From assembly GCA_964035575.1 (NCBI GenBank), contig OZ037903.1, forward strand, positions 1,017,001-1,081,000: a stretch of DNA of 64,000 nt, in the 5' to 3' direction. The notes under the pieces are model-generated. The model did no database searches. It was not told where the DNA came from and worked only from the letters and a program-made list of their open reading frames with translations. Source of the DNA: Rhynchopus sp. YZ270_cl-10 (Eukaryota; Euglenozoa; Diplonemea; Diplonemida; Diplonemidae). The position numbers and the translations under genes were made by a program. Of this stretch, positions 1 to 64,000 are shown in pieces. Within the stretch, counting starts at the first letter, position 1, and every line of letters starts with the position of its first letter.

Positions 1-40
1 TGTGCACGAGAGGCACATTCATCTTACAATTTTTTCTTTT
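1..40 (+). repeat. Family A hairpin element (TGTGC/GCACA stem)
   Basis: The arms TGTGC and GCACA enclose the loop acgagag, followed by TTCATCTTACA and a T tract. Other copies use the stem CTAAGC/GCTTAG with the same loop, so the stem sequence has changed while pairing is kept. The left edge may be cut by the window. Confidence 0.6.
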
Positions 41-59
41 TCTTTTTATTCTTCTTCTC

Positions 60-100
60 TTTGGTACACTATCGAGAGGGCTTTGTATTTCAATTTTTTT
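60..100 (+). repeat. Family B element, partial
   Basis: This holds GGTACACT, then ATCGAGAGGG and CTTTGTATTTCAA, matching the 3' half of the fuller copies at 1184, 1563 and 10262. The hairpin half is mostly missing. Confidence 0.5.
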
Positions 101-515
101 TTGTAACAATTTTTTTGCGTCAGTGAAAGCCAGGAAGAAGGTGTGCAATGTACGTTCAACAACAATTTTTTTAATAAAAAAAAGACTTTATTTTTGGTAA
201 AGTGTTTTCCACACACACATACAATGCACATTATTCTGAGGGTGTTCAAAGACGGGAAGGGTTGGGTTTACTGTATTTTGTAAAACATGAAACTTGGTGT
301 ATACGGGGGGAGGGGTTTCACCACTTTTTCGCAACGATGTTGGGTGTGAAAAAGTTGTGAAAACCCCGCTCCCCGAAAAGCACCAAAACTTTGCATATGT
401 GGTCGCTACATATTCCAAACAGGATTTTTTTATAATGAAAAATGGAAACACACCGTTTAAAGGATGAAAAAACATAAAGAGCCTTTGGGCTCTTCCTTTG
501 TAACCTTTTTATTTT

Positions 516-568
516 CCTCGATTGAGAGATGCGTTTTAGCACGTTTCAACTACTCTTTTTAGTCGAGG
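516..568 (+). repeat. Family D element
   Basis: The core GATGCGTTTTAGCACGTTTC recurs at 10692-10735 and 18797-18830. In this copy it is enclosed by CCTCGA (516-521) and TCGAGG (563-568), which are complementary. The copy at 18797 lies inside an intron of a gene. Confidence 0.6.
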
Positions 569-630
569 CAAGTTTGCACTTCAAACTTTCCCTTCTTTTT
601 TTTTTTTATGTTCTTGCTTGCAACCTCCTT

Positions 631-770
631 CGTGGTAAACCGTGTGCATACCAATGAAGTGCACTCTGGGGGTTCGATAACCCCGCGGAGAAACCAATGC
701 GTCCGACGATGCACGGTGAGGTGTTTGCACTTTTCAACGTCTCTTTTTTTTTTTTCAGCTCTTTTTTTTT
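631..770 (+). repeat. Family C composite element
   Basis: The element begins with GTGGTAAACCGTGTGCATAC. Next comes a hairpin with arms GGGGTT and AACCCC around cgat, flanked by CTC and GAG. It ends with GAGGTGTTTGCAC, a CAACGTC motif, a T tract and CAG. Related copies are at 3958, 22256 and 32154, and 3' parts recur near 10218 and 30645. GGTTCGATAACC resembles a pol III B box, but no good A box is visible, so pol III origin is only a guess. Confidence 0.6.
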
Positions 771-1065
771 TTTGCTTTTTGAGGAAGCGGTTTCTGTGCG
801 GGGAAGGGTGGGTTTTATTTTCTCCCCTCTTCAGTGTCTTGTTTGTAACACCTTGATCTCATTTCCCACCCCCCCATATTTATCTCGCCCTTTTTTGATT
901 CATACCCTTTTGTTTTGTGAAACATAAATTACGCAGCTTGCAGTTTAAAAAAATAGATAAAAGAGAGAGAGAGAGAAAAAAGCATTTTCCCCTGAAAACC
1001 ATAATATTTTGGTGTGATCGACGGAACTGTACCAAAATCAGCCACAAGGAATGCAGAGCTTTAAA

Positions 1066-1135
1066 AAAAGACAGTGGTGATTGCCACACTGTGGCAACAC
1101 AACCGAGACAACTACACTACTCCAACAATTTATTT
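1066..1135 (+). repeat. Family E hairpin element
   Basis: A perfect 7-bp stem TTGCCAC/GTGGCAA with loop act is followed by CTACACTACTCCAACAATTT. Related copies are at 5988 and 10008 on the + strand, and a partial copy at 37568 on the minus strand. Confidence 0.55.
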
Positions 1136-1179
1136 CAAAGCAAGACAATAATGTATTGTTTTGTGGACCAGACGTCAAC

Positions 1180-1365
1180 CTCAAAATGGATGTAGGACCG
1201 CATGGTTGAGTGCCACCCCCCCCCCCGGTACACCGATCATGTACCAAAGGTACACTGTTACACGAGAGGGCTTTGTATTTCATGTCAAAATTTTGCTACT
1301 GTTTTATTCCTCCCCCCCCGGAGATGTAAAGACTTTGTGAAGACTTTGTATTTTCATAAAAAAAT
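1180..1365 (+). repeat. Family B element, full copy
   Basis: Order of parts: AAAATGGATGTAGGACCGCA, a C-rich tract, the hairpin GTACC-aaa-GGTAC, ACACGAGAGGG and CTTTGTATTTCA. A degenerate second block (GAGATGTAAAGACTTTG) follows and recurs after the copy at 1563. Confidence 0.65.
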
Positions 1366-1484
1366 GCCTTCGATCACATCAATATTTCAAAACCCAGCTC
1401 TGGGTTAAATGCCTTTCCCGCCCCCCTCTTCCTTTTTATTATATTTTTTGTTCTTCTGTCTGCAGCGACAACGAAAAAAAAACC

Positions 1485-1526
1485 CTTCTTCTTCTTCTTC
1501 TTCTCTCTCTCTCTCTCTCTCTCTCC
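1485..1526. repeat. CTT/CT microsatellite
   Basis: A run of CTT triplets passes into a CT dinucleotide run. It is the source of spurious Ser/Leu and Arg/Glu open frames on the two strands. Confidence 0.9.
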
Positions 1527-1562
1527 CTGTACCCTTTCCATGCCATGATCGGGGCACTTTTT

Positions 1563-1735
1563 TTGGTTGGGTGTCCACCCCCCGGTACAGTACCAAAGGT
1601 ACACTGTTCATGAGAGTGCTTTGTATTTCAAGTCAAAATTTTGCTATTTTATTCCTCCCCCCGAAGATGTAAAAAGACTTTGAGGAGACTTTGTATTTCA
1701 AGTCATTTTTTTTTTTAAGCATGAGAGGCTTGTGT
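1563..1735 (+). repeat. Family B element followed by a family A-like hairpin
   Basis: The order is GGGTGTCCACCC, the hairpin GTACC-aaa-GGTAC, CATGAGAGTG and CTTTGTATTTCAAGTC. At 1717-1731 the arms AAGC and GCTT enclose atgagag, the same YGAGAG loop as family A with a different stem. Confidence 0.6.
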
Positions 1736-1852
1736 TCTTCTATACCAACTTTTCGAGCTTGGGAGAATATGTGTCCGAGATTTCAGGTTTCGATAACCCA
1801 TGAAATGTCAATAAAGATTTGGACGAGTTAGCGGGGATGTTTTTTTTTAGAT

Positions 1853-1885
1853 GAGCGTGCACGAGAGGCACATTTATCATTTTTT
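1853..1885 (+). repeat. Family A hairpin element (GTGC/GCAC stem)
   Basis: CGTGC and GCACA flank the loop acgagag, followed by TTTATCA and a T tract. The stem resembles the copy at position 1 and differs from the CTAAGC type. Confidence 0.6.
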
Positions 1886-2164
1886 TTTCTCTTTTTTGCG
1901 TGATAATTCACTCTACCGTCGAAGTCTTATTAGCACCCGCATTTTCCCCCAATTTTAAGATACATGATTAATCACGTGTATCTTCGCGGTTTTTGTTTTT
2001 GTTTTTCTTTTTTTCCCCTTTGATGTGTGCACAGCATACGTGTGCACATTGGATTTCTTCAAACCCCTTCTTATTTTGTGTGTATTTTGTGTGCTTTCAC
2101 CCGGGGCTGCCATTGGGGAGGATGACAGTCGGTGTGACTGCAGTCACAACTACCATTTTATTTT

Positions 2165-2255
2165 AAGGTGACTCGAGAGGCGTAGGGTCATCTCATAAAC
2201 TTTTCTTTATTTTATTTTCGACAATAACATGCACGCCCGAGCGGCGTTTTCATCT
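2165..2255 (+). repeat. Two adjacent degenerate family A elements
   Basis: The first (2165-2205) has AAGGTGAC, CGAGAGGC and TCATCTCATAAAC. The second (2233-2247) has arms ACGCC and GGCGT around cgagc, followed by TTTTCATC. The second stem is a further pairing-preserving variant. Confidence 0.45.
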
Positions 2256-2442
2256 TTCATGTATTCTTCTTTATCCCCCCCCTTTCCCCCTTTCCCCATT
2301 TTATTTGATGTCCGTGCGATCCAACCAAAACCAAACGCAGGTTTCAGCTTCACCATTTTTTGTTTACCTTTTTTTTCTTCACCTTTTTAACCCTGTATGC
2401 TTTCTTTTTTTGAAAGGAAAGTATGCGAAAATGACTGATGGG

Positions 2443-2537
2443 ATCGGGTAGTACCCGATAGGCACTTTCATCTTCAAAACAAAAAACAAAGTACAAAGCC
2501 TTAGGGCGACATTGTGTACAGATCCTACCTCGGTAGG
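2443..2537. repeat. Two short inverted repeats
   Basis: ATCGGGTA (2443-2450) and TACCCGAT (2452-2459) form an 8-bp palindrome with a one-base centre. CCTACC/GGTAGG (2524-2537) forms a second hairpin. Their relation to the numbered families is unclear. Confidence 0.4.
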
Positions 2538-3159
2538 TGATTGTCGATACAACAAAAAAAAGCATGAAAGGTGGTGAAGCCTGGAGTCTTGGGCTCATTT
2601 TACATTTTACATTTTTTTAATTTTTTTTGACAAACTTGAAAAAAGATAGGTTTGTTCCGTGTATGCATAACTCATCTTGCCGGGAGGTTAGAACTTCATG
2701 CATTCAGTGGACCCTCACGAAGTGAGACTATTTTATCTATCAAGTTTATATTGATTGACTCTTCTTTTTTACACAAAAAACATTGTCCTGCGAGATCTTT
2801 TGCGGTGTGGCTCTGTGGTTGAATAGATCCGGGATCTGTTTCCTTGGACAACAAAAAAAAAGAGGCCACTCAGATCCTCAGCCCCGCAATCCATTGTTAA
2901 CAGATATGCGTGCGAGACACCCATTTCTCTTTTCTTAAGCTTTATTTTTTTCTCTCAAGGTGACTAAAGGAGGCTTAAGTTTTGTTTTTTCCGTCCCCCC
3001 ATCTTCTCATGTTTTCTTTTGACTAAGACTCCATTATTTATCAACCCTTTTCTTTGTGCTTTCATCCGGATGGCTGGCATCGTGGGTCAGTCGGAGGTGG
3101 CATCAACAACAGTTTCTTTAAATTAACTAAGAGCTGATGAATAAGCCAAAGAATACTCT

Positions 3160-3190
3160 AATCATACTAAGCGCGAGAGGCTTAGGCTAG
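3160..3190 (+). repeat. Family A hairpin element
   Basis: CTAAGC (3167-3172) and GCTTAG (3180-3185) enclose gcgagag. The outer arms and the T tract seen in the best copies are missing. Confidence 0.5.
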
Positions 3191-3429
3191 CCTACAGAAC
3201 AACACATCCCACCAAGGCTAGTAAAAATACCTAGGGCTGTACCCCTCTTTTTTTTTTGCCGGCGCCATTTCACTTATTTTTTTGGAGCAAAAAAAAGGGT
3301 TCCATGTGTCTAATATAAAATTTTAAAAAAAACCAACAACCAAACCTTGTACCACGGACTCCATGCGACCCAAGGTATAAATAGGTGTCTTAGTATGGAA
3401 ACATAACCATTTTTAAAAAAACTGGATAC

Positions 3430-3600
3430 TTTTGCGAATACCACCCGAATTTTTAGATACCCATTTTTTTTATGGTTGCGATTTAGGTTCCTAAGCGCAT
3501 GAGTGCTAAGGGACCATATCGGATACAATGTTTCATTGTTATTAACTCAAAATGGGTATCAAAAGTTGGGGTGATATCTTAAGGGATCCCTTTGCAAAAC
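3430..3600. repeat. Imperfect inverted repeat, MITE-like
   Basis: GATACCCATTTT (3456-3467) is the exact reverse complement of AAAATGGGTATC (3549-3560). Similarity continues outward for about 40 bases with mismatches. No coding frame or target-site duplication could be confirmed. A small non-autonomous DNA element is one possible reading. Confidence 0.4.
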
Positions 3601-3702
3601 AAAGCGACATAGATTGGTGTGACTGGAAACATGCCCTAAAACAGTACTCCAAGAAAGTACAAAAAAAAGTACTGTAGTTCCACCTTATTTTTCGGCCCAG
3701 TC

Positions 3703-3760
3703 ATACCATAGATAGTGTATTTTTTTCTATTATTGTGTAGATACAGGTTATCTATGGTAT
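3703..3760. repeat. 12-bp inverted repeat
   Basis: ATACCATAGATA (3703-3714) and TATCTATGGTAT (3749-3760) are exact reverse complements separated by 34 T-rich bases. A further short pair, CAGTACT and AGTACTG, lies just upstream near 3642-3675. Confidence 0.45.
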
Positions 3761-3957
3761 CATCGATGGTGTCATTGTGTCAGAATTCTTGAAATATTTG
3801 AAATATGTGCAAAAAAGCCTTTCAAACATTTGTACATAAAAAAAAACGCTTTTGTGGAGGGGGGGGGAAAAATAAAGGTTGAAAATGATGGTGTATTGTA
3901 CAGCGAAGGGATATACATCTTCACACTGTTTCTTTTGCTGTGGACAACCCTCCTCCC

Positions 3958-4040
3958 CTCGTGGTAAACCGTGTGCATACCAATGAAGTGCTCTCTGGGG
4001 GGGTTCGATAACCCCGCGGAGAAACCAATGCCCTGTGTCG
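3958..4040 (+). repeat. Family C element
   Basis: CTCGTGGTAAACCGTGTGCA, ACCAATGAAGTGC, then a hairpin with arms GGGGTT and AACCCC and a GCGGAG right flank. It closely matches 631-700 but lacks the GTTTGCAC tail. Confidence 0.6.
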
Positions 4041-4184
4041 CCTTTCGTGACTGTTGAGAGGGAAAAAAAAGGCAATTCCTTTACAAAGAAAAGCCATGGT
4101 GTACGTTCATCAGGGAGAGCAAGATGTGTGTGCGCGTGTGTTTGATAACTAGTAGGGGTAATTCTTGCTCAGAATATGGCCCCA

Positions 4185-4206
4185 TGTGTGTGTGTGTGTG
4201 TGTGTG
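4185..4206. repeat. GT microsatellite
   Basis: A run of about eleven GT dinucleotides. Confidence 0.9.
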
Positions 4207-4772
4207 GGAAAATGTCGACAACAACAATCGGTCTGTTTGTCCACAAAAACCCCACGCAGTATGCTTGTTAAATTTGTCTCCTTTCCCCCAATTTCCCCCC
4301 GACTCCATTTTTGAAAGGTGTCATGTGCAAAAAAAACAAAAAAACGCGAAAAAAAAAAAATGCACATCACACCACCTCTCAGCCTTTTCTCTCTTTTGAT
4401 TGGTGTGTTTCTTTATCTTTGATGAAACAAACAAAAAATAGAAAAACCCCCCCATTCACTCAAACCCTTTCACCACCACTCTCCCCTCTCCCCTGGGAGA
4501 TTGATGTACCGGAAGAAGACTTTCTGCAGAATTGCCAGCTGAGATATCGGCAAACAAGCTCCCCCCCCCTCCAAAAGGGGTCGTGGACGTCTTGGGGGTT
4601 TACAGATGACAATCCCAAAATTCTACTATTTTTTTTTTCTCCAAATCCCCCACAGAATCTTTGTTTTTTTTGTAAGTGTATTTCCTCCCTCTCCCTATTC
4701 CCCCTTCCCCCCCAAGACTCATCCTCTCTCTCTCTATATCCCTTCTTTTTTTCCCTTCCCAACAATCTAACA

Positions 4773-5510
4773 ATGGGTCCATGCGCAAGCTCTCATGTAA
4801 AGGAAAACCATGACAACCCAAAGGAGTCTCAGACAGCAGAACCGCGCAAAGAAAACGACGAGATCCTCGGAGACAGTGATGCCGTGATGACAGTTCCCCC
4901 TCCCCCGCCACACACGGCTGTCGGGCGGAGGAGGGGGTCCAGAGGCGCGCGGTATCGACCCTCCCCGCAGACCGAACCTTTGTTTCCTGAAGGCGCACTT
5001 CAACAGGTACCGGTTGGAGAAAATATCAGTTTTGGAGGTCCACTGTTGCAGAGTATACCTGAGGAGGAAGGTGGAGTGGCAACGAGGAGGAGGGGGAATA
5101 CGATGCCTTCTGGACCGCCGAGGAGGAGGCAGACAAGGCAGAGGAGGGTGGCGACACTGCCACCTGGGGAGCTGCAGAAATACCGGCAGTTTGCGAGAAG
5201 TAGAAGGCTGAGTGTTGATCTTGCGATTCTCGGTGCTGCTCCAGGAAACCCAGCGACAGCGCGGATGCCACCTCCACAGAGGGTGTTGCCGGTGGAGACG
5301 GTTAGGGCAGTTGCGTCAGAGGGCATCCTCCCAGTGGTACCACAAGGTACAGTTACCGCAAAAGCGCCGCCAACGATACTACCGAGTCAAACTGTAGGAG
5401 GCGCAGCAGGGCATTCTGCACTACCACACCGCAGGCCAAGAAGGAGCATAGTGAGAAGAGGGAGCACAGTGCAAGGTGAAGCGGCGGATATTGACCTCAG
5501 GAGGCTGTGA
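4773..5510 (+). CDS. Arg-rich hypothetical protein with a dual-acylation-type N-terminus
   Basis: A 245-residue protein of unknown function. I chose the ATG at 4773 because it follows a C/A-rich leader (caacaatctaaca) like other genes here, and because the frame upstream of it is low-complexity T/C-rich sequence. The N-terminus MGPCASS has Gly2 and Cys4. Such a pattern often receives myristate and palmitate, which would place the protein on a membrane; this is inference. The rest is rich in Arg, Pro, Gly and Ala with several Arg clusters (for example PPRRRQTRQRR) and no Cys-rich or enzymatic motif. It looks largely disordered. No intron is needed. A strong inverted-repeat cluster lies within 100 bases after the stop. 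Confidence 0.6.
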   Translation: MGPCASSHVKENHDNPKESQTAEPRKENDEILGDSDAVMTVPPPPPHTAVGRRRGSRGARYRPSPQTEPLFPEGALQQVPVGENISFGGPLLQSIPEEEGGVATRRRGNTMPSGPPRRRQTRQRRVATLPPGELQKYRQFARSRRLSVDLAILGAAPGNPATARMPPPQRVLPVETVRAVASEGILPVVPQGTVTAKAPPTILPSQTVGGAAGHSALPHRRPRRSIVRRGSTVQGEAADIDLRRL

Positions 5511-5547
5511 TGAAATCATATGATAAGCCACACTATGCATGCGAGCC

Positions 5548-5611
5548 GAGTCGGGCCGACTCAGCCTGAGTTTTGGCTGAGTCCAGGCTGAGTGGCTCAG
5601 CCTGGACTCAG
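5548..5611. repeat. Strong inverted-repeat cluster downstream of the Arg-rich gene
   Basis: Two 16-base arms (5577-5592 and 5596-5611) are perfect reverse complements with the loop TGG. Just upstream GAGTCG/CGACTC (5548-5562) forms a second hairpin, and CTCAGCC/GGCTGAG near 5560-5580 a third overlapping one. It could be a 3'-end RNA hairpin or a mobile-element end. Confidence 0.7.
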
Positions 5612-5987
5612 TCTGGAGTATTTATTTATTCGGGAGTTTTTTTTCTGCCCGATTCGGGCCGCATGTATAGTATGCTAAGCATTGTATTTTAAATTGCACC
5701 GTTGTTATTGCGGTTTGGTGCGTTTGGATTGTTTTTTTTTGAAAGATGTGCGGCATGGGTTATTCCCCTAGCATTCGGAATAGCCAAAAGAAGCATGTTT
5801 TGTTTTTTTTGTGTGTATGAATAATTTATCGGAGTTGTATCTTCAGGTTGAATGCTTGTTCTTTCCTAGATTGGCGCTATTTTATAGCGTCAACCGCAAA
5901 AAAAGGTACAGTTCCGTATGTTCCTAATGTCTTCCTTGGTCAACAGTGCTGGAAAAAAAAATTTAGGCAAAAAAAAAAAACAATCTA

Positions 5988-6045
5988 CGGACAGTGGAGA
6001 TTGTCACAACTGTGGCAACTACACTAGTCCAACAATTTGTCAAAC
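5988..6045 (+). repeat. Family E hairpin element
   Basis: ACAGTGGAGATTGTCAC, aact, GTGGCAA, then CTACACTAGTCCAACAATTT. One stem base differs from the copy at 1066 (C to T), giving a G-T pair instead of G-C. Confidence 0.55.
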
Positions 6046-7284
6046 AATATTGAAAAATCTGGATTCCTGGATAAGACACTGTTGATGTACGAAAAGAATT
6101 CTCCTCGAAATTGATTTAATCAAACACAAATACCACTTTAACCCCCCCCAGACGGGGCTTTTGTCTTTTTTTATTATTTTTTTAGAAGTCGATTTCAACG
6201 ACACTCTTTAATTTGTCTGTTCTCTTTCTCCCGCATTTTTTTTGTACCTTTTTCCCCCCCAAAAAAAAAACATCGCTTTTGGCGTAGAGTATTTATCACC
6301 GTTCTCATGTTTTGGATTTAAAAAAAAAATTATTCATGAAAGTGAGTGTATTGCCACCCTCCCTGACCTCCTTTATCACAGCCAGGCCCCCGTGCAGGAA
6401 GGTGCCGTAAAAGAGAGATTGTTGCTTCACCTTCTGTTTCTCCTGAGGGTTGTTGTGCTGTGTAAAAAAAAAAATCAACTTTTTTTACATCCCTTTGTAG
6501 AGAGAACCCCAAAATACCATCCCCCTTCCCATTATTGTACGCTTCAGATAACTCCCTTTTTTTCCTTGAGTGACTTTGTAATTTGTTTCTGTGTTTTTTG
6601 GTCGCACAAAGGGAATATTCAATAAAAAACTAATTTAAACAAGATGACCAAGGGAATTAATTATGGCGGTTTTAATTATGTCGTTTTTTTGCGTGTCGTT
6701 TTTCAAAAAAAATCACCAAAAAACTGACTTTTTGCCATCTTTGTCATCTTATAAACTTTTTCTTATTTTTGCTCATAGCTAACTAACATTGAGAAAAAAG
6801 GTGTTTCCTCACAGCCAGGGCACCCCCTTGTCCCTCATTTCAAGTTTTCATTGTTGTACGATGTGCTGTGGTCGCAAGGCCCGCTCATGTTTAAAGTATT
6901 TTTTTCTTTCAATTGTTTGCTTCTTTTTTTTTGCTTGGTGCACCTTCCCCTGAACCCTTTTCCTTTCCTCCCCTTTTTTTTTGTACTTTTGTATCTGTGA
7001 ATTTATAGCAGGGTTTTTTTGGTCACCAAGTCACAAAAATGGGTTTGCTTTCAAAACAATCCCCACACACACACACACACCTCCCTTCCTTGTAGATACC
7101 ATTGTTTTCATATTTTTTTGCCACCCTTTCCAAGCAAAGAAGAGAACACTGTTTTGATCTTTGGCTTTATTGTCCATTAAAAAAAGCGGGGGTGTATTTT
7201 TTTCTCTCCCTCATTCGGTGTGGCTGAAAGGGGAGGGTGCGATGAAGTGCTATTTTGGGGTTGTCAGCAACACCAACATTGTTT

Positions 7285-7310
7285 TCAGAGAGGGCTTTGT
7301 ATTTCAAAAG
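7285..7310 (+). repeat. Family B element, partial
   Basis: CAGAGAGGGCTTTGTATTTC matches the 3' part of the fuller B copies. It lies about 270 bases before the SH2-kinase start. Confidence 0.45.
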
Positions 7311-7579
7311 CACATCTTCACCATTACCAACAGAACACAACACACAAAACACCCCCCCTTCTCCCAAACCACCATAAATACATATGGTTTTGAACCGTTA
7401 AAAAGACGGGTTTCATCAAAGGGGGTACTCTTCTTGCCCCCCTTTCTTTTCCCGACGATTTTCTTTTGAGAATCTACGTGCATTCAGACAGTCTTCTCTG
7501 TCCCATAACCCTCAACCCAAACCCTCCCTTGGTACCCCACTCAAACCTAGCTGTGTGTGGGTAAATATTGCACGTCAGG

Positions 7580-9977
7580 ATGGAGGTTGTGAAGAACCAG
7601 AAGATTGGTGAAGGTGCCTGCGCGAAGGTGTACAGAGGCACGACGTCAACAGGCGGGCTTGTTGCAGTGAAATGTGTGCAGACGGACACAGAGCACGCAG
7701 CAGAGGCTGCTAAGGAGTACGCCCTTCTCCGAAAGCTTGTACACCCGAACATAGTGCGGGTTATAGGCTATCATTACACTAGAGGTATGGTTTTTTCTTT
7801 GTGTGATAAGCGTTTCCCCCCCGTCGTTTATAATTAATGCGATCAAGAAGGCTTAGGTTCATCTTATCAGCTTTTTTGGTGGATGTTGTGTATTCTTCCT
7901 CTTTTTTTGTATTTATGGTGCGACTGAAACCAGCTGTTTTGCCTCCACCAGAAGTCCATAAAAATGTCCATTTGCAGGCTCGGGTAACACCAATTTTGGA
8001 GGGGTTTTGAGTGCTTTGTTGTATTTAGTTTATTTCCTCTCCCCTTTTTTTGTCTTCACAGAGAGCCACACTGCAGACATCATCATGGAGTATGCAGCTG
8101 GGGGCACGCTTGCAGCGCTTCTGCTCCGCGCACCGAAACTGGAGTTTTCTACAGTGGCAATGTGGGCCCGGCAGATGACCGACGTATGTTTTTCCTCTAA
8201 CTCATCTCCAGCTTCTCCTCCCCTCCTCCCTTCACCCTTCTGCCACCTACACAATGCTACACAGGGGCTCGCATACCTACACTCAAAGAACATCGTCCAC
8301 CGCGACATCAAACCCTCCAACCTGCTCCTCGTCGAGACCTCGCAGGTCCCCGCCCCCACCTCCCACCGCCACCACCCCACCACCTCCGCCGCCTCTCCAT
8401 CCCCTTCTGCACCGACGATGTCCATTAAAATCGCAGACTTCGGCTTTTCACAACTCCTTGCAGGGAACAAAGCTGGCCGTGCTGGGGTCGTCGGAACCCT
8501 CCCATACATGCCGGCCCCCGCTTTGAAAGGGGAGGTGCGGTTTACGAATGATATTTATGCGGTTGCGTGCACGTTGTTGGAGGTGGTGACACGGCATCGT
8601 CCTTGGGAGGGGATGGATTCGGGGGCAGTGAGGGAGAGGGTGCTGGCTGGGCAGACCCCGTTTGAACAGCTTGGATCGGGAGGGTCGCTGCAGAAGGGAA
8701 TTGCTGGGAAGCGTGCAGAATATAGTACAGAGGAGACCTCTGCTTTGCATGCGTTTATCGAGGAGTCGCTTTCAGCCGGAACTCTTGGGGAAGTCCAGCT
8801 TGCAACCCGACATACTATAGTCCCTGCGAATGAAGCGCTGAAAACGTTGTGCCAACGTCACGCAAATCTGCTTCAAAACTTTGGTGCAAACCCTGCTCCG
8901 ATGAGCGGAAGTAATAAAGGGTCGTCCACCCGCGATGCTGGACCAGTTGGAGTGAATCCTACTAGGGCAAATGGTAGTACTTCATCCGTACCATCGCCGG
9001 CGCCGGTTCGGTTTGAAAAAAGCGAAAAAAGCGATAATGACTCCCGAGGAAATGTTTTCATAACCGACGGACGCGGCTGGGTAGCCCCAGAGGAGCGAAC
9101 AGAGGATATGGAAAGAGTTTCGCTTGATGGCTATGAAGTGGAGGACGACTGCGCATCGTCCTCTTCTTCGTCGGAGGAGGAAGACTTCTTTAAGACCCCC
9201 ACCAAGCTTCCGGCGGCGCCGCTGTTAAAAGCGAAGCGCGTTCTTTGCAAGGCGTTTACGAATAATTCGCTTTCATATAATGAAGTGGAGCGGCTCTACG
9301 CTATTTTGTTGACAGAGGTGAAAGAGAGCAGCCCGAAGCATGTTAAGCTGTGCAGCGTGCTGTTGGAGAGACTGTGCGATGTGGTCGAGATTTTGAAGTA
9401 TCTGGCGAGTCGGGATGGGTTGAGTGGTGGTGGGAGTACTGATATGCCGCACTGTGCGTCGTCTACTACGCAGTCACATTGCTCCTCCTCCACGCTCTCT
9501 AATGTGAAGCTTGCATTAGAGGACTATACAGGGATTTTACGTCATTTTGCCTCCGATTTCAATATGCTCAGCGAGCTTGCACAGTTAAACAATGCACGTA
9601 CCTTTAGTCTAGGCTACGGACCTGCCGAAACAGAAAGGTTGCTTCGTGCGGAAGGGAGGGGTTCGTATATCATCCGCCCTTCGTCGAGGCAGATGGGGAC
9701 ATTAGTGTTAAGCAGCTTTATCCAGAATAACCAAAGAAAGGGGAAGCTCGTAGGGCATTTTATCCTTGTGCGCGAAGAGGATGGGTTGCTTGCTTTAAGG
9801 GGGATGGAGCAGGCCTTTCCAAGTCAGCCGCAGATTCGTGCTACTACACTGAAGACATTGCTTTCGTCGCTTAAAGCAAATATCCCGCATGACTTCCGAC
9901 AAGGAAGGGGGTCTAAAGTGGAGATCATGTCGCATGCAAGCTCTGGGTCGCAAATATACTTTGGGCATGCCAGCTGA
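7580..9977 (+). CDS. Protein kinase with C-terminal SH2 domain (SHK-like architecture)
   Basis: Three exons, 7580-7784, 8062-8183 and 8265-9977, give 679 residues. Introns are gtatgg...cacag (277 bp) and gtatgt...acacag (81 bp); both restore the kinase frame exactly. Kinase domain, residues about 5-260: glycine loop GEGACAKV, Lys31 in VAVK, HRDIKPSN at 121-128, DFG at 167-169. The HRDIKPSN form is typical of Ser/Thr or dual-specificity kinases. Oddities: a Pro/Ser/His-rich insertion of about 25 residues between HRD and DFG, and MPAPAL where MAPE is usual. Next come a disordered, acidic, Ser-rich linker and an SH2 domain at about 555-655, with YIIRPSS in place of FLVRES and the phosphotyrosine-binding Arg at 580. 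Kinase-then-SH2 order is known from the SHK kinases of Dictyostelium. A role in phosphotyrosine-linked signalling is inferred. Confidence 0.85.
7785..8061 (+). other. Intron 1 of the SH2 kinase, containing a family A element
   Basis: The donor is GTATGG and the acceptor TTCACAG. Within it, 7849-7877 reads AGGCTTAGGTTCATCTTATC plus a T tract, the 3' half of family A. This places a dispersed repeat inside a confidently placed intron. Confidence 0.7.
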
Positions 9978-10007
9978 AAAATCTCAAAAAAAAAAAAAAT
10001 TCTTAGT

Positions 10008-10055
10008 GGAGCACACTATAGGGTGGCTACACTAATACAACCGAAGTTTTCAAAA
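10008..10055 (+). repeat. Family E element in the 3' flank of the SH2 kinase
   Basis: TTAGTG and CACTAA pair around the centre, and TACACTAATACAACCGAAGT matches the family. It starts about 30 bases after the stop, so it probably lies in the 3' UTR. Confidence 0.5.
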
Positions 10056-10217
10056 TTTATTTTGTCTTGTAGAATATGGTATTGTGAACCCGAGATATAT
10101 CTGCACCAATTTTTTTTTCTACCATTCGTTTTCAAGATGGCTAAAGTACGTTGAAGCGGGGGGGTGGGGGTCATCTTATTAAGGGCGTTCGCACTTTCAA
10201 CTTATTTTTTTTTGTCA

Positions 10218-10372
10218 GTTCCTGCGTCCCAGAGGTGTCACTTTTATTGATGTAAACCACAAAATGGATGTAGGACTGCATGGTTGGGTGTCCACCCTCC
10301 CGGTACAGCCAGTCATTGTACCAAAGGTACACTGTTCATGAGCGAGAGGGCTTTTGTATTTCAAGTCAACTT
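10218..10372 (+). repeat. Composite of family C tail and family B
   Basis: TTCCTGCGTCCCAGAGGTGT (C tail) is followed by AAAATGGATGTAGGACTGCA, GGGTGTCCACCC, the hairpin GTACC-aaa-GGTAC, GCGAGAGGG and TTTGTATTTCAAGTC. This is the most complete B copy. Confidence 0.65.
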
Positions 10373-10689
10373 TATTTTGGATTGTTTTTTGTCCCTATCG
10401 AGCCTCTAGCCTTTATTGTTCACCTTTTTCTTTTCCGTGCAACGTTGAAGCAATAAACCACAAAACCCCCCCGCAAAACAGATTCCAAGAGACGGAGGCG
10501 GCATTATTTTTTGGTTTGTATTGTTCAAAGAAGATGCGTGCTTTTTTTCATCTTAGTTTTCTTCGTTTTGTCTTGATGTGAGTATGCTCATTTTACATTT
10601 TTTTTCTCCCTTCCTGGAGACGAACGAGAGCGGGGGTGGTTTTACTTTTTATTGTTTTATCCACTCAAGGTCCCCCACCCCTTTGCATG

Positions 10690-10795
10690 AGACTCGACTG
10701 AGATGCATTTTTAGCACGTTTCAACTACTATTTTCATAAGTTTCTAAGATGACTAAGCACCGAGAGGCTTAGGGTTCACCTTATCACCTTTTCTT
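10690..10795 (+). repeat. Composite of family D and family A
   Basis: CTCGACTGAGATGC...TTTAGCACGTTTCAACTA is followed 25 bases later by AAGATGA, CTAAGC, the loop accgagag, GCTTAG and TCACCTTAT. The same D-then-A order makes up most of intron 2 of the gene at 18488. Confidence 0.65.
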
Positions 10796-10870
10796 TTATT
10801 GTCCAGAATGATATGATCTGTTACGGTTCGGGTTACTCTGTTTTGTGTTCTACAATTTTTATTTTTTTTG

Positions 10871-10924
10871 CCTAAGAACGTCAGGCTTAGGTTCTCACCT
10901 TACCAACTTTTCTCTCTTTTTCTA
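10871..10924 (+). repeat. Family A element ending in an acceptor-like site
   Basis: CCTAAG (10871-10876) and CTTAGG (10886-10891) pair. TTCTCACCTTACCAACTTTT and a pyrimidine run ending in CTAG follow, which looks like an intron 3' end. Confidence 0.5.
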
Positions 10925-11419
10925 GAGACAGGTTTGCACATTCAACTTCACTTTACGGCTACTGTCTCAGTTGTCTTTGGGTCATATCTTGCGAATGATG
11001 GTTTTAAGGTTCAAAAACCGAGTCTTCTTTCCGCCCTTAAAGAGATGTGTCAAACGCAGGCTACTGCAAAGCCGTGGACACACAACAAAAAGGTTGTGGA
11101 TTCAAGGCGGATACTGCCCTTGAAATCCTACTTTTCAAGTAGGGTCGATTTCATTCCTTCGCAAAGGTGTTCTGTGCGCAGAGAGGTGGCGTATTTTTTC
11201 AAGTCTTTTTTTGCTCCATATTTCTGAGAGTGCCTGAGCAGCTTTGGGCGAAGAGTGAAGAGGACAACAAAAAAAAAACTTTAACAAAAAACGTAATTTT
11301 TTTGTCTCCTTCGCATTCATGGCCGCCTTTCACAGATTTTACCCAGTTAGGGTCTCGTCCCCGCCTTCAGTCCTTTGCAGGTTACTCAGCAAGCGTGGAA
11401 CTGTATTCAATATGGATCA

Positions 11420-13533
11420 CCATGTTGCTTTTCACTTTGTGTTGGCCCACTTCTAGTGGGGCGCATGTGATTTGCCAGAGCACTTCGCTTTGGACTCCTT
11501 CTCACATTGTCCACGATTCTCAACTCACCACTCCACAGAATACTGTTCTATTCGTTACACCACCTTTCACTATGCGTGTGCCCATGCTGCTTGCCTGTGT
11601 CGCTGCCTTGGCAGGGACTACCTCCGGAGCGAGTGTTCTCACAGACGAACAGATTGCCTCCTGCGGCTGCACCTTTGTCGTGAACCCTGCGTACTCGAAG
11701 ATTGCGGGCGGCGCCCCGTTTCCGTATTACTACAAGTTTGGGACGGCGTTGATCCAGCCTGGGGATGTGCTGTGCTTTGAACCTGGTGCCCGCAGCAGCA
11801 TCATGGTCGAGGGTGTGAAGGGCACTGAGGAGAAGGTTGTGACGTTGCGTGCCTGTGGCGGTGTGGTCTCGCTCGCCAGCGCTTACACACAGGAACGCAC
11901 GAACGCTGACGGCAGCACTGTGACCCTCAACACAGGGGGAGCCATCAGCGTGCTTGACTCCCAGCACTTCCGCGTGACGGGTGGGGGTGTCACGTTTGCA
12001 AAGCACGCCATTGTTGCAAACGGCGCAGTGACGATCCGTGCGTTGAGCTCCGATGTGGAGGTGGACCACCTGCACATCCAGCACGCCATGGAGCACGGCA
12101 TCAAGACGAAGACGGACCCGACGTGCAGTGGGGAGATGCTGCGGACGAAGTTTGTGATGCGCAACCTGCTGATCCACGACAACCTGATTGAGCACATTGT
12201 GGACGGGGAGGGGATGTACATCGGCCACTACGCGGTGAACGGCATTGAGCACTACGCCTGCCCTGGCGAGCTGCTCTTCCCACACCTGCTTGAGAACGTG
12301 CAGATCTACAACAACGTCCTCTACGACACAGGTGCCGACGGCATCCAGCTTGCGGGGGTCATTTCGGGCAGTGTGCACAACAACGTGGTTGAGCACTTTG
12401 GCTACCACCCGGGCCCGGCCCTCGTGAACTCCGCTGGTGTGACAGACCACGACAACGGCATCCAGGTGGGCCACGGGCGTGTGCACGTCGCAAACAACGT
12501 TGTGCACGACGGCCCCGGCAACGGCATCATCATGCACCAGACACCGCTCTACAGCGCTGCCCGCACCCCTACAGGGCCGATTGACGCACTTCCTGTTGCC
12601 CCAGAGTCGTCGTACGCACAGGTGGTGTCGCACAACACAGTCTCGCATGTGGGGGAGCACGCCATCTACGTCCGCACAGGGGACACGAAGACGCCACTCC
12701 GCCTCGAGGACAACGACCTCAAGTACGTGAAGGGGTTCGGCGTGACTGGCTGGGTGTTCGATGCGACCAGCCCTGCTGTGCAAGTGTGGAACAACAAGTT
12801 CAGCAACGTGGACCTGGGTTTCGCCCATACGTTTTCCCAGGGAATGGTGGAACAGGCGAATGTGGAGTACTTTGCGTGAGCACAGAGCACTGTGTATGCT
12901 GTGTTAGTATGCGAGTGATGTCCACACAAACTCATTTACTTGAGTACTGAATCTCATGTTTGCATGTCAACAAACAACATGAGGAAAAAAATACATGCAA
13001 CGCCCGCGAGGGCAGCATCACCTTCTCTTTTCAATAACTTACAACAACTTTCCTTCTGTGTTCACAGACTTTTCTTCTTGTCTTTATTTCAAAGATGTGT
13101 GTACGTCAGTAAGGTACACTCATCGCTCAACCCTTCTTTGTGTGGTCTTTTCAAATGGTAACTCGTCCACGGTGGCGAACCAGTCACCTGCGACAGTGGT
13201 ACTGTTTCACGTGCACACACACTCCGCTTTACTTTGTCCCCGATGGCCTGTGTCTGCAGGGATGTTTGTCTTGCTCATATCCGCCTTTTATGTGTTTCCA
13301 ATCTTTTGCACAACCCAGTCCCGTGTATGCTGTATTGATTTGCTGCAAAGGATGCAATAGGCGTGGATACCGACCGGTATGGTCGTCTCTTCCGTAACAA
13401 GACACCTCTTCTTGTCGAAGAACAAACAAAAACGAACACCACCCACTCCCCCACTTTCCCTTTCAACTTACTCAGCGAACAAAACATTTTCTTTGATTTG
13501 CCGAGCGTTGTGAACCGCCTCCGTTATGGCTAG
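11420..13533 (+). repeat. Tandem unit 1 of 3 (2,114 bp)
   Basis: Unit 1 begins at about CCATGTTGC, where similarity to units 2 and 3 starts, and ends just before the same word. Each unit holds one complete beta-helix gene plus its flanks. I saw no difference between units in the parts I compared, and the three predicted proteins are identical. Confidence 0.95.
11572..12879 (+). CDS. Secreted parallel beta-helix protein, copy 1
   Basis: A 435-residue protein. I start at the ATG at 11572 because it gives a clean signal peptide (MRVPMLLACVAALAGTTSGA). An in-frame ATG at 11422 would add 50 residues. Residues about 100-410 are rich in short repeats with Asn, Val and Gly ladders (IYNNVLYDTGADGIQL, HVANNVVHDGPGNGI). 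This is the pattern of right-handed parallel beta-helix (PbH1/NosD-type) proteins. In that fold, family members bind or cleave polysaccharides, but I cannot point to catalytic residues. A Cys pair near the N-terminus (ASCGC) fits an extracellular protein. It is probably secreted. The gene is repeated exactly at 13686 and 15800. Confidence 0.8.
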   Translation: MRVPMLLACVAALAGTTSGASVLTDEQIASCGCTFVVNPAYSKIAGGAPFPYYYKFGTALIQPGDVLCFEPGARSSIMVEGVKGTEEKVVTLRACGGVVSLASAYTQERTNADGSTVTLNTGGAISVLDSQHFRVTGGGVTFAKHAIVANGAVTIRALSSDVEVDHLHIQHAMEHGIKTKTDPTCSGEMLRTKFVMRNLLIHDNLIEHIVDGEGMYIGHYAVNGIEHYACPGELLFPHLLENVQIYNNVLYDTGADGIQLAGVISGSVHNNVVEHFGYHPGPALVNSAGVTDHDNGIQVGHGRVHVANNVVHDGPGNGIIMHQTPLYSAARTPTGPIDALPVAPESSYAQVVSHNTVSHVGEHAIYVRTGDTKTPLRLEDNDLKYVKGFGVTGWVFDATSPAVQVWNNKFSNVDLGFAHTFSQGMVEQANVEYFA

Positions 13534-13685
13534 CCATGTTGCTTTTCACTTTGTGTTGGCCCACTTCTAGTGGGGCGCATGTGATTTGCCAGAGCACTTC
13601 GCTTTGGACTCCTTCTCACATTGTCCACGATTCTCAACTCACCACTCCACAGAATACTGTTCTATTCGTTACACCACCTTTCACT
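12880..13685. other. Spacer between tandem beta-helix genes
   Basis: The 806 bases between successive coding regions are repeated with the unit. I see no separate gene. Small open frames here have low-complexity, Cys/His/Phe-biased products. The spacer must supply both 3'-end and 5' signals for each gene, since units 2 and 3 have no other upstream sequence. Confidence 0.5.
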
Positions 13686-15647
13686 ATGCGTGTGCCCATG
13701 CTGCTTGCCTGTGTCGCTGCCTTGGCAGGGACTACCTCCGGAGCGAGTGTTCTCACAGACGAACAGATTGCCTCCTGCGGCTGCACCTTTGTCGTGAACC
13801 CTGCGTACTCGAAGATTGCGGGCGGCGCCCCGTTTCCGTATTACTACAAGTTTGGGACGGCGTTGATCCAGCCTGGGGATGTGCTGTGCTTTGAACCTGG
13901 TGCCCGCAGCAGCATCATGGTCGAGGGTGTGAAGGGCACTGAGGAGAAGGTTGTGACGTTGCGTGCCTGTGGCGGTGTGGTCTCGCTCGCCAGCGCTTAC
14001 ACACAGGAACGCACGAACGCTGACGGCAGCACTGTGACCCTCAACACAGGGGGAGCCATCAGCGTGCTTGACTCCCAGCACTTCCGCGTGACGGGTGGGG
14101 GTGTCACGTTTGCAAAGCACGCCATTGTTGCAAACGGCGCAGTGACGATCCGTGCGTTGAGCTCCGATGTGGAGGTGGACCACCTGCACATCCAGCACGC
14201 CATGGAGCACGGCATCAAGACGAAGACGGACCCGACGTGCAGTGGGGAGATGCTGCGGACGAAGTTTGTGATGCGCAACCTGCTGATCCACGACAACCTG
14301 ATTGAGCACATTGTGGACGGGGAGGGGATGTACATCGGCCACTACGCGGTGAACGGCATTGAGCACTACGCCTGCCCTGGCGAGCTGCTCTTCCCACACC
14401 TGCTTGAGAACGTGCAGATCTACAACAACGTCCTCTACGACACAGGTGCCGACGGCATCCAGCTTGCGGGGGTCATTTCGGGCAGTGTGCACAACAACGT
14501 GGTTGAGCACTTTGGCTACCACCCGGGCCCGGCCCTCGTGAACTCCGCTGGTGTGACAGACCACGACAACGGCATCCAGGTGGGCCACGGGCGTGTGCAC
14601 GTCGCAAACAACGTTGTGCACGACGGCCCCGGCAACGGCATCATCATGCACCAGACACCGCTCTACAGCGCTGCCCGCACCCCTACAGGGCCGATTGACG
14701 CACTTCCTGTTGCCCCAGAGTCGTCGTACGCACAGGTGGTGTCGCACAACACAGTCTCGCATGTGGGGGAGCACGCCATCTACGTCCGCACAGGGGACAC
14801 GAAGACGCCACTCCGCCTCGAGGACAACGACCTCAAGTACGTGAAGGGGTTCGGCGTGACTGGCTGGGTGTTCGATGCGACCAGCCCTGCTGTGCAAGTG
14901 TGGAACAACAAGTTCAGCAACGTGGACCTGGGTTTCGCCCATACGTTTTCCCAGGGAATGGTGGAACAGGCGAATGTGGAGTACTTTGCGTGAGCACAGA
15001 GCACTGTGTATGCTGTGTTAGTATGCGAGTGATGTCCACACAAACTCATTTACTTGAGTACTGAATCTCATGTTTGCATGTCAACAAACAACATGAGGAA
15101 AAAAATACATGCAACGCCCGCGAGGGCAGCATCACCTTCTCTTTTCAATAACTTACAACAACTTTCCTTCTGTGTTCACAGACTTTTCTTCTTGTCTTTA
15201 TTTCAAAGATGTGTGTACGTCAGTAAGGTACACTCATCGCTCAACCCTTCTTTGTGTGGTCTTTTCAAATGGTAACTCGTCCACGGTGGCGAACCAGTCA
15301 CCTGCGACAGTGGTACTGTTTCACGTGCACACACACTCCGCTTTACTTTGTCCCCGATGGCCTGTGTCTGCAGGGATGTTTGTCTTGCTCATATCCGCCT
15401 TTTATGTGTTTCCAATCTTTTGCACAACCCAGTCCCGTGTATGCTGTATTGATTTGCTGCAAAGGATGCAATAGGCGTGGATACCGACCGGTATGGTCGT
15501 CTCTTCCGTAACAAGACACCTCTTCTTGTCGAAGAACAAACAAAAACGAACACCACCCACTCCCCCACTTTCCCTTTCAACTTACTCAGCGAACAAAACA
15601 TTTTCTTTGATTTGCCGAGCGTTGTGAACCGCCTCCGTTATGGCTAG
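13534..15647 (+). repeat. Tandem unit 2 of 3 (2,114 bp)
   Basis: A head-to-tail copy of unit 1. The joining sequence before it reads GTTATGGCTAG then CCATGTTGC, whereas unit 1 is preceded by different DNA (ATGGATCA). Confidence 0.95.
13686..14993 (+). CDS. Secreted parallel beta-helix protein, copy 2
   Basis: The predicted protein is identical over all 435 residues to copy 1, including the signal peptide. No broken reading frame or amino-acid change is seen. A lack of divergence even in the spacers suggests very recent duplication, ongoing gene conversion, or repeated sequence introduced by assembly. Extra copies may raise expression of the secreted product. Confidence 0.8.
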   Translation: MRVPMLLACVAALAGTTSGASVLTDEQIASCGCTFVVNPAYSKIAGGAPFPYYYKFGTALIQPGDVLCFEPGARSSIMVEGVKGTEEKVVTLRACGGVVSLASAYTQERTNADGSTVTLNTGGAISVLDSQHFRVTGGGVTFAKHAIVANGAVTIRALSSDVEVDHLHIQHAMEHGIKTKTDPTCSGEMLRTKFVMRNLLIHDNLIEHIVDGEGMYIGHYAVNGIEHYACPGELLFPHLLENVQIYNNVLYDTGADGIQLAGVISGSVHNNVVEHFGYHPGPALVNSAGVTDHDNGIQVGHGRVHVANNVVHDGPGNGIIMHQTPLYSAARTPTGPIDALPVAPESSYAQVVSHNTVSHVGEHAIYVRTGDTKTPLRLEDNDLKYVKGFGVTGWVFDATSPAVQVWNNKFSNVDLGFAHTFSQGMVEQANVEYFA

Positions 15648-17686
15648 CCATGTTGCTTTTCACTTTGTGTTGGCCCACTTCTAGTGGGGCGCATGTGATT
15701 TGCCAGAGCACTTCGCTTTGGACTCCTTCTCACATTGTCCACGATTCTCAACTCACCACTCCACAGAATACTGTTCTATTCGTTACACCACCTTTCACTA
15801 TGCGTGTGCCCATGCTGCTTGCCTGTGTCGCTGCCTTGGCAGGGACTACCTCCGGAGCGAGTGTTCTCACAGACGAACAGATTGCCTCCTGCGGCTGCAC
15901 CTTTGTCGTGAACCCTGCGTACTCGAAGATTGCGGGCGGCGCCCCGTTTCCGTATTACTACAAGTTTGGGACGGCGTTGATCCAGCCTGGGGATGTGCTG
16001 TGCTTTGAACCTGGTGCCCGCAGCAGCATCATGGTCGAGGGTGTGAAGGGCACTGAGGAGAAGGTTGTGACGTTGCGTGCCTGTGGCGGTGTGGTCTCGC
16101 TCGCCAGCGCTTACACACAGGAACGCACGAACGCTGACGGCAGCACTGTGACCCTCAACACAGGGGGAGCCATCAGCGTGCTTGACTCCCAGCACTTCCG
16201 CGTGACGGGTGGGGGTGTCACGTTTGCAAAGCACGCCATTGTTGCAAACGGCGCAGTGACGATCCGTGCGTTGAGCTCCGATGTGGAGGTGGACCACCTG
16301 CACATCCAGCACGCCATGGAGCACGGCATCAAGACGAAGACGGACCCGACGTGCAGTGGGGAGATGCTGCGGACGAAGTTTGTGATGCGCAACCTGCTGA
16401 TCCACGACAACCTGATTGAGCACATTGTGGACGGGGAGGGGATGTACATCGGCCACTACGCGGTGAACGGCATTGAGCACTACGCCTGCCCTGGCGAGCT
16501 GCTCTTCCCACACCTGCTTGAGAACGTGCAGATCTACAACAACGTCCTCTACGACACAGGTGCCGACGGCATCCAGCTTGCGGGGGTCATTTCGGGCAGT
16601 GTGCACAACAACGTGGTTGAGCACTTTGGCTACCACCCGGGCCCGGCCCTCGTGAACTCCGCTGGTGTGACAGACCACGACAACGGCATCCAGGTGGGCC
16701 ACGGGCGTGTGCACGTCGCAAACAACGTTGTGCACGACGGCCCCGGCAACGGCATCATCATGCACCAGACACCGCTCTACAGCGCTGCCCGCACCCCTAC
16801 AGGGCCGATTGACGCACTTCCTGTTGCCCCAGAGTCGTCGTACGCACAGGTGGTGTCGCACAACACAGTCTCGCATGTGGGGGAGCACGCCATCTACGTC
16901 CGCACAGGGGACACGAAGACGCCACTCCGCCTCGAGGACAACGACCTCAAGTACGTGAAGGGGTTCGGCGTGACTGGCTGGGTGTTCGATGCGACCAGCC
17001 CTGCTGTGCAAGTGTGGAACAACAAGTTCAGCAACGTGGACCTGGGTTTCGCCCATACGTTTTCCCAGGGAATGGTGGAACAGGCGAATGTGGAGTACTT
17101 TGCGTGAGCACAGAGCACTGTGTATGCTGTGTTAGTATGCGAGTGATGTCCACACAAACTCATTTACTTGAGTACTGAATCTCATGTTTGCATGTCAACA
17201 AACAACATGAGGAAAAAAATACATGCAACGCCCGCGAGGGCAGCATCACCTTCTCTTTTCAATAACTTACAACAACTTTCCTTCTGTGTTCACAGACTTT
17301 TCTTCTTGTCTTTATTTCAAAGATGTGTGTACGTCAGTAAGGTACACTCATCGCTCAACCCTTCTTTGTGTGGTCTTTTCAAATGGTAACTCGTCCACGG
17401 TGGCGAACCAGTCACCTGCGACAGTGGTACTGTTTCACGTGCACACACACTCCGCTTTACTTTGTCCCCGATGGCCTGTGTCTGCAGGGATGTTTGTCTT
17501 GCTCATATCCGCCTTTTATGTGTTTCCAATCTTTTGCACAACCCAGTCCCGTGTATGCTGTATTGATTTGCTGCAAAGGATGCAATAGGCGTGGATACCG
17601 ACCGGTATGGTCGTCTCTTCCGTAACAAGACACCTCTTCTTGTCGAAGAACAAACAAAAACGAACACCACCCACTCCCCCACTCCC
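15648..17686 (+). repeat. Tandem unit 3 of 3, slightly truncated
   Basis: It matches units 1 and 2 until about 17686, where CCACTCCCCCACT continues into a different CCACC-rich sequence. The last ~75 bases of the unit are missing, so the array ends here. Confidence 0.9.
15800..17107 (+). CDS. Secreted parallel beta-helix protein, copy 3
   Basis: Identical in predicted protein to copies 1 and 2. It is the last gene of the array; its downstream flank diverges from the other units about 580 bases after the stop. Confidence 0.8.
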   Translation: MRVPMLLACVAALAGTTSGASVLTDEQIASCGCTFVVNPAYSKIAGGAPFPYYYKFGTALIQPGDVLCFEPGARSSIMVEGVKGTEEKVVTLRACGGVVSLASAYTQERTNADGSTVTLNTGGAISVLDSQHFRVTGGGVTFAKHAIVANGAVTIRALSSDVEVDHLHIQHAMEHGIKTKTDPTCSGEMLRTKFVMRNLLIHDNLIEHIVDGEGMYIGHYAVNGIEHYACPGELLFPHLLENVQIYNNVLYDTGADGIQLAGVISGSVHNNVVEHFGYHPGPALVNSAGVTDHDNGIQVGHGRVHVANNVVHDGPGNGIIMHQTPLYSAARTPTGPIDALPVAPESSYAQVVSHNTVSHVGEHAIYVRTGDTKTPLRLEDNDLKYVKGFGVTGWVFDATSPAVQVWNNKFSNVDLGFAHTFSQGMVEQANVEYFA

Positions 17687-17754
17687 CCACTCCACCCACC
17701 TACCTACCACTCTTCTGTGCCTCTTCACTGTTGCTTCATAGCAAAGCATTATTA

Positions 17755-18124
17755 TTAACCAGCCTGTTTTGCGGCTTCGTCCGTTCTGTGCTGGTACGCA
17801 TTAGTGCGAGAAGGCAGCATAGCGTGGTTTGCCAGCACCTCATGCACGGCACTCACCACTCCGCATATGCTGCTCTGTTTCTTTACCCTCCATGCGTGCA
17901 GGCAGCCGTACTCTAGAACACACGCTCTTCGATTTGAACTCCTTCTCACATTCTGCCACTCCTTTTTGCACGGAGCCGTCGCTGTAGGTGATGTAGTCAC
18001 ACGTAGGTAAGGTGTTGAGGTACGTTGTTGTGAGTGCAAGCGCTTCGGAGTTGGTCTGGTTGGGTGACCTTCTGTTACCTCCCGGTACCACATGGTGTTC
18101 GTGGTTTCTGTACATTACCCCCAC
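17755..18124 (-). pseudogene. Possible RNase H-like retroelement remnant
   Basis: On the minus strand one frame reads DYITYSDGSVQKG, resembling the start of RNase H (TDGS). Another frame ends in YQHRTDEAAKQAG and a stop, resembling the C-terminal NxxADxxAK motif of RNase H. The two lie in different frames and are about 70 codons apart, while a full domain spans about 120. If real, this is a frameshifted, shortened fragment of a retroelement. Both motifs are short, so chance is possible. Confidence 0.3.
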
Positions 18125-18214
18125 TCCCAGTTCTTGTGCTCCTTCGCGTCAATCCAAATACCGCAACGTATCAGATAGCATTTGCCAACGTAGCAAAAAG
18201 GGAAAATAACAGAA

Positions 18215-18308
18215 AGTGCGTGTGTGTTTCCACGTCGAGCATCAGCGCCAACCTGTCTGTCAATGTCTCCACTTTTTGTCGAAGCTCCGCATTCTCAGCC
18301 TTTGAGAG
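18215..18308 (-). pseudogene. Leucine-zipper-like fragment
   Basis: Read on the minus strand, this gives KAENAELRQKVETLTDRLAL and a few more residues, a heptad pattern with Leu and Val at the core positions, as in bZIP zippers. No basic region or start is found upstream on that strand, and stops follow soon after. It may be a fragment of a lost gene or of the same remnant as 17755-18124. Confidence 0.3.
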
Positions 18309-18487
18309 AAAATTTGGTTTCCCCCTTTTTGCTTTATGGCTTACTTATCGCTTCTGTATCAAGGAGGGAAGAAAATACAAATCATCGACAGACTTTACAC
18401 AAAAAGGAACCTCGCAAAAGACACAACCAAAGGAAGGAGAGAGGTACCGTACATCCTAAGAAGCAAAAACAAAAGACCCACACCACT

Positions 18488-19079
18488 ATGCCGAACCTGT
18501 GTCTGTCGTGCACATTCAACCCCCCCGTTTTGAAAATAATGGGCCACACCCTGCGCGAGGAGACAGTGCACAAGCTTCAGAGCAGACTGCCAGGTATACC
18601 TTTACCCCCCCCATACCGTATTTTTATGTGAGGAGAAAACCAAAACGGAAGTACTCAAAAAAAAAAAACAACCCCCCCTCAAACAGCTGTGACGACGTCG
18701 ACAGCAAGCCCCAGTAGTACCCCACCGAAGTTCGTGTTCGTCCAGGTATGCATACTATTTTTCTCTTGAGGTGTTGACACACTATTTTTTTTTATTCTCG
18801 ACTGAGATGCGTTTTAGCACGTTTCAACCAATGGTGACTGACTACACACTGAGGGTTAGGTTCCGTCTTGCAAACAATTTCTCTCTCTCTTCACAGAACC
18901 CACCACACTGGCACCTTGACCTGGGACAGCACTACTGCGACCACCTCGGCCGTTCGTTCATCTTCCTGACCTGCATCGAATGCCTCGAAGGGGAGGACTG
19001 GAAGCTCAGAGGGACCAACTGCATGACTCACTACGACCAGCCTAAGGACACAACAAAGTTCTTTTTCCACCGCGATTAG
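18488..19079 (+). CDS. Small hypothetical protein, three exons
   Basis: Exons 18488-18593, 18687-18745 and 18897-19079 give 115 residues. Both introns start GTAT (gtatac, gtatgc) and end in acag, and splicing keeps a single frame. The N-terminal part has CLSC, a linker is Ser/Thr/Pro-rich, and the C-terminal exon is compact and hydrophobic-aromatic (NPPHWHLDLGQHYCDHLGRS, then CIECLEGEDW). Conserved-looking His, Cys and Trp residues suggest a folded, possibly metal-binding protein, but I do not recognise the family. Exon 3 has clearly coding composition (GC-rich third positions). Confidence 0.6.
18746..18896 (+). other. Intron 2 made largely of dispersed repeats (D then A)
   Basis: This intron contains the family D core GATGCGTTTTAGCACGTTTC (18797-18830). 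A degraded family A 3' half follows (GGGTTAGGTTCCGTCTTGCA, then AAAC-like bases and a pyrimidine run into CACAG). The same D+A order is found outside known genes at 10690-10795. An intron built of repeat modules is what introner-like elements would leave. Confidence 0.6.
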
Positions 19080-19787
19080 AACAATAGAGCAAAAAACGCT
19101 TTGGTCGGGTAACACTTTTCATATTTTAACACACTCTTCCCCCACAATTCTCTCCATCCCCCATACACATTATCTCAAAAAAAAAAAAGTCTTGAGGAAC
19201 CAACTGAAATGGAACAAAAAAAAAATATGCAATTTTTTGCACAAATACTTTTACACTACCCAGTTCTTTTCCCATCCCGTTTTTTCTGTCGTAATTTTCA
19301 AAAAAAAAAAGGTTGCTGGATGGTTGGGTTCCCTTTCTTTTCGCTCGTTGGTATCGTCATTAGGATCTTTGATCATCTGATCTCAGGGGAGCAATCCCTT
19401 ATTGATTAGAGTGACAAAGAAACCTGATGGGGTATGCGTTCTGTCTCCCCGCAAAAGGGAGATAGGGTTGAGTGGAATCAAGGAAGAATACATTTTTTTT
19501 TTTAAAGCAGCGGAAATTTTGCGAAACTATGGATGTCTTTTTGCAACACATCCAATTTCGACATTTTTCTTTTTTTTTTTTGAAAAGAACAGAAAAAATA
19601 AACACCCCCATTTTCCCTTTTTTCTTTGGTGAGGTGATTTCACCTATCAACTCTTTTTCTTTGAAGTCCACCCTAGCTACTACCAATGGGTGGCAAACGA
19701 ATGTAAAACCAGTTTTCTTTTTTCTTCCTTTTTTTGAAAGGGAGATAGAATGACTATACACTCGTTTTATCAGCTTTCCTTTTTTTT

Positions 19788-19832
19788 AAGATGACTAAGC
19801 ACGAGAGGCTTAGGTTCATCTTATAAATCTTT
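19788..19832 (+). repeat. Family A element, best-preserved copy
   Basis: AAGATGA, CTAAGC, loop acgagag, GCTTAG, bulge gt, TCATCTT. Both the inner 6-bp and outer 7-bp arms pair perfectly. ATAAATC and a T-rich run follow. Confidence 0.75.
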
Positions 19833-20631
19833 CTTTTTGTGTTTTCGTTGGTCCTTTATCTCCTCCCCCACACAATTCCCCCAAAGTATATAATACAATT
19901 CAATAAGAACAGTCGTTTTCCCTCCCCTTACCATATTTTTGCACTAGCTTCAAGGACATCAGGGGACAAGGAGTTTCCTAAAGGGGGTGAATATCAACTT
20001 GAGGATCGAAGATTGACCGCTCAATGTTGTTGAGCATTCATCTGTTGCAATAGGCAATGTGGTCCCTAGTTTTGTGGCATCGTGTATTCGACAGCATGTT
20101 CACAACCAAATGTCTCGCTATTTGAGCGACATCTCGTCTTCTCTTCTTTCGGCAGGTGGAGGAGTGGAGGCAGTTCGCCGAGGTTGTGGTTGCTGCTCAA
20201 TACTTTCAGGATACCTTTGCTTTTATCCTAACTTCAGTTCCACATACGAAAAAAATTTTTCCCGGTTTGCGCTCTGCTTCCAGCCCGCTGTGCTTCTCCC
20301 ACCCTGTTATTTTGTAGTGGGTTATATACTCCCATATACCCATTATACACTCCTAGGATTTCCCTGTTCCAGGTGGTCCGACGACAACGTGGTACTCCCA
20401 GGCGTGTTTTGTTGACGTCCCTCAGAGACAGTTTATTCTGTCCTTCAACCTTCTCCTTCTGCGTCCTTCCAAGGCGTCTTCCTCCGCCGCAGAAAAATAG
20501 TCTACTCAGGAGGCATAGCGTGATCGCCTTCTCGAAGTGGAGGGTACCGTTTTTTTTTCTGTCGTAGTTGATCTCATGAGCCAGGCGCTCGTCACGCAGG
20601 TGCGTACAAAAACTCAACGTCCGATCTTTAT

Positions 20632-20706
20632 ATGGGTTGGGTGTCCACCCCCCGGTACCAAGGTACACTGTCACGAGATGGCTGTTGTATTTCAAGTCAA
20701 CTTACA
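20632..20706 (+). repeat. Family B element before the gene at 20797
   Basis: GGGTGTCCACCC, the hairpin GTACC-aa-GGTAC, CACGAGATGG and TTGTATTTCAAGTC. It ends about 90 bases before the start codon, so it may lie in the 5' leader. Confidence 0.6.
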
Positions 20707-20796
20707 TTTGAATTCAACCCCCACATTGAAACAGCGACACTACCCTTTCCCCTCCCCATTTTCATTCTTTTCCCCAAAACACAAAACCCCTACACA

Positions 20797-21528
20797 ATGC
20801 AGCACAGACGAGAACGCCTCAAAGTCCTCATGAAACAGGGCCGCGCAGAGCACATTGCTGACCTACATAATGACGGGAAATGCGGGCTGCACCGTACTAT
20901 CGCACAGGCACACCTTGGCTTTGCCCAGGTCATCCGAAAGGAACGCGTCACACGGGCATCGAGAGAGTCACGCTGGGGTGACAGCGATATTGGGGGTACC
21001 GGGATGTCACGGCTATTGGGGCAGGATAACGCTTGCAGACGTGGCCGTGGGAGGGGGCGGTACAATACACGGAGAGAAGACGGTGACGCGGCAGCTGCAA
21101 CACAGCGTGCCGATTCTGGCCAACTCCAGCCCCGCCCACCACAGTCCCCTCATGTCGTCCCACATCGCCGTGAATCCGACAAAGTCGCAGCCGAAATTCG
21201 TGTTGCGAACTGCCTCTCTGACTACCCACACACCGCCCTCTCCCCTCTCCCCGTACCCAAGGCAGCACCTATGCAACAGTCCTTTATGTCTTCAAGCATT
21301 CCTTTCGCGACCTTAACCTCACAACAAGAGCAGGCAGCACCTACACGCCCCGAGGCAATAGCGGCAGAGGGGGAAGGGGGAAAGGAGAGCGGGGGTGCAG
21401 GGGAGGAGGGGGAGAAGCCGAAGTCGCGGTATATGTCCTTCTACCTACCGCCGAAAGACCGCCGGCCAAGGGTGCATGGGACTGAGGTGTTGCATTCACT
21501 ACCTGGCTTGGGGTATGGGTTCAGGTAG
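20797..21528 (+). CDS. Hypothetical basic protein with RG-rich segment
   Basis: A 243-residue single-exon protein. The start at 20797 follows the C/A-rich leader ctacaca, the style seen for other genes. The N-terminal 60 residues look folded and basic (MQHRRERLKVLMKQ). They are followed by an RG-rich piece (CRRGRGRGRYNTRRED), a low-complexity middle rich in Pro, Gln and Ala, an acidic Gly/Glu stretch, and a conserved-looking C-terminus (RYMSFYLPPKDRRPRV, then LPGLGYGFR). RG segments often bind RNA; that role here is only a guess. No known domain is recognised. Confidence 0.6.
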   Translation: MQHRRERLKVLMKQGRAEHIADLHNDGKCGLHRTIAQAHLGFAQVIRKERVTRASRESRWGDSDIGGTGMSRLLGQDNACRRGRGRGRYNTRREDGDAAAATQRADSGQLQPRPPQSPHVVPHRRESDKVAAEIRVANCLSDYPHTALSPLPVPKAAPMQQSFMSSSIPFATLTSQQEQAAPTRPEAIAAEGEGGKESGGAGEEGEKPKSRYMSFYLPPKDRRPRVHGTEVLHSLPGLGYGFR

Positions 21529-22255
21529 ACCCCCTTTTTGTGCAACTTTTTGACGGGGGTTTTTTAACCATCATCGATCGCTATGCACCAGGTTGTGTTT
21601 GACAGGTATGGGTGATGTCCTCTGCAGGATATGTCCATGTTTTTGTGCAGAGAATGGGTGAGCGTATTGGTTATCCTATTGATTTCCAGTGGCCCAGAGA
21701 GTGGCCGTAGTTGGTGCATGGAGTATAAAGTGGAGGAAGTGTCCAGCAAACCAAACCTCAGTCACTCCGCGTAGTGATGAAAGGGGTTGAAAAATGATTG
21801 ATTGAGAGAGAGGACAACAAGCATGTTTCTCTGTAAAGTTGTTCTTTTAAGCAAGGGGAATGAGCCCGTGAGGCCGTTTTTGTTGCTTCTTTTTATTTAT
21901 TTTTTAGGCAGGAACGCAAATCATTTATTGCGTTTTCAGAGAGAACAAAAAAACAGCGTATTTCTTTTGCATGCTATCGTTCGTCGGAAAGATAAGTCTC
22001 TCGTTTTTTTAATCTTTTTTAAGGTCAAATTGTGTTATGTTTTCCGGCTATAACCAGCTCTCGTTTTCTCTTTTGTATTTATTCTCTGCCCCCCCCCTCC
22101 TTTGTTTTGTCTTCACAGATGAAACAAAGGGGGAAAATGGGGACTACTTCCTTCTTTCCTGAACATTTAACGAAAGCTCCTCTTTTTTTGACTTTTTTTT
22201 TAGAACATACCCCCTCTCCCGTTCCAGATGGGGCAATGATTGTGTACCATGCAGA

Positions 22256-22380
22256 CAATCTCCCTCATGGTAAACCGTATGCATGCCAATGAAGTGCTCT
22301 CTCTCTGGGGGTTAAAATCTCGGGGTTAAAATAACCCCGCGGAACCAACACCCCGCCGATGAACGGTGAGGTTTTTTATT
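22256..22380 (+). repeat. Family C element with a duplicated hairpin arm
   Basis: TCATGGTAAACCGTATGCAT, CCAATGAAGTGC, then GGGGTTAAAAT twice before AACCCCGCGGA. The right end reads GATGAACGGTGAGG, as in the copy at 631. Confidence 0.6.
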
Positions 22381-22592
22381 TCTGTTTTTGAACAACCTTC
22401 ATACCACCTTCACACCCTTTCCTCCAAACGCACCACCAGAAACCCAAAAAAACCCCACACAATCTTCACGAGAAAACCGACCAAATGCTATAAACAGCGT
22501 TTTCTCTTTCTTTGTATTTTCCCCCCTCCCCTCCTCCTCCTCCTCCTCCCTTCTTTAACTTCCACTCAAAAATTCCTTAACGGTAACCTCAC

Positions 22593-22637
22593 ATGATGAA
22601 TTCTGGACTGGAGAAACACAAAGGAAGGCAGGTGTAA
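22593..22637 (+). CDS. Possible 14-codon upstream open frame
   Basis: ATGATGAATTCTGG starts a 14-codon frame that ends 44 bases before the sensor-kinase ATG. If transcribed in the leader it could reduce translation of the main frame. There is no evidence that the peptide itself matters. Confidence 0.25.
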   Translation: MMNSGLEKHKGRQV

Positions 22638-22681
22638 GGGTCTCTCAGTGAGAACAGAAAAACCTCATTTGCACAGCTATT

Positions 22682-25600
22682 ATGAGCCACCGAGACGACG
22701 CGAGCACCGCGTTGACCGCTTTAGACGATGTATCGACCTACGGCGACGAGGACCTGCCCTCCACCCCCCATGACACACCTACCAACCCCCTCTCCACCCC
22801 TGGGGGGGTGCGTCTCTCCCTACAGCACCGTGCCCCTCCTCTACAGCTGGCATCATTGGTAACCAGATCCTCCTCTCTGTCTGCAGACAACAAGCTTTCC
22901 TCAATCATCACCCCAAAGGATTCACGGCCAGAGTCGGTTTCGGACAGTGTCTTAGGCGACTCTGCGTCTACTCTGGTGATGGGCAGATCGTCTTCCTTCT
23001 TAAACAAAGATCAACAAAGACATCGAAGCAAAAGGGGAGGCCGGTCTCCTTCTGGCAGAGTCGATGGAGGGTTGGATCAAAGCGAGTCGTTCACTACCTT
23101 TGAAAAACCCCCTCTGATTGTTCCCCCAGAGTCAAGCTCGAAAGGGAGTCCAACAAGCACGATTATCACAGTACACAGAGAGGAGAGCAGCCCAAAGGGG
23201 TTGCTACGGTCGCGTCTCTCCGATGTGACTGCAGAGAAGGGGAGAAGGGCGTCGCGCAGTCCTGTAGTAGGGGATTCAAGAGGAAAAGGAGGTCTCTTCG
23301 ATCCTTCTACGGCTACCTATGCAACGGATTTTGAGGAAGGGATGCTTGGTGCGTATTTCGGGGTGTCGGGGGATTTTGCGAAGTTGCGACAGCTCCCACA
23401 ACTCATTGACGGCATCATCAGAAAGGTTTCACTTGAAAAAACGGCCGAAGTCGGAGGAGGACACACCGCACGTCTCAGACCTATTCACCTCTGTGTAGTT
23501 GAGGCGGCGCAAATTGTAGAAAATACGCTAAAAAATCCGGGATTTCTCAGTCTAATAAAGGATAAAGGGATAAAGGTGGGGATCAACGATGTTGTTGCAA
23601 AATGGGATACAGCGTGCAGTGTACTGTACGCCTTTTTTGGTGGGGTGCATGTTGCTGAAGCACTGCGGGATGTGGTTGCGCAGAGGGAAGGGTTGGTGGC
23701 AGGGTTTCGCGACGTTATTTCGCAAATATGCTGTGCACAGTGTGTGGTACCTGGGTGGAAGCGTATAGTGGAAGGGGTTACAACACGTCTCCCAGAGGAA
23801 GAGATGCCTGTTGCATCTGGCCCAGCCCCACCCAAACATGATATACCATTCTTGGTAAACGTTCTTCTCCTCCGCACCTCCTGTATTCTGCACGTTGCGA
23901 CCGCATTGTGCACCCTTTTGGGCGATATTTTGTACCAGAAAAATTCCCCAGGGATTGCCTTTGCGATTTCTGCTGCTTTATGCTGTATCACCATCGGCAT
24001 TACCATTGCATACAGTGCAGCGCCAAACAGCATCTTTGCGGTAAATGTTGGTCTCCTCTCTGTGTCTTCGCATACGATGCTGATACGTGAACCCGTGGTG
24101 CCGGTAGATTGCTTTCTGTGCCTTTGGTTGGCAAGCGTTGTGTTGCAACAGAATGGAGCTATTCGGGGCATTTTTTTGGCCTGCCGGATTGGGTTTACGG
24201 TGTTGTGGTTGGTTCTGCGGTCGGTAGACAGTGATTCACCTGGGCCTTGTGGGGTGACGCTGGGGGTGCTGCCGGTGGTGGTTTTGTTCGGTGTGTCTGA
24301 AGTTGCACGACGTGCTTTGCAAGACGACTTATGGACTATCTCTCAGGCGGTTCGCTATGGTGCGTACTATCGTGCGATTTGTGTGGGGGCGGGTGGAGGT
24401 CCTAGTGAGGTGGATGAGACAAGGCTGCTTCTGTTGCAGAAGGAGATGGCTACGATGAGCGCTTCGCTGTCCTCCGCCTTCGTAAAGGAGAAGCCCGACA
24501 ATGCCGAGACGCAGACCCCGCAGCTGCGTGAGGTGGTGTCGTGTGTACAACGGTCGTTGGAGCGTATGGGTGATATCATCGAGAAGAATGACGAAAACGC
24601 CGCATCAGTCATGTCAACCAGCTCGCGACATCGCAGGGAAAGTGGAGTCATCCCGGTCTCAGTATGGAGCGAAACAGATGATAAGGACAGTGCGGGAGAC
24701 AATGTCAACCACGTGCCCCATGTACACCATGTGTCCCGAATCAATTCAATCCCGCAGGTCAAAACCAAAGGTCCCGTAGGGAACGGAGTCTCGCATGGTC
24801 TTGAATCGGAGTTGGTCTTCCAAATTAAGCAGGATGGGGGTGAGGTGCACCACTACAGCGTTCATGCGGCGCAGCTGCTCAGCTCAAATCTGTTTATTGC
24901 GCTTGATGCGGATATGACGGTCGCATATTGGGGGGCACGTGTCGGGGACTGTACCAGCATTTCCCAGGAGCAGATCGTGGGGCGCAGTCTTCTCACCTTT
25001 CTGCACACCGAACAAGAACAATCCACGTTGGAAGCCGCTGTCGCAGAGGCCCTGTCAGGGTCTATAGGGGAGCCGAAGTTGTACACTGTACGTGCAGACT
25101 ATCATGACACGACGTTGCTCATTGCGTTTCAACCCTGCCAATTGCTTGGATCGGAAGGTAGGGGCAAACAGGTAATCATAGGGACCGGTACTGCATTAGG
25201 GGTGGAGCATTGCCTCGCGCAGTATACGCAGTGGTTGTTTGAGGTGGTGAGGGTGCCGCTGAATGACATCATGTCTGCGGTGCATGCGTTGTCTGAGCAG
25301 CAGCACAGAGAGGCGTCGGATCTGTTGGCAACCAATACGGCACCGTCACCGCTTGCCTTGGCGCCTGCACCGTTTGATTCTGATGACGACGACGATGCTC
25401 CTAATCCCTGTATGGTCACCCTCGGGTCGTCGTTGCTCGCCGACTCCAACCACCCCTCACAAAACGTACGCAAAGCTGCGCCCATCACGTCCGAGACGAA
25501 CAACGTCACCTCCGCTGCAATGGAGGCGTGGGTCGAGCAGGTCTCGCTCCTCACCGAGGCTGCAACCGATATTCTTGAAAAATTCGAGCCCCTCTGCACC

Positions 25601-28087
25601 AACCTCGTGCAGATCCCATTCTCGGTGTGGAACCCTGTACGTCTGAACGAGCTGCTCGAGAAGGTGTCGGTGTCGGCACAGCAAAGGGATCTGATCAATG
25701 AGCTCGGCGAGATCGAGGATGACGTGCAGTTCCCGGTGCTGTACCAGAGCGAGGAGGTGACGTCGTCGCATTTCTTCTTGGATCGGAGACGTGTTGAGGG
25801 GTGTCTGATGGGTTTGCTGCGGTTCACCATGGCAACAACATCTCAAGAGAACCTGAGTGAACGTCTCGCCACATTGCCCGGAAGCTCCTCAAAGTTTGAG
25901 TTCAAACGTGGTGCCTCTCTCCGAGCATATGAACTGAGTACAGGGGGTGTTACTTCATTAATCTTTTCCGTCAAGGCAAAGGACTCTGACGGAGATATGT
26001 GCTCGTCGTCTCCAGCGAGCCGCCCAGAAAATTCAAAGCGTGATGCGCGGAAGAAAGAGCGGTCAGGGTCGACAGCTCATGTTGACACTTCGGTGTTTGA
26101 TGTGCGTAGCGCGCAGGGGTCGGAAATGGCGCAGATTAAGCTGACAATCTTGCAAATGGGGGGTAATGTGACGTACCGGAATTCAAACGAATTTCAGGTA
26201 GAGCTGCCGTCCATCCCTGCGGTGGGAGGGAGCGATTTGGTTGCGATCAAGGAACAGCAGATCTCGAAGCACTCCTTCACGTCTCTCATCTACGAAAACT
26301 CCTGGCTCGAACGGCGCCCCATTTTGCAGGCAATCTGGCGACGTGGCCATGCAGCGACGGTACTCCACGACGGACAGGGCCTGCCGTCAACATGCTTCGA
26401 CGTCTTCATCCTGGACCACCATGGGCCTGACACGATGCACCTCCTCGTAGAAATCTCAAGCAGGAAGAACCCTGTTCAAGTTGTCGTGACACACTCAAAA
26501 ATGATGAAAGACGGGGAACGCCAGATGTACGCCTCAAAGAAGGTACGTCTCATTGAAAAGCCACTTCGTATGCAGGAGCTTAACCAGGTTCTGGCGGATG
26601 CGGAAAAGATGATCACCGATTTGAAGCGACTAAGGGAGACTCAGGAGTCTTTGAGGAAGACCTTTGGGAAGGGGGGGTGTCCGTGGACGAGGACGAAGAA
26701 GTTGGGGAAAGGTGCGTTTTCGGAGGTGTTTAAGGCAACAAATTTGAGAACACGTGGTATCATGGCGGTGAAGATTCTGCAGATGCAGGAGAAGCGGGAC
26801 GAAGAGATTATGAACATCGTGAACGAGATCCAGCTGCTCTCGGACCACCGGCACGACAACATCATTCACTACTTCTACTGCGAACGCAACGACGAGAAGC
26901 AGGAGCTGCACATCTTCATGGAGTACTCCGCAGGGGGCACACTCTACCAGTTCGTGCGCGACTTCAACCACCTCGACAGCAACACCGCAAGCTGCTGTCT
27001 CTTTGATGTCCTCTCCGCCCTCCAATACCTTCACTCCCAGAACGTCATCCACAGGGACATCAAAAGTCAAAATGTATGTATTTTTCTTGACCGCATCGTC
27101 CATCAACGGGGGGCGTTAGGATTGCCCCAAAATTTTATGACTTTATTATCGCAGTATCAACTCTCCCAAAGATCACACATTGTCTTCATTTAACCCTCTT
27201 CTACAGATCCTCCTCACCTCCAGTGGGCTATGCAAACTTTCTGACTTCGGCTGTGCTATTGTTGTGGACGACGCGAAGCCGCCTATTACCACCTTTGTTG
27301 GCACACCCTCCTACATGGCACCCGAGGTCATCGACGAGCAGGCCTACGAATACGCGGTGGACTGCTGGAGTATCGGGGTGCTTGCCTATGAAATGCTCAC
27401 TGGCAGCATGATTTGGTGCAAGGTCGGGGAAAACTGGATGAAAATTGCGAACCACATCGGCAAGCTTGCAGAAAAAGCACGCCAGGAAGGGGTTGAAAAC
27501 CCTGTCGAGCTCCCTGAGGCGCATCTCCTCACTACAGAGGAAATCTCCTTTATCAATGCATGTCTTAAAGTGAACCCGGCAGAACGGTGGTCTTCCGAAC
27601 AGCTCCTTCAACATACGTTTCTCTTTGGGTTTGAACGGTCGGAAATGTTTCTGCCGCAGGAGGAGCATGAGGAAGAGATGATTGACTATCAGCTCATCAA
27701 TGCAAATGAGAATTTGAGCGGTTCGATGATGTCTATTTCTTCGAGGGGATCGCCGAGGGGTCCGCCGCAGTCGGGAAGGAAGGTGCGGGCGAAAACGCAG
27801 GCAGGGACGATGATGTCGCAGAAGTCGAGCTCCTCAAATGACTCAATTACATCGCAGTCGAGTGTCATTTCGTTGATTTCGCCCTCCCAAGAAGTTCCGT
27901 CCGATCAGATTGTCATGAAAAAGAAGTCTTTCATGACACATCAAGGGTATGTCTTTTTGGAAAAAAAATGAGAAAAAAAAATTGAAAAAAAAAATATGAA
28001 TACAGTTCGATGCGCAAGCCTTCGCCAGGGTCGCCAAAAAGGAAGAAATCTGTTGAGGAGGAGTTGGATGAATGGACTGTTGGGTAA
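22682..28087 (+). CDS. Membrane PAS / pseudo-histidine-kinase / receiver / MAP3K-like kinase fusion
   Basis: Exons 22682-27073, 27207-27946 and 28006-28087 give about 1,737 residues. Introns are GTATGT-type (133 and 59 bp); the first falls right after HRDIKSQN. Domains in order: disordered N-terminus (1-230); about six membrane segments (about 387-545); PAS (about 730-840, LFIALDADMTVAYWG); a DHp-like helix (about 850-870) with EVVRVPLNDI where HELRTPL is expected, so the phospho-His is missing; a weak HATPase-like region (about 1030-1180); a receiver domain with Asp1245 (FILDHH), a conserved Thr and Lys1293 (EKPL); and a kinase from about 1335, with GKGAFSEV, Lys1364, HRD 1457-1459, DFG 1477-1479 and GTPSYMAPE. 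The kinase resembles MAP3K/STE families. Likely role: a membrane sensor feeding a kinase cascade, with the receiver controlling the kinase. Whether Asp1245 is phosphorylated, and by what, is unknown. Confidence 0.85.
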
Positions 28088-28269
28088 AAACAAAGCAAAA
28101 AAAAAAGAAGAAGAAAATAAGCAACCATTTTGCGTGGTGGTTGACCGTCTTCAGAGTATCAAAGAAAAGAAAAGATAAATGCGAGGTGTGCAGCAAAATG
28201 GCTATCATTTCTTGAGTGTGACATACACACCAACAGATTATCAAAAGACAGAATGTTTTGTTTCTTCTT

Positions 28270-28375
28270 ATTTCAGGGCTTCCCACAGGGGGGACCAGGG
28301 GGGACCACTGGTCCCCCTGGGGGAAAAAAAAAAAAATAAGGGGGGACCAGGGGGGACCAGCCTGCCGTTGAGTGT
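28270..28375. repeat. G/C palindromic repeat, copy 1
   Basis: CAGGGCTTCCCACAGGGGGG starts the element. It is followed by GGGGGGACCA blocks and a near-palindrome around ACCACTGGTCCCC. Related copies are at 29238-29350 (+) and 29935-30080 (inverted). Confidence 0.55.
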
Positions 28376-28694
28376 TCCGAAGCTGCCTATTAGGAATTTT
28401 CCACATTTTTTAAATTTTTTCCTACCCTCCCGTCCCCGCGCATCCAAATACAGGCAACTAACAGGGGGAAAGGATGGCACCAAAAAAGTCCTCTGGACCA
28501 AGACAGCTTTCCATAATGGAATTTGCAAAGCGACCGGCGGAGTCCCAAGTTATCTGCTCAGGAAGAGGCAGAATATAACGGTTGCAAAGAACCACGAGTA
28601 TGCCTCATGAACAAAGTGACCCCGTCACAGCCAGAACGCGACTCAATTGGTCAAACGCCGAAGGAAAAGGAAGCATGCAACATGGCGAAAGGAA

Positions 28695-28723
28695 AAAAGT
28701 AGCGTACCGTGCGCCTGCGGCGC
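28695..28723 (+). repeat. GTACCGT hairpin repeat, GCGCC/GGCGC type
   Basis: AAAAGTAGCGTACCGT is followed by GCGCC-tgc-GGCGC. An identical block recurs at 29472-29500. Confidence 0.6.
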
Positions 28724-28775
28724 AAGATTGCAAGCCACGCATGACATAGTTTGGCTGTAAAATAGTGCAATTTTA

Positions 28776-28816
28776 AGCACAATATTTTGAAATGTTGCGT
28801 ACCGTGGCTTCGCCAA
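28776..28816 (+). repeat. GTACCGT hairpin repeat, TGGC/GCCA type
   Basis: AAATGTTGCGTACCG is followed by TGGC-ttc-GCCA. The same GCGTACCG lead is joined to a different stem than at 28695, with the stem still paired. Confidence 0.55.
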
Positions 28817-28894
28817 AAACTTTCGTTCAGCAAAATATGGAAGTAACATTTACGGGAACTGACGATAATGACCAACGACAGTGCCATTTGATCG

Positions 28895-28944
28895 GTGCGC
28901 AACATTTTTTTTTTAAAATGTTGCGTACCGTGGCTTCGCCAGGA
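28895..28944 (+). repeat. GTACCGT hairpin repeat with extra inverted repeat
   Basis: GCAACATTTT and AAAATGTTGC form an inverted repeat around a T run. GTACCG and the TGGC-ttc-GCCA hairpin follow, matching the copy at 28776. Confidence 0.55.
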
Positions 28945-29161
28945 ACCTTTGCCATGACTGTCGTTTCTTTTTGTACATGTCTATACTAGGAAACGTCTGC
29001 ACGCTACCGACCTGACATGATTTTTTTGCTTATCCCGCAAAGGTGGGGAACGTGAGATGATATGCAATATGCGAGTGAATGCAGCAGTTTTAACGGTTTA
29101 CCGGGACATTTTCGCCGGAGGCGAAAAAATGATTTTTGACCACTTAAAGTGCGTAGAGGCG

Positions 29162-29202
29162 CGTAACGTAACGTAACGTAACGTAACGTAACGTAACGTA
29201 GC
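29162..29202. repeat. GTAAC pentanucleotide tandem repeat
   Basis: About eight CGTAA/GTAAC units in a row, then CGTAGCGTCAGCG. It is an interstitial simple repeat; a telomere-like origin cannot be judged here. Confidence 0.85.
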
Positions 29203-29237
29203 GTCAGCGTTAGTGCTACACACCACACACAACAAGG

Positions 29238-29350
29238 CCAGGGTTTCCGCCAAGGGGGACCGGGGGGGACCATGGTCCCCCCCAATATTTTTCCCAGAAA
29301 AATCCGGATTTTTACAGGGGTTTGGGGGGTACCATGGTCCCCCCTAAGAA
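29238..29350. repeat. G/C palindromic repeat, copy 2
   Basis: CAGGGTTTCCGCCAAGGGGG leads into a 22-base perfect palindrome at 29262-29283 (seven G, ACCATGGT, seven C). A second near-palindrome sits at about 29325-29345. Confidence 0.6.
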
Positions 29351-29471
29351 AAATGGGTTTTGGAGGTTGTAGATGACCCCCCGTGGTCATGTGACCCCAC
29401 CGTGCAGAGCATTTGACTCGCTGTGTCAAAAGGAGTGGAAGAAAAGGGGATGGCGAACTCTAAAAAAATAA

Positions 29472-29500
29472 AAAAGTAGCGTACCGTGCGCCTGCGGCGC
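29472..29500 (+). repeat. GTACCGT hairpin repeat, second GCGCC copy
   Basis: The sequence is identical to 28695-28723 through the hairpin. Both copies are preceded, after A-rich spacers, by ATGGCGAA. Confidence 0.6.
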
Positions 29501-29934
29501 TGTGTTGCTGGCTCTTTGATGTTGATATTATTGATACCATTGATACTTCCGAGCATTGCCCCTTTTAAAAGGAGGCTTCGGCAAGCGACGAGTACATACA
29601 CTTTCATTACATGTTCCAACTGCAGCACTGCAATCACTGTGTGGCGCCATACAAGGAAAAAAGCAAATACCATCACCCTCCACTCTCACAAGACCCCTTA
29701 CCTACCTCTACCAGACAACGCAGCTGTGAAGCTTAGCACGGCTATCTAACCTGGTGCTAAAAAGCCTGGCGCAAAAAAGTTGTGCCAAAGCTGGCAGAGC
29801 AGACTTGTCTTTGCTGTCAAGAAGGAGACTCCCACGGTTGTCACACCCTTCGCCTCTCCACTCTGTGGCCTGCAGGGAGGCGCGCGCGAAGCGCGCGACG
29901 ACCGCTATTGCGGGGAGAAAAAAAATTTTGGGGG

Positions 29935-30080
29935 GTCTTTTTGATGGTCCCCCCCAATTTCTGAAACCCCAAATCCTGGCGGAAACCCTGAAGGCGCGAA
30001 AAAAAATTTTTTTTCACCTTTTTTTGGCTGGTCCCCCTGGGAGGCCAAACCCCCAGATCCTGCGGGAAGCCCTGTATTTT
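29935..30080 (-). repeat. G/C palindromic repeat, inverted copy
   Basis: TGGTCCCCCC, AATCCTGGCGGAAACCCTG, then CTGGTCCCCCTGGGAGGCC and TGCGGGAAGCCCTG. These are reverse complements of the leads at 28270 and 29238, so the family moves or is copied in both orientations. Confidence 0.55.
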
Positions 30081-30639
30081 TCAAAAAAAAAAAAAAAAAA
30101 ATCATCTCTCGCTTTCCAGTGAAAGAAACAAAGGCAATAAAAGCTCTCTCGCTATTTTTGTATTTTCATAATTATTTCTCTTTCTCGTTCCCCCCTTTTT
30201 TGTCGCTCATCAAGCAACCTTCTCCTCCTCCTCCTGGTGCCCAACAGTTGGACGGCATTTAAAGCCCCACAGCCCCCTGACATGATGGGGTGCTTGCACC
30301 AGGAGTAAATCGGAACCCAAATACCCAAGGGGGGGTTTTTTTTTTGAGGGCAGCGAAATTGTACCTGTAAAGCTCTCACTCCACTGCTCGCCGGCTGACG
30401 AGCGGTTGTGTACCGCCCCTCGGTTCACATTATGTACTTCAGGTATTTTGTGTTTACCTTTTGAAAAGTGCGTGTTGATGGAAGCGATCAATGAATCACA
30501 AATTTATGCATTTCTCTCCGCCCTGGTGTAGCCGACGAACCCAAAATAGCAGAAAATAGCACCCCCCCTTCAGCCACACCACGCCCCCATCTTCACGTAG
30601 GGAAGGAGGCCGGGTTGGGACTGCAGAATATTTTCTCTT

Positions 30640-30695
30640 TAGGTGCCTGCATCCCAGAGGTGTTTGCACTATCAGCTTCCCTTTTATTTTTTTTC
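30640..30695 (+). repeat. Family C tail
   Basis: GTGCCTGCATCCCAGAGGTG, TTTGCACTATCA, then a T-rich run. Nearly identical to 32180-32225. Confidence 0.55.
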
Positions 30696-30797
30696 TTCTC
30701 TCCATTCAGATCCGGCTTCTTCGTATTCTTCTTTGACGATAATCACATCGATGCAAAAGCATAATAGTCAAAAGCATTCTCGCCATCTCCCTTTTTA

Positions 30798-30842
30798 ATG
30801 ACTACACACGAGAGTCACATTTCATTATTTTCAACTTTTCTT
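30798..30842 (+). repeat. Family A hairpin element (TGACT/AGTCA stem)
   Basis: TGACT (30799-30803) and AGTCA (30813-30817) enclose acacacgag, followed by a TTTCATTA-like tail. This is another stem variant with pairing kept. Confidence 0.45.
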
Positions 30843-31435
30843 TTCATATTTTGGTGCATTTCCATGCAACAATGCGACCCCGCTTGCATCGTATCTGTCA
30901 AGCATGACGGAGGGAGGATCATATTATTTACAACAAATACAACTTCCCTGCCCTGGGTTGTCGACAACACAACAGCAAGCCCACTCTCTCCCCTTCCTCC
31001 ACCTACTTTCTACATTACATGCATGTATTGACCTTCTCAAACACTTTCAATTCTGTGAACTGAAAGTATATGAATCTAATACATTCTCCCATAGGGGTTT
31101 TTCTCTATTCCTCGTTAGTTCCTGTTGTCTTGTTAGTTCCTGCGTTTATTGCTCTGCAAAATAACGTTGTGTTCTTTATTGTCTAAGGATGATAAACACA
31201 ATTTGCACCCTTCGATTCTATTTCCTCTTTTGCAAACCAAGCTTTCAAAAAAGGTAGTGTACGTTCAGGTGGAGGTTAGTCCTTCACATCGACTTCATCC
31301 TTTTTTGATATTATGAGCAAGGGTTTGACTACGCACAGAGGCTTACGGTCATCTCATAAAAACCCCTCCTCCCTCCTCCCCCCTTCCCTTCCCTTCTTCC
31401 CCCTCCCGTCTTAACTTCACCCATGCAGTACCTAG

Positions 31436-31835
31436 ATGATGAATAGAGGAATGTCGCGTGGGTCACCTTCAGGCGGAGCAGACATCAGCCGGTCTGTGTA
31501 CGAGGAGCAGGCAGAGGCGGAGAACAACAGACGGCTAAGCAACCTGCGAGGGCTTGTCGGCGACCTCAAGCAGACCGCGATAGAGATTGGCGAGACGACA
31601 GACCAGCAAAACAAATTTCTGGATGGGCTCATGAAGGGCATGGGCGGTGCCACCAACGCAGTCAAAGGCACCATCAACAGACTCGACGATGTAATGAAAA
31701 AGGGTGGAAGCAAACACATCTGCATTTTGGTATGCCCATTTCAAAAGCCTCCCCTTCAAAAACACCATAACCACACAGGGCCTCTTCGTCGTGTTCGTAC
31801 TGATCGGGTTATACTACTTAGTGAAAACGAAATGA
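31436..31835 (+). CDS. Bet1-like Qc-SNARE
   Basis: Exons 31436-31729 and 31779-31835 give 116 residues. The 49-bp intron (gtatgc...cacacag) splits the membrane anchor. Without splicing, the frame loses the anchor and runs into unrelated sequence. The SNARE helix spans about residues 25-90; IGETTDQQNKFLDGLM carries the Q expected at the central layer, as in Bet1. It is followed by GGSKHICIL and, after splicing, GLFVVFVLIGLYYLVKTK, a C-terminal tail anchor. Bet1 proteins act in vesicle fusion between ER and Golgi. Length and layout match the family. Two adjacent Met codons make the exact start uncertain by one residue. Confidence 0.85.
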
Positions 31836-32532
31836 GAGCTTCTCTTACTCATATCTTCTTTATACCTGCTATTCTAGCCTTAACACAAAAACAAAAGAGA
31901 GAGAGAGAGAGTTTTTTGCTAGAGTTGCCTGCACTCTTTTTGTGAAAACAGTTTCTCGTGGATGAGCCACAAATATAGGGGAAGAAAATGTATCGAACAG
32001 GCAAAGTGAATACGCCTGGAGCCGCTCCCTCTCTCCCTCCATTTCTCCTCCGACACACTTGTTGTTGCCGTTTCTTAAAGCACCTAACAAGAGGAGAAAA
32101 AAATGAAGACACCCCTCCCCGATCTGCCCCACCTTTTTATGCAACTCCCAGCACTCCGGGGGATATCCCGCGGAGTTGTCAGTGCCTGCATCCCAGAGGT
32201 GTTTGCACTATCAACGTCACTTTTTCTGTGCATGCTTGCCATTCCGTTTTCTCTGCATGCCCTCTAGTCAATGGTCAAGACACCCTCGCAACACAGTCAT
32301 TCTAGACAGCGCAAAGGGTCTCTCCTTTCGCCACACCTCCCTCCTCCCTCCTCCGTTGCGACGGAGCCCTCAAACTCTTCTCCGTCCTTCCTGCGTTGGT
32401 TCACGCATCTCCAACCTTCTATCCATTTATTTCCGCGCTACCTTTGTCACCTTTTAACTAATTCCACTGTCCACTTGCTTTTTTAAAACTATCCCCACCA
32501 CCACCACCTTCCAGGGATTTGTTTGAGGTAGG
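31836..32532. other. Non-coding spacer with a family C element
   Basis: No gene is supported. A C element is at 32154-32225. The 250 bases before 32533 are C/T-rich and probably hold the 5' leader of the next gene. Confidence 0.5.
32154..32228 (+). repeat. Family C element with a changed hairpin
   Basis: CTCCG and CGGAG pair around GGGGATATCCCG; other copies have CTC-tg-GGGGTT-cgat-AACCCC. It is followed by GTGCCTGCATCCCAGAGGTG, TTTGCACTATCAACGTCAC. The loop and stem differ but pairing remains. Confidence 0.6.
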
Positions 32533-35500
32533 ATGGACGACACCCCACCTGGGGTGCAGCTTGTTGCACCAGACACAGCAGGGGATGCACCCACCGCACC
32601 ACCCCTGGTTCCCGCAGTGCCGGAGAAGGAGCTGCCACCGGACACACCATTCGAGCAGGCGGACGTCGACCGCATTCTGAGGCTTCTGACCACAGATGAC
32701 GGGCTGGAGGAGCTTGTTGAGGACGGCGTCCTGCAGGTCCCTACCAAGGACTTCTTGAGTATCGACTATCCGGCGCATTCTGAGGGGGAGACCTGCGCGC
32801 TTGAGACTGCGAGCATCCATCTTAGCACGGCAGGGCGGTACCTCTGGTGGAAGCCGACGAAGGGGAAGGGGTCGAAGCACGTTACGGTTGCATCGTTCAT
32901 GAAGGCGGTGGCAAAGACGGACCGTTTCCCTGACGTGCCTTCAAACCGAAAACGCCGTTTTCCCGACTCAGACGAAAACGAAACACTTCTCTACGTGGCG
33001 GAGTTCTACCTCTCGCGCCTGAGGCAGAACCGCGACTACTCCTTTTGGGGGTTGCTCCACGGCGAGGACATCTTGATTAACGTCCCACCCCCTCCTCCGG
33101 CTCCAATCGAACCCGAACCAGAACCATCTTCCGAAGAAGAATCTGAGGAGGAGGATGAGGAGGAGGAAGAGGAGGCTCCTGCACCCCCAGCCTTTGAGGA
33201 CGACTATGACGATGATACTACAGAGGCGGTGTTGAAATGGCCGTCAAAAAAGACGTTGTGTAACGACCTCTTTAAAAGCCAGGCCCTTCTGAAGCATCTC
33301 TGGGCAGCGAAGATCTCGAAGGGAACCAGAGGCGATGAGATTGTCTACAAAAGGAAGCACGCAGCGTTGTACAAAACCAAGAACGGTGTGGTTCTGTACA
33401 GCGGAAAAGCGACGCCCACCCCTGGTGCGAGAAGGGCGCGTTTTACGGACATCATTTCCTGGATCGTTTCCGTCAATAAGGCCGATCCCTCTGAGGAAGC
33501 TGCGATTGAAATTTGCCGTGAAGAGCTCGAATCGAAACCAAGAAAGGGGCAGACCACTAAATTGATTGGCCTTCTCAAAAAACGGTCGAAAGCGGCGTAC
33601 GGTGGGTTGAAGGACCGAAAGCAGGAAGACGAACCTAAAGGCACAAAACGGCCTGCAGAGACAACCACATCATCCGACGCAAAACGCTTGAAGCCGAATG
33701 TGCCTGCTTACAAACCATACGAACCGCCACCACCAGAGACAGAGGCGCCGAAGGAAGACAGCGAGGAAGAGCCGTCACCACTGACCCCCGCGAACCTCAG
33801 CAAACAGCAACAACAGCGGCCCTCGGTGCGCAGGAAGCGGAAGGTGTCCTCCTCTTCTTCCTCGTCGTCGTCCTCCTCCTCTTCCTCCTCCTCCTCGGAC
33901 AGCTCCAAAGACAGTGCGCTCTCCTTCACCCAGCGCAGCCCCAAAAAGGTTGTCCAAAAACGGCGCCCTGCTGTCCCGCTCATCTATCCTACCGTTCAGC
34001 TTTCCTCTAGCACCCCAGTGGTTGCCTGCGGGACGTGCTCGAAGACTGTTGTGAAGGAAGTTCCTAAGACATACTTTGTGTGCGCAACCTCGGGGAAGGA
34101 GCCGTCTAGTGGGTGTAAACGGGTGGTGCATGCGTCGTGTGTTCGTCAGCAGGGTGGGGTCGAGCCGAAGACACGCCCGGGAAGCGAGACGGTGGTATTC
34201 TATTGTGTGTCGTGTTTGGTGCGGCGGTTGGTTCAGGAGAAGGAGCGGGTTCGTGCGCATGCTTTGGAAAACCTTGCAGCGTTGAAGCAAAGCTATGCCC
34301 CGCCCTACAACTCTGCCGCTGTCGTGAACATCCTGCTGAACTACAAACGGAGCGACCCTGTCAAGAGAACACCCCTCCCCAACATCTCTACTATCAGCTT
34401 CTGCGCGAACGTCGAATCGCACAAATCGTGGCTGAACAAAACACTCAAGGAGCTCGACATCCACCAAAACCTTGCAGCTGCCTCTATCCCCACCACTCCC
34501 ATGACCTTCAAGGGCAACACCCCGGTAGTGCAAAACCTCAGACCGCCACAGCCCCCCTCGCAAAGCTCTCAGAAGCGTAACGGAAAGGATAGGGACAGGG
34601 AAAAGGAAACCGCTGCCAGAAGGGAGAAGCGTCGCCCCGGCAGCCAACCCTCCGAACGCAGCTCCTCAAACCCCAACTCACCTGTTCTTGAAGAGGAGGA
34701 GGAAAATGGGGTCATAGATTTGGACGGCCAAGACGACGTGGTCAAATCTGTTAACGAAAAGGGTCTTGCCCAGGGGAACGCGCTTTTTGCGAAGGTCTCG
34801 AAAAATGAGCACTTTGGGGTCAACTCTCTTCATCACATCCCGGTGCATGCGTTGCGTGTATTTGAAGGGAAAATCGGTGATGTGTACACCACGATGGGTT
34901 TCACCTCCCCAGAAACTAGGTCCAAAGTGTACTACTATGATAACCTAACGGTGGACAATGCGCCGTTGCAGTGGCAACTGTTTTTGCGTGAGACGGAGGA
35001 GTCGAAAGGAGATAAGAGCAGCCTGGAGCTGATCTTCCATCCGGGGAAGGAGAAGTGGGCGCAAGGGGTACGCATCGCGGACATCACAGAGGGGTGGACG
35101 AAGGTGACGGATGAGGGGGTGTTCATTCATGTGGTGCTGCAGAACGATGATGCGATTTCTGCGTTGCGGCACACAGTGCGTGCTGAACGTGAAGGGTCGT
35201 ACAAAGCGAGACCCCATAGACGGAAGAGCAAACAACGTCGTGTTGCGCCTTCTGTACCAACAAACCTGCAGCCCATGCCGATGCAACCAACCCACAAAGC
35301 ACACAGCTTCGTGTTTGTCTGCAATTCACCCTGCGTCTTCGAAGGGAGCACCGAGACAGCCATGGCAAGAAACATCGAGACCATCTCCCAGGTCTCCCTC
35401 TTAGGCCGTCTTTTCGACCATTTTGGCAAAAATTCAATCCCAAAAACCGCAGACGTCCATTCCATGACGGACTGGGCTTCCAAACCCTCCGAAGACGTTT

Positions 35501-36555
35501 TGGGGTTGAATGAAAAGCTCTTCAGCTATGCCAAGGAGACGACCATGGATAAGGGGCATTTACAGGTCGAGGATTATGCAAGACTGCAGCCGTCGCGGTT
35601 TTTGAACAGCGCGGTGATGAACTACTTTTTGGCGGGGGAGTTGACAAGAGAAGTGGCGAGGGATGTGTTGGTCTTCCCCACGGTCTTCATGAACCGTGTG
35701 AAGAAGTCGTTCAGTGAGGGTGGCCCTGTGGTCACAGAGGCACGGCGGAAGTGGGCGACATCCAGCTCGAACCTTCCCCTGCTGCTGACAAGCGAAGGCA
35801 AGCGCCAGCGTTCCCTCTTCGACTATGACCTCCTGATTGTGCCCGTGAACGACTCCCTTCGCAACCACTGGACGCTCGGTGTTGTCGCAAACCTTCGTTC
35901 GCTCAACGGCGGGGCACGTCATGTCACCTACTACCACTGTGACTCCCTCTTTGCTGGACGCGAAACGCAGTCGGTACCCTTTTCGACGCTCATCGAGAGG
36001 TATACCATTTTAAAAGAAACGAAAAAAATATCCCCCTTTTTTTTGCAGGTTTCTGATCTGCCGTGCAGCTGCAGAGGAAGGTCTCTCCGCTGCCGGTCAG
36101 CTTGACTCTACAACAGTCTTCGGGAGGTATGCCAACTAATTCGTATTTTTTCCAACAAAAAAAACGATACAGCGAAAGATGCCAACGGAAACTGAAGGAG
36201 TCGGTCTGTCGCGAGCCCGATGTTCCCCAGCAGACGAACACTGTTGACTGCGGTGTGCACGTACTCTTGACGGTATGCAATATATTCTATCCAAAAACCC
36301 CCACATCTGGCACCTAGAAGACACGACCCACCACCTAACACAAAACACAACCAACAGGCCGAAAAGATCATGAGAGGAACACGTGGTGCGGAGTCCGAGA
36401 TGCTTGGGCCCACACTCTTCGACCCAGTACACGACCCTCCAGACATGAGAGAGCGTCTTATGAAAGCGGTCCGCGCACGCACAAAAGCAGAGGCGCCTGA
36501 ACAGATGGCAAGACTCGCAGGAGTGGACGAGACTGACTTTGGAAGAGACGGTTAA
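32533..36555 (+). CDS. Ulp1/SENP-type SUMO protease with PHD-like zinc finger
   Basis: Exons 32533-35999, 36049-36126, 36173-36272 and 36358-36555 give 1,280 residues. The three introns (49, 46 and 85 bp) all lie in the catalytic domain and start with GTATAC or GTATGC. After splicing, the papain-like Ulp1 triad is complete: His1112 (NHWTLG), Asp1137 (HCDSL), the oxyanion Gln near 1202 and Cys1208 (QQTNTVDCGVHVL). The N-terminal part is acidic and low-complexity, with a Ser run. At about residues 498-560 Cys/His residues spaced as in a PHD finger appear (CGTCSK, GCKRVVHASC, FYCVSC). A folded region at about 750-900 may be PH-like. Two weakly similar segments near 75-140 and 265-330 could be an internal duplication. 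Expected activity: removal of SUMO or a related modifier, in or near chromatin. Confidence 0.85.
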
Positions 36556-36784
36556 AAAGAAGATTTGTTTGTGAACAGTAATTTTTTTTTCAAAAAAAGT
36601 GTACAGAACCTTGTCGATTAAAAAAAAAAGTGACTAAAAGCGGATGGCAAAGAAAAAAAATGCGGTCCAAAGTTACCCAACATTTTGTTTTGTAAAAAGA
36701 TTTTTTTGAACGAAATAGTATTTCCCGGCTGCGTTGAAGTGACCAAAACCCCTCTCTCTCTCCCCCCATTCGTGCCATTTTTAA

Positions 36785-36833
36785 AAGGTGACTAAGCACA
36801 GAGAGGCTTAGGTTCATCTTATAAACTTTTTTT
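36785..36833 (+). repeat. Family A element
   Basis: AAGGTGA, CTAAGC, loop acagagag, GCTTAG, gt, TCATCTT, then ATAAAC and ten T. The outer arm uses a G-T pair (AAGGTGA with TCATCTT) where the copy at 19788 has A-T. Confidence 0.7.
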
Positions 36834-37039
36834 TTTCTTTTGGCATTTTTTTTTATGTACAGAATCTCATATTTTGTCAATCCGACAAAACTAACAATAC
36901 AATAGGGTAATAGAGAGAGAGAGAGAGAGAGGGCCTCTCTGCCTCACGGTCCACTCTACGTTCCCTTGCTTGGTGTGTTCTTCTCTCCGTCCAGGACACA
37001 GTCCCAATTCTTTATGTTAGTTTTTTCAAATGTAAACCT

Positions 37040-37192
37040 CGAAAATGGATTGTAGTTAGGGTCCACACCCCGGTCATACCAAGGTATACACTGTCATCAG
37101 AGGGATTTGCATTTCAAGTTAAATTGGCGGTGTAGATGGGTAGGTACAGCAGATATGTGTCACGAGAGGCTTTGTATTTCAAGTCAAAAATG
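37040..37192 (+). repeat. Family B element with stem change, plus a second partial copy
   Basis: The hairpin reads ATACC-aa-GGTAT instead of GTACC/GGTAC, a paired change. CATTTCAAGTT follows. A partial second copy at 37158-37190 reads CACGAGAGGCTTTGTATTTC. Confidence 0.6.
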
Positions 37193-37567
37193 TCTCCTAA
37201 TCCTGATCTAATTGAGACTGCGATTTTGAGACCACCTTTTGGCAAGTGGAAAGCAGTGTTATCATAACGCCGCTTCTCTATGCTTACAATGTGCTCAAGA
37301 CGTTGTTTGTTGGGAACATCTGCAAGCCAAAAGCTGCCTTTAAAGAAAGGACATATTTTTTTTTTTTGTCAATATTCGTTCAGGAATTTGACAGGGAAAA
37401 AAAGGGGGCTTCGTTCTTTGTGTTCTTTGACACAATTAAAAGGTCACTCACTGCTCTTCTAGGGTGTGCGTTTTTCTTTGATAGGACAATAAGCGGGAAA
37501 AAATATTGGGGGGAAGTGTGTTGTGAATGTGTATTTGTCGTGATATTTTTTCTTTTTTTTTGAAAAC

Positions 37568-37592
37568 TTGGTTGGATTAGTGTAGACACCCG
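37568..37592 (-). repeat. Family E element, inverted partial copy
   Basis: The reverse complement reads CTACACTAATCCAACCAAGT, close to the element at 10008. It is one of few elements outside the sense orientation. Confidence 0.45.
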
Positions 37593-37977
37593 AGGATGAA
37601 CTCCACTATATTTTTTTTCTTTTCATGTTTGTCTCTTTTCTGTTGCAATGGTGTGGTGAGAATATGCGGATGAGAAAAGAGAATTGAGCTTCCTTATTCT
37701 ATTCCAGAAGCTCAATAACCCACAGAGCGCTGATATCTGCATTGCTGAGGCATTTTCCCCCGACAATATAACCTTTCAACCTTTTTCTCTCTATCTTTAA
37801 GGCGCTAAACACGAGAGACATAGGCTTTATCTTACAAATTTTTTTTTGTGTTTTTTTTTGTTGTAAGAACAGTCAGGGACAGGGATTTCAACAGTTTGAT
37901 TTTTAAAATACTCCTCGATTTTGGTAAAAAAAAGAAGCATATTTAACCCCCAGACCCCAAGACTAACAGCGTCCCGT

Positions 37978-38025
37978 AAGGTGACTAAGCAACGAGAGGC
38001 TTAGGTTCATCTTATAAACTTTTTC
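37978..38025 (+). repeat. Family A element
   Basis: AAGGTGA, CTAAGC, loop aacgagag, GCTTAG, gt, TCATCTT, ATAAAC and a T run. Nearly the same as 36785-36833. Confidence 0.7.
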
Positions 38026-38543
38026 TTATTCCTTCCTCCCACACCAACAAGCCTCACCCCCATCCACCTCGATTCCCCCCCTGCCTCATGACTCAGCTTA
38101 TAGAGGCAAGAAAGCAACGTTTTAGAATGTACCCCCCCAAAAAAAATTGGTGTAAAAAAAAAAGCAAAAACAAAAAGCAAAAAAAAAAGGCAAAAGCGAT
38201 GAGAGAAGGTTATGGGAAAAATAAAAAAGGGGGCGGGTAAAACAAAAAAAGACAAAAAAAAAAAAAAAAAAACGAAAAAAAGGGGGGCAAATTGGTACAA
38301 AAAATGGGATTTGAAAGATAAACAAACAAATAATGGACGTATTTTTTCCTTCGGTTCATTTCCCCTTCCTGGATGTATTTCATTGCACGTTGGTTTGCAT
38401 TGTATGTGGAAGATGTGTCTTTCCAGCTGTGGTGCGTAGTTTACATGCTTCGGATGGCATTGGCCAGAATATCACATTGCAAAGGTCATGGCCATTTTTG
38501 ACAAACACCAACAACATCACACAACAGAGCCACAAAAAGAACA

Positions 38544-39530
38544 ATGCGTACCCTCTCCCTCGTTGTGTGTGCCCTCCTGGCGAGCCAGGCCCACGGGTAC
38601 TCCGAGCAGTACGTGCGTGCCAACTCGCAGCTGCTGTGGAACACCTTCAAGGCTGACCACGGCAAGCAGTACTCGAGCATCGCGGAGGAGCAGCGCCGCT
38701 ACGGGATCTTCACCGCCAACATGCTGAAGGCGTCGCGTTTCGAGAAGGAGCAGACCAAGGGAGCGCAGTTCGGCATGAACGTGTTCTCTGACATGTCTGC
38801 TGCTGAGTTCAAGTCGTACCACAACATGAAGGTGGAGAAGAAGCAGTCGCCCCCTGCCATGTTCACTGAGGAGCAGGTGGCCGTCGCCGCCGACTCCAAG
38901 GACTGGAGGTCCGCTGGTGCCGTGACCCACGTGAAGAACCAGGCGCAGTGCGGATCGTGCTGGGCGTTCTCCACCACCGGAGGAATTGAGGGACAGTGGC
39001 AGCTGTCCGGCAAGACCCTGACCTCGGTGTCCGAGCAGGAGCTTGTGTCGTGCGACAAGGTCGACCAGGGCTGCAACGGAGGACTGATGGACAACGCCCT
39101 GAAGTGGCTGATCTCGAACCACAACGGAGACATCGTGACTGAGGACTCGTACCCCTACAAGTCGGGCACCGGAATCCGCCACGACTGCGAGTCCGTGACC
39201 GGCAAGCCCGTCGGAGCCACCATCTCGTCGTACAAGGACATCACCCACACCGAGGCACAGATGAAGACCTTCGTCTCCACCGGAGGACCCCTCTCCATCG
39301 CCGTTGACGCCCAGAAGTGGCAGTCGTACTCCGGAGGAGTGCTGACCACCTGCTGTGGAATCTTCGGATGCCAGCTTGACCACGGAGTGCTCATTGTCGG
39401 ATACGGCGCTGACTACTGGATCATCAAGAACTCCTGGGGACCGACCTGGGGAGAGTCTGGATACATCCGTGTGTCCTACGGCTCCAACGAGTGCGGCCTG
39501 AACGAGTCCCCTGTGACCTCGATCGTCTGA
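38544..39530 (+). CDS. Cathepsin-L-like cysteine protease (papain family C1)
   Basis: A 328-residue preproprotein with no intron. It has a signal peptide (MRTLSLVVCALLASQAHG) and an I29-type propeptide with ERFNIN-like spacing (EEQRRYGIFTAN) and GMNVFSD. The mature enzyme starts near residue 115. Catalytic residues: Gln in KNQAQCGSCWAF, Cys139, His280 (LDHGVL) and Asn296 (IKNSWG). The GCNGG motif typical of the family is present. Codon use is strongly biased (GGA, GTG, AAG, CTG), like the histone genes beside it, which suggests high expression. It probably acts in lysosome-like compartments or is secreted. A long hairpin follows the stop. Confidence 0.95.
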   Translation: MRTLSLVVCALLASQAHGYSEQYVRANSQLLWNTFKADHGKQYSSIAEEQRRYGIFTANMLKASRFEKEQTKGAQFGMNVFSDMSAAEFKSYHNMKVEKKQSPPAMFTEEQVAVAADSKDWRSAGAVTHVKNQAQCGSCWAFSTTGGIEGQWQLSGKTLTSVSEQELVSCDKVDQGCNGGLMDNALKWLISNHNGDIVTEDSYPYKSGTGIRHDCESVTGKPVGATISSYKDITHTEAQMKTFVSTGGPLSIAVDAQKWQSYSGGVLTTCCGIFGCQLDHGVLIVGYGADYWIIKNSWGPTWGESGYIRVSYGSNECGLNESPVTSIV

Positions 39531-39544
39531 GCTTGACAATGGAG

Positions 39545-39597
39545 ACAGGAAGAGAGACAAAGACAATTGCTTTATTGTCTTATTCTTTTCTTCCTGT
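39545..39597 (+). terminator. Two-tier hairpin in the 3' flank of the cathepsin gene
   Basis: The outer arms ACAGGAAGA (39545-39553) and TCTTCCTGT (39589-39597) pair. The inner arms AAGACAAT (39560-39567) and ATTGTCTT (39574-39581) pair around tgcttt. It starts 14 bases after the stop. A role in 3'-end formation or mRNA stability is inferred. Confidence 0.45.
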
Positions 39598-40100
39598 GTT
39601 TTGCTGCATACAAAATATTCTTTTTTTAATTTTTACTTCTAGTATTCTGTTTGTTAGCTTCGGCTCAGCACCAGGGTGCGTTTACTGGTTTGTTTCATTT
39701 TCGCTTTTATTTTATCCTGCAAGCTTGCTTTAAAGGAGAAACAGTTCTAACGGTACGGTCGCCAATCACCTAATCAGGAGGGTTGTGCAATCAACGACAA
39801 TACCTTCTATTGCTGCCGTTATTGCTATTTTTGACGTGTGTCGTTGTTTTCAATTGAAGAGTCTCATTTTAGCCACTCCGCGTGTATGTGTATCTGCACC
39901 GCACAATGACATTCAATGTTCCTGTGCAGTGTTTGGTGGATTTGTTCATTTTTTGTTTGGCTATCAATATTGTTGAACATCGCAAAGAATTTATTTTCCC
40001 CATGATATATTACCACGACACAACCGAGCCCGAGCCCCACACGAAACCCAACCACACACCCCGACAGATTACCAAGACAACAGCCACACAACACAAGAAG
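39598..40100. other. Spacer between cathepsin and histone H3 genes
   Basis: No gene supported. The last ~80 bases are rich in C and A (CCACACACCCCGACAG), the leader style seen before several genes in this window. Confidence 0.5.
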
Positions 40101-40538
40101 ATGCCACGCACACCTGCCAAGTCTGTGAAGAAGTCGCAGTCGTCGACTGGAAAGGACGGCGAGAAGAAGAGGAAGCCGAGGACGAAGCTGGACTACAAGG
40201 CCCCTGAGAAGAAGGACAAGAAGGGGAAGGTGGTGAAGAAGTCTGGCCGCTGGTTGCCCGGAACTGTTGCGATGCGTGAGATCAAGGCACTGCAGAAGGG
40301 GACACAGCTGCTGATCCAGAAGGCGCCCTTCCAGCGCCTTGTGCGTGACGTGATGGACAAGCACAAGCAGGACATGCGTTTCCGTGCGTCTGCACTCGAG
40401 GCAATGCAGGAGGCAAGCGAGCAGTACCTGATCAGCGTGTTTGAGGGTGCCGTGATCCTGCAGCTCCACAGGAAGAAGAAGACCCTCATCCAGAAGGACC
40501 TGAGCTACACCATCCGCATCCGTGGGGACAACCTGTGA
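40101..40538 (+). CDS. Divergent histone H3
   Basis: A 145-residue, intronless protein. From residue about 50 the histone fold aligns to H3: RWLPGTVAMREIKALQKGT, LLIQKAPFQRLVRDV, RFRASALEAMQEASEQYL and a C-terminal QKDLSYTIRIRGDNL. Canonical H3 here has LPFQRLVREI and QEASEAYLV. The tail does not match the usual ARTKQTARKS pattern: it starts MPRTPAKSVKK and has no ARKS motif, so the K9/K27-type sites cannot be assigned. The segment after helix 2 reads EGAVILQLHRKKKTL in place of EDTNLCAIHAKRVTI. I call the start at 40101, after acaagaag. Position beside H1 and H4 favours a main H3 over a centromeric variant, but the latter is not excluded. Confidence 0.85.
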   Translation: MPRTPAKSVKKSQSSTGKDGEKKRKPRTKLDYKAPEKKDKKGKVVKKSGRWLPGTVAMREIKALQKGTQLLIQKAPFQRLVRDVMDKHKQDMRFRASALEAMQEASEQYLISVFEGAVILQLHRKKKTLIQKDLSYTIRIRGDNL

Positions 40539-40775
40539 ACGTGAGCTGGCATGAGCATGAGCTGTTTCACTTGTTTTGAGTTTTTTTATGTTTTTTCACG
40601 CTTTTGCCTCTTGTGAGCTTGCTTGCCAAGCCGGGAGGGGTGGATTACCACCAGTGACAAATTGTTCCAAGAAGACAGACACCACCTACTTTGTGTTCCT
40701 ATTCCCTTCCTTCACTCTCCTCTGTATCACTCACACGCCTCACAGCTTCTACCACACACCACCAACACACTCACA

Positions 40776-41063
40776 ATGCCGAGGTTCGAGTCGATCACGA
40801 TTGCCAAGCCGGACGCGAAGCGCTCTGCGAAGATCAAGGAGGCAGCGAAGGCGAGGAAGGACGCTGTGAGAATTGCAGTGAAGAAGGTGAAGGAGGCTGA
40901 GAAGCAGAAGCGTGCGGACGCCAGGGCCAAGAAGGCGGCGAAGAAGGAGGAGAAGGCGAAGAAGGCAAAGAAGGCGAAGAAGACCACCACGAAGAAGAAG
41001 GGAACGTCGACAAAGAAGAAGGGGACTTCCACGAAGAAGAAGGCCAAGACCACGAAGAAGTAA
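40776..41063 (+). CDS. Histone H1-like basic protein
   Basis: A 95-residue protein, very rich in Lys and Ala. The N-terminal 20 residues (MPRFESITIAKPDAKRSAKI) are followed by KAAKK/KAKK runs and a TSTKKKG repeat. There is no winged-helix domain, so it resembles the tail-only H1 proteins of kinetoplastids and some other protists. Its place between H3 and H4 supports a linker-histone role. The start follows the leader CACACTCACA. Confidence 0.75.
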   Translation: MPRFESITIAKPDAKRSAKIKEAAKARKDAVRIAVKKVKEAEKQKRADARAKKAAKKEEKAKKAKKAKKTTTKKKGTSTKKKGTSTKKKAKTTKK

Positions 41064-41333
41064 GCCTGCGGCCAGAACGTAGCAACTTTGCAGCAGTGTG
41101 AGTGCACTGTGTGTTGTAAGTTTAGTATTTTTCCTTTTGTAACAGTAACCTCTGGGCTTGCATGCAGGCCACACGGAGGGGTGGAGATTCCCACCACATA
41201 CCAGAAGAACAAAAATCTTCATGAAAACAAAAGCCAGTGTGACCTTTTCTTGCTTTGCGTTCACCCATCCCTCTCAGCATCGTCCTCGTCCTCAGCTCTC
41301 CCCTCCAGATATTCAAGACAAACAACACACAAA

Positions 41334-41675
41334 ATGGGTCCGTCGAAGTCTGCGAAGGGAAAGTCGGTTGCCTCCGGAAAGGCTGACAAGAAGACGACTG
41401 GAAGCCAGAAGCGCAAGGGCGCAAAGTCGAACAAGGGCCGTGGTATCACGAAGGGAAGCATCCGCCGTCTGGCCCGCCGTGGAGGGTGCAAGCGTCTTGC
41501 GAGCAGCGTGTACGACGAGGCAAGGGAGATCCTGAGGAACTTCGTTGAGCAGGTGATGAAGGACACCCACGCGCTGATGGAGGTGCGTGAGAACGCCCCT
41601 GCGAAGACGGTGCGTGTGGAGCACATCCTGTACGCCCTGAAGAAGCGTGGCCGCACCCTGTACGTCTCCAAGTAA
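41334..41675 (+). CDS. Divergent histone H4
   Basis: A 113-residue, intronless protein. The fold aligns from about residue 36: KGRGITKGSIRRLARRGGCK, then YDEAREILRNFVEQV and YALKKRGRTLYVSK, against the usual QGITKPAIRRLARRGGVK and YALKRQGRTLYGFGG. The N-terminal tail is about 10 residues longer than usual and does not match [18 protein letters not shown]; acetylation sites equal to K5, K8, K12, K16 and the K20 site cannot be assigned. The start follows ACACACAAA, as in the other histone genes. Confidence 0.9.
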   Translation: MGPSKSAKGKSVASGKADKKTTGSQKRKGAKSNKGRGITKGSIRRLARRGGCKRLASSVYDEAREILRNFVEQVMKDTHALMEVRENAPAKTVRVEHILYALKKRGRTLYVSK

Positions 41676-41969
41676 GCAGACACGTTGTCATGCTGTGAGA
41701 CGCACACCGCCTTTTGTGGTGTACTCTTTTTACTTTTTATCTTTCTTTTGTTCCGAAGCTGTGCTGTTGCCGAGACTAGTCACTAGCTTTCATGCGACAG
41801 CACAGTGGCGTATTTGACGCCCCTATTGTAACACAACCCTACGGCAACACTCCCCTTTTTTTTCCACCCACATCCTTACCTCCACCCACACTACCCACCC
41901 AGCACCCCTCCCTTCCCCTCTAATCTCTCCCCTGCACATCACTCCACCCAGGCATCAGTCTCCTCAACC
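41676..41969. other. Spacer after H4
   Basis: Shortly after the stop ACACC and GGTGT flank a short loop (about 41704-41722), a possible hairpin, not the animal histone stem-loop sequence. The right half is C-rich (CACCCAC) and is probably the leader of the next gene. Confidence 0.4.
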
Positions 41970-43064
41970 ATGGCGCGACGCAAAATCATTGTCGACACCG
42001 ATATGGGCCCTGATGATGCTCTCGCTATATTAGCTATCCTGCGAGACCCTGACGTAGATTTGGTTGCTGTCACCTGCGTCTGGGGTGCCACCGTACTTGA
42101 GAAGGGTGTTGCGAAGTGCTGCAGCCTTCTGCACTGCCTGGACGTGCACAACGTTCCGGTCTACCGGGGTGCCTCTGAAGCATTGATAGAATCGGATCGT
42201 GTAGGCGAAACATATGCAGACCCTGTCTTGCCGGCGTCACCTTTGCAGCCAGCAGCCGGCCACGCAGCGGAGGCGCTTGCCCGCATGCTCCCTTCTAAAC
42301 AGCGTGGTGAAGTATGGCAGCTTCTTGCATTCGGCCCGCTCACTAACATTGCATTGGCGATTCGGCTTTGCCCACAGCTTCTCACCTTTCTTGGAGGCCA
42401 CGGTGTAGATGGGTTTGTTGCTATGGGCGGCGCTTTGGCGAATAAAGGCAATTCCGGGCTGGCATCAGAATTCAACTGGCACTGCGACCCTGAAGCCGCA
42501 ATGGTGGTGACCCAAAGCGTAGGAAGGGTCACACCATTTCGAACACCAAAGCTAGTCTTAGTTCCATGGGAAATGGCGGCAGAGGCGCCACTCTCTTGGC
42601 ACGAATTTGATCAATTACTAGGAAGGGTAGAGGGGAGACCCTTAGGGGTCAGCTGCGCGACGCTCTCGGAGGCACAATGGAACACACGAGATACGTTGCG
42701 AGGGTTGTTGGACACATTGTTCGCTGGGTTTGAAGGGGCGACGAGGGGGAAGTCTTCGAGCTGTTGTGTGATGCCTGTATTGGTGGCGGTCCTGGTAGCC
42801 TTGCATCCATCCTTTGTGACAAGCACGAAGGATACGTATGTGGAATGTGAGCTGACCTCGCACACTGCACGAGGCTGCAGTGTCATAGACTGGTACGGGA
42901 CAGCGCAGAGTATGAAGAAGGAACGGCGCTGGATCAACACCTCGGTGGTCACGTCCACACGACGCGCTGACCTTGTCAATTTTGTCTTCAGTGTCGTAGA
43001 TGGAGTAGCCTTTGACAACCAAGGCAGGGGTCGCGGGAAGAGTGTTGCCGAGCTAGCCTGTTGA
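41970..43064 (+). CDS. Inosine-uridine-type nucleoside hydrolase
   Basis: A 364-residue, intronless protein. It opens with the family signature VDTDMGPDDALA (residues 8-19), whose Asp residues bind calcium and activate water. LAFGPLTNIALAI and AMGGALANKGN follow, then SEFNWHCDPEAA, the usual NxxxDPEA block. Reaction: hydrolysis of the N-glycosidic bond of nucleosides to base and ribose, used in purine or pyrimidine salvage. No signal peptide, so probably cytosolic. The start at 41970 follows a CTCAACC leader, and it puts the signature at the expected distance from the N-terminus. The C-terminal part is less conserved but similar in length to other members. Confidence 0.9.
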   Translation: MARRKIIVDTDMGPDDALAILAILRDPDVDLVAVTCVWGATVLEKGVAKCCSLLHCLDVHNVPVYRGASEALIESDRVGETYADPVLPASPLQPAAGHAAEALARMLPSKQRGEVWQLLAFGPLTNIALAIRLCPQLLTFLGGHGVDGFVAMGGALANKGNSGLASEFNWHCDPEAAMVVTQSVGRVTPFRTPKLVLVPWEMAAEAPLSWHEFDQLLGRVEGRPLGVSCATLSEAQWNTRDTLRGLLDTLFAGFEGATRGKSSSCCVMPVLVAVLVALHPSFVTSTKDTYVECELTSHTARGCSVIDWYGTAQSMKKERRWINTSVVTSTRRADLVNFVFSVVDGVAFDNQGRGRGKSVAELAC

Positions 43065-43469
43065 CGGCATTTTTGCGCAATTCGATGAAACGAAGCCAAA
43101 AAAAAAAAAGTAAAAAAGAGAATTAGAAATATGCACGGACTTTGTTTACACAGAGATTGCAGTGTTTAATTTTACCCTTTTTTTCCTAACTTTTCTCGAG
43201 CTCGCATCTACGTAGAATAACAGAGTCCTTTTTTGTTATCCTCATTTATAAACCACGAAATGGATGGTTCCGCCCCCCGGTTTCCCCGGGCATTTGCACC
43301 AAGGTACACTGTTCACGAGAGGGCTGTTGTATTTAGCCAAACTTTTTCCCCTCCCATCTCCACCACCACCACCACCACCACCTGCTACAGCAACAACCCC
43401 CCCAGACCCTGAAGAGACCACACCGGAGCAAGGCTGAGGGGAGAGGGGGTATTCTTCTCTCTCTTCGTC
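43065..43469. other. Spacer before the giant gene
   Basis: It holds a B element (43253-43345) and a CCA-rich microsatellite (43358-43383). The last ~40 bases before the start are C/T-rich (TTCTTCTCTCTCTTCGTC). Confidence 0.55.
43253..43346 (+). repeat. Family B element upstream of the giant gene
   Basis: ACGAAATGGATGG, a C-rich tract, GCACC-aa-GGTAC (one mismatch in the stem), CACGAGAGGG and TTGTATTTAGCC. It ends about 120 bases before the start codon. Confidence 0.55.
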
Positions 43470-46400
43470 ATGGTGCCATGTGTTCTCGCCTTATGCGTCG
43501 TGCACGCTGTGCTGGAGGGTGAAGGCGGCTCGAAGGGGGCGTTGTTCCATAGAGTGAAGATGCCTTTGTTCAGCGCATTTAATGGGGATGTGTGTGTCCT
43601 TGGGTGTTCAATAGCGAATGATGCGGAGTGTCCGTGCTCTGCGGAGTGTGTGGTGGAGAAGGGGGCCGTTCCGTCGCCGCAGTGCAGACGCAACGTGAAG
43701 GAGTGGTGCTGCAAGCACCCCGACCGTTGCAACCATATGGGACACCGTGAACGTTCCCGCCTCTGCCTGCCCTTCCCTGAGGAGTCGCTCACATACCAAG
43801 GTACCACCGGTGTGCCCAGAACCACCTTCGGGGCATACGTCATACACGCCTCAGTAGCGGAGGACTTCTACCCGGCAGAGCTGGCTACAGCAGAGCCAGA
43901 CTGGGAGGCTCCAGCAGCAACGTGCCCAATGTTTCCGTATGAAGCATACAGCATCAACGGATGGGTGCCGGCCTTAGACCCATATCTCTCGGGAAATGTG
44001 TCGGACCCGATGGAGCCTTCAATGGGTCCAGCAGGGAAGGTCACGGCCCCGGTGAAGCCGAATATCATTCTAGGGTTTGAATCGGTGGTCGATGTGACGT
44101 CGGTTGTGGTGGCGGAGGCATCGAGTCTTGGGAATGTTCGTAGTGTAAGTCTTCTTGTGTCGCCGATTGTTACGGATTTGGAGGCCGGAGAACTGCCAAA
44201 GGAGCGTGATTTCACAAAAGAAATTCTTGTGTACGACGGTGGAGATACGATTGACCCCGAGAAGCATCCTCTCATGGCGACCAGGGATGTGGGCTACCAC
44301 GGCGCGATCTCGCACACCACTGCAGGGCTCGAATGTCTTTCGTGGGGGCACAACTTTTTTGACCATCCATTCAAACCTGAGTCCTGGGAGAGCCGTGGAG
44401 CGGGCTACAGCACCAACTATGGGATGCTCTTTGGGAAGAAAGGTGACGGTGTGGCAGAGCACAACCGCTGTAGAAACCCTGACCAAGACCCGAACGGGGC
44501 ATGGTGCTATGTCTGGGACGAGACGGACGTCTCGCTGGGACTGCCCCCAGGCTTCCCTACCTCACAATGGGAACGCGACGGCTACGACCCGTACCAAGAC
44601 CAGAACTACCAGGACCCATACATGGGCAACCCAGACCCCTATGGGGGTGGTGGTTACGACCCGTACGGAAGCACCGACCCCTATGCATCAGACCCCTATG
44701 CCACAGACCCTTACGCATCAGACCCCTATGGTGGTGGCTCCGACCCATACGGAGGATCCGGAGGAGGAGAGTACTTTGACCCAATGATGGGAGACCCTGG
44801 TACGGGGTATGACCCGTATGGAGGATCTTCCCCTCCCGCCGCATGGACATCGAAGAGGGCGAGGAAGGCGAAGCGAGGGGCGGCTGTGCTGTCGCAGGGC
44901 ACGAAGAAGGCAAAGGCAGACGGGAAGCTGCTGTTTGAAGGGCCAAGGAGGAGGGTGCCGTTGCGTGCGGCTGTTGTGCTGGCGGAATGCACGGCGGACA
45001 ACGTTGTGCTGTTGGGAAGGATACACAAGGGAGTGATGACATGCGAGGATGTGCCAGCATACCTGCAGAAGCACTCAAAGGACGCAAAGCACCGCGGGAA
45101 GAGTAGGTTAGAGATTGTGTACGACATGTGTGAAGGGCGGACGTACAAGACCGCCTGCTGCGACTTCTGCACGCAATACGGCTACACCACCACGCAGGAC
45201 AACAGGGACATGCCAATCATGAAGCAGCGCATCTCCGACATGTTCCCCGTGGATACGACGGGCTTCGGTGTGCTCGTGTGGCCGAAGTTTAAGCACTACT
45301 GCACAGTGCCGCCCGCAGACGCAGACTGCGCCAGAGAGCTTGACATCGCGATCGATACCACAACGCAGATGCACAGCCTAGTGGCCGGGCAGACTGTGAC
45401 CGCCGTGAGGGTTGTGCTCGACCGTCTGGAAAACATATACCAGGGCATCGACAGTGTGCAGCTTTCGGGGACAACGCCGCTGCAGTGCCACGACGATGAG
45501 GTGAACGGACACTGGCAGGAGCCGCTGTGCAAGTGGTGCAAGGTGTCTGATACGGAAGTCTGGAAAGGCGCGTCGTGCACAGCACAGACGTGCGATGGTG
45601 TGGAGGGCTCATGCGTGTTCGGCTTCTGCGACGTGAACGAAAGGTGTCAATGCTTCCGCGGGTACGCAGGCCCGACATGCAGCGTGCAGTGCCCGCTGAA
45701 CGCGACGTCGTACTACCACCTAGGGGACGAACATAACAACGCACTCCCTGTCAACGAGACGGGGGTCTCCACACGGCCCGACCTGCTTGGTGCTATTAAC
45801 CAGTGGACTATCTGCGGTGGGAACGGCTACTGCAACGACGGAATCTCGGGCGACGGCACTTGCAGATGCCGTGGTGGGTTTGCTGGTGTGAACTGCACCA
45901 TCCGTTGCCCCGGCCTTGAGCACAGCACGCACCCGGACACATTCGTCCCCTGCAGTGGACACGGGAAGTGCTACGACGGGGCCGGCGGGAACGCAACCTG
46001 CCAGTGCCACGCACTTTACTTTGGGGAGGACTGCAGCCAGTCGCTGTGCTCGGGGCGGGAGTGCTACCATGGGGTGTGCCTGGACCCTGCGACAGAGGCG
46101 TTGTGCCCACCTTCGCGGGATGGGTGCTACTGTGCGTGCCACGGGAAGGAGAGCTACTCTGAGGCAGCCGTCTACAAGGCAGACTCTGCAGGCAGCAAGG
46201 GCTACTGGGAGGGCACGCAGTGCAACATCTGCCAGGACTCGTACCTCATGCCGGACTGCAAGCGCCGTGCGCGCAAGACAAAATCCTATGTGGGCATCTT
46301 CGAGGCCGACACAGAAGGCACCTTCACCATACACGGCCCAATGTTCCTCGAGCCCTGCTCCGAGCTTGATATCGAGCTCATCCTCGTCTCGGGCGACATC

Positions 46401-49400
46401 GCCTTCGCTGAGATCATGGAGCCAGGCGCGTACTCCGTCTGCATGATGCAGGCCACGGCAGAGCAGCCACTGGCTATGTGCACACCAGACGAATGGGTCA
46501 TCCAATCTTCGCAGAAGACGCTCTACATCCGCACAGAGTCCTACACACCCACAAAGACAAGGTACAAAGTGCGCATTACATACGAACCACGCTGCACAGT
46601 CGACTGCGGTGAGCACGGTCTCTGCTCTAGTGCATCCGAAAACTTTAAACTGCAAAACCCGAACCTCCAGTTCGGTGACGACTTCAACTTTAACAACTTC
46701 TTTGGGCCGGGTATGGGTGGCGACATGGGTGGGTATGGTGACTATGACTACGCCCCGGGCATGGGACCGGATTTGGGCGGCGACTACATGGATGACACTT
46801 ACATGTTCAAGAACAAGCAAAGCAGTGCCAAAGGGACGCAGCAGCGTGCAGCCAAGCATCAGGAGGCGCAGAAGCGGCGGCTTGAAGCGCAGAGGAAGCG
46901 TGAACACTACCAGAAGCAGCGGGACAAGATCCTCGGTAGAGACGCGCACGTCGCGAGCGACGGCGACGCACCGCTGCAGACAGGCAGAAAGCTTCTGGCT
47001 ATCGACGTCGTGTCAACGTGGGATGAGCAAGAAAGCATCGACCTTGCAGCGTTCACTGAAGGGACCACGATCTCCTGCACATCAGGCAAGGCCATGACAG
47101 GGCTGTACGGTGGTATCGACCTCGACATAACCGGTCTCAGTTTCCTCGACTGTGCAACACCACTAGAAAGCACTGGCTACGGCAGCTGCACCAGCATATC
47201 TGCCTTCTCAGCAATGGGGGGTTGGGCTGAGTGTGCGTCGGATGCCTTCATCACAGGGATGACAAGGAGTTCTGATGCAAGTTGTCTGTCTCCTGACTGT
47301 ATTGTGAGCTTCGAATGTTGCACATTCACGTACGATGTCAGTTCGGCACAGTCCAGTGTGACTTCGTCTGACTGGTCTGGCTGTTTCAACGACATGGACT
47401 CTTCGCAGTGCGAGATTGGGAACAGTCATTTCATTCAGGGTCTTTACTCTGAGGGGTGGTCTGGGATTGATGGGATTACGTCTGCAAGGGGGACGCAGCT
47501 TTTGTACGAAAGCTCGGCAGCACCACCAACACCTTCTCCGCCAACTCCTTCGCCACCAACGCCTTCGCCGGGTGTTGTGCCTTCGCCACCACCAGCAGAT
47601 ACCTTTTCACCAGACTCCGGGTACACTACAGCGCCAAACGTTGCACCGCCAACACCATCGCCACCAACACCGTCTCCACCCACACAATCGCCGCCGACAC
47701 CTTCACCGCCAACGCCATCGCCGGGTGCTGTGCCTTCGCCACCACCAGCGGATACCTTTTCACCAGACTCCGGGTACACCACAGCGCCTAACGTTGCACC
47801 GCCAACACCATCGCCACCGACACCGTCTCCACCCACACAATCGCCACCAACACCGTCACCATTGGCACCTCCACCGACACCAGCACCACCGACACCGTCT
47901 CCACCCACACCATCGCCACCAACACCAGCTCCTGACACATCTGTACCTTCTTCAGCAGACACCGTGTCAGTGTATGCCAACTTTGAAAGTATCGACCTTT
48001 CGACACAATTCACCGCTGGTGCCACTGTGTCTTGCTCACCGGGTATGGCCATGACAGGGCTGTACGGTGGCGGTTGCTTGGATATAACCTGTCTGCAATC
48101 CATGGACTGCTCGCCACCTTCTGAAAGCACTGGCTACGGCAGCTGCACCAGCATATCTGCCTTCTCAGCAATGGGGGGTTGGGCTGAGTGTTCGTCGGAT
48201 GCCTTCATCACAGGGATGACAAGGAGTTCTGATGCAAGTTGTCTGTCTCCTGACTGTATTGTGAGCTTCGAATGTTGCACATTCACGTACGATGTCAGTT
48301 CGGCACAGTCCAGTGTGATTTCGTCTGACTGGTCGGGTTGTTTCAACACTATGGGCAGTGCGTTGTGTGAGATTGGGAACAGTCATTTCATTCAGGGTCT
48401 TTACTCTGAGGGGTGGTCTGGGATTGACGGGATTGCGTCTGCAAGGGGGACGCAGCTTTTGTACGAAAGCTCGTCAGTGGCAGCACCACCAACGCCTTCT
48501 CCACCAACTTCACCACCGACACCATTGCCGGGTGTTGTGCCTTCGCCACCACCAGCGGATACCTTTTCACCAGACGTTGTGCCGCCACCGACGCCAGCAC
48601 AAGAGACAGGATACCCACTGTCAACGCCAGAACCACCGACGCCTTCTCCGCCAACTTCACCACCGACACCATCGCCGGGTGCCGTGCCTTCGCCACCACC
48701 AGTGGATAGCTTTTCACCAGACTCCGGGTACACTGCAGAGCCGTACGCAATGCATACTCCGGTGCCGGATACGGATGAACCAATATTCGGTCCAGAGGTT
48801 CCCCCGTTGGGGGAGGTGGGTTGTGGGGTGCAAGTGCCGTTTGGAGGGTACTGTTCGCACGACACCTTCGACGACCGCGGCGTCTGCCAGTGTTACCCAG
48901 GCCAAGTTTGCAAGAGCTACGCCTGCGTGACCGAAGTGCACACATGCAATTATGCCCTGTACTGGGGAGAGACATGCCACTCAAGCATGGTCGAGCTGAA
49001 CGGAATGTGCCACTGCGTGGACCCGAAGACCTGCTCGCCACATATGACGTGTGTGACGACATGCCACGGCGCTGCTGACGCCTCTCCTGTGTGCGAAGGG
49101 CCAAGCAAGCTGGTGGGGTCGCGATGCATCTGCAATGACGACTTTGTGTGCGACCCGTCGTTGGGCATCTGCGTGCCCAGCGAGGTCACCTGCAACCCAA
49201 TGAGCCCGATGCTTGGCACCTCCATTGGACAGTCTTGCTCTGGGGGCGCAGAAGCAAACGTGGCGTCGTCAACGTGTGTGTGTAGGTCAGGAGAGCTCTG
49301 CGACTCATCAAGCTGTGTCACGAAATGCAACCACGTCTCGCAGGGCCGTGACTGTGGCGCACGGACAGACGCAGCCTTGTTTCCGCTCTGTGCGTGTACA

Positions 49401-52400
49401 CCTGGTGCGTCTTGCTCCTCCCATTCGGGTCTATGTGGGAAGGAGGTGCTCTGCGACGAACCCTTTGTCAGCCCTGCAGACACGTGCCACCGTGATACGA
49501 TGCTGGTTGGTGGTTTGTGTGTTTGTTATGTTGGGACGTGCACTGGTGGTACATGCGTTGTGCCGGAGGAAAAGGTTTGCAGCGAGGCTGTTACAGGGGC
49601 GCAGGTGTGTGACTCAAACTCGAGGCCAGTTGACGGGGTGTGCGAGTGTTACGAGGGCACGCACTGCGCAAACTATGAGTGTCTGACGAACTGCAACACG
49701 TACCCAGATAGATACCTTATGTGCGCGAACGGTGCGTCCAACGCGTACGAGGCACCGTACCACTGTGTGTGCTCCAATGCGGATTCTTGTGATGAGGACT
49801 CGGGGAAGTGTCTTGACGCAGTCACGTACGAGTGTGGTGCGGCCCTCCAGAACACGACATGGCAGGTGTGCGCATCCTTCCTGACAGAGGACGCGGGCAC
49901 GTGCTCCTGCACGGCAGGCAACACGTGCTCCTACTACAAGAGCTGCGGGCTTGCCTGCGACTCGGCCATGTCATCCGGCTACGTCTTCAGCAACTGTCTT
50001 GAGGGTGCGTCCTTCAGGCAAGACACCCAGCAGTGTGCCTGCGACGAGGGAACATGCTACGATGGACTGTGCTGGGGAGTGGCCAAGTGTGGTTCCTCTC
50101 TGAAATCAGCGTGGGAGAGGCACACTATGCGTTGCGACACGGACTCAACGCTGACGAACAATGTATGCGTCTGCAATACCGGCACGTGCACTGACCTGGG
50201 CTGCCGCATTGCGTGCAACACCGCGACACACGACATAGTCGCGTGCGTGGCAGGGGCAGCCGCGAAGGACGGTCTGTGCGCATGCGACAGCGGCAGCAAG
50301 TGCATGGAGGGTGCCTGCTACACCGCGTCCGTCGAGTCATGCAACACCGCTATTGACGCTGCGACACAGTCATGTGCGAGTGATGCGGGTCTGCTTCTCA
50401 ACGAGTCCTCCAGCGTTTGCTACTGCGCAGGTGACAATACATGCGTCGACGGGACGTGCTACATTCCGTGTGGGATGACCGGGGCAGGGACATGTGTCCC
50501 GTCAACGGAGGATCGTTGGGGAGATGATGAGACGTGCACCTGCAGTACTGGGTACACGTGTGCGGAGGGGTTGTGTTTGGAGGTCAGGGCCTGTGGCAAT
50601 CGTGTAGTGGTGCCTGCTACGCAGGTGTGTGCGACCGCGACTACGAACGTGCAGGGTGTGTGCACGTGCCTCACAGGCACGGTGTGCAACGAGGACGCAA
50701 CGTGTGTCTCCCCCTGCGAGACGAACGTAACCACCGCCACGTGTGCAGGGTACTCCTACAAGAACACAGACTTCGAGCGTTGCCACTGTACGTCAGGCAC
50801 GCACTGCGCCACCTCCACGCTGTGCGCCCTAGACATCGTCACCAAATGCGGCATCGCCATCGACACTACTTCCCAACAGTGCGCGTCCACACTCACGCTC
50901 TCCGCATCCAGCTGCATCTGCTCCGACGAAACACAGCGTTGTGCTTCTGGATACTGCGTCACAAAGTGTCCGACACAGGCCTGCGAATCGGGCTTCGTCT
51001 GCCACGAATCAAGTGGGGAATGTGTCGTGATTGCGGTGACCACTTGTGAGACGCGCTTGGACGTCACCCTGCAGAAGTGTGGAGGGGGGCTTGAGGTGCA
51101 GAGTGGTAAGTGCCAGTGCAAGTCTGATGCACAACGCACGACGTGCGTCGCAGGCACATGCCACACACCCTGCGAATGTACACACGACCTCTGCCCCGTG
51201 CAGCTGCTCCCCTGCGCACCAGGTGCACGTGGCATTGGGTGTTCCTGCGACGCTGGCCTCATCTGCCACTTCGGCGCCTGCTCCGACCCTTATGCACCAC
51301 TGCCGAACTCCCCTGCGCCGCCAACAGACGCGCCACCGACACTGGCACCACCGCCACCAACGCCAATGCCACCGCCGTGCGCAGACGATCCGGAGGGATG
51401 GCTGATGACGCACACCGGGCTTTTGTGTGCGCAGATCGTGGCCGGGCGTCGTGGTGATGTGTGCAATATGGATTTGCGTGAGATCTTCACAGACATGCCG
51501 TCGGAGAGCTACCGTCTGAAGGGCGTCTGCAAGTCGACCTGCAACTGCTGTGGCTGCGACGAACCGCCGTTTTATGACAGCTGCGGGGCAGTACTGCAGG
51601 TGAACCATTCGTGCGTGTTGAACGCCACCGGCGTGACGTACACAAACAACGCGTCTAACGCGTCTGATTCCACTACATGCGAATGCTCGGGCGACACGCA
51701 GTGTGTGCGGGGCAAGTGCAGGACATTTTGCGATGCAATGCGCACTGCGTATGATCCGCCGTGTGTGAGTTATACGGAGGACGCACATGTTGTTGGGACT
51801 TGTACTTGCGACGCGGGCCAGAACTACCAATGCAGCAACGGGACGTGCACAGGTGGCGTGGCCGGGTGCGGTATGCCTGTGGGCGGGCTTGGGTGCACGG
51901 AGGGCTCTGTCGATATCCACGGGTTGTGCACCTGCGAGCCGGGCATGCTCTGCGACAAGGGCAAGTGCAGCACACGCTGCAACGTGCAGCGCAACAACGC
52001 CACCATGCCGCCCTGCACCGCACGCACCATCTCGCGCGAGCTCCTCTACGGAACGTGCCTCTGCGTCTCGGGCACGGTGTGCTCCTCTGCCGGCACCTGC
52101 ACTGTTGGTCTTGTCCCCGCACGCGACAGCCCCGCTGTGTACGGGTCTTCCCCAGGCTGCGATGTGAGTTCCCCGCCAACATACGCGCCTTCCTGCAACG
52201 ACTGCGACTTCTTTTGGATTCCGTCGCGGTCTGAGTGTCGTGCCTGCTCAATACACAGGGCCGTGCTGACTGCGACGACGGCACGCATGGATGAGCCCGA
52301 CGCCGTGTGGTGCGGCACGCGCTGCCTCGCACCCGAGCTGCTCACTGTCTCCATCTACGAAGGCCCCTTTGTGCTTCCAGAGCTTACTGCAGCGTCGCAC

Positions 52401-55400
52401 AATGTGCGCATGGGGGAGACATACCACCAGATGTTCTCCCCCAACGACAACGGGTGTCTCTCACGCGTGAAGCTCCTCGTTGCCCACAACTGCCCTGGTA
52501 CTACCAGCACGAAACGTAGCGTCCGCCCGGACGACGTCTGCACCTCATGCTCCACAGGGACTGCGCTGGTCCTCCGTGAAGGCAGCTGCTCCGGCGACAT
52601 CATATCAGTGGGGTCACCACGTGGCCCCCTCATGAACCACGTGGACGGCTTCCGGTGGGTGGACTATACCTTCAAGATGTTCCCGTATCTGTACAGCAAC
52701 GTGACGTACTGCGCGAGCCTTGAGGTGCACACAACGTGTGCAGGGCATCTCCTCTGGGCCGTGCAGCTAGGGGAGGTGGGTGGTGCCCTTGGTGGTGCTG
52801 CAGGTGAGGTCGTGAAGTCGCCCTACGGCGACTCTTTCGTTGTAGCAAACTACAGCCACGCAATGGCAGTCGTGGTGCACCCGAATGTCATGGAGGGTGT
52901 GCCCGCAAACCTGACCTGCCATCGAGGGCAAACATGCGAGCCTGGGGTGGGCAGGAAGGGTTTTGTTGTGCACGGCATTGCACGGGACGCGAAGGAGTGC
53001 ACGGACATGGCACTCCGAGTGCAGGCACGGTTCATGATATACCACACCTCGACGAGAAACTGCACATCATACATGACTTGTTCGCGTGCAAAGGAAAGCG
53101 TAGGTTACCACGGCACCCTTGACGTTAACGGACCACCACTGCTTTGCGAACTCCCAGAGCCTGCGGCGTGCAGTGTGGCAGGACGTTGTGTCGGGCATGA
53201 GTACGGCGACAAATGGAGCACGCGCTGTGAGAAGCACTGCCGTCTGTGTCGCATGGAGGATGGCGTCACGGCGACGGGGATGTGCTATGCGTGCAGACCT
53301 GGCTATGCCCTGCACATCCACAACCAAGTTGCGTGTACGGGTGTATGTAAACGGCAGGTGGCAGGCGAAACGCTTGTGGGAGCTACCTGCAAGCCGCAGT
53401 GCACCTGCGAAGGGGAGGTCGGCTACGGGTGGTGCGGCGGCTACCCTGCCGGGCTTACCCACTGTCGCTCCTCCACAAAGGTCGATGGGATGTGCACCTG
53501 CGCTAAGGGCCTCTGGTGCGACAACCGTGGCTCGACCGAAGGGGACTGCCTCGATGGCACAGACCTGACAATCCCCACAGGGTGGTGCGACCAGCTGTCG
53601 CGCAACGGGAAGTGCAGTGTGCATGCGAGCGAGGCCTGCAAGGATGGCACTTGTCTGTGTACCTGCGACAATGGCTACAACTGCGACAAAAACGATGGTA
53701 CCTGTGTAAGTCAGACGATCCAGTGTGGGTACTCCTCGGGTGAGTATGGATTCTGTGCAGCACCGGCAAGGCCTCACCCGGACACGCGGAAGTGCACATG
53801 TCCAAAGGGGTACCAATGCAAGCTCGACTCTGTGCAGAATATCAACATGTGTGTGGTGCGTTCCTGTGGAACATGTGGAGAGCTGCCCTGTGAGAATATC
53901 GACCAGGTCGCACGCCACAACGAACGCTTCCTGCGCCGCCAGGTAGTCGTCCAGCGCCGCAGTGCACGTGTCCAGCAGGAGTTCTACGACCCCGGTATGT
54001 ACGACCCTGGCATGTATGCCCCCGGTATGTACGACCCCTATGATCCAGGAATGGGTGGCGGCTACACTCCACCAGACCCATTCAAGAACGGCATGGGTAC
54101 GTACGCACCGTTCAGTCTCGACCTGCCCGACAAGGAGCACCATAAAACGTATGCAGAGACGTACCTCACTGTGTCGGACAAGTACTGCCTCGGACCACAC
54201 TCGGTGTTGCGTTACGACTTTGCCGGCACAGGGCAGTGTCTCTGCAGGAAGGACAGAGGGTACCAATGCTGCGACCCAAGCAGTGCAGGGAGTCTCAGCA
54301 AGTGCAGCAACGCGACGTACGGTAGCTGTATCTTCACGATGGAGGACAAACGCAGCAAATGTGGCGAGAAGCCGTCCGACTACGGCTGCAGGGAGAACGC
54401 GACCGTTGTCTGGGAGGGCACTGGCAACGAACGCGACCGGGTGTGCCGTTGCGACCCGGGCTTCCTGTGCAACCAGCTGTACCAGGTGTGCGAGCGTTTC
54501 TCGCGCACGATGACAAAGATGATTGTGCCTGCACAGTGCGATCGGCAGGATGTTGGAGGCGGGTGTGGGTACAAGGCGTTCCCCGACTCTGCGGGGGTGT
54601 GCAGGTGTTCGCAGGCGTACGACGACTGGGATACAGAGAACAACTATTACTGTCAGGCGACAGGGCGATGCCGAAGGAAGAGAGATTCTACGTGCAAGAC
54701 GCAGAAGGAGGCGCTGGACAACTATGGCGAGTGTCTCTGCGACTCGGACCTGCGCAATGGGTACTGGAACGGCACGCAGTGCGAGGCGTGTGTGGACGGC
54801 TGGTTTGGCTCCGCATGTGCGCTGACGTGCAACCTCACGCTCCTTTCGGAAGAGCTCCCCGAGCTGGCAGGCCTCCCAAGCTACCTGCACGGCACCTACC
54901 AGCGCCCCACCGAGGACCTCCCCGACGGCTTCTGCAAGTGCCCCACGGAGGAGGGCGGGTACCCGCTCGGCTTCACAGGACAGCTCTGCTCTGATTGTCT
55001 CGCCTCCGACGGACGTTTCGGCGACAACTGCTCTCAAAGCGAGCCCACAACACTCATGATCTGGGACATGGAACTCCCGCAGTACGAAGAGTACCTCCTC
55101 GGGCCCTTCGCCGTCCTCTCCTACTCCATGTTCTCTACGGCCATCGACATCATCGGCGGGGATGTCACGCAGCTGGTCGAGCTGACCCTCAAGGTGATGC
55201 CCACGTACAGAGAGGGGACCGAGATCTTTGATCCTGAGCTTGTTGCCGCTGAGAGCGATGCGGGTGCGGAGCCGTCCATGGACCCGATGATGATGATGAT
55301 GGGCTTCGGGGGCTTTGACTTTGGCCCGACCAACCAAGGGGTCATGACGGATCCATCTGAGAACGATACTAATATCAACTGCCTTGAAGACCCGCAGTGG

Positions 55401-58400
55401 CCTGCCACTGGGAGCACAGGGTCGTGCTCTACGGCAATCCCACGTGGTATGAGCTATGCAGTGGTGAAGGTGGTGTCCGCCTTCCCGGTTGAAGTCTCCA
55501 TTAAGACGCGTCTCGTGGGCAGCTGCTGCCACGGGCATGGCTACTGTGGAGCCGACCCGAACACCTGCGAATGCGCGAACAGTGAGCTCCTTGGGTACTG
55601 GTCCACTGCAGACAAGTGCGCTTCCTGTGACAAAGGATACTCTGGTCTGCGCTGCACACAGTTCTCCTCGACTCTGACGCAGAAGATGACGTCGCTCCCA
55701 GGAAGTACTCTGCCAGCGCCGGTCCTTGGGTCCTCGACGTACTACAGTGTGGAGGTGACCGATGTCACACCGTTCACGGCAAAGCTGACTGGGCGGGGCG
55801 ACTGCGACTTGGCAGCAACACTGACGAAGACGTGCGAGGAAGGGTGGGTCTCGTACAAAGGCGACTGCTACCAGATCGGCACAACCTGCAACAGCACCTT
55901 CGAGCAGGCCGACGCTGCGTGCAAGGCAGAGGGAGGCTCGCTCCTTGAGGTCAAGAACGAGGACGCATTCTTCTGGTTCCTCCGGAACCTCCTAGAGTCC
56001 ACCCGTGGTGAAGCGATGCGTGCCACGTGCACCAACACCTTCCAAGGCATCTGGACCGACCTGCACCGTAAAAAGGAGACAAACTGTTCGAACTTCGCCC
56101 TCCGTGAGATCTGTGTGGCATCAAAGTTCTGCACCTGGGCGACCGACACGACGACGCTCACCTCTGGGTGCGTTTTGGACCCAACCTTGTCTTGCACTGT
56201 TGACCCTGAAGGGTACGACATGACACCACAGTACAACCGCCATACGGAAGAGTCTTGCAATCAGGTGGGCCACGTCTCTCTTGGACGAGACGGGAAGAAC
56301 CGCTCTACACATTGTGCGTGGAACTCTCTGGTGCGGGCACGCAACGTCACTGTCAAGGTGTGCGACGGGACGACGTGCGTCTTTGAAGAACGCGACTTTG
56401 GCACCGGAGCGTGCGAGCCGCAGTGGGCCTTCCACGACGTGCAGAGCAATGCTGAGCATGCGGCGGTCATCGCCGCACACCTGAACCTCATGCAGCTCGC
56501 ACACTACGACGCCTGCGTGGACGAGACCTTCCTCAGCGGCGGCACCTTCTGCGAGCAGTCCCGCACTCTGCCCTCTGTATGGGACACTATGGGCAACGAA
56601 ATGCCGATCGAAGGCACCTGGGAGCAGGGGGCCAGCTGCAGGACGGAGGAGGCGCACCCACGCGACACCTACGACTGTGGCGGTGCGCAGGCAGACGACT
56701 CATACAAAGCGCTTCTCTGTGGGACACGGCCGATCAATCCAAACGAATGCTTCCAGGGCCACGACAACCAAGCCATGCGGGAGGCCCCTGGCTACCCCTG
56801 GGACCCTTTCCCGGAGGTGATGGAATGTGAAATGTGCTCGCAGATCTCTTCCGTGCACTCCGCCCTGCGGGACTACGAACTCAGCCAATTTGCATACTCC
56901 TCGAACGAAACGATAGCCGGCTGTTTCATTCTGATGATGGACCTCTCCACAACAGGCTCGTTGTCGGGTGTGCCTGCATATTGCTTCAACCCTTATACCC
57001 AGGAAGAGCCGGATTTGAAGTTCGATGAGAACAGGAAGAAGCAGGAACGTGCACTCGACATCTTCGAGGCGGGGTACATCTGCCAGAAGCCTCGCACCAC
57101 TATTGTCTCACCCTCAGACGGGCTGGTGATCCAAGAGACCGCGTCCCAAGAGGACCTGCTCGCAAAGCCCACCTGCTACAACCCCGTCGCCTACCCAGAC
57201 ACGACTGACATATGCTCCGGGGTCATCCCACGTGGACTCTCCTTCATTGCCCTGCGTGTGACGTGCCTGCAACCAGACAGCGCCTACAACCTCTCCCTCA
57301 CATACGTCGCAAAAGGGCACTACGTCAAAGGCGACACCCAACCCTGCGTCAACGACAGAGTCGAAGGGCATTGGATGGGCACCTTCTGCTCAGAGTGCAT
57401 GCCCCGGTGGAGTGGCGGTAACTGTTTGACCTTTACAGCATGCAAAATGGAAGGCGAGTGTGTACATGGTACCTGCGGGGCGGACGGGTTCTGCAGCTGC
57501 GAGGCGGGCTACTATGGGAATACGTGTGACACACCATGTGATGCGGATACGTGCCTCAACGGGGGGCTCTGCAACACAGAGTACCAACTCTGCGACTCGA
57601 CCGGGGGTGTGCCGCAGTCATGTGAGTCGTGGGAACAAAACAAGATCTGCAGCTGCGTTGGCGGTTTTGGTGGGGAGTTCTGTGGGCAGTGCGGGGAAGG
57701 CCTGTGGGGTGCGTCGTGCACGAAGGAGTGTCTCTGCTCCTCACAGCCGTGCCATGAGGAGACAGGTGAATGCCAGTGCTGGCAGTCGGACCTGCTCGGC
57801 TTCTACACAGGCGAGACCTGCTCAGAGTGCGAGGAGGACTACTTCGGCTCCGACTGCATCACCTACTGCAACCCAGACCTCACCTGTACAGGACACGGCA
57901 CCTGCACCCAGTCAGGCACCTGCCAGTGCGAGGACGGCTACTATGACTTCTCCTGCTCCACAAGCTGCACCCCAGACATTTGCACCAACCACGGCACCTG
58001 TGACCAGACCAGCGGCGCGTGCATCTGCCACGACACTTATTCGGACGGTTTCTGGCACGGCAAGACGTGTTCGACGTGCAAGCCTGGGTACTACGGGGCG
58101 GAGTGCAAGCAGGACTGCCAGTGTGCGATGCACGGGACGTGCGACACAGTGAACGGGAAGTGCTACTGCTACGACGACGAGCTGCTTGGGCATTGGACAG
58201 GTAAGAGCTGCACGGCCTGCAAGATCGGCTACACCGGCAGCGAGTGCAAGGAGTCCTCGACGCAGTCTAAGAACGCGATTGCGCGCGTCTCGAAGCTCTT
58301 CGTGGACGGGTCCGACCGCTCCACGAAGACGTACCTACGTGTCTCGGGTGCTGCTGTGCTCTTCGACACCGACGACACGCAGTACCTCCTCTCCGGTGCG

Positions 58401-61400
58401 GGTGGCGACATTGCGCTCTTCACAAAGCCGCTCATGGACCCCAAGATCACGGAGTGGTCGTACGTGGGGCGCTGCTCACTCCAACAGAAGCTCGGCTACG
58501 GCGAAGACATCGTGTTGGGTGTGAAGTACAAGAACCACATCTACGTGGGCCTGCGTGGGAGCGAGTCCTCTGCGATCACACGCTTCACCACAGTGGCACC
58601 ACTGGACATCCAGGAGGGCCTTGCGTCGCAATGCCCGAACATCAACTCTACGTCGGTTCTCACGACACTTGCCGCTGGGGAGGGCATCACGTCCACAGAG
58701 CTGCTTGCCATGACACTTGACAGCACATACGGGTCGATCTACGCTGCAACCAAGGTCACCACCGACGGCACCGTTGCCTTTGTTTTGGCGAGGCTCCCTT
58801 TGGACATGGAGGGGTTGGAAGAGTTCCTTGAGGGGGCGAATCATCGGCTTTCTACGCAGATTGAGTTGCCGTCGTTTTCTTCTGTGACGGGACTTGTTTT
58901 GAATAAAAGAGACTCACACTCGAACAAGCTTCTTGCGAACCCTCATTTGTTTGTTTTGGGGCTGGACACGAAAGGGTTGACGCTTATGCAGAAGGTCTAC
59001 ATTCCCACGACGACGCTGAACAGCGCTGGCGGGCTGGGTGCGGTGTCGTCCCTGCGTCCTGTGTACTCGTTCTCGCCTGCCTTCTGTGCGGCGGTGCCGT
59101 GCGAGAACATCATGCAGGGTGCCATCCTCCGCGGCTGGCTGTACCTCACAGTCGAGACGTACAACAGCCGCACTGCAGAACGTTCTGCCGTCCTCGGGCG
59201 CATCAACCTCGACAACGTGAAGGAGGTCGCCGGGTCCTCTCACATCGTCATCCCCGAGACCTGGACCGGATCCGAAACCGGTATCGGCTTCATGACCATC
59301 GATGCAGACGAAAGCCTCAAACGCTCCGACATCAAGATCATCGACCCCTTCCCGCACGTCGCTGAGCCCACGTCGTACCTTCCGTGCAACGGAAAGGCGT
59401 GCGGTGACACGTGTCTTTCGTGCAACATATCAACAAAGCTGTGCGTCGAGTCCACCGAGATCAAGTACTGCACCACCCGTGCAACGTGCGAGCCGGGTCG
59501 GCCGCTCTCCTGCTCGCTTGCACAGAACACATATGTGTACATCGCTATGCGCAACTCAACGCCGTCCGTCATCTACAAATACAAGATCGACGAGTTGAAG
59601 GGCACGTTCTCCAAGGAGCTCCCCTCGATCTCCTTCAACTTCGAGAACACCGCGTCGCAGTACCAGGTCGCCGTAGCGAGCATCATCGACCCCAAGCTGC
59701 GTCTCATGTACGTCGCGACGAAGCTGAACCGCTTCCAGATCTCTGTGCTGAATCTCTTTGATGTTGTGAAGCTCAGCCCTGTCTACGTTGACGGGACTGG
59801 GGGCACGCTGGTCACTGTGAAGGGGACTGGGTTTCCTACTGGACTGAATGCGTCTGACACGAAGCTTGTGGCTGCGTGCAAATGGGGGGAGGCGAAGTAC
59901 GTCGGGTCTGCCATGAACCCTACTGCGACAATCATTGACTCACAGACCGTCATCTGCAAGGCACCACGCAAGCAGGGCTTCGACGCATGCGAAGACGTTC
60001 CCTTAGAGGTCTCTGTCGAAAACGGCGAACGCTTCTCCTCCAACGGCGTCTTCGTCCGCCACATCAACAAACCCATCGTCTTCTCCGTCAAACCCCTCCG
60101 TGCAACCCTCCACAGTGAAACCCCTATCACCATCTCCGGCACCGGCTTCTTCGACTCGCCCTACATTGCCTGCAAAATCAACAACGAAATCACTGAGGCC
60201 ACCTGGAAAACAAGCATCACCATCTGGTGCACCCATCCGAAGACAAACACACCCTCCGTCACGACTGTCGAGATCACGCTAGATGGACAGCAGTTTTCCT
60301 CGTCAAACGTTCCGTACCTCATTGTCGGGACACCAACGAAGATTGAGTGGATCCTCAACGGGGACACCACCTTGGGGAAGTCTGTTGCGTATTCATTCGA
60401 CTCTGCTGTAAAGAATGAGATTCCGCGCTTGGACGTAATCTTCAAGGACGCAGCTGGGAATGAGGTGGGCAACCGTGACGAGCTGATCAGGAAGTACAAC
60501 GTGTCGGTACACATGGTGTCGCCTCATGCGCCACGCATTGCACCGTGCGAATCTGGTCCTTGCGGGGGGTTGAACGGCCTCATCTACACACCAGTCGCTG
60601 CAGGCCGTGCCGTGCTGGAAGGACTATACACCGAACACCCTGGGGTGGGGTTCTACAAAATGTACATCGATCTGATTTCACCCGAAGCTGTCGACTGCCG
60701 TCCCGTTCCGGGGGCAGGACCGCAGGGAGGATGTCTTGGGTTGGTGGAGAAAACGATAGGAGGCAACCCCGAGCCCGTCCCGCCCGGGGTAGTGACATTT
60801 GAGGTGACAGCAAAGGCAACGTTGGTGGAGTTTGTAGTAGAGCCGCCTATGTATTCGACGAATAAGGAGAAGCTTGCGGTGCAGCCCAAGCTTGTGTTCA
60901 AGGACATATCGAACAACGTGGTTGCGACGCACACAGGGAAGGTGAACCTGCTGCTGCGTCCTGAGAACGGCGTGCAGGACGCAGCGCGCTTGGAAGGGGC
61001 TGCAGGAGACCGCAACACCGTGGAGTACAAGGATGGGTTCATCACGTTCTTCCGCCTCCGCATCCTCGACGGTGTTGAAGGGCGCAAATACACGATCCTC
61101 TTCATCCCCGACACCCCTGGCATCCAACAGGTCTCCTCGAAACCGTTGTACATTGCGAAGTGTGCAGCCGGGTCGAACGCGATCTCTGGGATCTTCCCCG
61201 ACAACGGCCTGCTAGGTGCACAGCTGGTGACCGTCAAGGGGTGGGGCTATAGGGAGGAAAACGCGAACTCTTTGTTCTGCAAGTTTGGAGAGGACAGTCA
61301 AATTGCAGCGACCTTTGTGGACACATGCACGCTGCTGTGTCCGCTGCAGGCGAAGGTGGGCCCACGCAGTGCGAGACTGCGCATCGCGACGGATGCTTCT

Positions 61401-64000
61401 GGGGTGTGGTACGACAACGGCTTCAACTACTCCTACATCGACGTTCTTGACGACATCACTTGGGAGGTGACCGACAACAAACGGCGCTACCCTAGCAACG
61501 ACATCGTCAAGCTCAACACCGTCACCATCACACTGCGCGACATGTTTGGCTCCTGGATCCGCCACTGGGACACCGAGGGCCGCAAGATCTACGTAAAGTC
61601 ACGCATGGGCCTGCAGAACAACGATGCCTCCCTCCCCGTCCTCCTCAAGGCTGACGGAGAAAAGCTCATCTACGGTGTGGTCGAAAACGGGCAGGTCAAC
61701 TTCACGAGCCTTGTCACGCACGTCCCCATTGAAGGGGCGTACACACTGCTCTTCACAACCGACCCTAACGCACCCCTTCCAGCACCGCTCTTTGAGGACA
61801 AAGAGAAGGTAGACTTCTCTGTGACGCAGGAGCAGGTCGTTGTGCAGGAGCTCCACCACGAGGCGTACGAGCTGTACCCCAAAAAGGCGTTGACCGGGAA
61901 GTTGGTGCACCTCCGGCCTTCGTCGTTGCGGGGCATTGCACTGCCACCGGGCGTGGTGGTGGATATGTCCTCGAGCACGATTCAGCTTAGCTCGCAAGGT
62001 GCAAACCCGATCACAGGGCTGCGCATGATGGACTTACAGGAGTGTGCGGAAATTTGCGACCAGCTGACAACGTGCATCGGGTTTGGTGTGCACACCCTGC
62101 TGCACACCTGCCAGTTTGTGGCGCAGATCGACGGCGACGTTGAGTTTGCGTTGGGCGTCGCGGCAGTGTCCTACGAACAGAGAAACGCGACTGAGTTCAC
62201 CTACAAAGACATCGACTCCTGCGCAGACCGGAACTGCTCCTTACCCGACGAGGCTGGGGAATACGCCTGCCTCTACGAGGTGCCCAGGAGACAGTTCTGG
62301 TCTGCCCTGCAGTACCTCGACACACATATCGGCATTTCCTTTGACACTGCGTTAGGTGTCGACGCAACCCCTGCGGGCGATGCAGACGTCAACGTCACAC
62401 TGACCGCTACCGAGTTTGCAGCGGGCGTCGAACAGACCATTGTAAACGTTCTCAACGAGACGTTCAACGCAACGATCGATCCAATTATCACACCAACCAT
62501 TGTGAACACAGCTGTCGAAGGCAACGAGACGTATACACCGTTCCAGCTGGCGTTCCTGCAAAAGGCGTTGGCATTGTTCAAGTTGAACAACCCTCCAGGC
62601 GATGCATGTGTCCAGCCGATTACACAGTGCATGGAAAGGCACCCAGCAAAGCCGCATCCAGAGTTTTTCTTTGCAACAACAACGCTGATCACGATAGGGG
62701 AAGGGAAGCCCCACCACTTAAGCTTCATCGGGGAGTACAGCAGGGGGACGACCAACAGAAGGCAGCTTGATGTGCAGCCTACGGTGCTTATTGTTGACGT
62801 CGCGGATAACGAGGTGCAGACCTTTGCAGGCGCGCCCTTGGTGCGTGCGGTGGTGCGTCCATACTGTGTACGAAGCCTTTTCCAGACTCTTGACGATTTC
62901 AGATATCCACACCGCGCGCCAGACCAGAGCCGTGCTGGGTGTCTTGAATTCATCCCCAACTCAGTACTGGAGCAAGGGGTTGAGAACTATGGCCGTCGGT
63001 ACGGACCGACCTGCCACGGTACTGCGCCGGCAGGGAAGGCGGCAGAGTTTGAGAGGACGTGTACCCGTCTGCGTGGTGATGCTGCATGGATCGTCAACGC
63101 CCGGGCGAGATTCACAGAACTCCACTTCCGTGGCTGTGCGTCAGACCTAGGTCTCGCCTGCAACGCCGACGTGCAATACAAAATCCACTTCTCCCTGGAA
63201 GGTGCCGGTGTCGAAGTCCCCGTCCTCTCCACCCTCCCGATCTACACCATCAACTGCCCAAAGAGCAACGCCGCACTGTCAGGTCTCATCCCTAAATGGG
63301 CGAAGCTCTCCGCAGGGGCTGTCGTCACGATGAAGGGCTGGGATTTCCAGCCGACCAGAAAGCTTTCTGTTAAGCTTGCGGGGGTCAAGCTTGTACCGGT
63401 GTTCCTGGACACATGCACCTCGTTTGTCCGCATTCCTGGTGCTGCGGGGGCGTCCATTGAAGAAGCCGTCTTTGACCGAGATGCATCCGTTCTCGAGACA
63501 GACCGCGATGCGGAGACACAGTCCCTCTTTGGGGATCCTGCTGCAGCGACATTTGAGGTGACGGATGAGGACAATCCGGACTTTACTTCGCCGCCTCTGG
63601 CGTTTCAGATTAAATCCTCACTTGCGACCAAGGTGGGTGTTGCTTCGGAGCCGGAATTCAACGAAACACTTCCCATGGACAACGTACCCTGCACTGGCGA
63701 TGCAGACTCAGGGGTGGAGCCGACCTTCCCACGGCGTTGCTTCGTAACCGATGCGGAGGTCAACGTCGGTGAGATCCACATCATCCTGAAGGACGCAGCC
63801 GACGGCGACCTCTACGCAGTAGGCACCCACGAGGCAGGCACCAACTATGGGTTCTACGAAACCGTGACCAACCCCCTCGACCCAAAAGGCCCAAAAGTCT
63901 GGGGACGAGAATACCCCGGCTCCGTCTCGCAAGCCATCGACGTCCAGATCGACGTCGAAGTATACAACCCCGTCGAAGGCGGTAAATCACAACAACACAA
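43470..64000 (+). CDS. Giant secreted or surface multidomain protein, incomplete at window end
   Basis: One frame stays open from the ATG at 43470 to the end of the window: at least 20,531 bases and 6,843 residues, with no intron needed and no stop reached. It starts with a signal peptide (MVPCVLALCVVHAVLEG). In order: kringle-like region; DPY-rich tract; EGF-like modules; Gly/Asp/Phe tract; a basic segment ending near TGRKLLA; two near-identical Cys-rich repeats joined by Pro-rich linkers; a long array of Cys-rich modules; an ShK-like piece; further EGF-like modules; a C-type-lectin-like region; laminin/EGF-like modules; a Cys-poor region; TIG/IPT domains; a PAN-like piece; more TIG-like sequence. 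Many N-glycosylation-type sites (NxT/S) are visible. No transmembrane anchor is seen in the part shown. Likely an extracellular matrix, adhesion or coat component; function is inferred only. Confidence 0.9.
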   Translation, partial: MVPCVLALCVVHAVLEGEGGSKGALFHRVKMPLFSAFNGDVCVLGCSIANDAECPCSAECVVEKGAVPSPQCRRNVKEWCCKHPDRCNHMGHRERSRLCLPFPEESLTYQGTTGVPRTTFGAYVIHASVAEDFYPAELATAEPDWEAPAATCPMFPYEAYSINGWVPALDPYLSGNVSDPMEPSMGPAGKVTAPVKPNIILGFESVVDVTSVVVAEASSLGNVRSVSLLVSPIVTDLEAGELPKERDFTKEILVYDGGDTIDPEKHPLMATRDVGYHGAISHTTAGLECLSWGHNFFDHPFKPESWESRGAGYSTNYGMLFGKKGDGVAEHNRCRNPDQDPNGAWCYVWDETDVSLGLPPGFPTSQWERDGYDPYQDQNYQDPYMGNPDPYGGGGYDPYGSTDPYASDPYATDPYASDPYGGGSDPYGGSGGGEYFDPMMGDPGTGYDPYGGSSPPAAWTSKRARKAKRGAAVLSQGTKKAKADGKLLFEGPRRRVPLRAAVVLAECTADNVVLLGRIHKGVMTCEDVPAYLQKHSKDAKHRGKSRLEIVYDMCEGRTYKTACCDFCTQYGYTTTQDNRDMPIMKQRISDMFPVDTTGFGVLVWPKFKHYCTVPPADADCARELDIAIDTTTQMHSLVAGQTVTAVRVVLDRLENIYQGIDSVQLSGTTPLQCHDDEVNGHWQEPLCKWCKVSDTEVWKGASCTAQTCDGVEGSCVFGFCDVNERCQCFRGYAGPTCSVQCPLNATSYYHLGDEHNNALPVNETGVSTRPDLLGAINQWTICGGNGYCNDGISGDGTCRCRGGFAGVNCTIRCPGLEHSTHPDTFVPCSGHGKCYDGAGGNATCQCHALYFGEDCSQSLCSGRECYHGVCLDPATEALCPPSRDGCYCACHGKESYSEAAVYKADSAGSKGYWEGTQCNICQDSYLMPDCKRRARKTKSYVGIFEADTEGTFTIHGPMFLEPCSELDIELILVSGDIAFAEIMEPGAYSVCMMQATAEQPLAMCTPDEWVIQSSQKTLYIRTESYTPTKTRYKVRITYEPRCTVDCGEHGLCSSASENFKLQNPNLQFGDDFNFNNFFGPGMGGDMGGYGDYDYAPGMGPDLGGDYMDDTYMFKNKQSSAKGTQQRAAKHQEAQKRRLEAQRKREHYQKQRDKILGRDAHVASDGDAPLQTGRKLLAIDVVSTWDEQESIDLAAFTEGTTISCTSGKAMTGLYGGIDLDITGLSFLDCATPLESTGYGSCTSISAFSAMGGWAECASDAFITGMTRSSDASCLSPDCIVSFECCTFTYDVSSAQSSVTSSDWSGCFNDMDSSQCEIGNSHFIQGLYSEGWSGIDGITSARGTQLLYESSAAPPTPSPPTPSPPTPSPGVVPSPPPADTFSPDSGYTTAPNVAPPTPSPPTPSPPTQSPPTPSPPTPSPGAVPSPPPADTFSPDSGYTTAPNVAPPTPSPPTPSPPTQSPPTPSPLAPPPTPAPPTPSPPTPSPPTPAPDTSVPSSADTVSVYANFESIDLSTQFTAGATVSCSPGMAMTGLYGGGCLDITCLQSMDCSPPSESTGYGSCTSISAFSAMGGWAECSSDAFITGMTRSSDASCLSPDCIVSFECCTFTYDVSSAQSSVISSDWSGCFNTMGSALCEIGNSHFIQGLYSEGWSGIDGIASARGTQLLYESSSVAAPPTPSPPTSPPTPLPGVVPSPPPADTFSPDVVPPPTPAQETGYPLSTPEPPTPSPPTSPPTPSPGAVPSPPPVDSFSPDSGYTAEPYAMHTPVPDTDEPIFGPEVPPLGEVGCGVQVPFGGYCSHDTFDDRGVCQCYPGQVCKSYACVTEVHTCNYALYWGETCHSSMVELNGMCHCVDPKTCSPHMTCVTTCHGAADASPVCEGPSKLVGSRCICNDDFVCDPSLGICVPSEVTCNPMSPMLGTSIGQSCSGGAEANVASSTCVCRSGELCDSSSCVTKCNHVSQGRDCGARTDAALFPLCACTPGASCSSHSGLCGKEVLCDEPFVSPADTCHRDTMLVGGLCVCYVGTCTGGTCVVPEEKVCSEAVTGAQVCDSNSRPVDGVCECYEGTHCANYECLTNCNTYPDRYLMCANGASNAYEAPYHCVCSNADSCDEDSGKCLDAVTYECGAALQNTTWQVCASFLTEDAGTCSCTAGNTCSYYKSCGLACDSAMSSGYVFSNCLEGASFRQDTQQCACDEGTCYDGLCWGVAKCGSSLKSAWERHTMRCDTDSTLTNNVCVCNTGTCTDLGCRIACNTATHDIVACVAGAAAKDGLCACDSGSKCMEGACYTASVESCNTAIDAATQSCASDAGLLLNESSSVCYCAGDNTCVDGTCYIPCGMTGAGTCVPSTEDRWGDDETCTCSTGYTCAEGLCLEVRACGNRVVVPATQVCATATTNVQGVCTCLTGTVCNEDATCVSPCETNVTTATCAGYSYKNTDFERCHCTSGTHCATSTLCALDIVTKCGIAIDTTSQQCASTLTLSASSCICSDETQRCASGYCVTKCPTQACESGFVCHESSGECVVIAVTTCETRLDVTLQKCGGGLEVQSGKCQCKSDAQRTTCVAGTCHTPCECTHDLCPVQLLPCAPGARGIGCSCDAGLICHFGACSDPYAPLPNSPAPPTDAPPTLAPPPPTPMPPPCADDPEGWLMTHTGLLCAQIVAGRRGDVCNMDLREIFTDMPSESYRLKGVCKSTCNCCGCDEPPFYDSCGAVLQVNHSCVLNATGVTYTNNASNASDSTTCECSGDTQCVRGKCRTFCDAMRTAYDPPCVSYTEDAHVVGTCTCDAGQNYQCSNGTCTGGVAGCGMPVGGLGCTEGSVDIHGLCTCEPGMLCDKGKCSTRCNVQRNNATMPPCTARTISRELLYGTCLCVSGTVCSSAGTCTVGLVPARDSPAVYGSSPGCDVSSPPTYAPSCNDCDFFWIPSRSECRACSIHRAVLTATTARMDEPDAVWCGTRCLAPELLTVSIYEGPFVLPELTAASHNVRMGETYHQMFSPNDNGCLSRVKLLVAHNCPGTTSTKRSVRPDDVCTSCSTGTALVLREGSCSGDIISVGSPRGPLMNHVDGFRWVDYTFKMFPYLYSNVTYCASLEVHTTCAGHLLWAVQLGEVGGALGGAAGEVVKSPYGDSFVVANYSHAMAVVVHPNVMEGVPANLTCHRGQTCEPGVGRKGFVVHGIARDAKECTDMALRVQARFMIYHTSTRNCTSYMTCSRAKESVGYHGTLDVNGPPLLCELPEPAACSVAGRCVGHEYGDKWSTRCEKHCRLCRMEDGVTATGMCYACRPGYALHIHNQVACTGVCKRQVAGETLVGATCKPQCTCEGEVGYGWCGGYPAGLTHCRSSTKVDGMCTCAKGLWCDNRGSTEGDCLDGTDLTIPTGWCDQLSRNGKCSVHASEACKDGTCLCTCDNGYNCDKNDGTCVSQTIQCGYSSGEYGFCAAPARPHPDTRKCTCPKGYQCKLDSVQNINMCVVRSCGTCGELPCENIDQVARHNERFLRRQVVVQRRSARVQQEFYDPGMYDPGMYAPGMYDPYDPGMGGGYTPPDPFKNGMGTYAPFSLDLPDKEHHKTYAETYLTVSDKYCLGPHSVLRYDFAGTGQCLCRKDRGYQCCDPSSAGSLSKCSNATYGSCIFTMEDKRSKCGEKPSDYGCRENATVVWEGTGNERDRVCRCDPGFLCNQLYQVCERFSRTMTKMIVPAQCDRQDVGGGCGYKAFPDSAGVCRCSQAYDDWDTENNYYCQATGRCRRKRDSTCKTQKEALDNYGECLCDSDLRNGYWNGTQCEACVDGWFGSACALTCNLTLLSEELPELAGLPSYLHGTYQRPTEDLPDGFCKCPTEEGGYPLGFTGQLCSDCLASDGRFGDNCSQSEPTTLMIWDMELPQYEEYLLGPFAVLSYSMFSTAIDIIGGDVTQLVELTLKVMPTYREGTEIFDPELVAAESDAGAEPSMDPMMMMMGFGGFDFGPTNQGVMTDPSENDTNINCLEDPQWPATGSTGSCSTAIPRGMSYAVVKVVSAFPVEVSIKTRLVGSCCHGHGYCGADPNTCECANSELLGYWSTADKCASCDKGYSGLRCTQFSSTLTQKMTSLPGSTLPAPVLGSSTYYSVEVTDVTPFTAKLTGRGDCDLAATLTKTCEEGWVSYKGDCYQIGTTCNSTFEQADAACKAEGGSLLEVKNEDAFFWFLRNLLESTRGEAMRATCTNTFQGIWTDLHRKKETNCSNFALREICVASKFCTWATDTTTLTSGCVLDPTLSCTVDPEGYDMTPQYNRHTEESCNQVGHVSLGRDGKNRSTHCAWNSLVRARNVTVKVCDGTTCVFEERDFGTGACEPQWAFHDVQSNAEHAAVIAAHLNLMQLAHYDACVDETFLSGGTFCEQSRTLPSVWDTMGNEMPIEGTWEQGASCRTEEAHPRDTYDCGGAQADDSYKALLCGTRPINPNECFQGHDNQAMREAPGYPWDPFPEVMECEMCSQISSVHSALRDYELSQFAYSSNETIAGCFILMMDLSTTGSLSGVPAYCFNPYTQEEPDLKFDENRKKQERALDIFEAGYICQKPRTTIVSPSDGLVIQETASQEDLLAKPTCYNPVAYPDTTDICSGVIPRGLSFIALRVTCLQPDSAYNLSLTYVAKGHYVKGDTQPCVNDRVEGHWMGTFCSECMPRWSGGNCLTFTACKMEGECVHGTCGADGFCSCEAGYYGNTCDTPCDADTCLNGGLCNTEYQLCDSTGGVPQSCESWEQNKICSCVGGFGGEFCGQCGEGLWGASCTKECLCSSQPCHEETGECQCWQSDLLGFYTGETCSECEEDYFGSDCITYCNPDLTCTGHGTCTQSGTCQCEDGYYDFSCSTSCTPDICTNHGTCDQTSGACICHDTYSDGFWHGKTCSTCKPGYYGAECKQDCQCAMHGTCDTVNGKCYCYDDELLGHWTGKSCTACKIGYTGSECKESSTQSKNAIARVSKLFVDGSDRSTKTYLRVSGAAVLFDTDDTQYLLSGAGGDIALFTKPLMDPKITEWSYVGRCSLQQKLGYGEDIVLGVKYKNHIYVGLRGSESSAITRFTTVAPLDIQEGLASQCPNINSTSVLTTLAAGEGITSTELLAMTLDSTYGSIYAATKVTTDGTVAFVLARLPLDMEGLEEFLEGANHRLSTQIELPSFSSVTGLVLNKRDSHSNKLLANPHLFVLGLDTKGLTLMQKVYIPTTTLNSAGGLGAVSSLRPVYSFSPAFCAAVPCENIMQGAILRGWLYLTVETYNSRTAERSAVLGRINLDNVKEVAGSSHIVIPETWTGSETGIGFMTIDADESLKRSDIKIIDPFPHVAEPTSYLPCNGKACGDTCLSCNISTKLCVESTEIKYCTTRATCEPGRPLSCSLAQNTYVYIAMRNSTPSVIYKYKIDELKGTFSKELPSISFNFENTASQYQVAVASIIDPKLRLMYVATKLNRFQISVLNLFDVVKLSPVYVDGTGGTLVTVKGTGFPTGLNASDTKLVAACKWGEAKYVGSAMNPTATIIDSQTVICKAPRKQGFDACEDVPLEVSVENGERFSSNGVFVRHINKPIVFSVKPLRATLHSETPITISGTGFFDSPYIACKINNEITEATWKTSITIWCTHPKTNTPSVTTVEITLDGQQFSSSNVPYLIVGTPTKIEWILNGDTTLGKSVAYSFDSAVKNEIPRLDVIFKDAAGNEVGNRDELIRKYNVSVHMVSPHAPRIAPCESGPCGGLNGLIYTPVAAGRAVLEGLYTEHPGVGFYKMYIDLISPEAVDCRPVPGAGPQGGCLGLVEKTIGGNPEPVPPGVVTFEVTAKATLVEFVVEPPMYSTNKEKLAVQPKLVFKDISNNVVATHTGKVNLLLRPENGVQDAARLEGAAGDRNTVEYKDGFITFFRLRILDGVEGRKYTILFIPDTPGIQQVSSKPLYIAKCAAGSNAISGIFPDNGLLGAQLVTVKGWGYREENANSLFCKFGEDSQIAATFVDTCTLLCPLQAKVGPRSARLRIATDASGVWYDNGFNYSYIDVLDDITWEVTDNKRRYPSNDIVKLNTVTITLRDMFGSWIRHWDTEGRKIYVKSRMGLQNNDASLPVLLKADGEKLIYGVVENGQVNFTSLVTHVPIEGAYTLLFTTDPNAPLPAPLFEDKEKVDFSVTQEQVVVQELHHEAYELYPKKALTGKLVHLRPSSLRGIALPPGVVVDMSSSTIQLSSQGANPITGLRMMDLQECAEICDQLTTCIGFGVHTLLHTCQFVAQIDGDVEFALGVAAVSYEQRNATEFTYKDIDSCADRNCSLPDEAGEYACLYEVPRRQFWSALQYLDTHIGISFDTALGVDATPAGDADVNVTLTATEFAAGVEQTIVNVLNETFNATIDPIITPTIVNTAVEGNETYTPFQLAFLQKALALFKLNNPPGDACVQPITQCMERHPAKPHPEFFFATTTLITIGEGKPHHLSFIGEYSRGTTNRRQLDVQPTVLIVDVADNEVQTFAGAPLVRAVVRPYCVRSLFQTLDDFRYPHRAPDQSRAGCLEFIPNSVLEQGVENYGRRYGPTCHGTAPAGKAAEFERTCTRLRGDAAWIVNARARFTELHFRGCASDLGLACNADVQYKIHFSLEGAGVEVPVLSTLPIYTINCPKSNAALSGLIPKWAKLSAGAVVTMKGWDFQPTRKLSVKLAGVKLVPVFLDTCTSFVRIPGAAGASIEEAVFDRDASVLETDRDAETQSLFGDPAAATFEVTDEDNPDFTSPPLAFQIKSSLATKVGVASEPEFNETLPMDNVPCTGDADSGVEPTFPRRCFVTDAEVNVGEIHIILKDAADGDLYAVGTHEAGTNYGFYETVTNPLDPKGPKVWGREYPGSVSQAIDVQIDVEVYNPVEGGKSQQH
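44290..44535 (+). other. Kringle-like domain in the giant protein
   Basis: YHGAISHTTAGLECLSWG and CRNPDQDPNGAWCYVWDE match the kringle signature (G-x-C-x-x-W, then NxCRNPDxxPxxWCY). Only three of the six usual Cys are seen in the core, so it is a reduced kringle. Kringles are best known from animals. Confidence 0.65.
44577..44835 (+). other. DPY-rich low-complexity tract
   Basis: Repeated DPY, DPYG and DPYA units with Gly runs. A similar mood returns near 46675-46800 (Gly/Asp/Phe/Met), 53985-54090 (DPGMYDPGMY) and 55270-55330 (Met run and FGGFDFG). Confidence 0.7.
45580..46240 (+). other. EGF-like cluster 1
   Basis: Cys spacing such as CDVNERCQCFRGYAGPTC, CNDGISGDGTCRCRGGF and CQCHALYFGEDC fits EGF-like modules. 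Confidence 0.7.
47171..47512 (+). repeat. Cys-rich repeat R1 in the giant gene
   Basis: It encodes GYGSCTSISAFSAMGGWAEC, FITGMTRSSD, CLSPDCIVSFECC and GLYSEGW. The DNA is nearly identical to 48128-48476 (offset 957 bases, 319 codons), with only a few changes. The domain family is unknown to me. Confidence 0.85.
47513..47950 (+). repeat. Pro-rich linker with internal 153-bp duplication
   Basis: It encodes PTPSPP/TPSPG units. A block including PSPPPADTFSPDSGYTTAPN occurs twice, 51 codons apart. Such SPP/TPSP repeats resemble the rod parts of algal cell-wall glycoproteins. Confidence 0.8.
48128..48476 (+). repeat. Cys-rich repeat R2 in the giant gene
   Basis: Second copy of R1. Changes cluster in one short stretch (DMDSSQC in R1 versus TMGSALC in R2). 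A second Pro-rich linker follows to about 48780. Confidence 0.85.
48810..51290 (+). other. Array of short Cys-rich modules
   Basis: More than fifteen modules of about 40-60 residues, each ending in a CxCxxGTxC-like core (for example CECYEGTHCANYEC, CACDEGTCYDGLC, CTCLTGTVCNEDATC). They recall EGF-like folds but with unusual spacing. No single known family is certain. Confidence 0.6.
51291..51580 (+). other. Pro-rich hinge and ShK-like module
   Basis: PPTDAPPTLAPPPPTPMPPP is followed by CADDPEGWLMTHTGLLC and VCKSTCNCCGC. The C-D-W-C-C-TC-C order weakly resembles an ShK-type domain. Confidence 0.4.
55837..56310 (+). other. C-type-lectin-like region
   Basis: GWVSYKGDCYQIG, then ADAACKAEGGSLLEVKNEDA and FFWFLRNLL match the first half of a C-type lectin fold (WxxxxGxCY, AxxxCxxxGGxLxxxxxxxE). 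The EPN or WND calcium motifs are not clear. Confidence 0.6.
57430..58260 (+). other. EGF/laminin-EGF-like cluster 2
   Basis: Repeated motifs such as GTCGADGFCSCEAGYYGNTC-like units, CVGGFGGEFCGQCGEGLWG, CQCEDGYYDFSC and CKPGYYGAECKQDC. The CxxCxxGYxGxxC spacing fits laminin-type EGF modules. Confidence 0.65.
59764..60330 (+). other. TIG/IPT domain pair
   Basis: PVYVDGTGGTLVTVKGTGFP and then TVICKAPRKQG fit one IPT domain. VKPLRATLHSETPITISGTG, CKINNEITEATWK and IWCTHP fit the next. Further TIG-like starts occur at about 61160 (ISGIFPDNGLLGAQLVTVKG) and 63290 (IPKWAKLSAGAVVTMKGWDF). Confidence 0.7.
62026..62130 (+). other. PAN/apple-like fragment
   Basis: MDLQECAEICDQLTTCIGFG resembles the core helix of PAN domains (C-xxx-C-x5-C-xGF). 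Only part of the domain is recognisable. Confidence 0.35.

Follow-up and report, generated by a model that had tools for sequence, protein, structure and literature searches.

Probable LINE 3'-terminal hairpins lie in gene direction across a diplonemid-like genome

Short hairpin repeats, here families A and B, follow the direction of the genes across a 152-Mb, diplonemid-like genome, with few exceptions among the matches listed, and known jumping-gene behaviour leaves this choice of strand unexplained. It is very probable, taking both statements jointly, that this diplonemid-like genome has long one-directional gene blocks and that family A is the 3' UTR, with the 3'-terminal hairpin, of a LINE with an APE endonuclease. 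The repeats were noticed in a window of 64,000 nucleotides (the whole stretch of DNA analysed), whose genes lie on the plus strand and whose positions 43412-63983 form a single plus-strand open frame. In this window, an Rfam scan gave no match at the gathering score, a tRNA scan found none, and comparison with a phage collection gave no match.

An earlier note on the window had described hairpins carrying YGAGAG in the loop, and most of the stems it listed are present: CTAAGC/GCTTAG at about 10753, 19795, 36792 and 37985, TGTGC/GCACA at 1, GTGC/GCAC at 1857 and, for family B, GTACC/GGTAC together with its ATACC/GGTAT variant near 37071. The hairpin described as AAGC/GCTT at 1717 exists but reads TAAGC/GCTTG at 1716, and that of TGACT/AGTCA at 30799 exists with the motif overlapping its 3' arm instead of in the loop, while the hairpin given as ACGCC/GGCGT at 2233 has the loop CGAGC and lacks the motif. 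The loops of the A1 subfamily vary, being ACCGAGAG at 10753, ACAGAGAG at 36792 and AACGAGAG at 37985. As had been claimed, every A or B copy found in the window lies on the plus strand, like the genes; a lone weak minus reading overlies a plus copy. The hexamer YGAGAG alone is not enriched in the window (53 observed against 59.5 expected). Outside coding segments, 314 kb hold 32 hairpins with a YGAGAG loop, against 3-10 in ten shuffles, and these are therefore more than chance. The features of the window are the following:

1..41, plus strand: subfamily A2 copy of GTGTGC/GCACAT type, clipped by the window start
63..93, plus strand: family B fragment
1169..1293, plus strand: family B copy
1564..1641, plus strand: family B copy
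1716..1732, plus strand: hairpin TAAGC-ATGAGAG-GCTTG, no recognisable A tail
1846..1894, plus strand: subfamily A2 copy, hairpin GTGC-ACGAGAG-GCAC (A model, E 0.45)
2163..2210, plus strand: family A1 copy, 5' inner arm carrying a deletion
3167..3185, plus strand: hairpin CTAAGC-GCGAGAG-GCTTAG whose tail differs; judged by eye, related to the subfamily led by GATGAATAAACCAAAGAATAATCTAATCAG (L025, L008)
6719..6766, plus strand: degenerate A-like 3' end (E 0.07)
7834..7878, plus strand: degenerate A copy (E 0.017)
10249..10374, plus strand: family B copy
10744..10798, plus strand: family A1 copy, loop ACCGAGAG
10868..10920, plus strand: degenerate A copy (E 3.9e-5)
18829..18885, plus strand: degenerate A copy, weak (E 0.19)
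19786..19838, plus strand: family A1 copy, loop ACGAGAG
20629..20703, plus strand: family B copy
30799..30817, plus strand: TGACT/AGTCA hairpin, motif over the 3' arm, then a CAACTTTTCTTTTC end; no match to the A model
36783..36836, plus strand: family A1 copy, loop ACAGAGAG
37028..37124, plus strand: family B copy, ATACC/GGTAT variant
37128..37190, plus strand: family B fragment
37796..37849, plus strand: family A1 copy, diverged
37976..38029, plus strand: family A1 copy, loop AACGAGAG
43247..43345, plus strand: family B copy

The source of the family A hairpin is seen in LINE-1462, named for the 1462 codons of its open frame, which matches PF03372 (APE-type endonuclease, E 1.3e-13) and PF00078 (reverse transcriptase, E 9.2e-25); LINE-1 ORF2 and R2 are among the solved relatives. 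At locus L039, the stop of the frame is followed by CGAATATGAT and then by the A hairpin. The LINE 3' end has the same composition in 12 of the 13 loci read, namely a stop codon, CGAATATGAT, a hairpin of 13 bp whose loop is ACGAGAG, and a T-rich terminus, so that 11 of the 12 loci beyond L039 match its layout, with unrelated flanks beyond. At the thirteenth locus, L054, the stretch read stops inside the frame; the pattern listing for its LINE places leader and hairpin at C22:430371, 2348 bases past the start of the reverse transcriptase match, and the leader and hairpin at C9:1093204 lie likewise 2348 bases past it. Copies of LINE-1462 have this 3' end in common and are truncated on the 5' side. 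LINEs were assigned to families by hand, using score and frame length (150 rows of 739 candidates), and shorter frames were placed with the family of similar score. The suggestion of an RNA-borne mobile element is thus supported, since the hairpin terminates a multi-copy LINE at its 3' end and this LINE has an open reverse transcriptase frame.

Copies without an adjoining LINE leader outnumber those with one, and the scattered pieces are mostly of about 50 nt. The LINE leader is absent from 33 of 36 sampled A copies (chance match rate 0.6%); another leader, of AATCAGA type, occurs in 4 of these 33, which leaves about 29 starting at the foot of the hairpin. Genome-wide, the last 8 letters of the leader are found on 243 of 1108 exact hairpins. 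The repeat scans omitted L001, a duplicate of the window, and from the A list of 62 rows, 5 of the 40 in its first part were dropped (the window and four on C1-C3). By eye, the consensus 3' ends of families B, C and D resemble that of A. No convincing target-site duplications were found (mean 1.43 against 1.09 in shuffles, with 82 of 500 shuffles as high), and the T-rich junctions could mask short repeats.

The proposal that the loop is conserved while the stem is free holds between subfamilies, where loop and pairing are retained and the stem letters differ: pairing is kept in 23 double-changed cells against 6.1 in shuffles (0 of 500 shuffles), a slid control giving 24 in one case. It fails within the family, since in an alignment of 34 similar copies the stems decay uncompensated, covariation within the subfamily is absent, and RNAalifold missed the hairpin and returned four other pairs. 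The structure is therefore taken to belong to the source element, the LINE RNA having a 3'-terminal stem-loop in its predicted fold. Stretches with A1 copies fold better than shuffles (z -2.7 to -3.1), and in them the outer arm AAGRTGA/TCAYCTT described earlier does pair. The single clipped A2 copy gave z -1.3, and a stretch with a B copy folded no better than shuffles (z -0.7).

Strand was counted for copies no more than 150 kb from a marker gene, among the matches listed (at most the first 100 places per pattern; the A copies number 1927), the 135 kinesin matches being merged by hand into 120 genes. Under these limits, the sense to antisense ratio was 31:0 for LINE-anchored A copies, 38:1 for A2 copies and 37:1 for B copies, whereas a control repeat of 2083 copies was unbiased (47:44 relative to A/B orientation, among the matches listed). 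In these genome-wide lists copies follow gene direction, the outcome that the earlier note's strand test predicted. The only exact A copy against gene direction (G000:C1:1325641) was kept in the counts. LINE-1462 loci were 13:0 sense, while those of LINE-1364 were mostly antisense (1:8 in 9 judged loci). Family F, which carries an A tail and forms the 3' end of a further LINE, was 23:3 sense with strands partly set by hand, and therefore strand is not predicted by the tail base.

Among the sampled loci, L020, L029 and L033 were set to the minus strand by hand; L029 and L033 adjoin minus-strand loci, whereas the setting of L020 was drawn from its own elements alone and is circular. L015 was omitted from the sampled-locus strand counts and set to plus in the distance, target-site-duplication, flank and family F tests. 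Hand-set strands enter the sampled-locus strand counts, the T- and A-run counts, the distance and target-site-duplication tests, and the flank and family F counts; the genome-wide strand tests are independent of them. Two candidate antisense exceptions were rejected on reading translations: the opposite-strand segment of L015 is a LINE reverse transcriptase fragment followed by an F tail, and those of L029 are a transposase-like frame and a simple repeat.

The bias could lie in the target sequence only, a U-tailed element entering T-runs (polypyrimidine tracts) of the sense strand. The 5' flanks are indeed T-rich (15 to 23 of 29 at positions -8 to -4), as are the 3' flanks of LINE copies, and pure pyrimidine 15-mers outnumber pure purine ones (316 against 149). 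However, sense-strand runs of at least 8 comprise 388 of T and 351 of A, the T share of runs is 54.6% at lengths of at least 6 and 50.7% at 10 or more, far below what 31:0 needs, and the A-tailed family F is mostly sense too. Because T-runs are nearly symmetric between strands, tail annealing alone is insufficient; T-run targeting as sole cause was rejected, and we regard this explanation as highly improbable. It also seems very unlikely that the hairpins are functional RNA signals (for trans-splicing, polyadenylation or mRNA stability) selected in gene spacers and hence sense, even though their orientation and the stable A1 fold would suit such a role and Leishmania retroposons of the SIDER type in 3' UTRs are reported to affect mRNA levels (PMC2689281, PMC11520807). 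The sequence is that of a LINE 3' UTR, similar copies decay uncompensated, and no preference of A copies for positions near coding segments was seen: for 27 copies, median distances to coding segments, which are not full gene models, were 1066 upstream and 699 downstream, against 1079 and 922 for random non-coding positions. On these medians, the distances argue against a gene-processing signal and the corresponding half of the earlier suggestion, an RNA-level signal, is not supported. Individual copies may nevertheless have been domesticated as RNA signals.

Strand-random insertion could also be followed by selection purging antisense copies, for example if their pairing with sense copies in polycistronic transcripts triggers RNA interference. 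Contig arms appear to be read one way (34 gene pairs of type -+ and 1 of type +-), so antisense copies would yield antisense RNA, and RNA interference machinery is among the supplementary topics of the Diplonema genome paper (PMC10161547). Nevertheless, LINE-1364 is mostly antisense, the control repeat is unbiased and LINE-anchored copies already stand at 31:0 among the matches listed; we consider purging rather unlikely, although selection may act differently on different elements.

Because LINE families in one genome differ in strand preference, strand would most likely be chosen at insertion, coupled to transcription or to a replication fork running the same way. Either may set the strand. 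A bolder reading, which we hold to be slightly less likely than not, is that the insertion machinery of LINE-1462 and of its hairpin-bearing passengers senses transcription or fork direction, so that copies enter only one DNA strand of arm-long one-directional blocks, another LINE preferring the opposite strand, and that a promoterless hairpin of about 50 nt is alone a self-sufficient passenger, since read-through transcription of the block would supply its RNA. In our main explanation, the LINE protein would bind the hairpin on its own RNA or on the RNA of a passenger bearing that hairpin, with specificity for the loop and with recognition of the stem by its shape. It would then nick the template (antisense) strand of the DNA at an A-run, opposite a sense-strand T-run; the U-rich RNA end would prime there and copying would follow. 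Copies of about 50 nt would arise if synthesis halts at the hairpin foot or if the source RNA starts there, and families B, C and D may be passengers on the LINE-1462 machinery.

Stringent-type LINEs such as UnaL2, ZfL2-1 and ZfL2-2 encode an APE endonuclease and a reverse transcriptase, as does LINE-1462, and with their partner SINEs they share with it a 3'-terminal stem-loop, and short elements bearing the tail of the LINE; their constant loop and exchangeable stem would be matched here by the pattern between repeat subfamilies. According to PMC4176376, ZfL2-1 and ZfL2-2 tolerate a swap of the stem and not of the loop. LINE-1462 differs in its T-rich end, its hairpin-only short form, its near-complete orientation with genes and its host lineage. 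Orientation fixed relative to a transcribed unit recalls SLACS/CRE and R2, which are site-specific LINEs of SL RNA or rRNA genes; here, in contrast, insertions are dispersed in non-coding DNA, and no one gene was seen to serve as target. Leishmania SIDER elements (ingi/L1Tc clade) are likewise short, degenerate, LINE-related and in sense excess within polycistronic gene blocks, but family A consists of only about 50 nt from a 3' end. A 79-nt signature (Pr77 hallmark) marks SIDER and the ingi clade. SIDER in 3' UTRs are exclusively sense according to the abstract of PMC2689281, while in its table and text sense copies prevail by about 4 to 1 overall, with an antisense excess in spacers; for L. 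infantum SIDER2 in 3' UTRs, PMC11520807 gives 82% sense.

No earlier description of such a case was found in the open-access literature on repeats of diplonemids, on retrotransposons with a strand bias and on short elements made of a tail only. The element is of a known kind, and what is new is its unexplained strand choice. LINE insertion usually shows a weaker statistical bias relative to transcription or replication, blurred by selection. The bias here is nearly all-or-none among the matches listed, against about 4 to 1 overall in Leishmania SIDER (PMC2689281). Since the same genome offers internal controls, one repeat without bias and one LINE family of other orientation, the cause of strand choice is directly testable. 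Copies consisting of the hairpin alone would rank as very small mobile units derived from RNA, and the pattern of loop and stem suggests that the 3'-tail recognition known from fish and eel LINEs may reach diplonemids.

Family A, the ~50-nt repeat with a loop of the ACGAGAG type, consists of hairpins that, as the earlier note had described, are present in the window, although some of the details needed correction. The consensus of its main subfamily (A1, stem CTAAGC/GCTTAG) is AAGGTGACTAAGCACGAGAGGCTTAGGWTCATCTTATAAACTTTTCTTTT, with a predicted fold of a 13-bp hairpin in which two bases bulge out of the 3' arm. Three A1 stretches folded with z-scores of -2.98, -2.72 and -3.09; one copy of the A2 subfamily (GTGTGC/GCACAT) reached -3.12, another A2 copy that was cut short -1.29, and a stretch holding a copy of the repeat family B -0.72. 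A covariance-model search of 26 sources (314 kb) returned 72 matches to A at E up to 1, with 39 at E 0.001 or less; 32 of the latter, including two in duplicated DNA of locus L023, lie in 250 kb outside the window, and extrapolating from them gives roughly 20,000 copies in the genome. Matches on both strands of one source were confined to the window and locus L033, where the reverse match is in each case one weak reading overlying a copy already found. Exact patterns for the A core, A2 and B occur 1927, 188 and 419 times in the whole genome, and the corresponding backward control patterns 0 times each.

The origin of family A was found at the 3' end of a LINE. Of 739 candidates from a reverse-transcriptase search, 150 were scored, and the 3' parts of nine LINE loci from different families were examined; reading located the frame end in L035, L036, L037, L039 and L040 and missed it in L034, L038 and L042, the frame of L041 being still open. 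One of the nine, L039, continues after its stop codon with CGAATATGAT and then a complete A hairpin. The same 3' end, with unrelated sequence beyond, was recovered in 11 of 12 further loci of this LINE. In the twelfth, L054, the stretch stopped within the frame; the leader (the LINE sequence directly before the hairpin) and the hairpin are listed at C22:430371, 2348 bases past the start of the reverse-transcriptase match, a distance identical to that of the locus on contig C9. The LINE protein carries Exo_endo_phos endonuclease and reverse transcriptase domains, and its solved relatives include LINE-1 ORF2 and R2. At L056-L058 (G000:C45:1155300-1158900) the LINE also has an upstream frame, and the main frame starts near a ...HPGPKK stretch, a putative 2A-like motif. 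Another LINE (L036, 1320-codon frame) has a 3' UTR that opens with GGGATGAGAGGGGAGG, YGAGAG once more.

The end of the LINE frame is still attached to the A copies of L015 and L033. The LINE leader is missing from 33 of 36 A copies (0.6% of random places match it), and since four of these 33 have a different leader (AATCAGA type), about 29 start at the hairpin foot. Genome-wide, the last eight LINE letters precede 243 of 1108 exact hairpins. That so many 5' ends coincide with the hairpin foot points either to a fixed stop or to an RNA starting there.

The proposal that the stems differ between copies and still pair was borne out across subfamilies but not within the main one. Among 34 A1-like copies, stem covariation was absent (0.053 versus 0.062 when shuffled; 474 of 500 shuffles as high). 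A model-aligned set that includes the subfamilies (70 distinct rows), which is biased toward structure and counts related rows several times, showed double changes in 9 of 13 pairs, 23 double-changed cells versus 6.1 in shuffles and a covariation score of 0.154 versus 0.115 (0 of 500 as high for both); slid-pairing controls scored at most 0.053, yet reached up to 24 double-changed cells. A stem-blind search using only GAGAG and TCATCTT (one mismatch), in loci that include eight picked for similarity to A, gave 52 distinct rows with 34 distinct 3' arms, whose mean stem was 3.15 versus 2.44 with arms re-dealt (1/2000), and 2.77 versus 2.29 (36/2000) when the main class was set aside, leaving 30 arms. 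Pairing thus seems to belong to the source elements (CTAAGC/GCTTAG, GTGTGC/GCACAT, CCAAGC/GTTTGG) rather than to resident copies.

In the window (G000:C71:1017001-1081000, in a genome of 152.4 Mb and 126 contigs), all coding segments are on the + strand, bar one weak 222-base segment; neither an Rfam family at gathering score nor, in a tRNA scan, a tRNA was found. For the cysteine protease at 38544-39530, the closest named relatives are in Diplonema papillatum (best 60% identity) and the top matches are ENA and EukProt sequences, pointing to a diplonemid-like euglenozoan as the source. At 11398-17107, a gene with a right-handed beta-helix domain (PF13229) is present in three tandem copies, spaced by 2114 bases and 97% alike in their first 300 bases, and a frame at 8007-9977 combines a kinase domain with a weak SH2 match (E 1.1e-4). 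A single + open frame of ~20.5 kb (43412-63983), with proline/threonine-rich and cysteine-rich repeats as judged by eye, runs to the window end; the coordinates of the earlier note end just short of it.

Genome-wide, A places form long same-strand runs (100 listed of 1927), and among the matches listed neighbouring copies agree in strand 87:8 for A and 64:14 for B, compared with 51:46 for a control repeat (pattern AAGTAGCGTACCGTGCGCCTGCGGCGC, 2083 exact copies) that has no orientation bias, including relative to A or B within 100 kb (47:44). Genes were marked by a kinase motif (92 places) and a kinesin domain. For kinase motifs and the closest A or B copy, strands matched 23:0 at distances up to 100 kb and 30:2 up to 200 kb. 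Within 150 kb of gene markers, sense:antisense counts were 22:0 and 19:0 for A (two lists) and, among the matches listed, 37:1 for B, 38:1 for A2 and 31:0 for LINE-anchored copies, in line with the sense bias that had been predicted. The A2 and B exceptions are both on contig C16, to the right of a minus gene and adjoining plus copies, and thus probably sit at a strand switch. Neighbouring gene markers paired as -- 58, ++ 40, -+ 34 and +- 1, and most two-strand contigs look as if they read outward from one switch. Using gene markers only, assuming a single outward switch per contig and excluding contig C2, the matches listed gave 42:0 for LINE-anchored copies (58 unassigned), 49:0 for A2 (51) and 40:0 for B (60), while A (two lists, 162 places) gave 45:1 with 116 unassigned, the exception being C1:1325641. 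C2 shows a -+-+ pattern and may be two chromosomes joined.

De novo clustering, for which strands were assigned manually in L020, L029 and L033 and L015 was excluded, recovered short families confined to one strand with respect to genes: 24:0 and 12:0 for A, 31:0 for B, 9:0 for C, 5:0 for D and 5:0 for a tRNA-like head; longer repeat families were mixed or merely skewed (6:4, 4:6, 2:5; also 10:2, 10:3, 7:3, 7:1). For A2, B, C, D, E and the tRNA-like head, no locus contained copies in both orientations. Judged by eye, B, C and D end at the 3' side much as A does, with a GAG-type loop edge and a AACTTYTCTTTT-like end. Family F forms the 3' end of another LINE (L040); it has an A tail and is mostly sense (23:3).

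Copies of family F and of the tRNA-like SINE head in the window
37554-37609, - strand: family F copy, antisense, one of three antisense among 26 sampled
622-743, + strand: tRNA-like SINE head with GGTTCGATAACCCC (B-box-like); runs on into family C
3956-4031, + strand: tRNA-like SINE head with GGTTCGATAACCCC
22257-22375, + strand: tRNA-like SINE head with GGTTCGATAACCCC

Regarding the cause of the bias, LINE families (named after open frame length in codons) differ. For LINE-1462, the LINE that ends in the A hairpin, 13 of 27 loci could be judged against a marker (gene, A or B copy) no more than 150 kb away, and all were sense (13:0; 12:0 when only genes served as markers), whereas LINE-1364 (20 loci) is mostly antisense, 1:8 and 2:8, respectively (Fisher 2.8e-5 and 1.4e-4); the remaining families are small or mixed in strand. 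We favour a strand choice made at insertion, because a general host purge of antisense copies would not yield opposite preferences; the LINE-1364 numbers are small, and selection that differs from element to element is a possible alternative. The 5' flanks of copies are T-rich, but targeting of T-runs was rejected as the sole explanation, as these are about as frequent as A-runs on the sense strand (388:351 for runs of at least 8 bases, 936:777 for at least 6, 147:143 for at least 10). Pure pyrimidine versus pure purine stretches on this strand are skewed (316:149). Target-site duplications gave no signal at copies, and the median distance of copies to coding segments was like that of random places. 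A replication origin at the switch, if there is one, would favour the strands that transcription favours, and the two are not separable here.

According to PMC4176376, the zebrafish LINEs ZfL2-1 and ZfL2-2 require a 3'-tail stem-loop whose stem, but not its loop, can be exchanged, the same pattern (stem free, loop fixed) as between the A subfamilies. By analogy, family A may work like a stringent-type LINE tail, the decisive feature of which would be a putative binding by the LINE protein. Leishmania SIDER elements are, according to PMC2689281, about four to one sense overall and antisense-rich in spacers, those in 3' UTRs being termed exclusively sense in its abstract. What is new here is the near-complete strand choice, together with the hairpin-only form.
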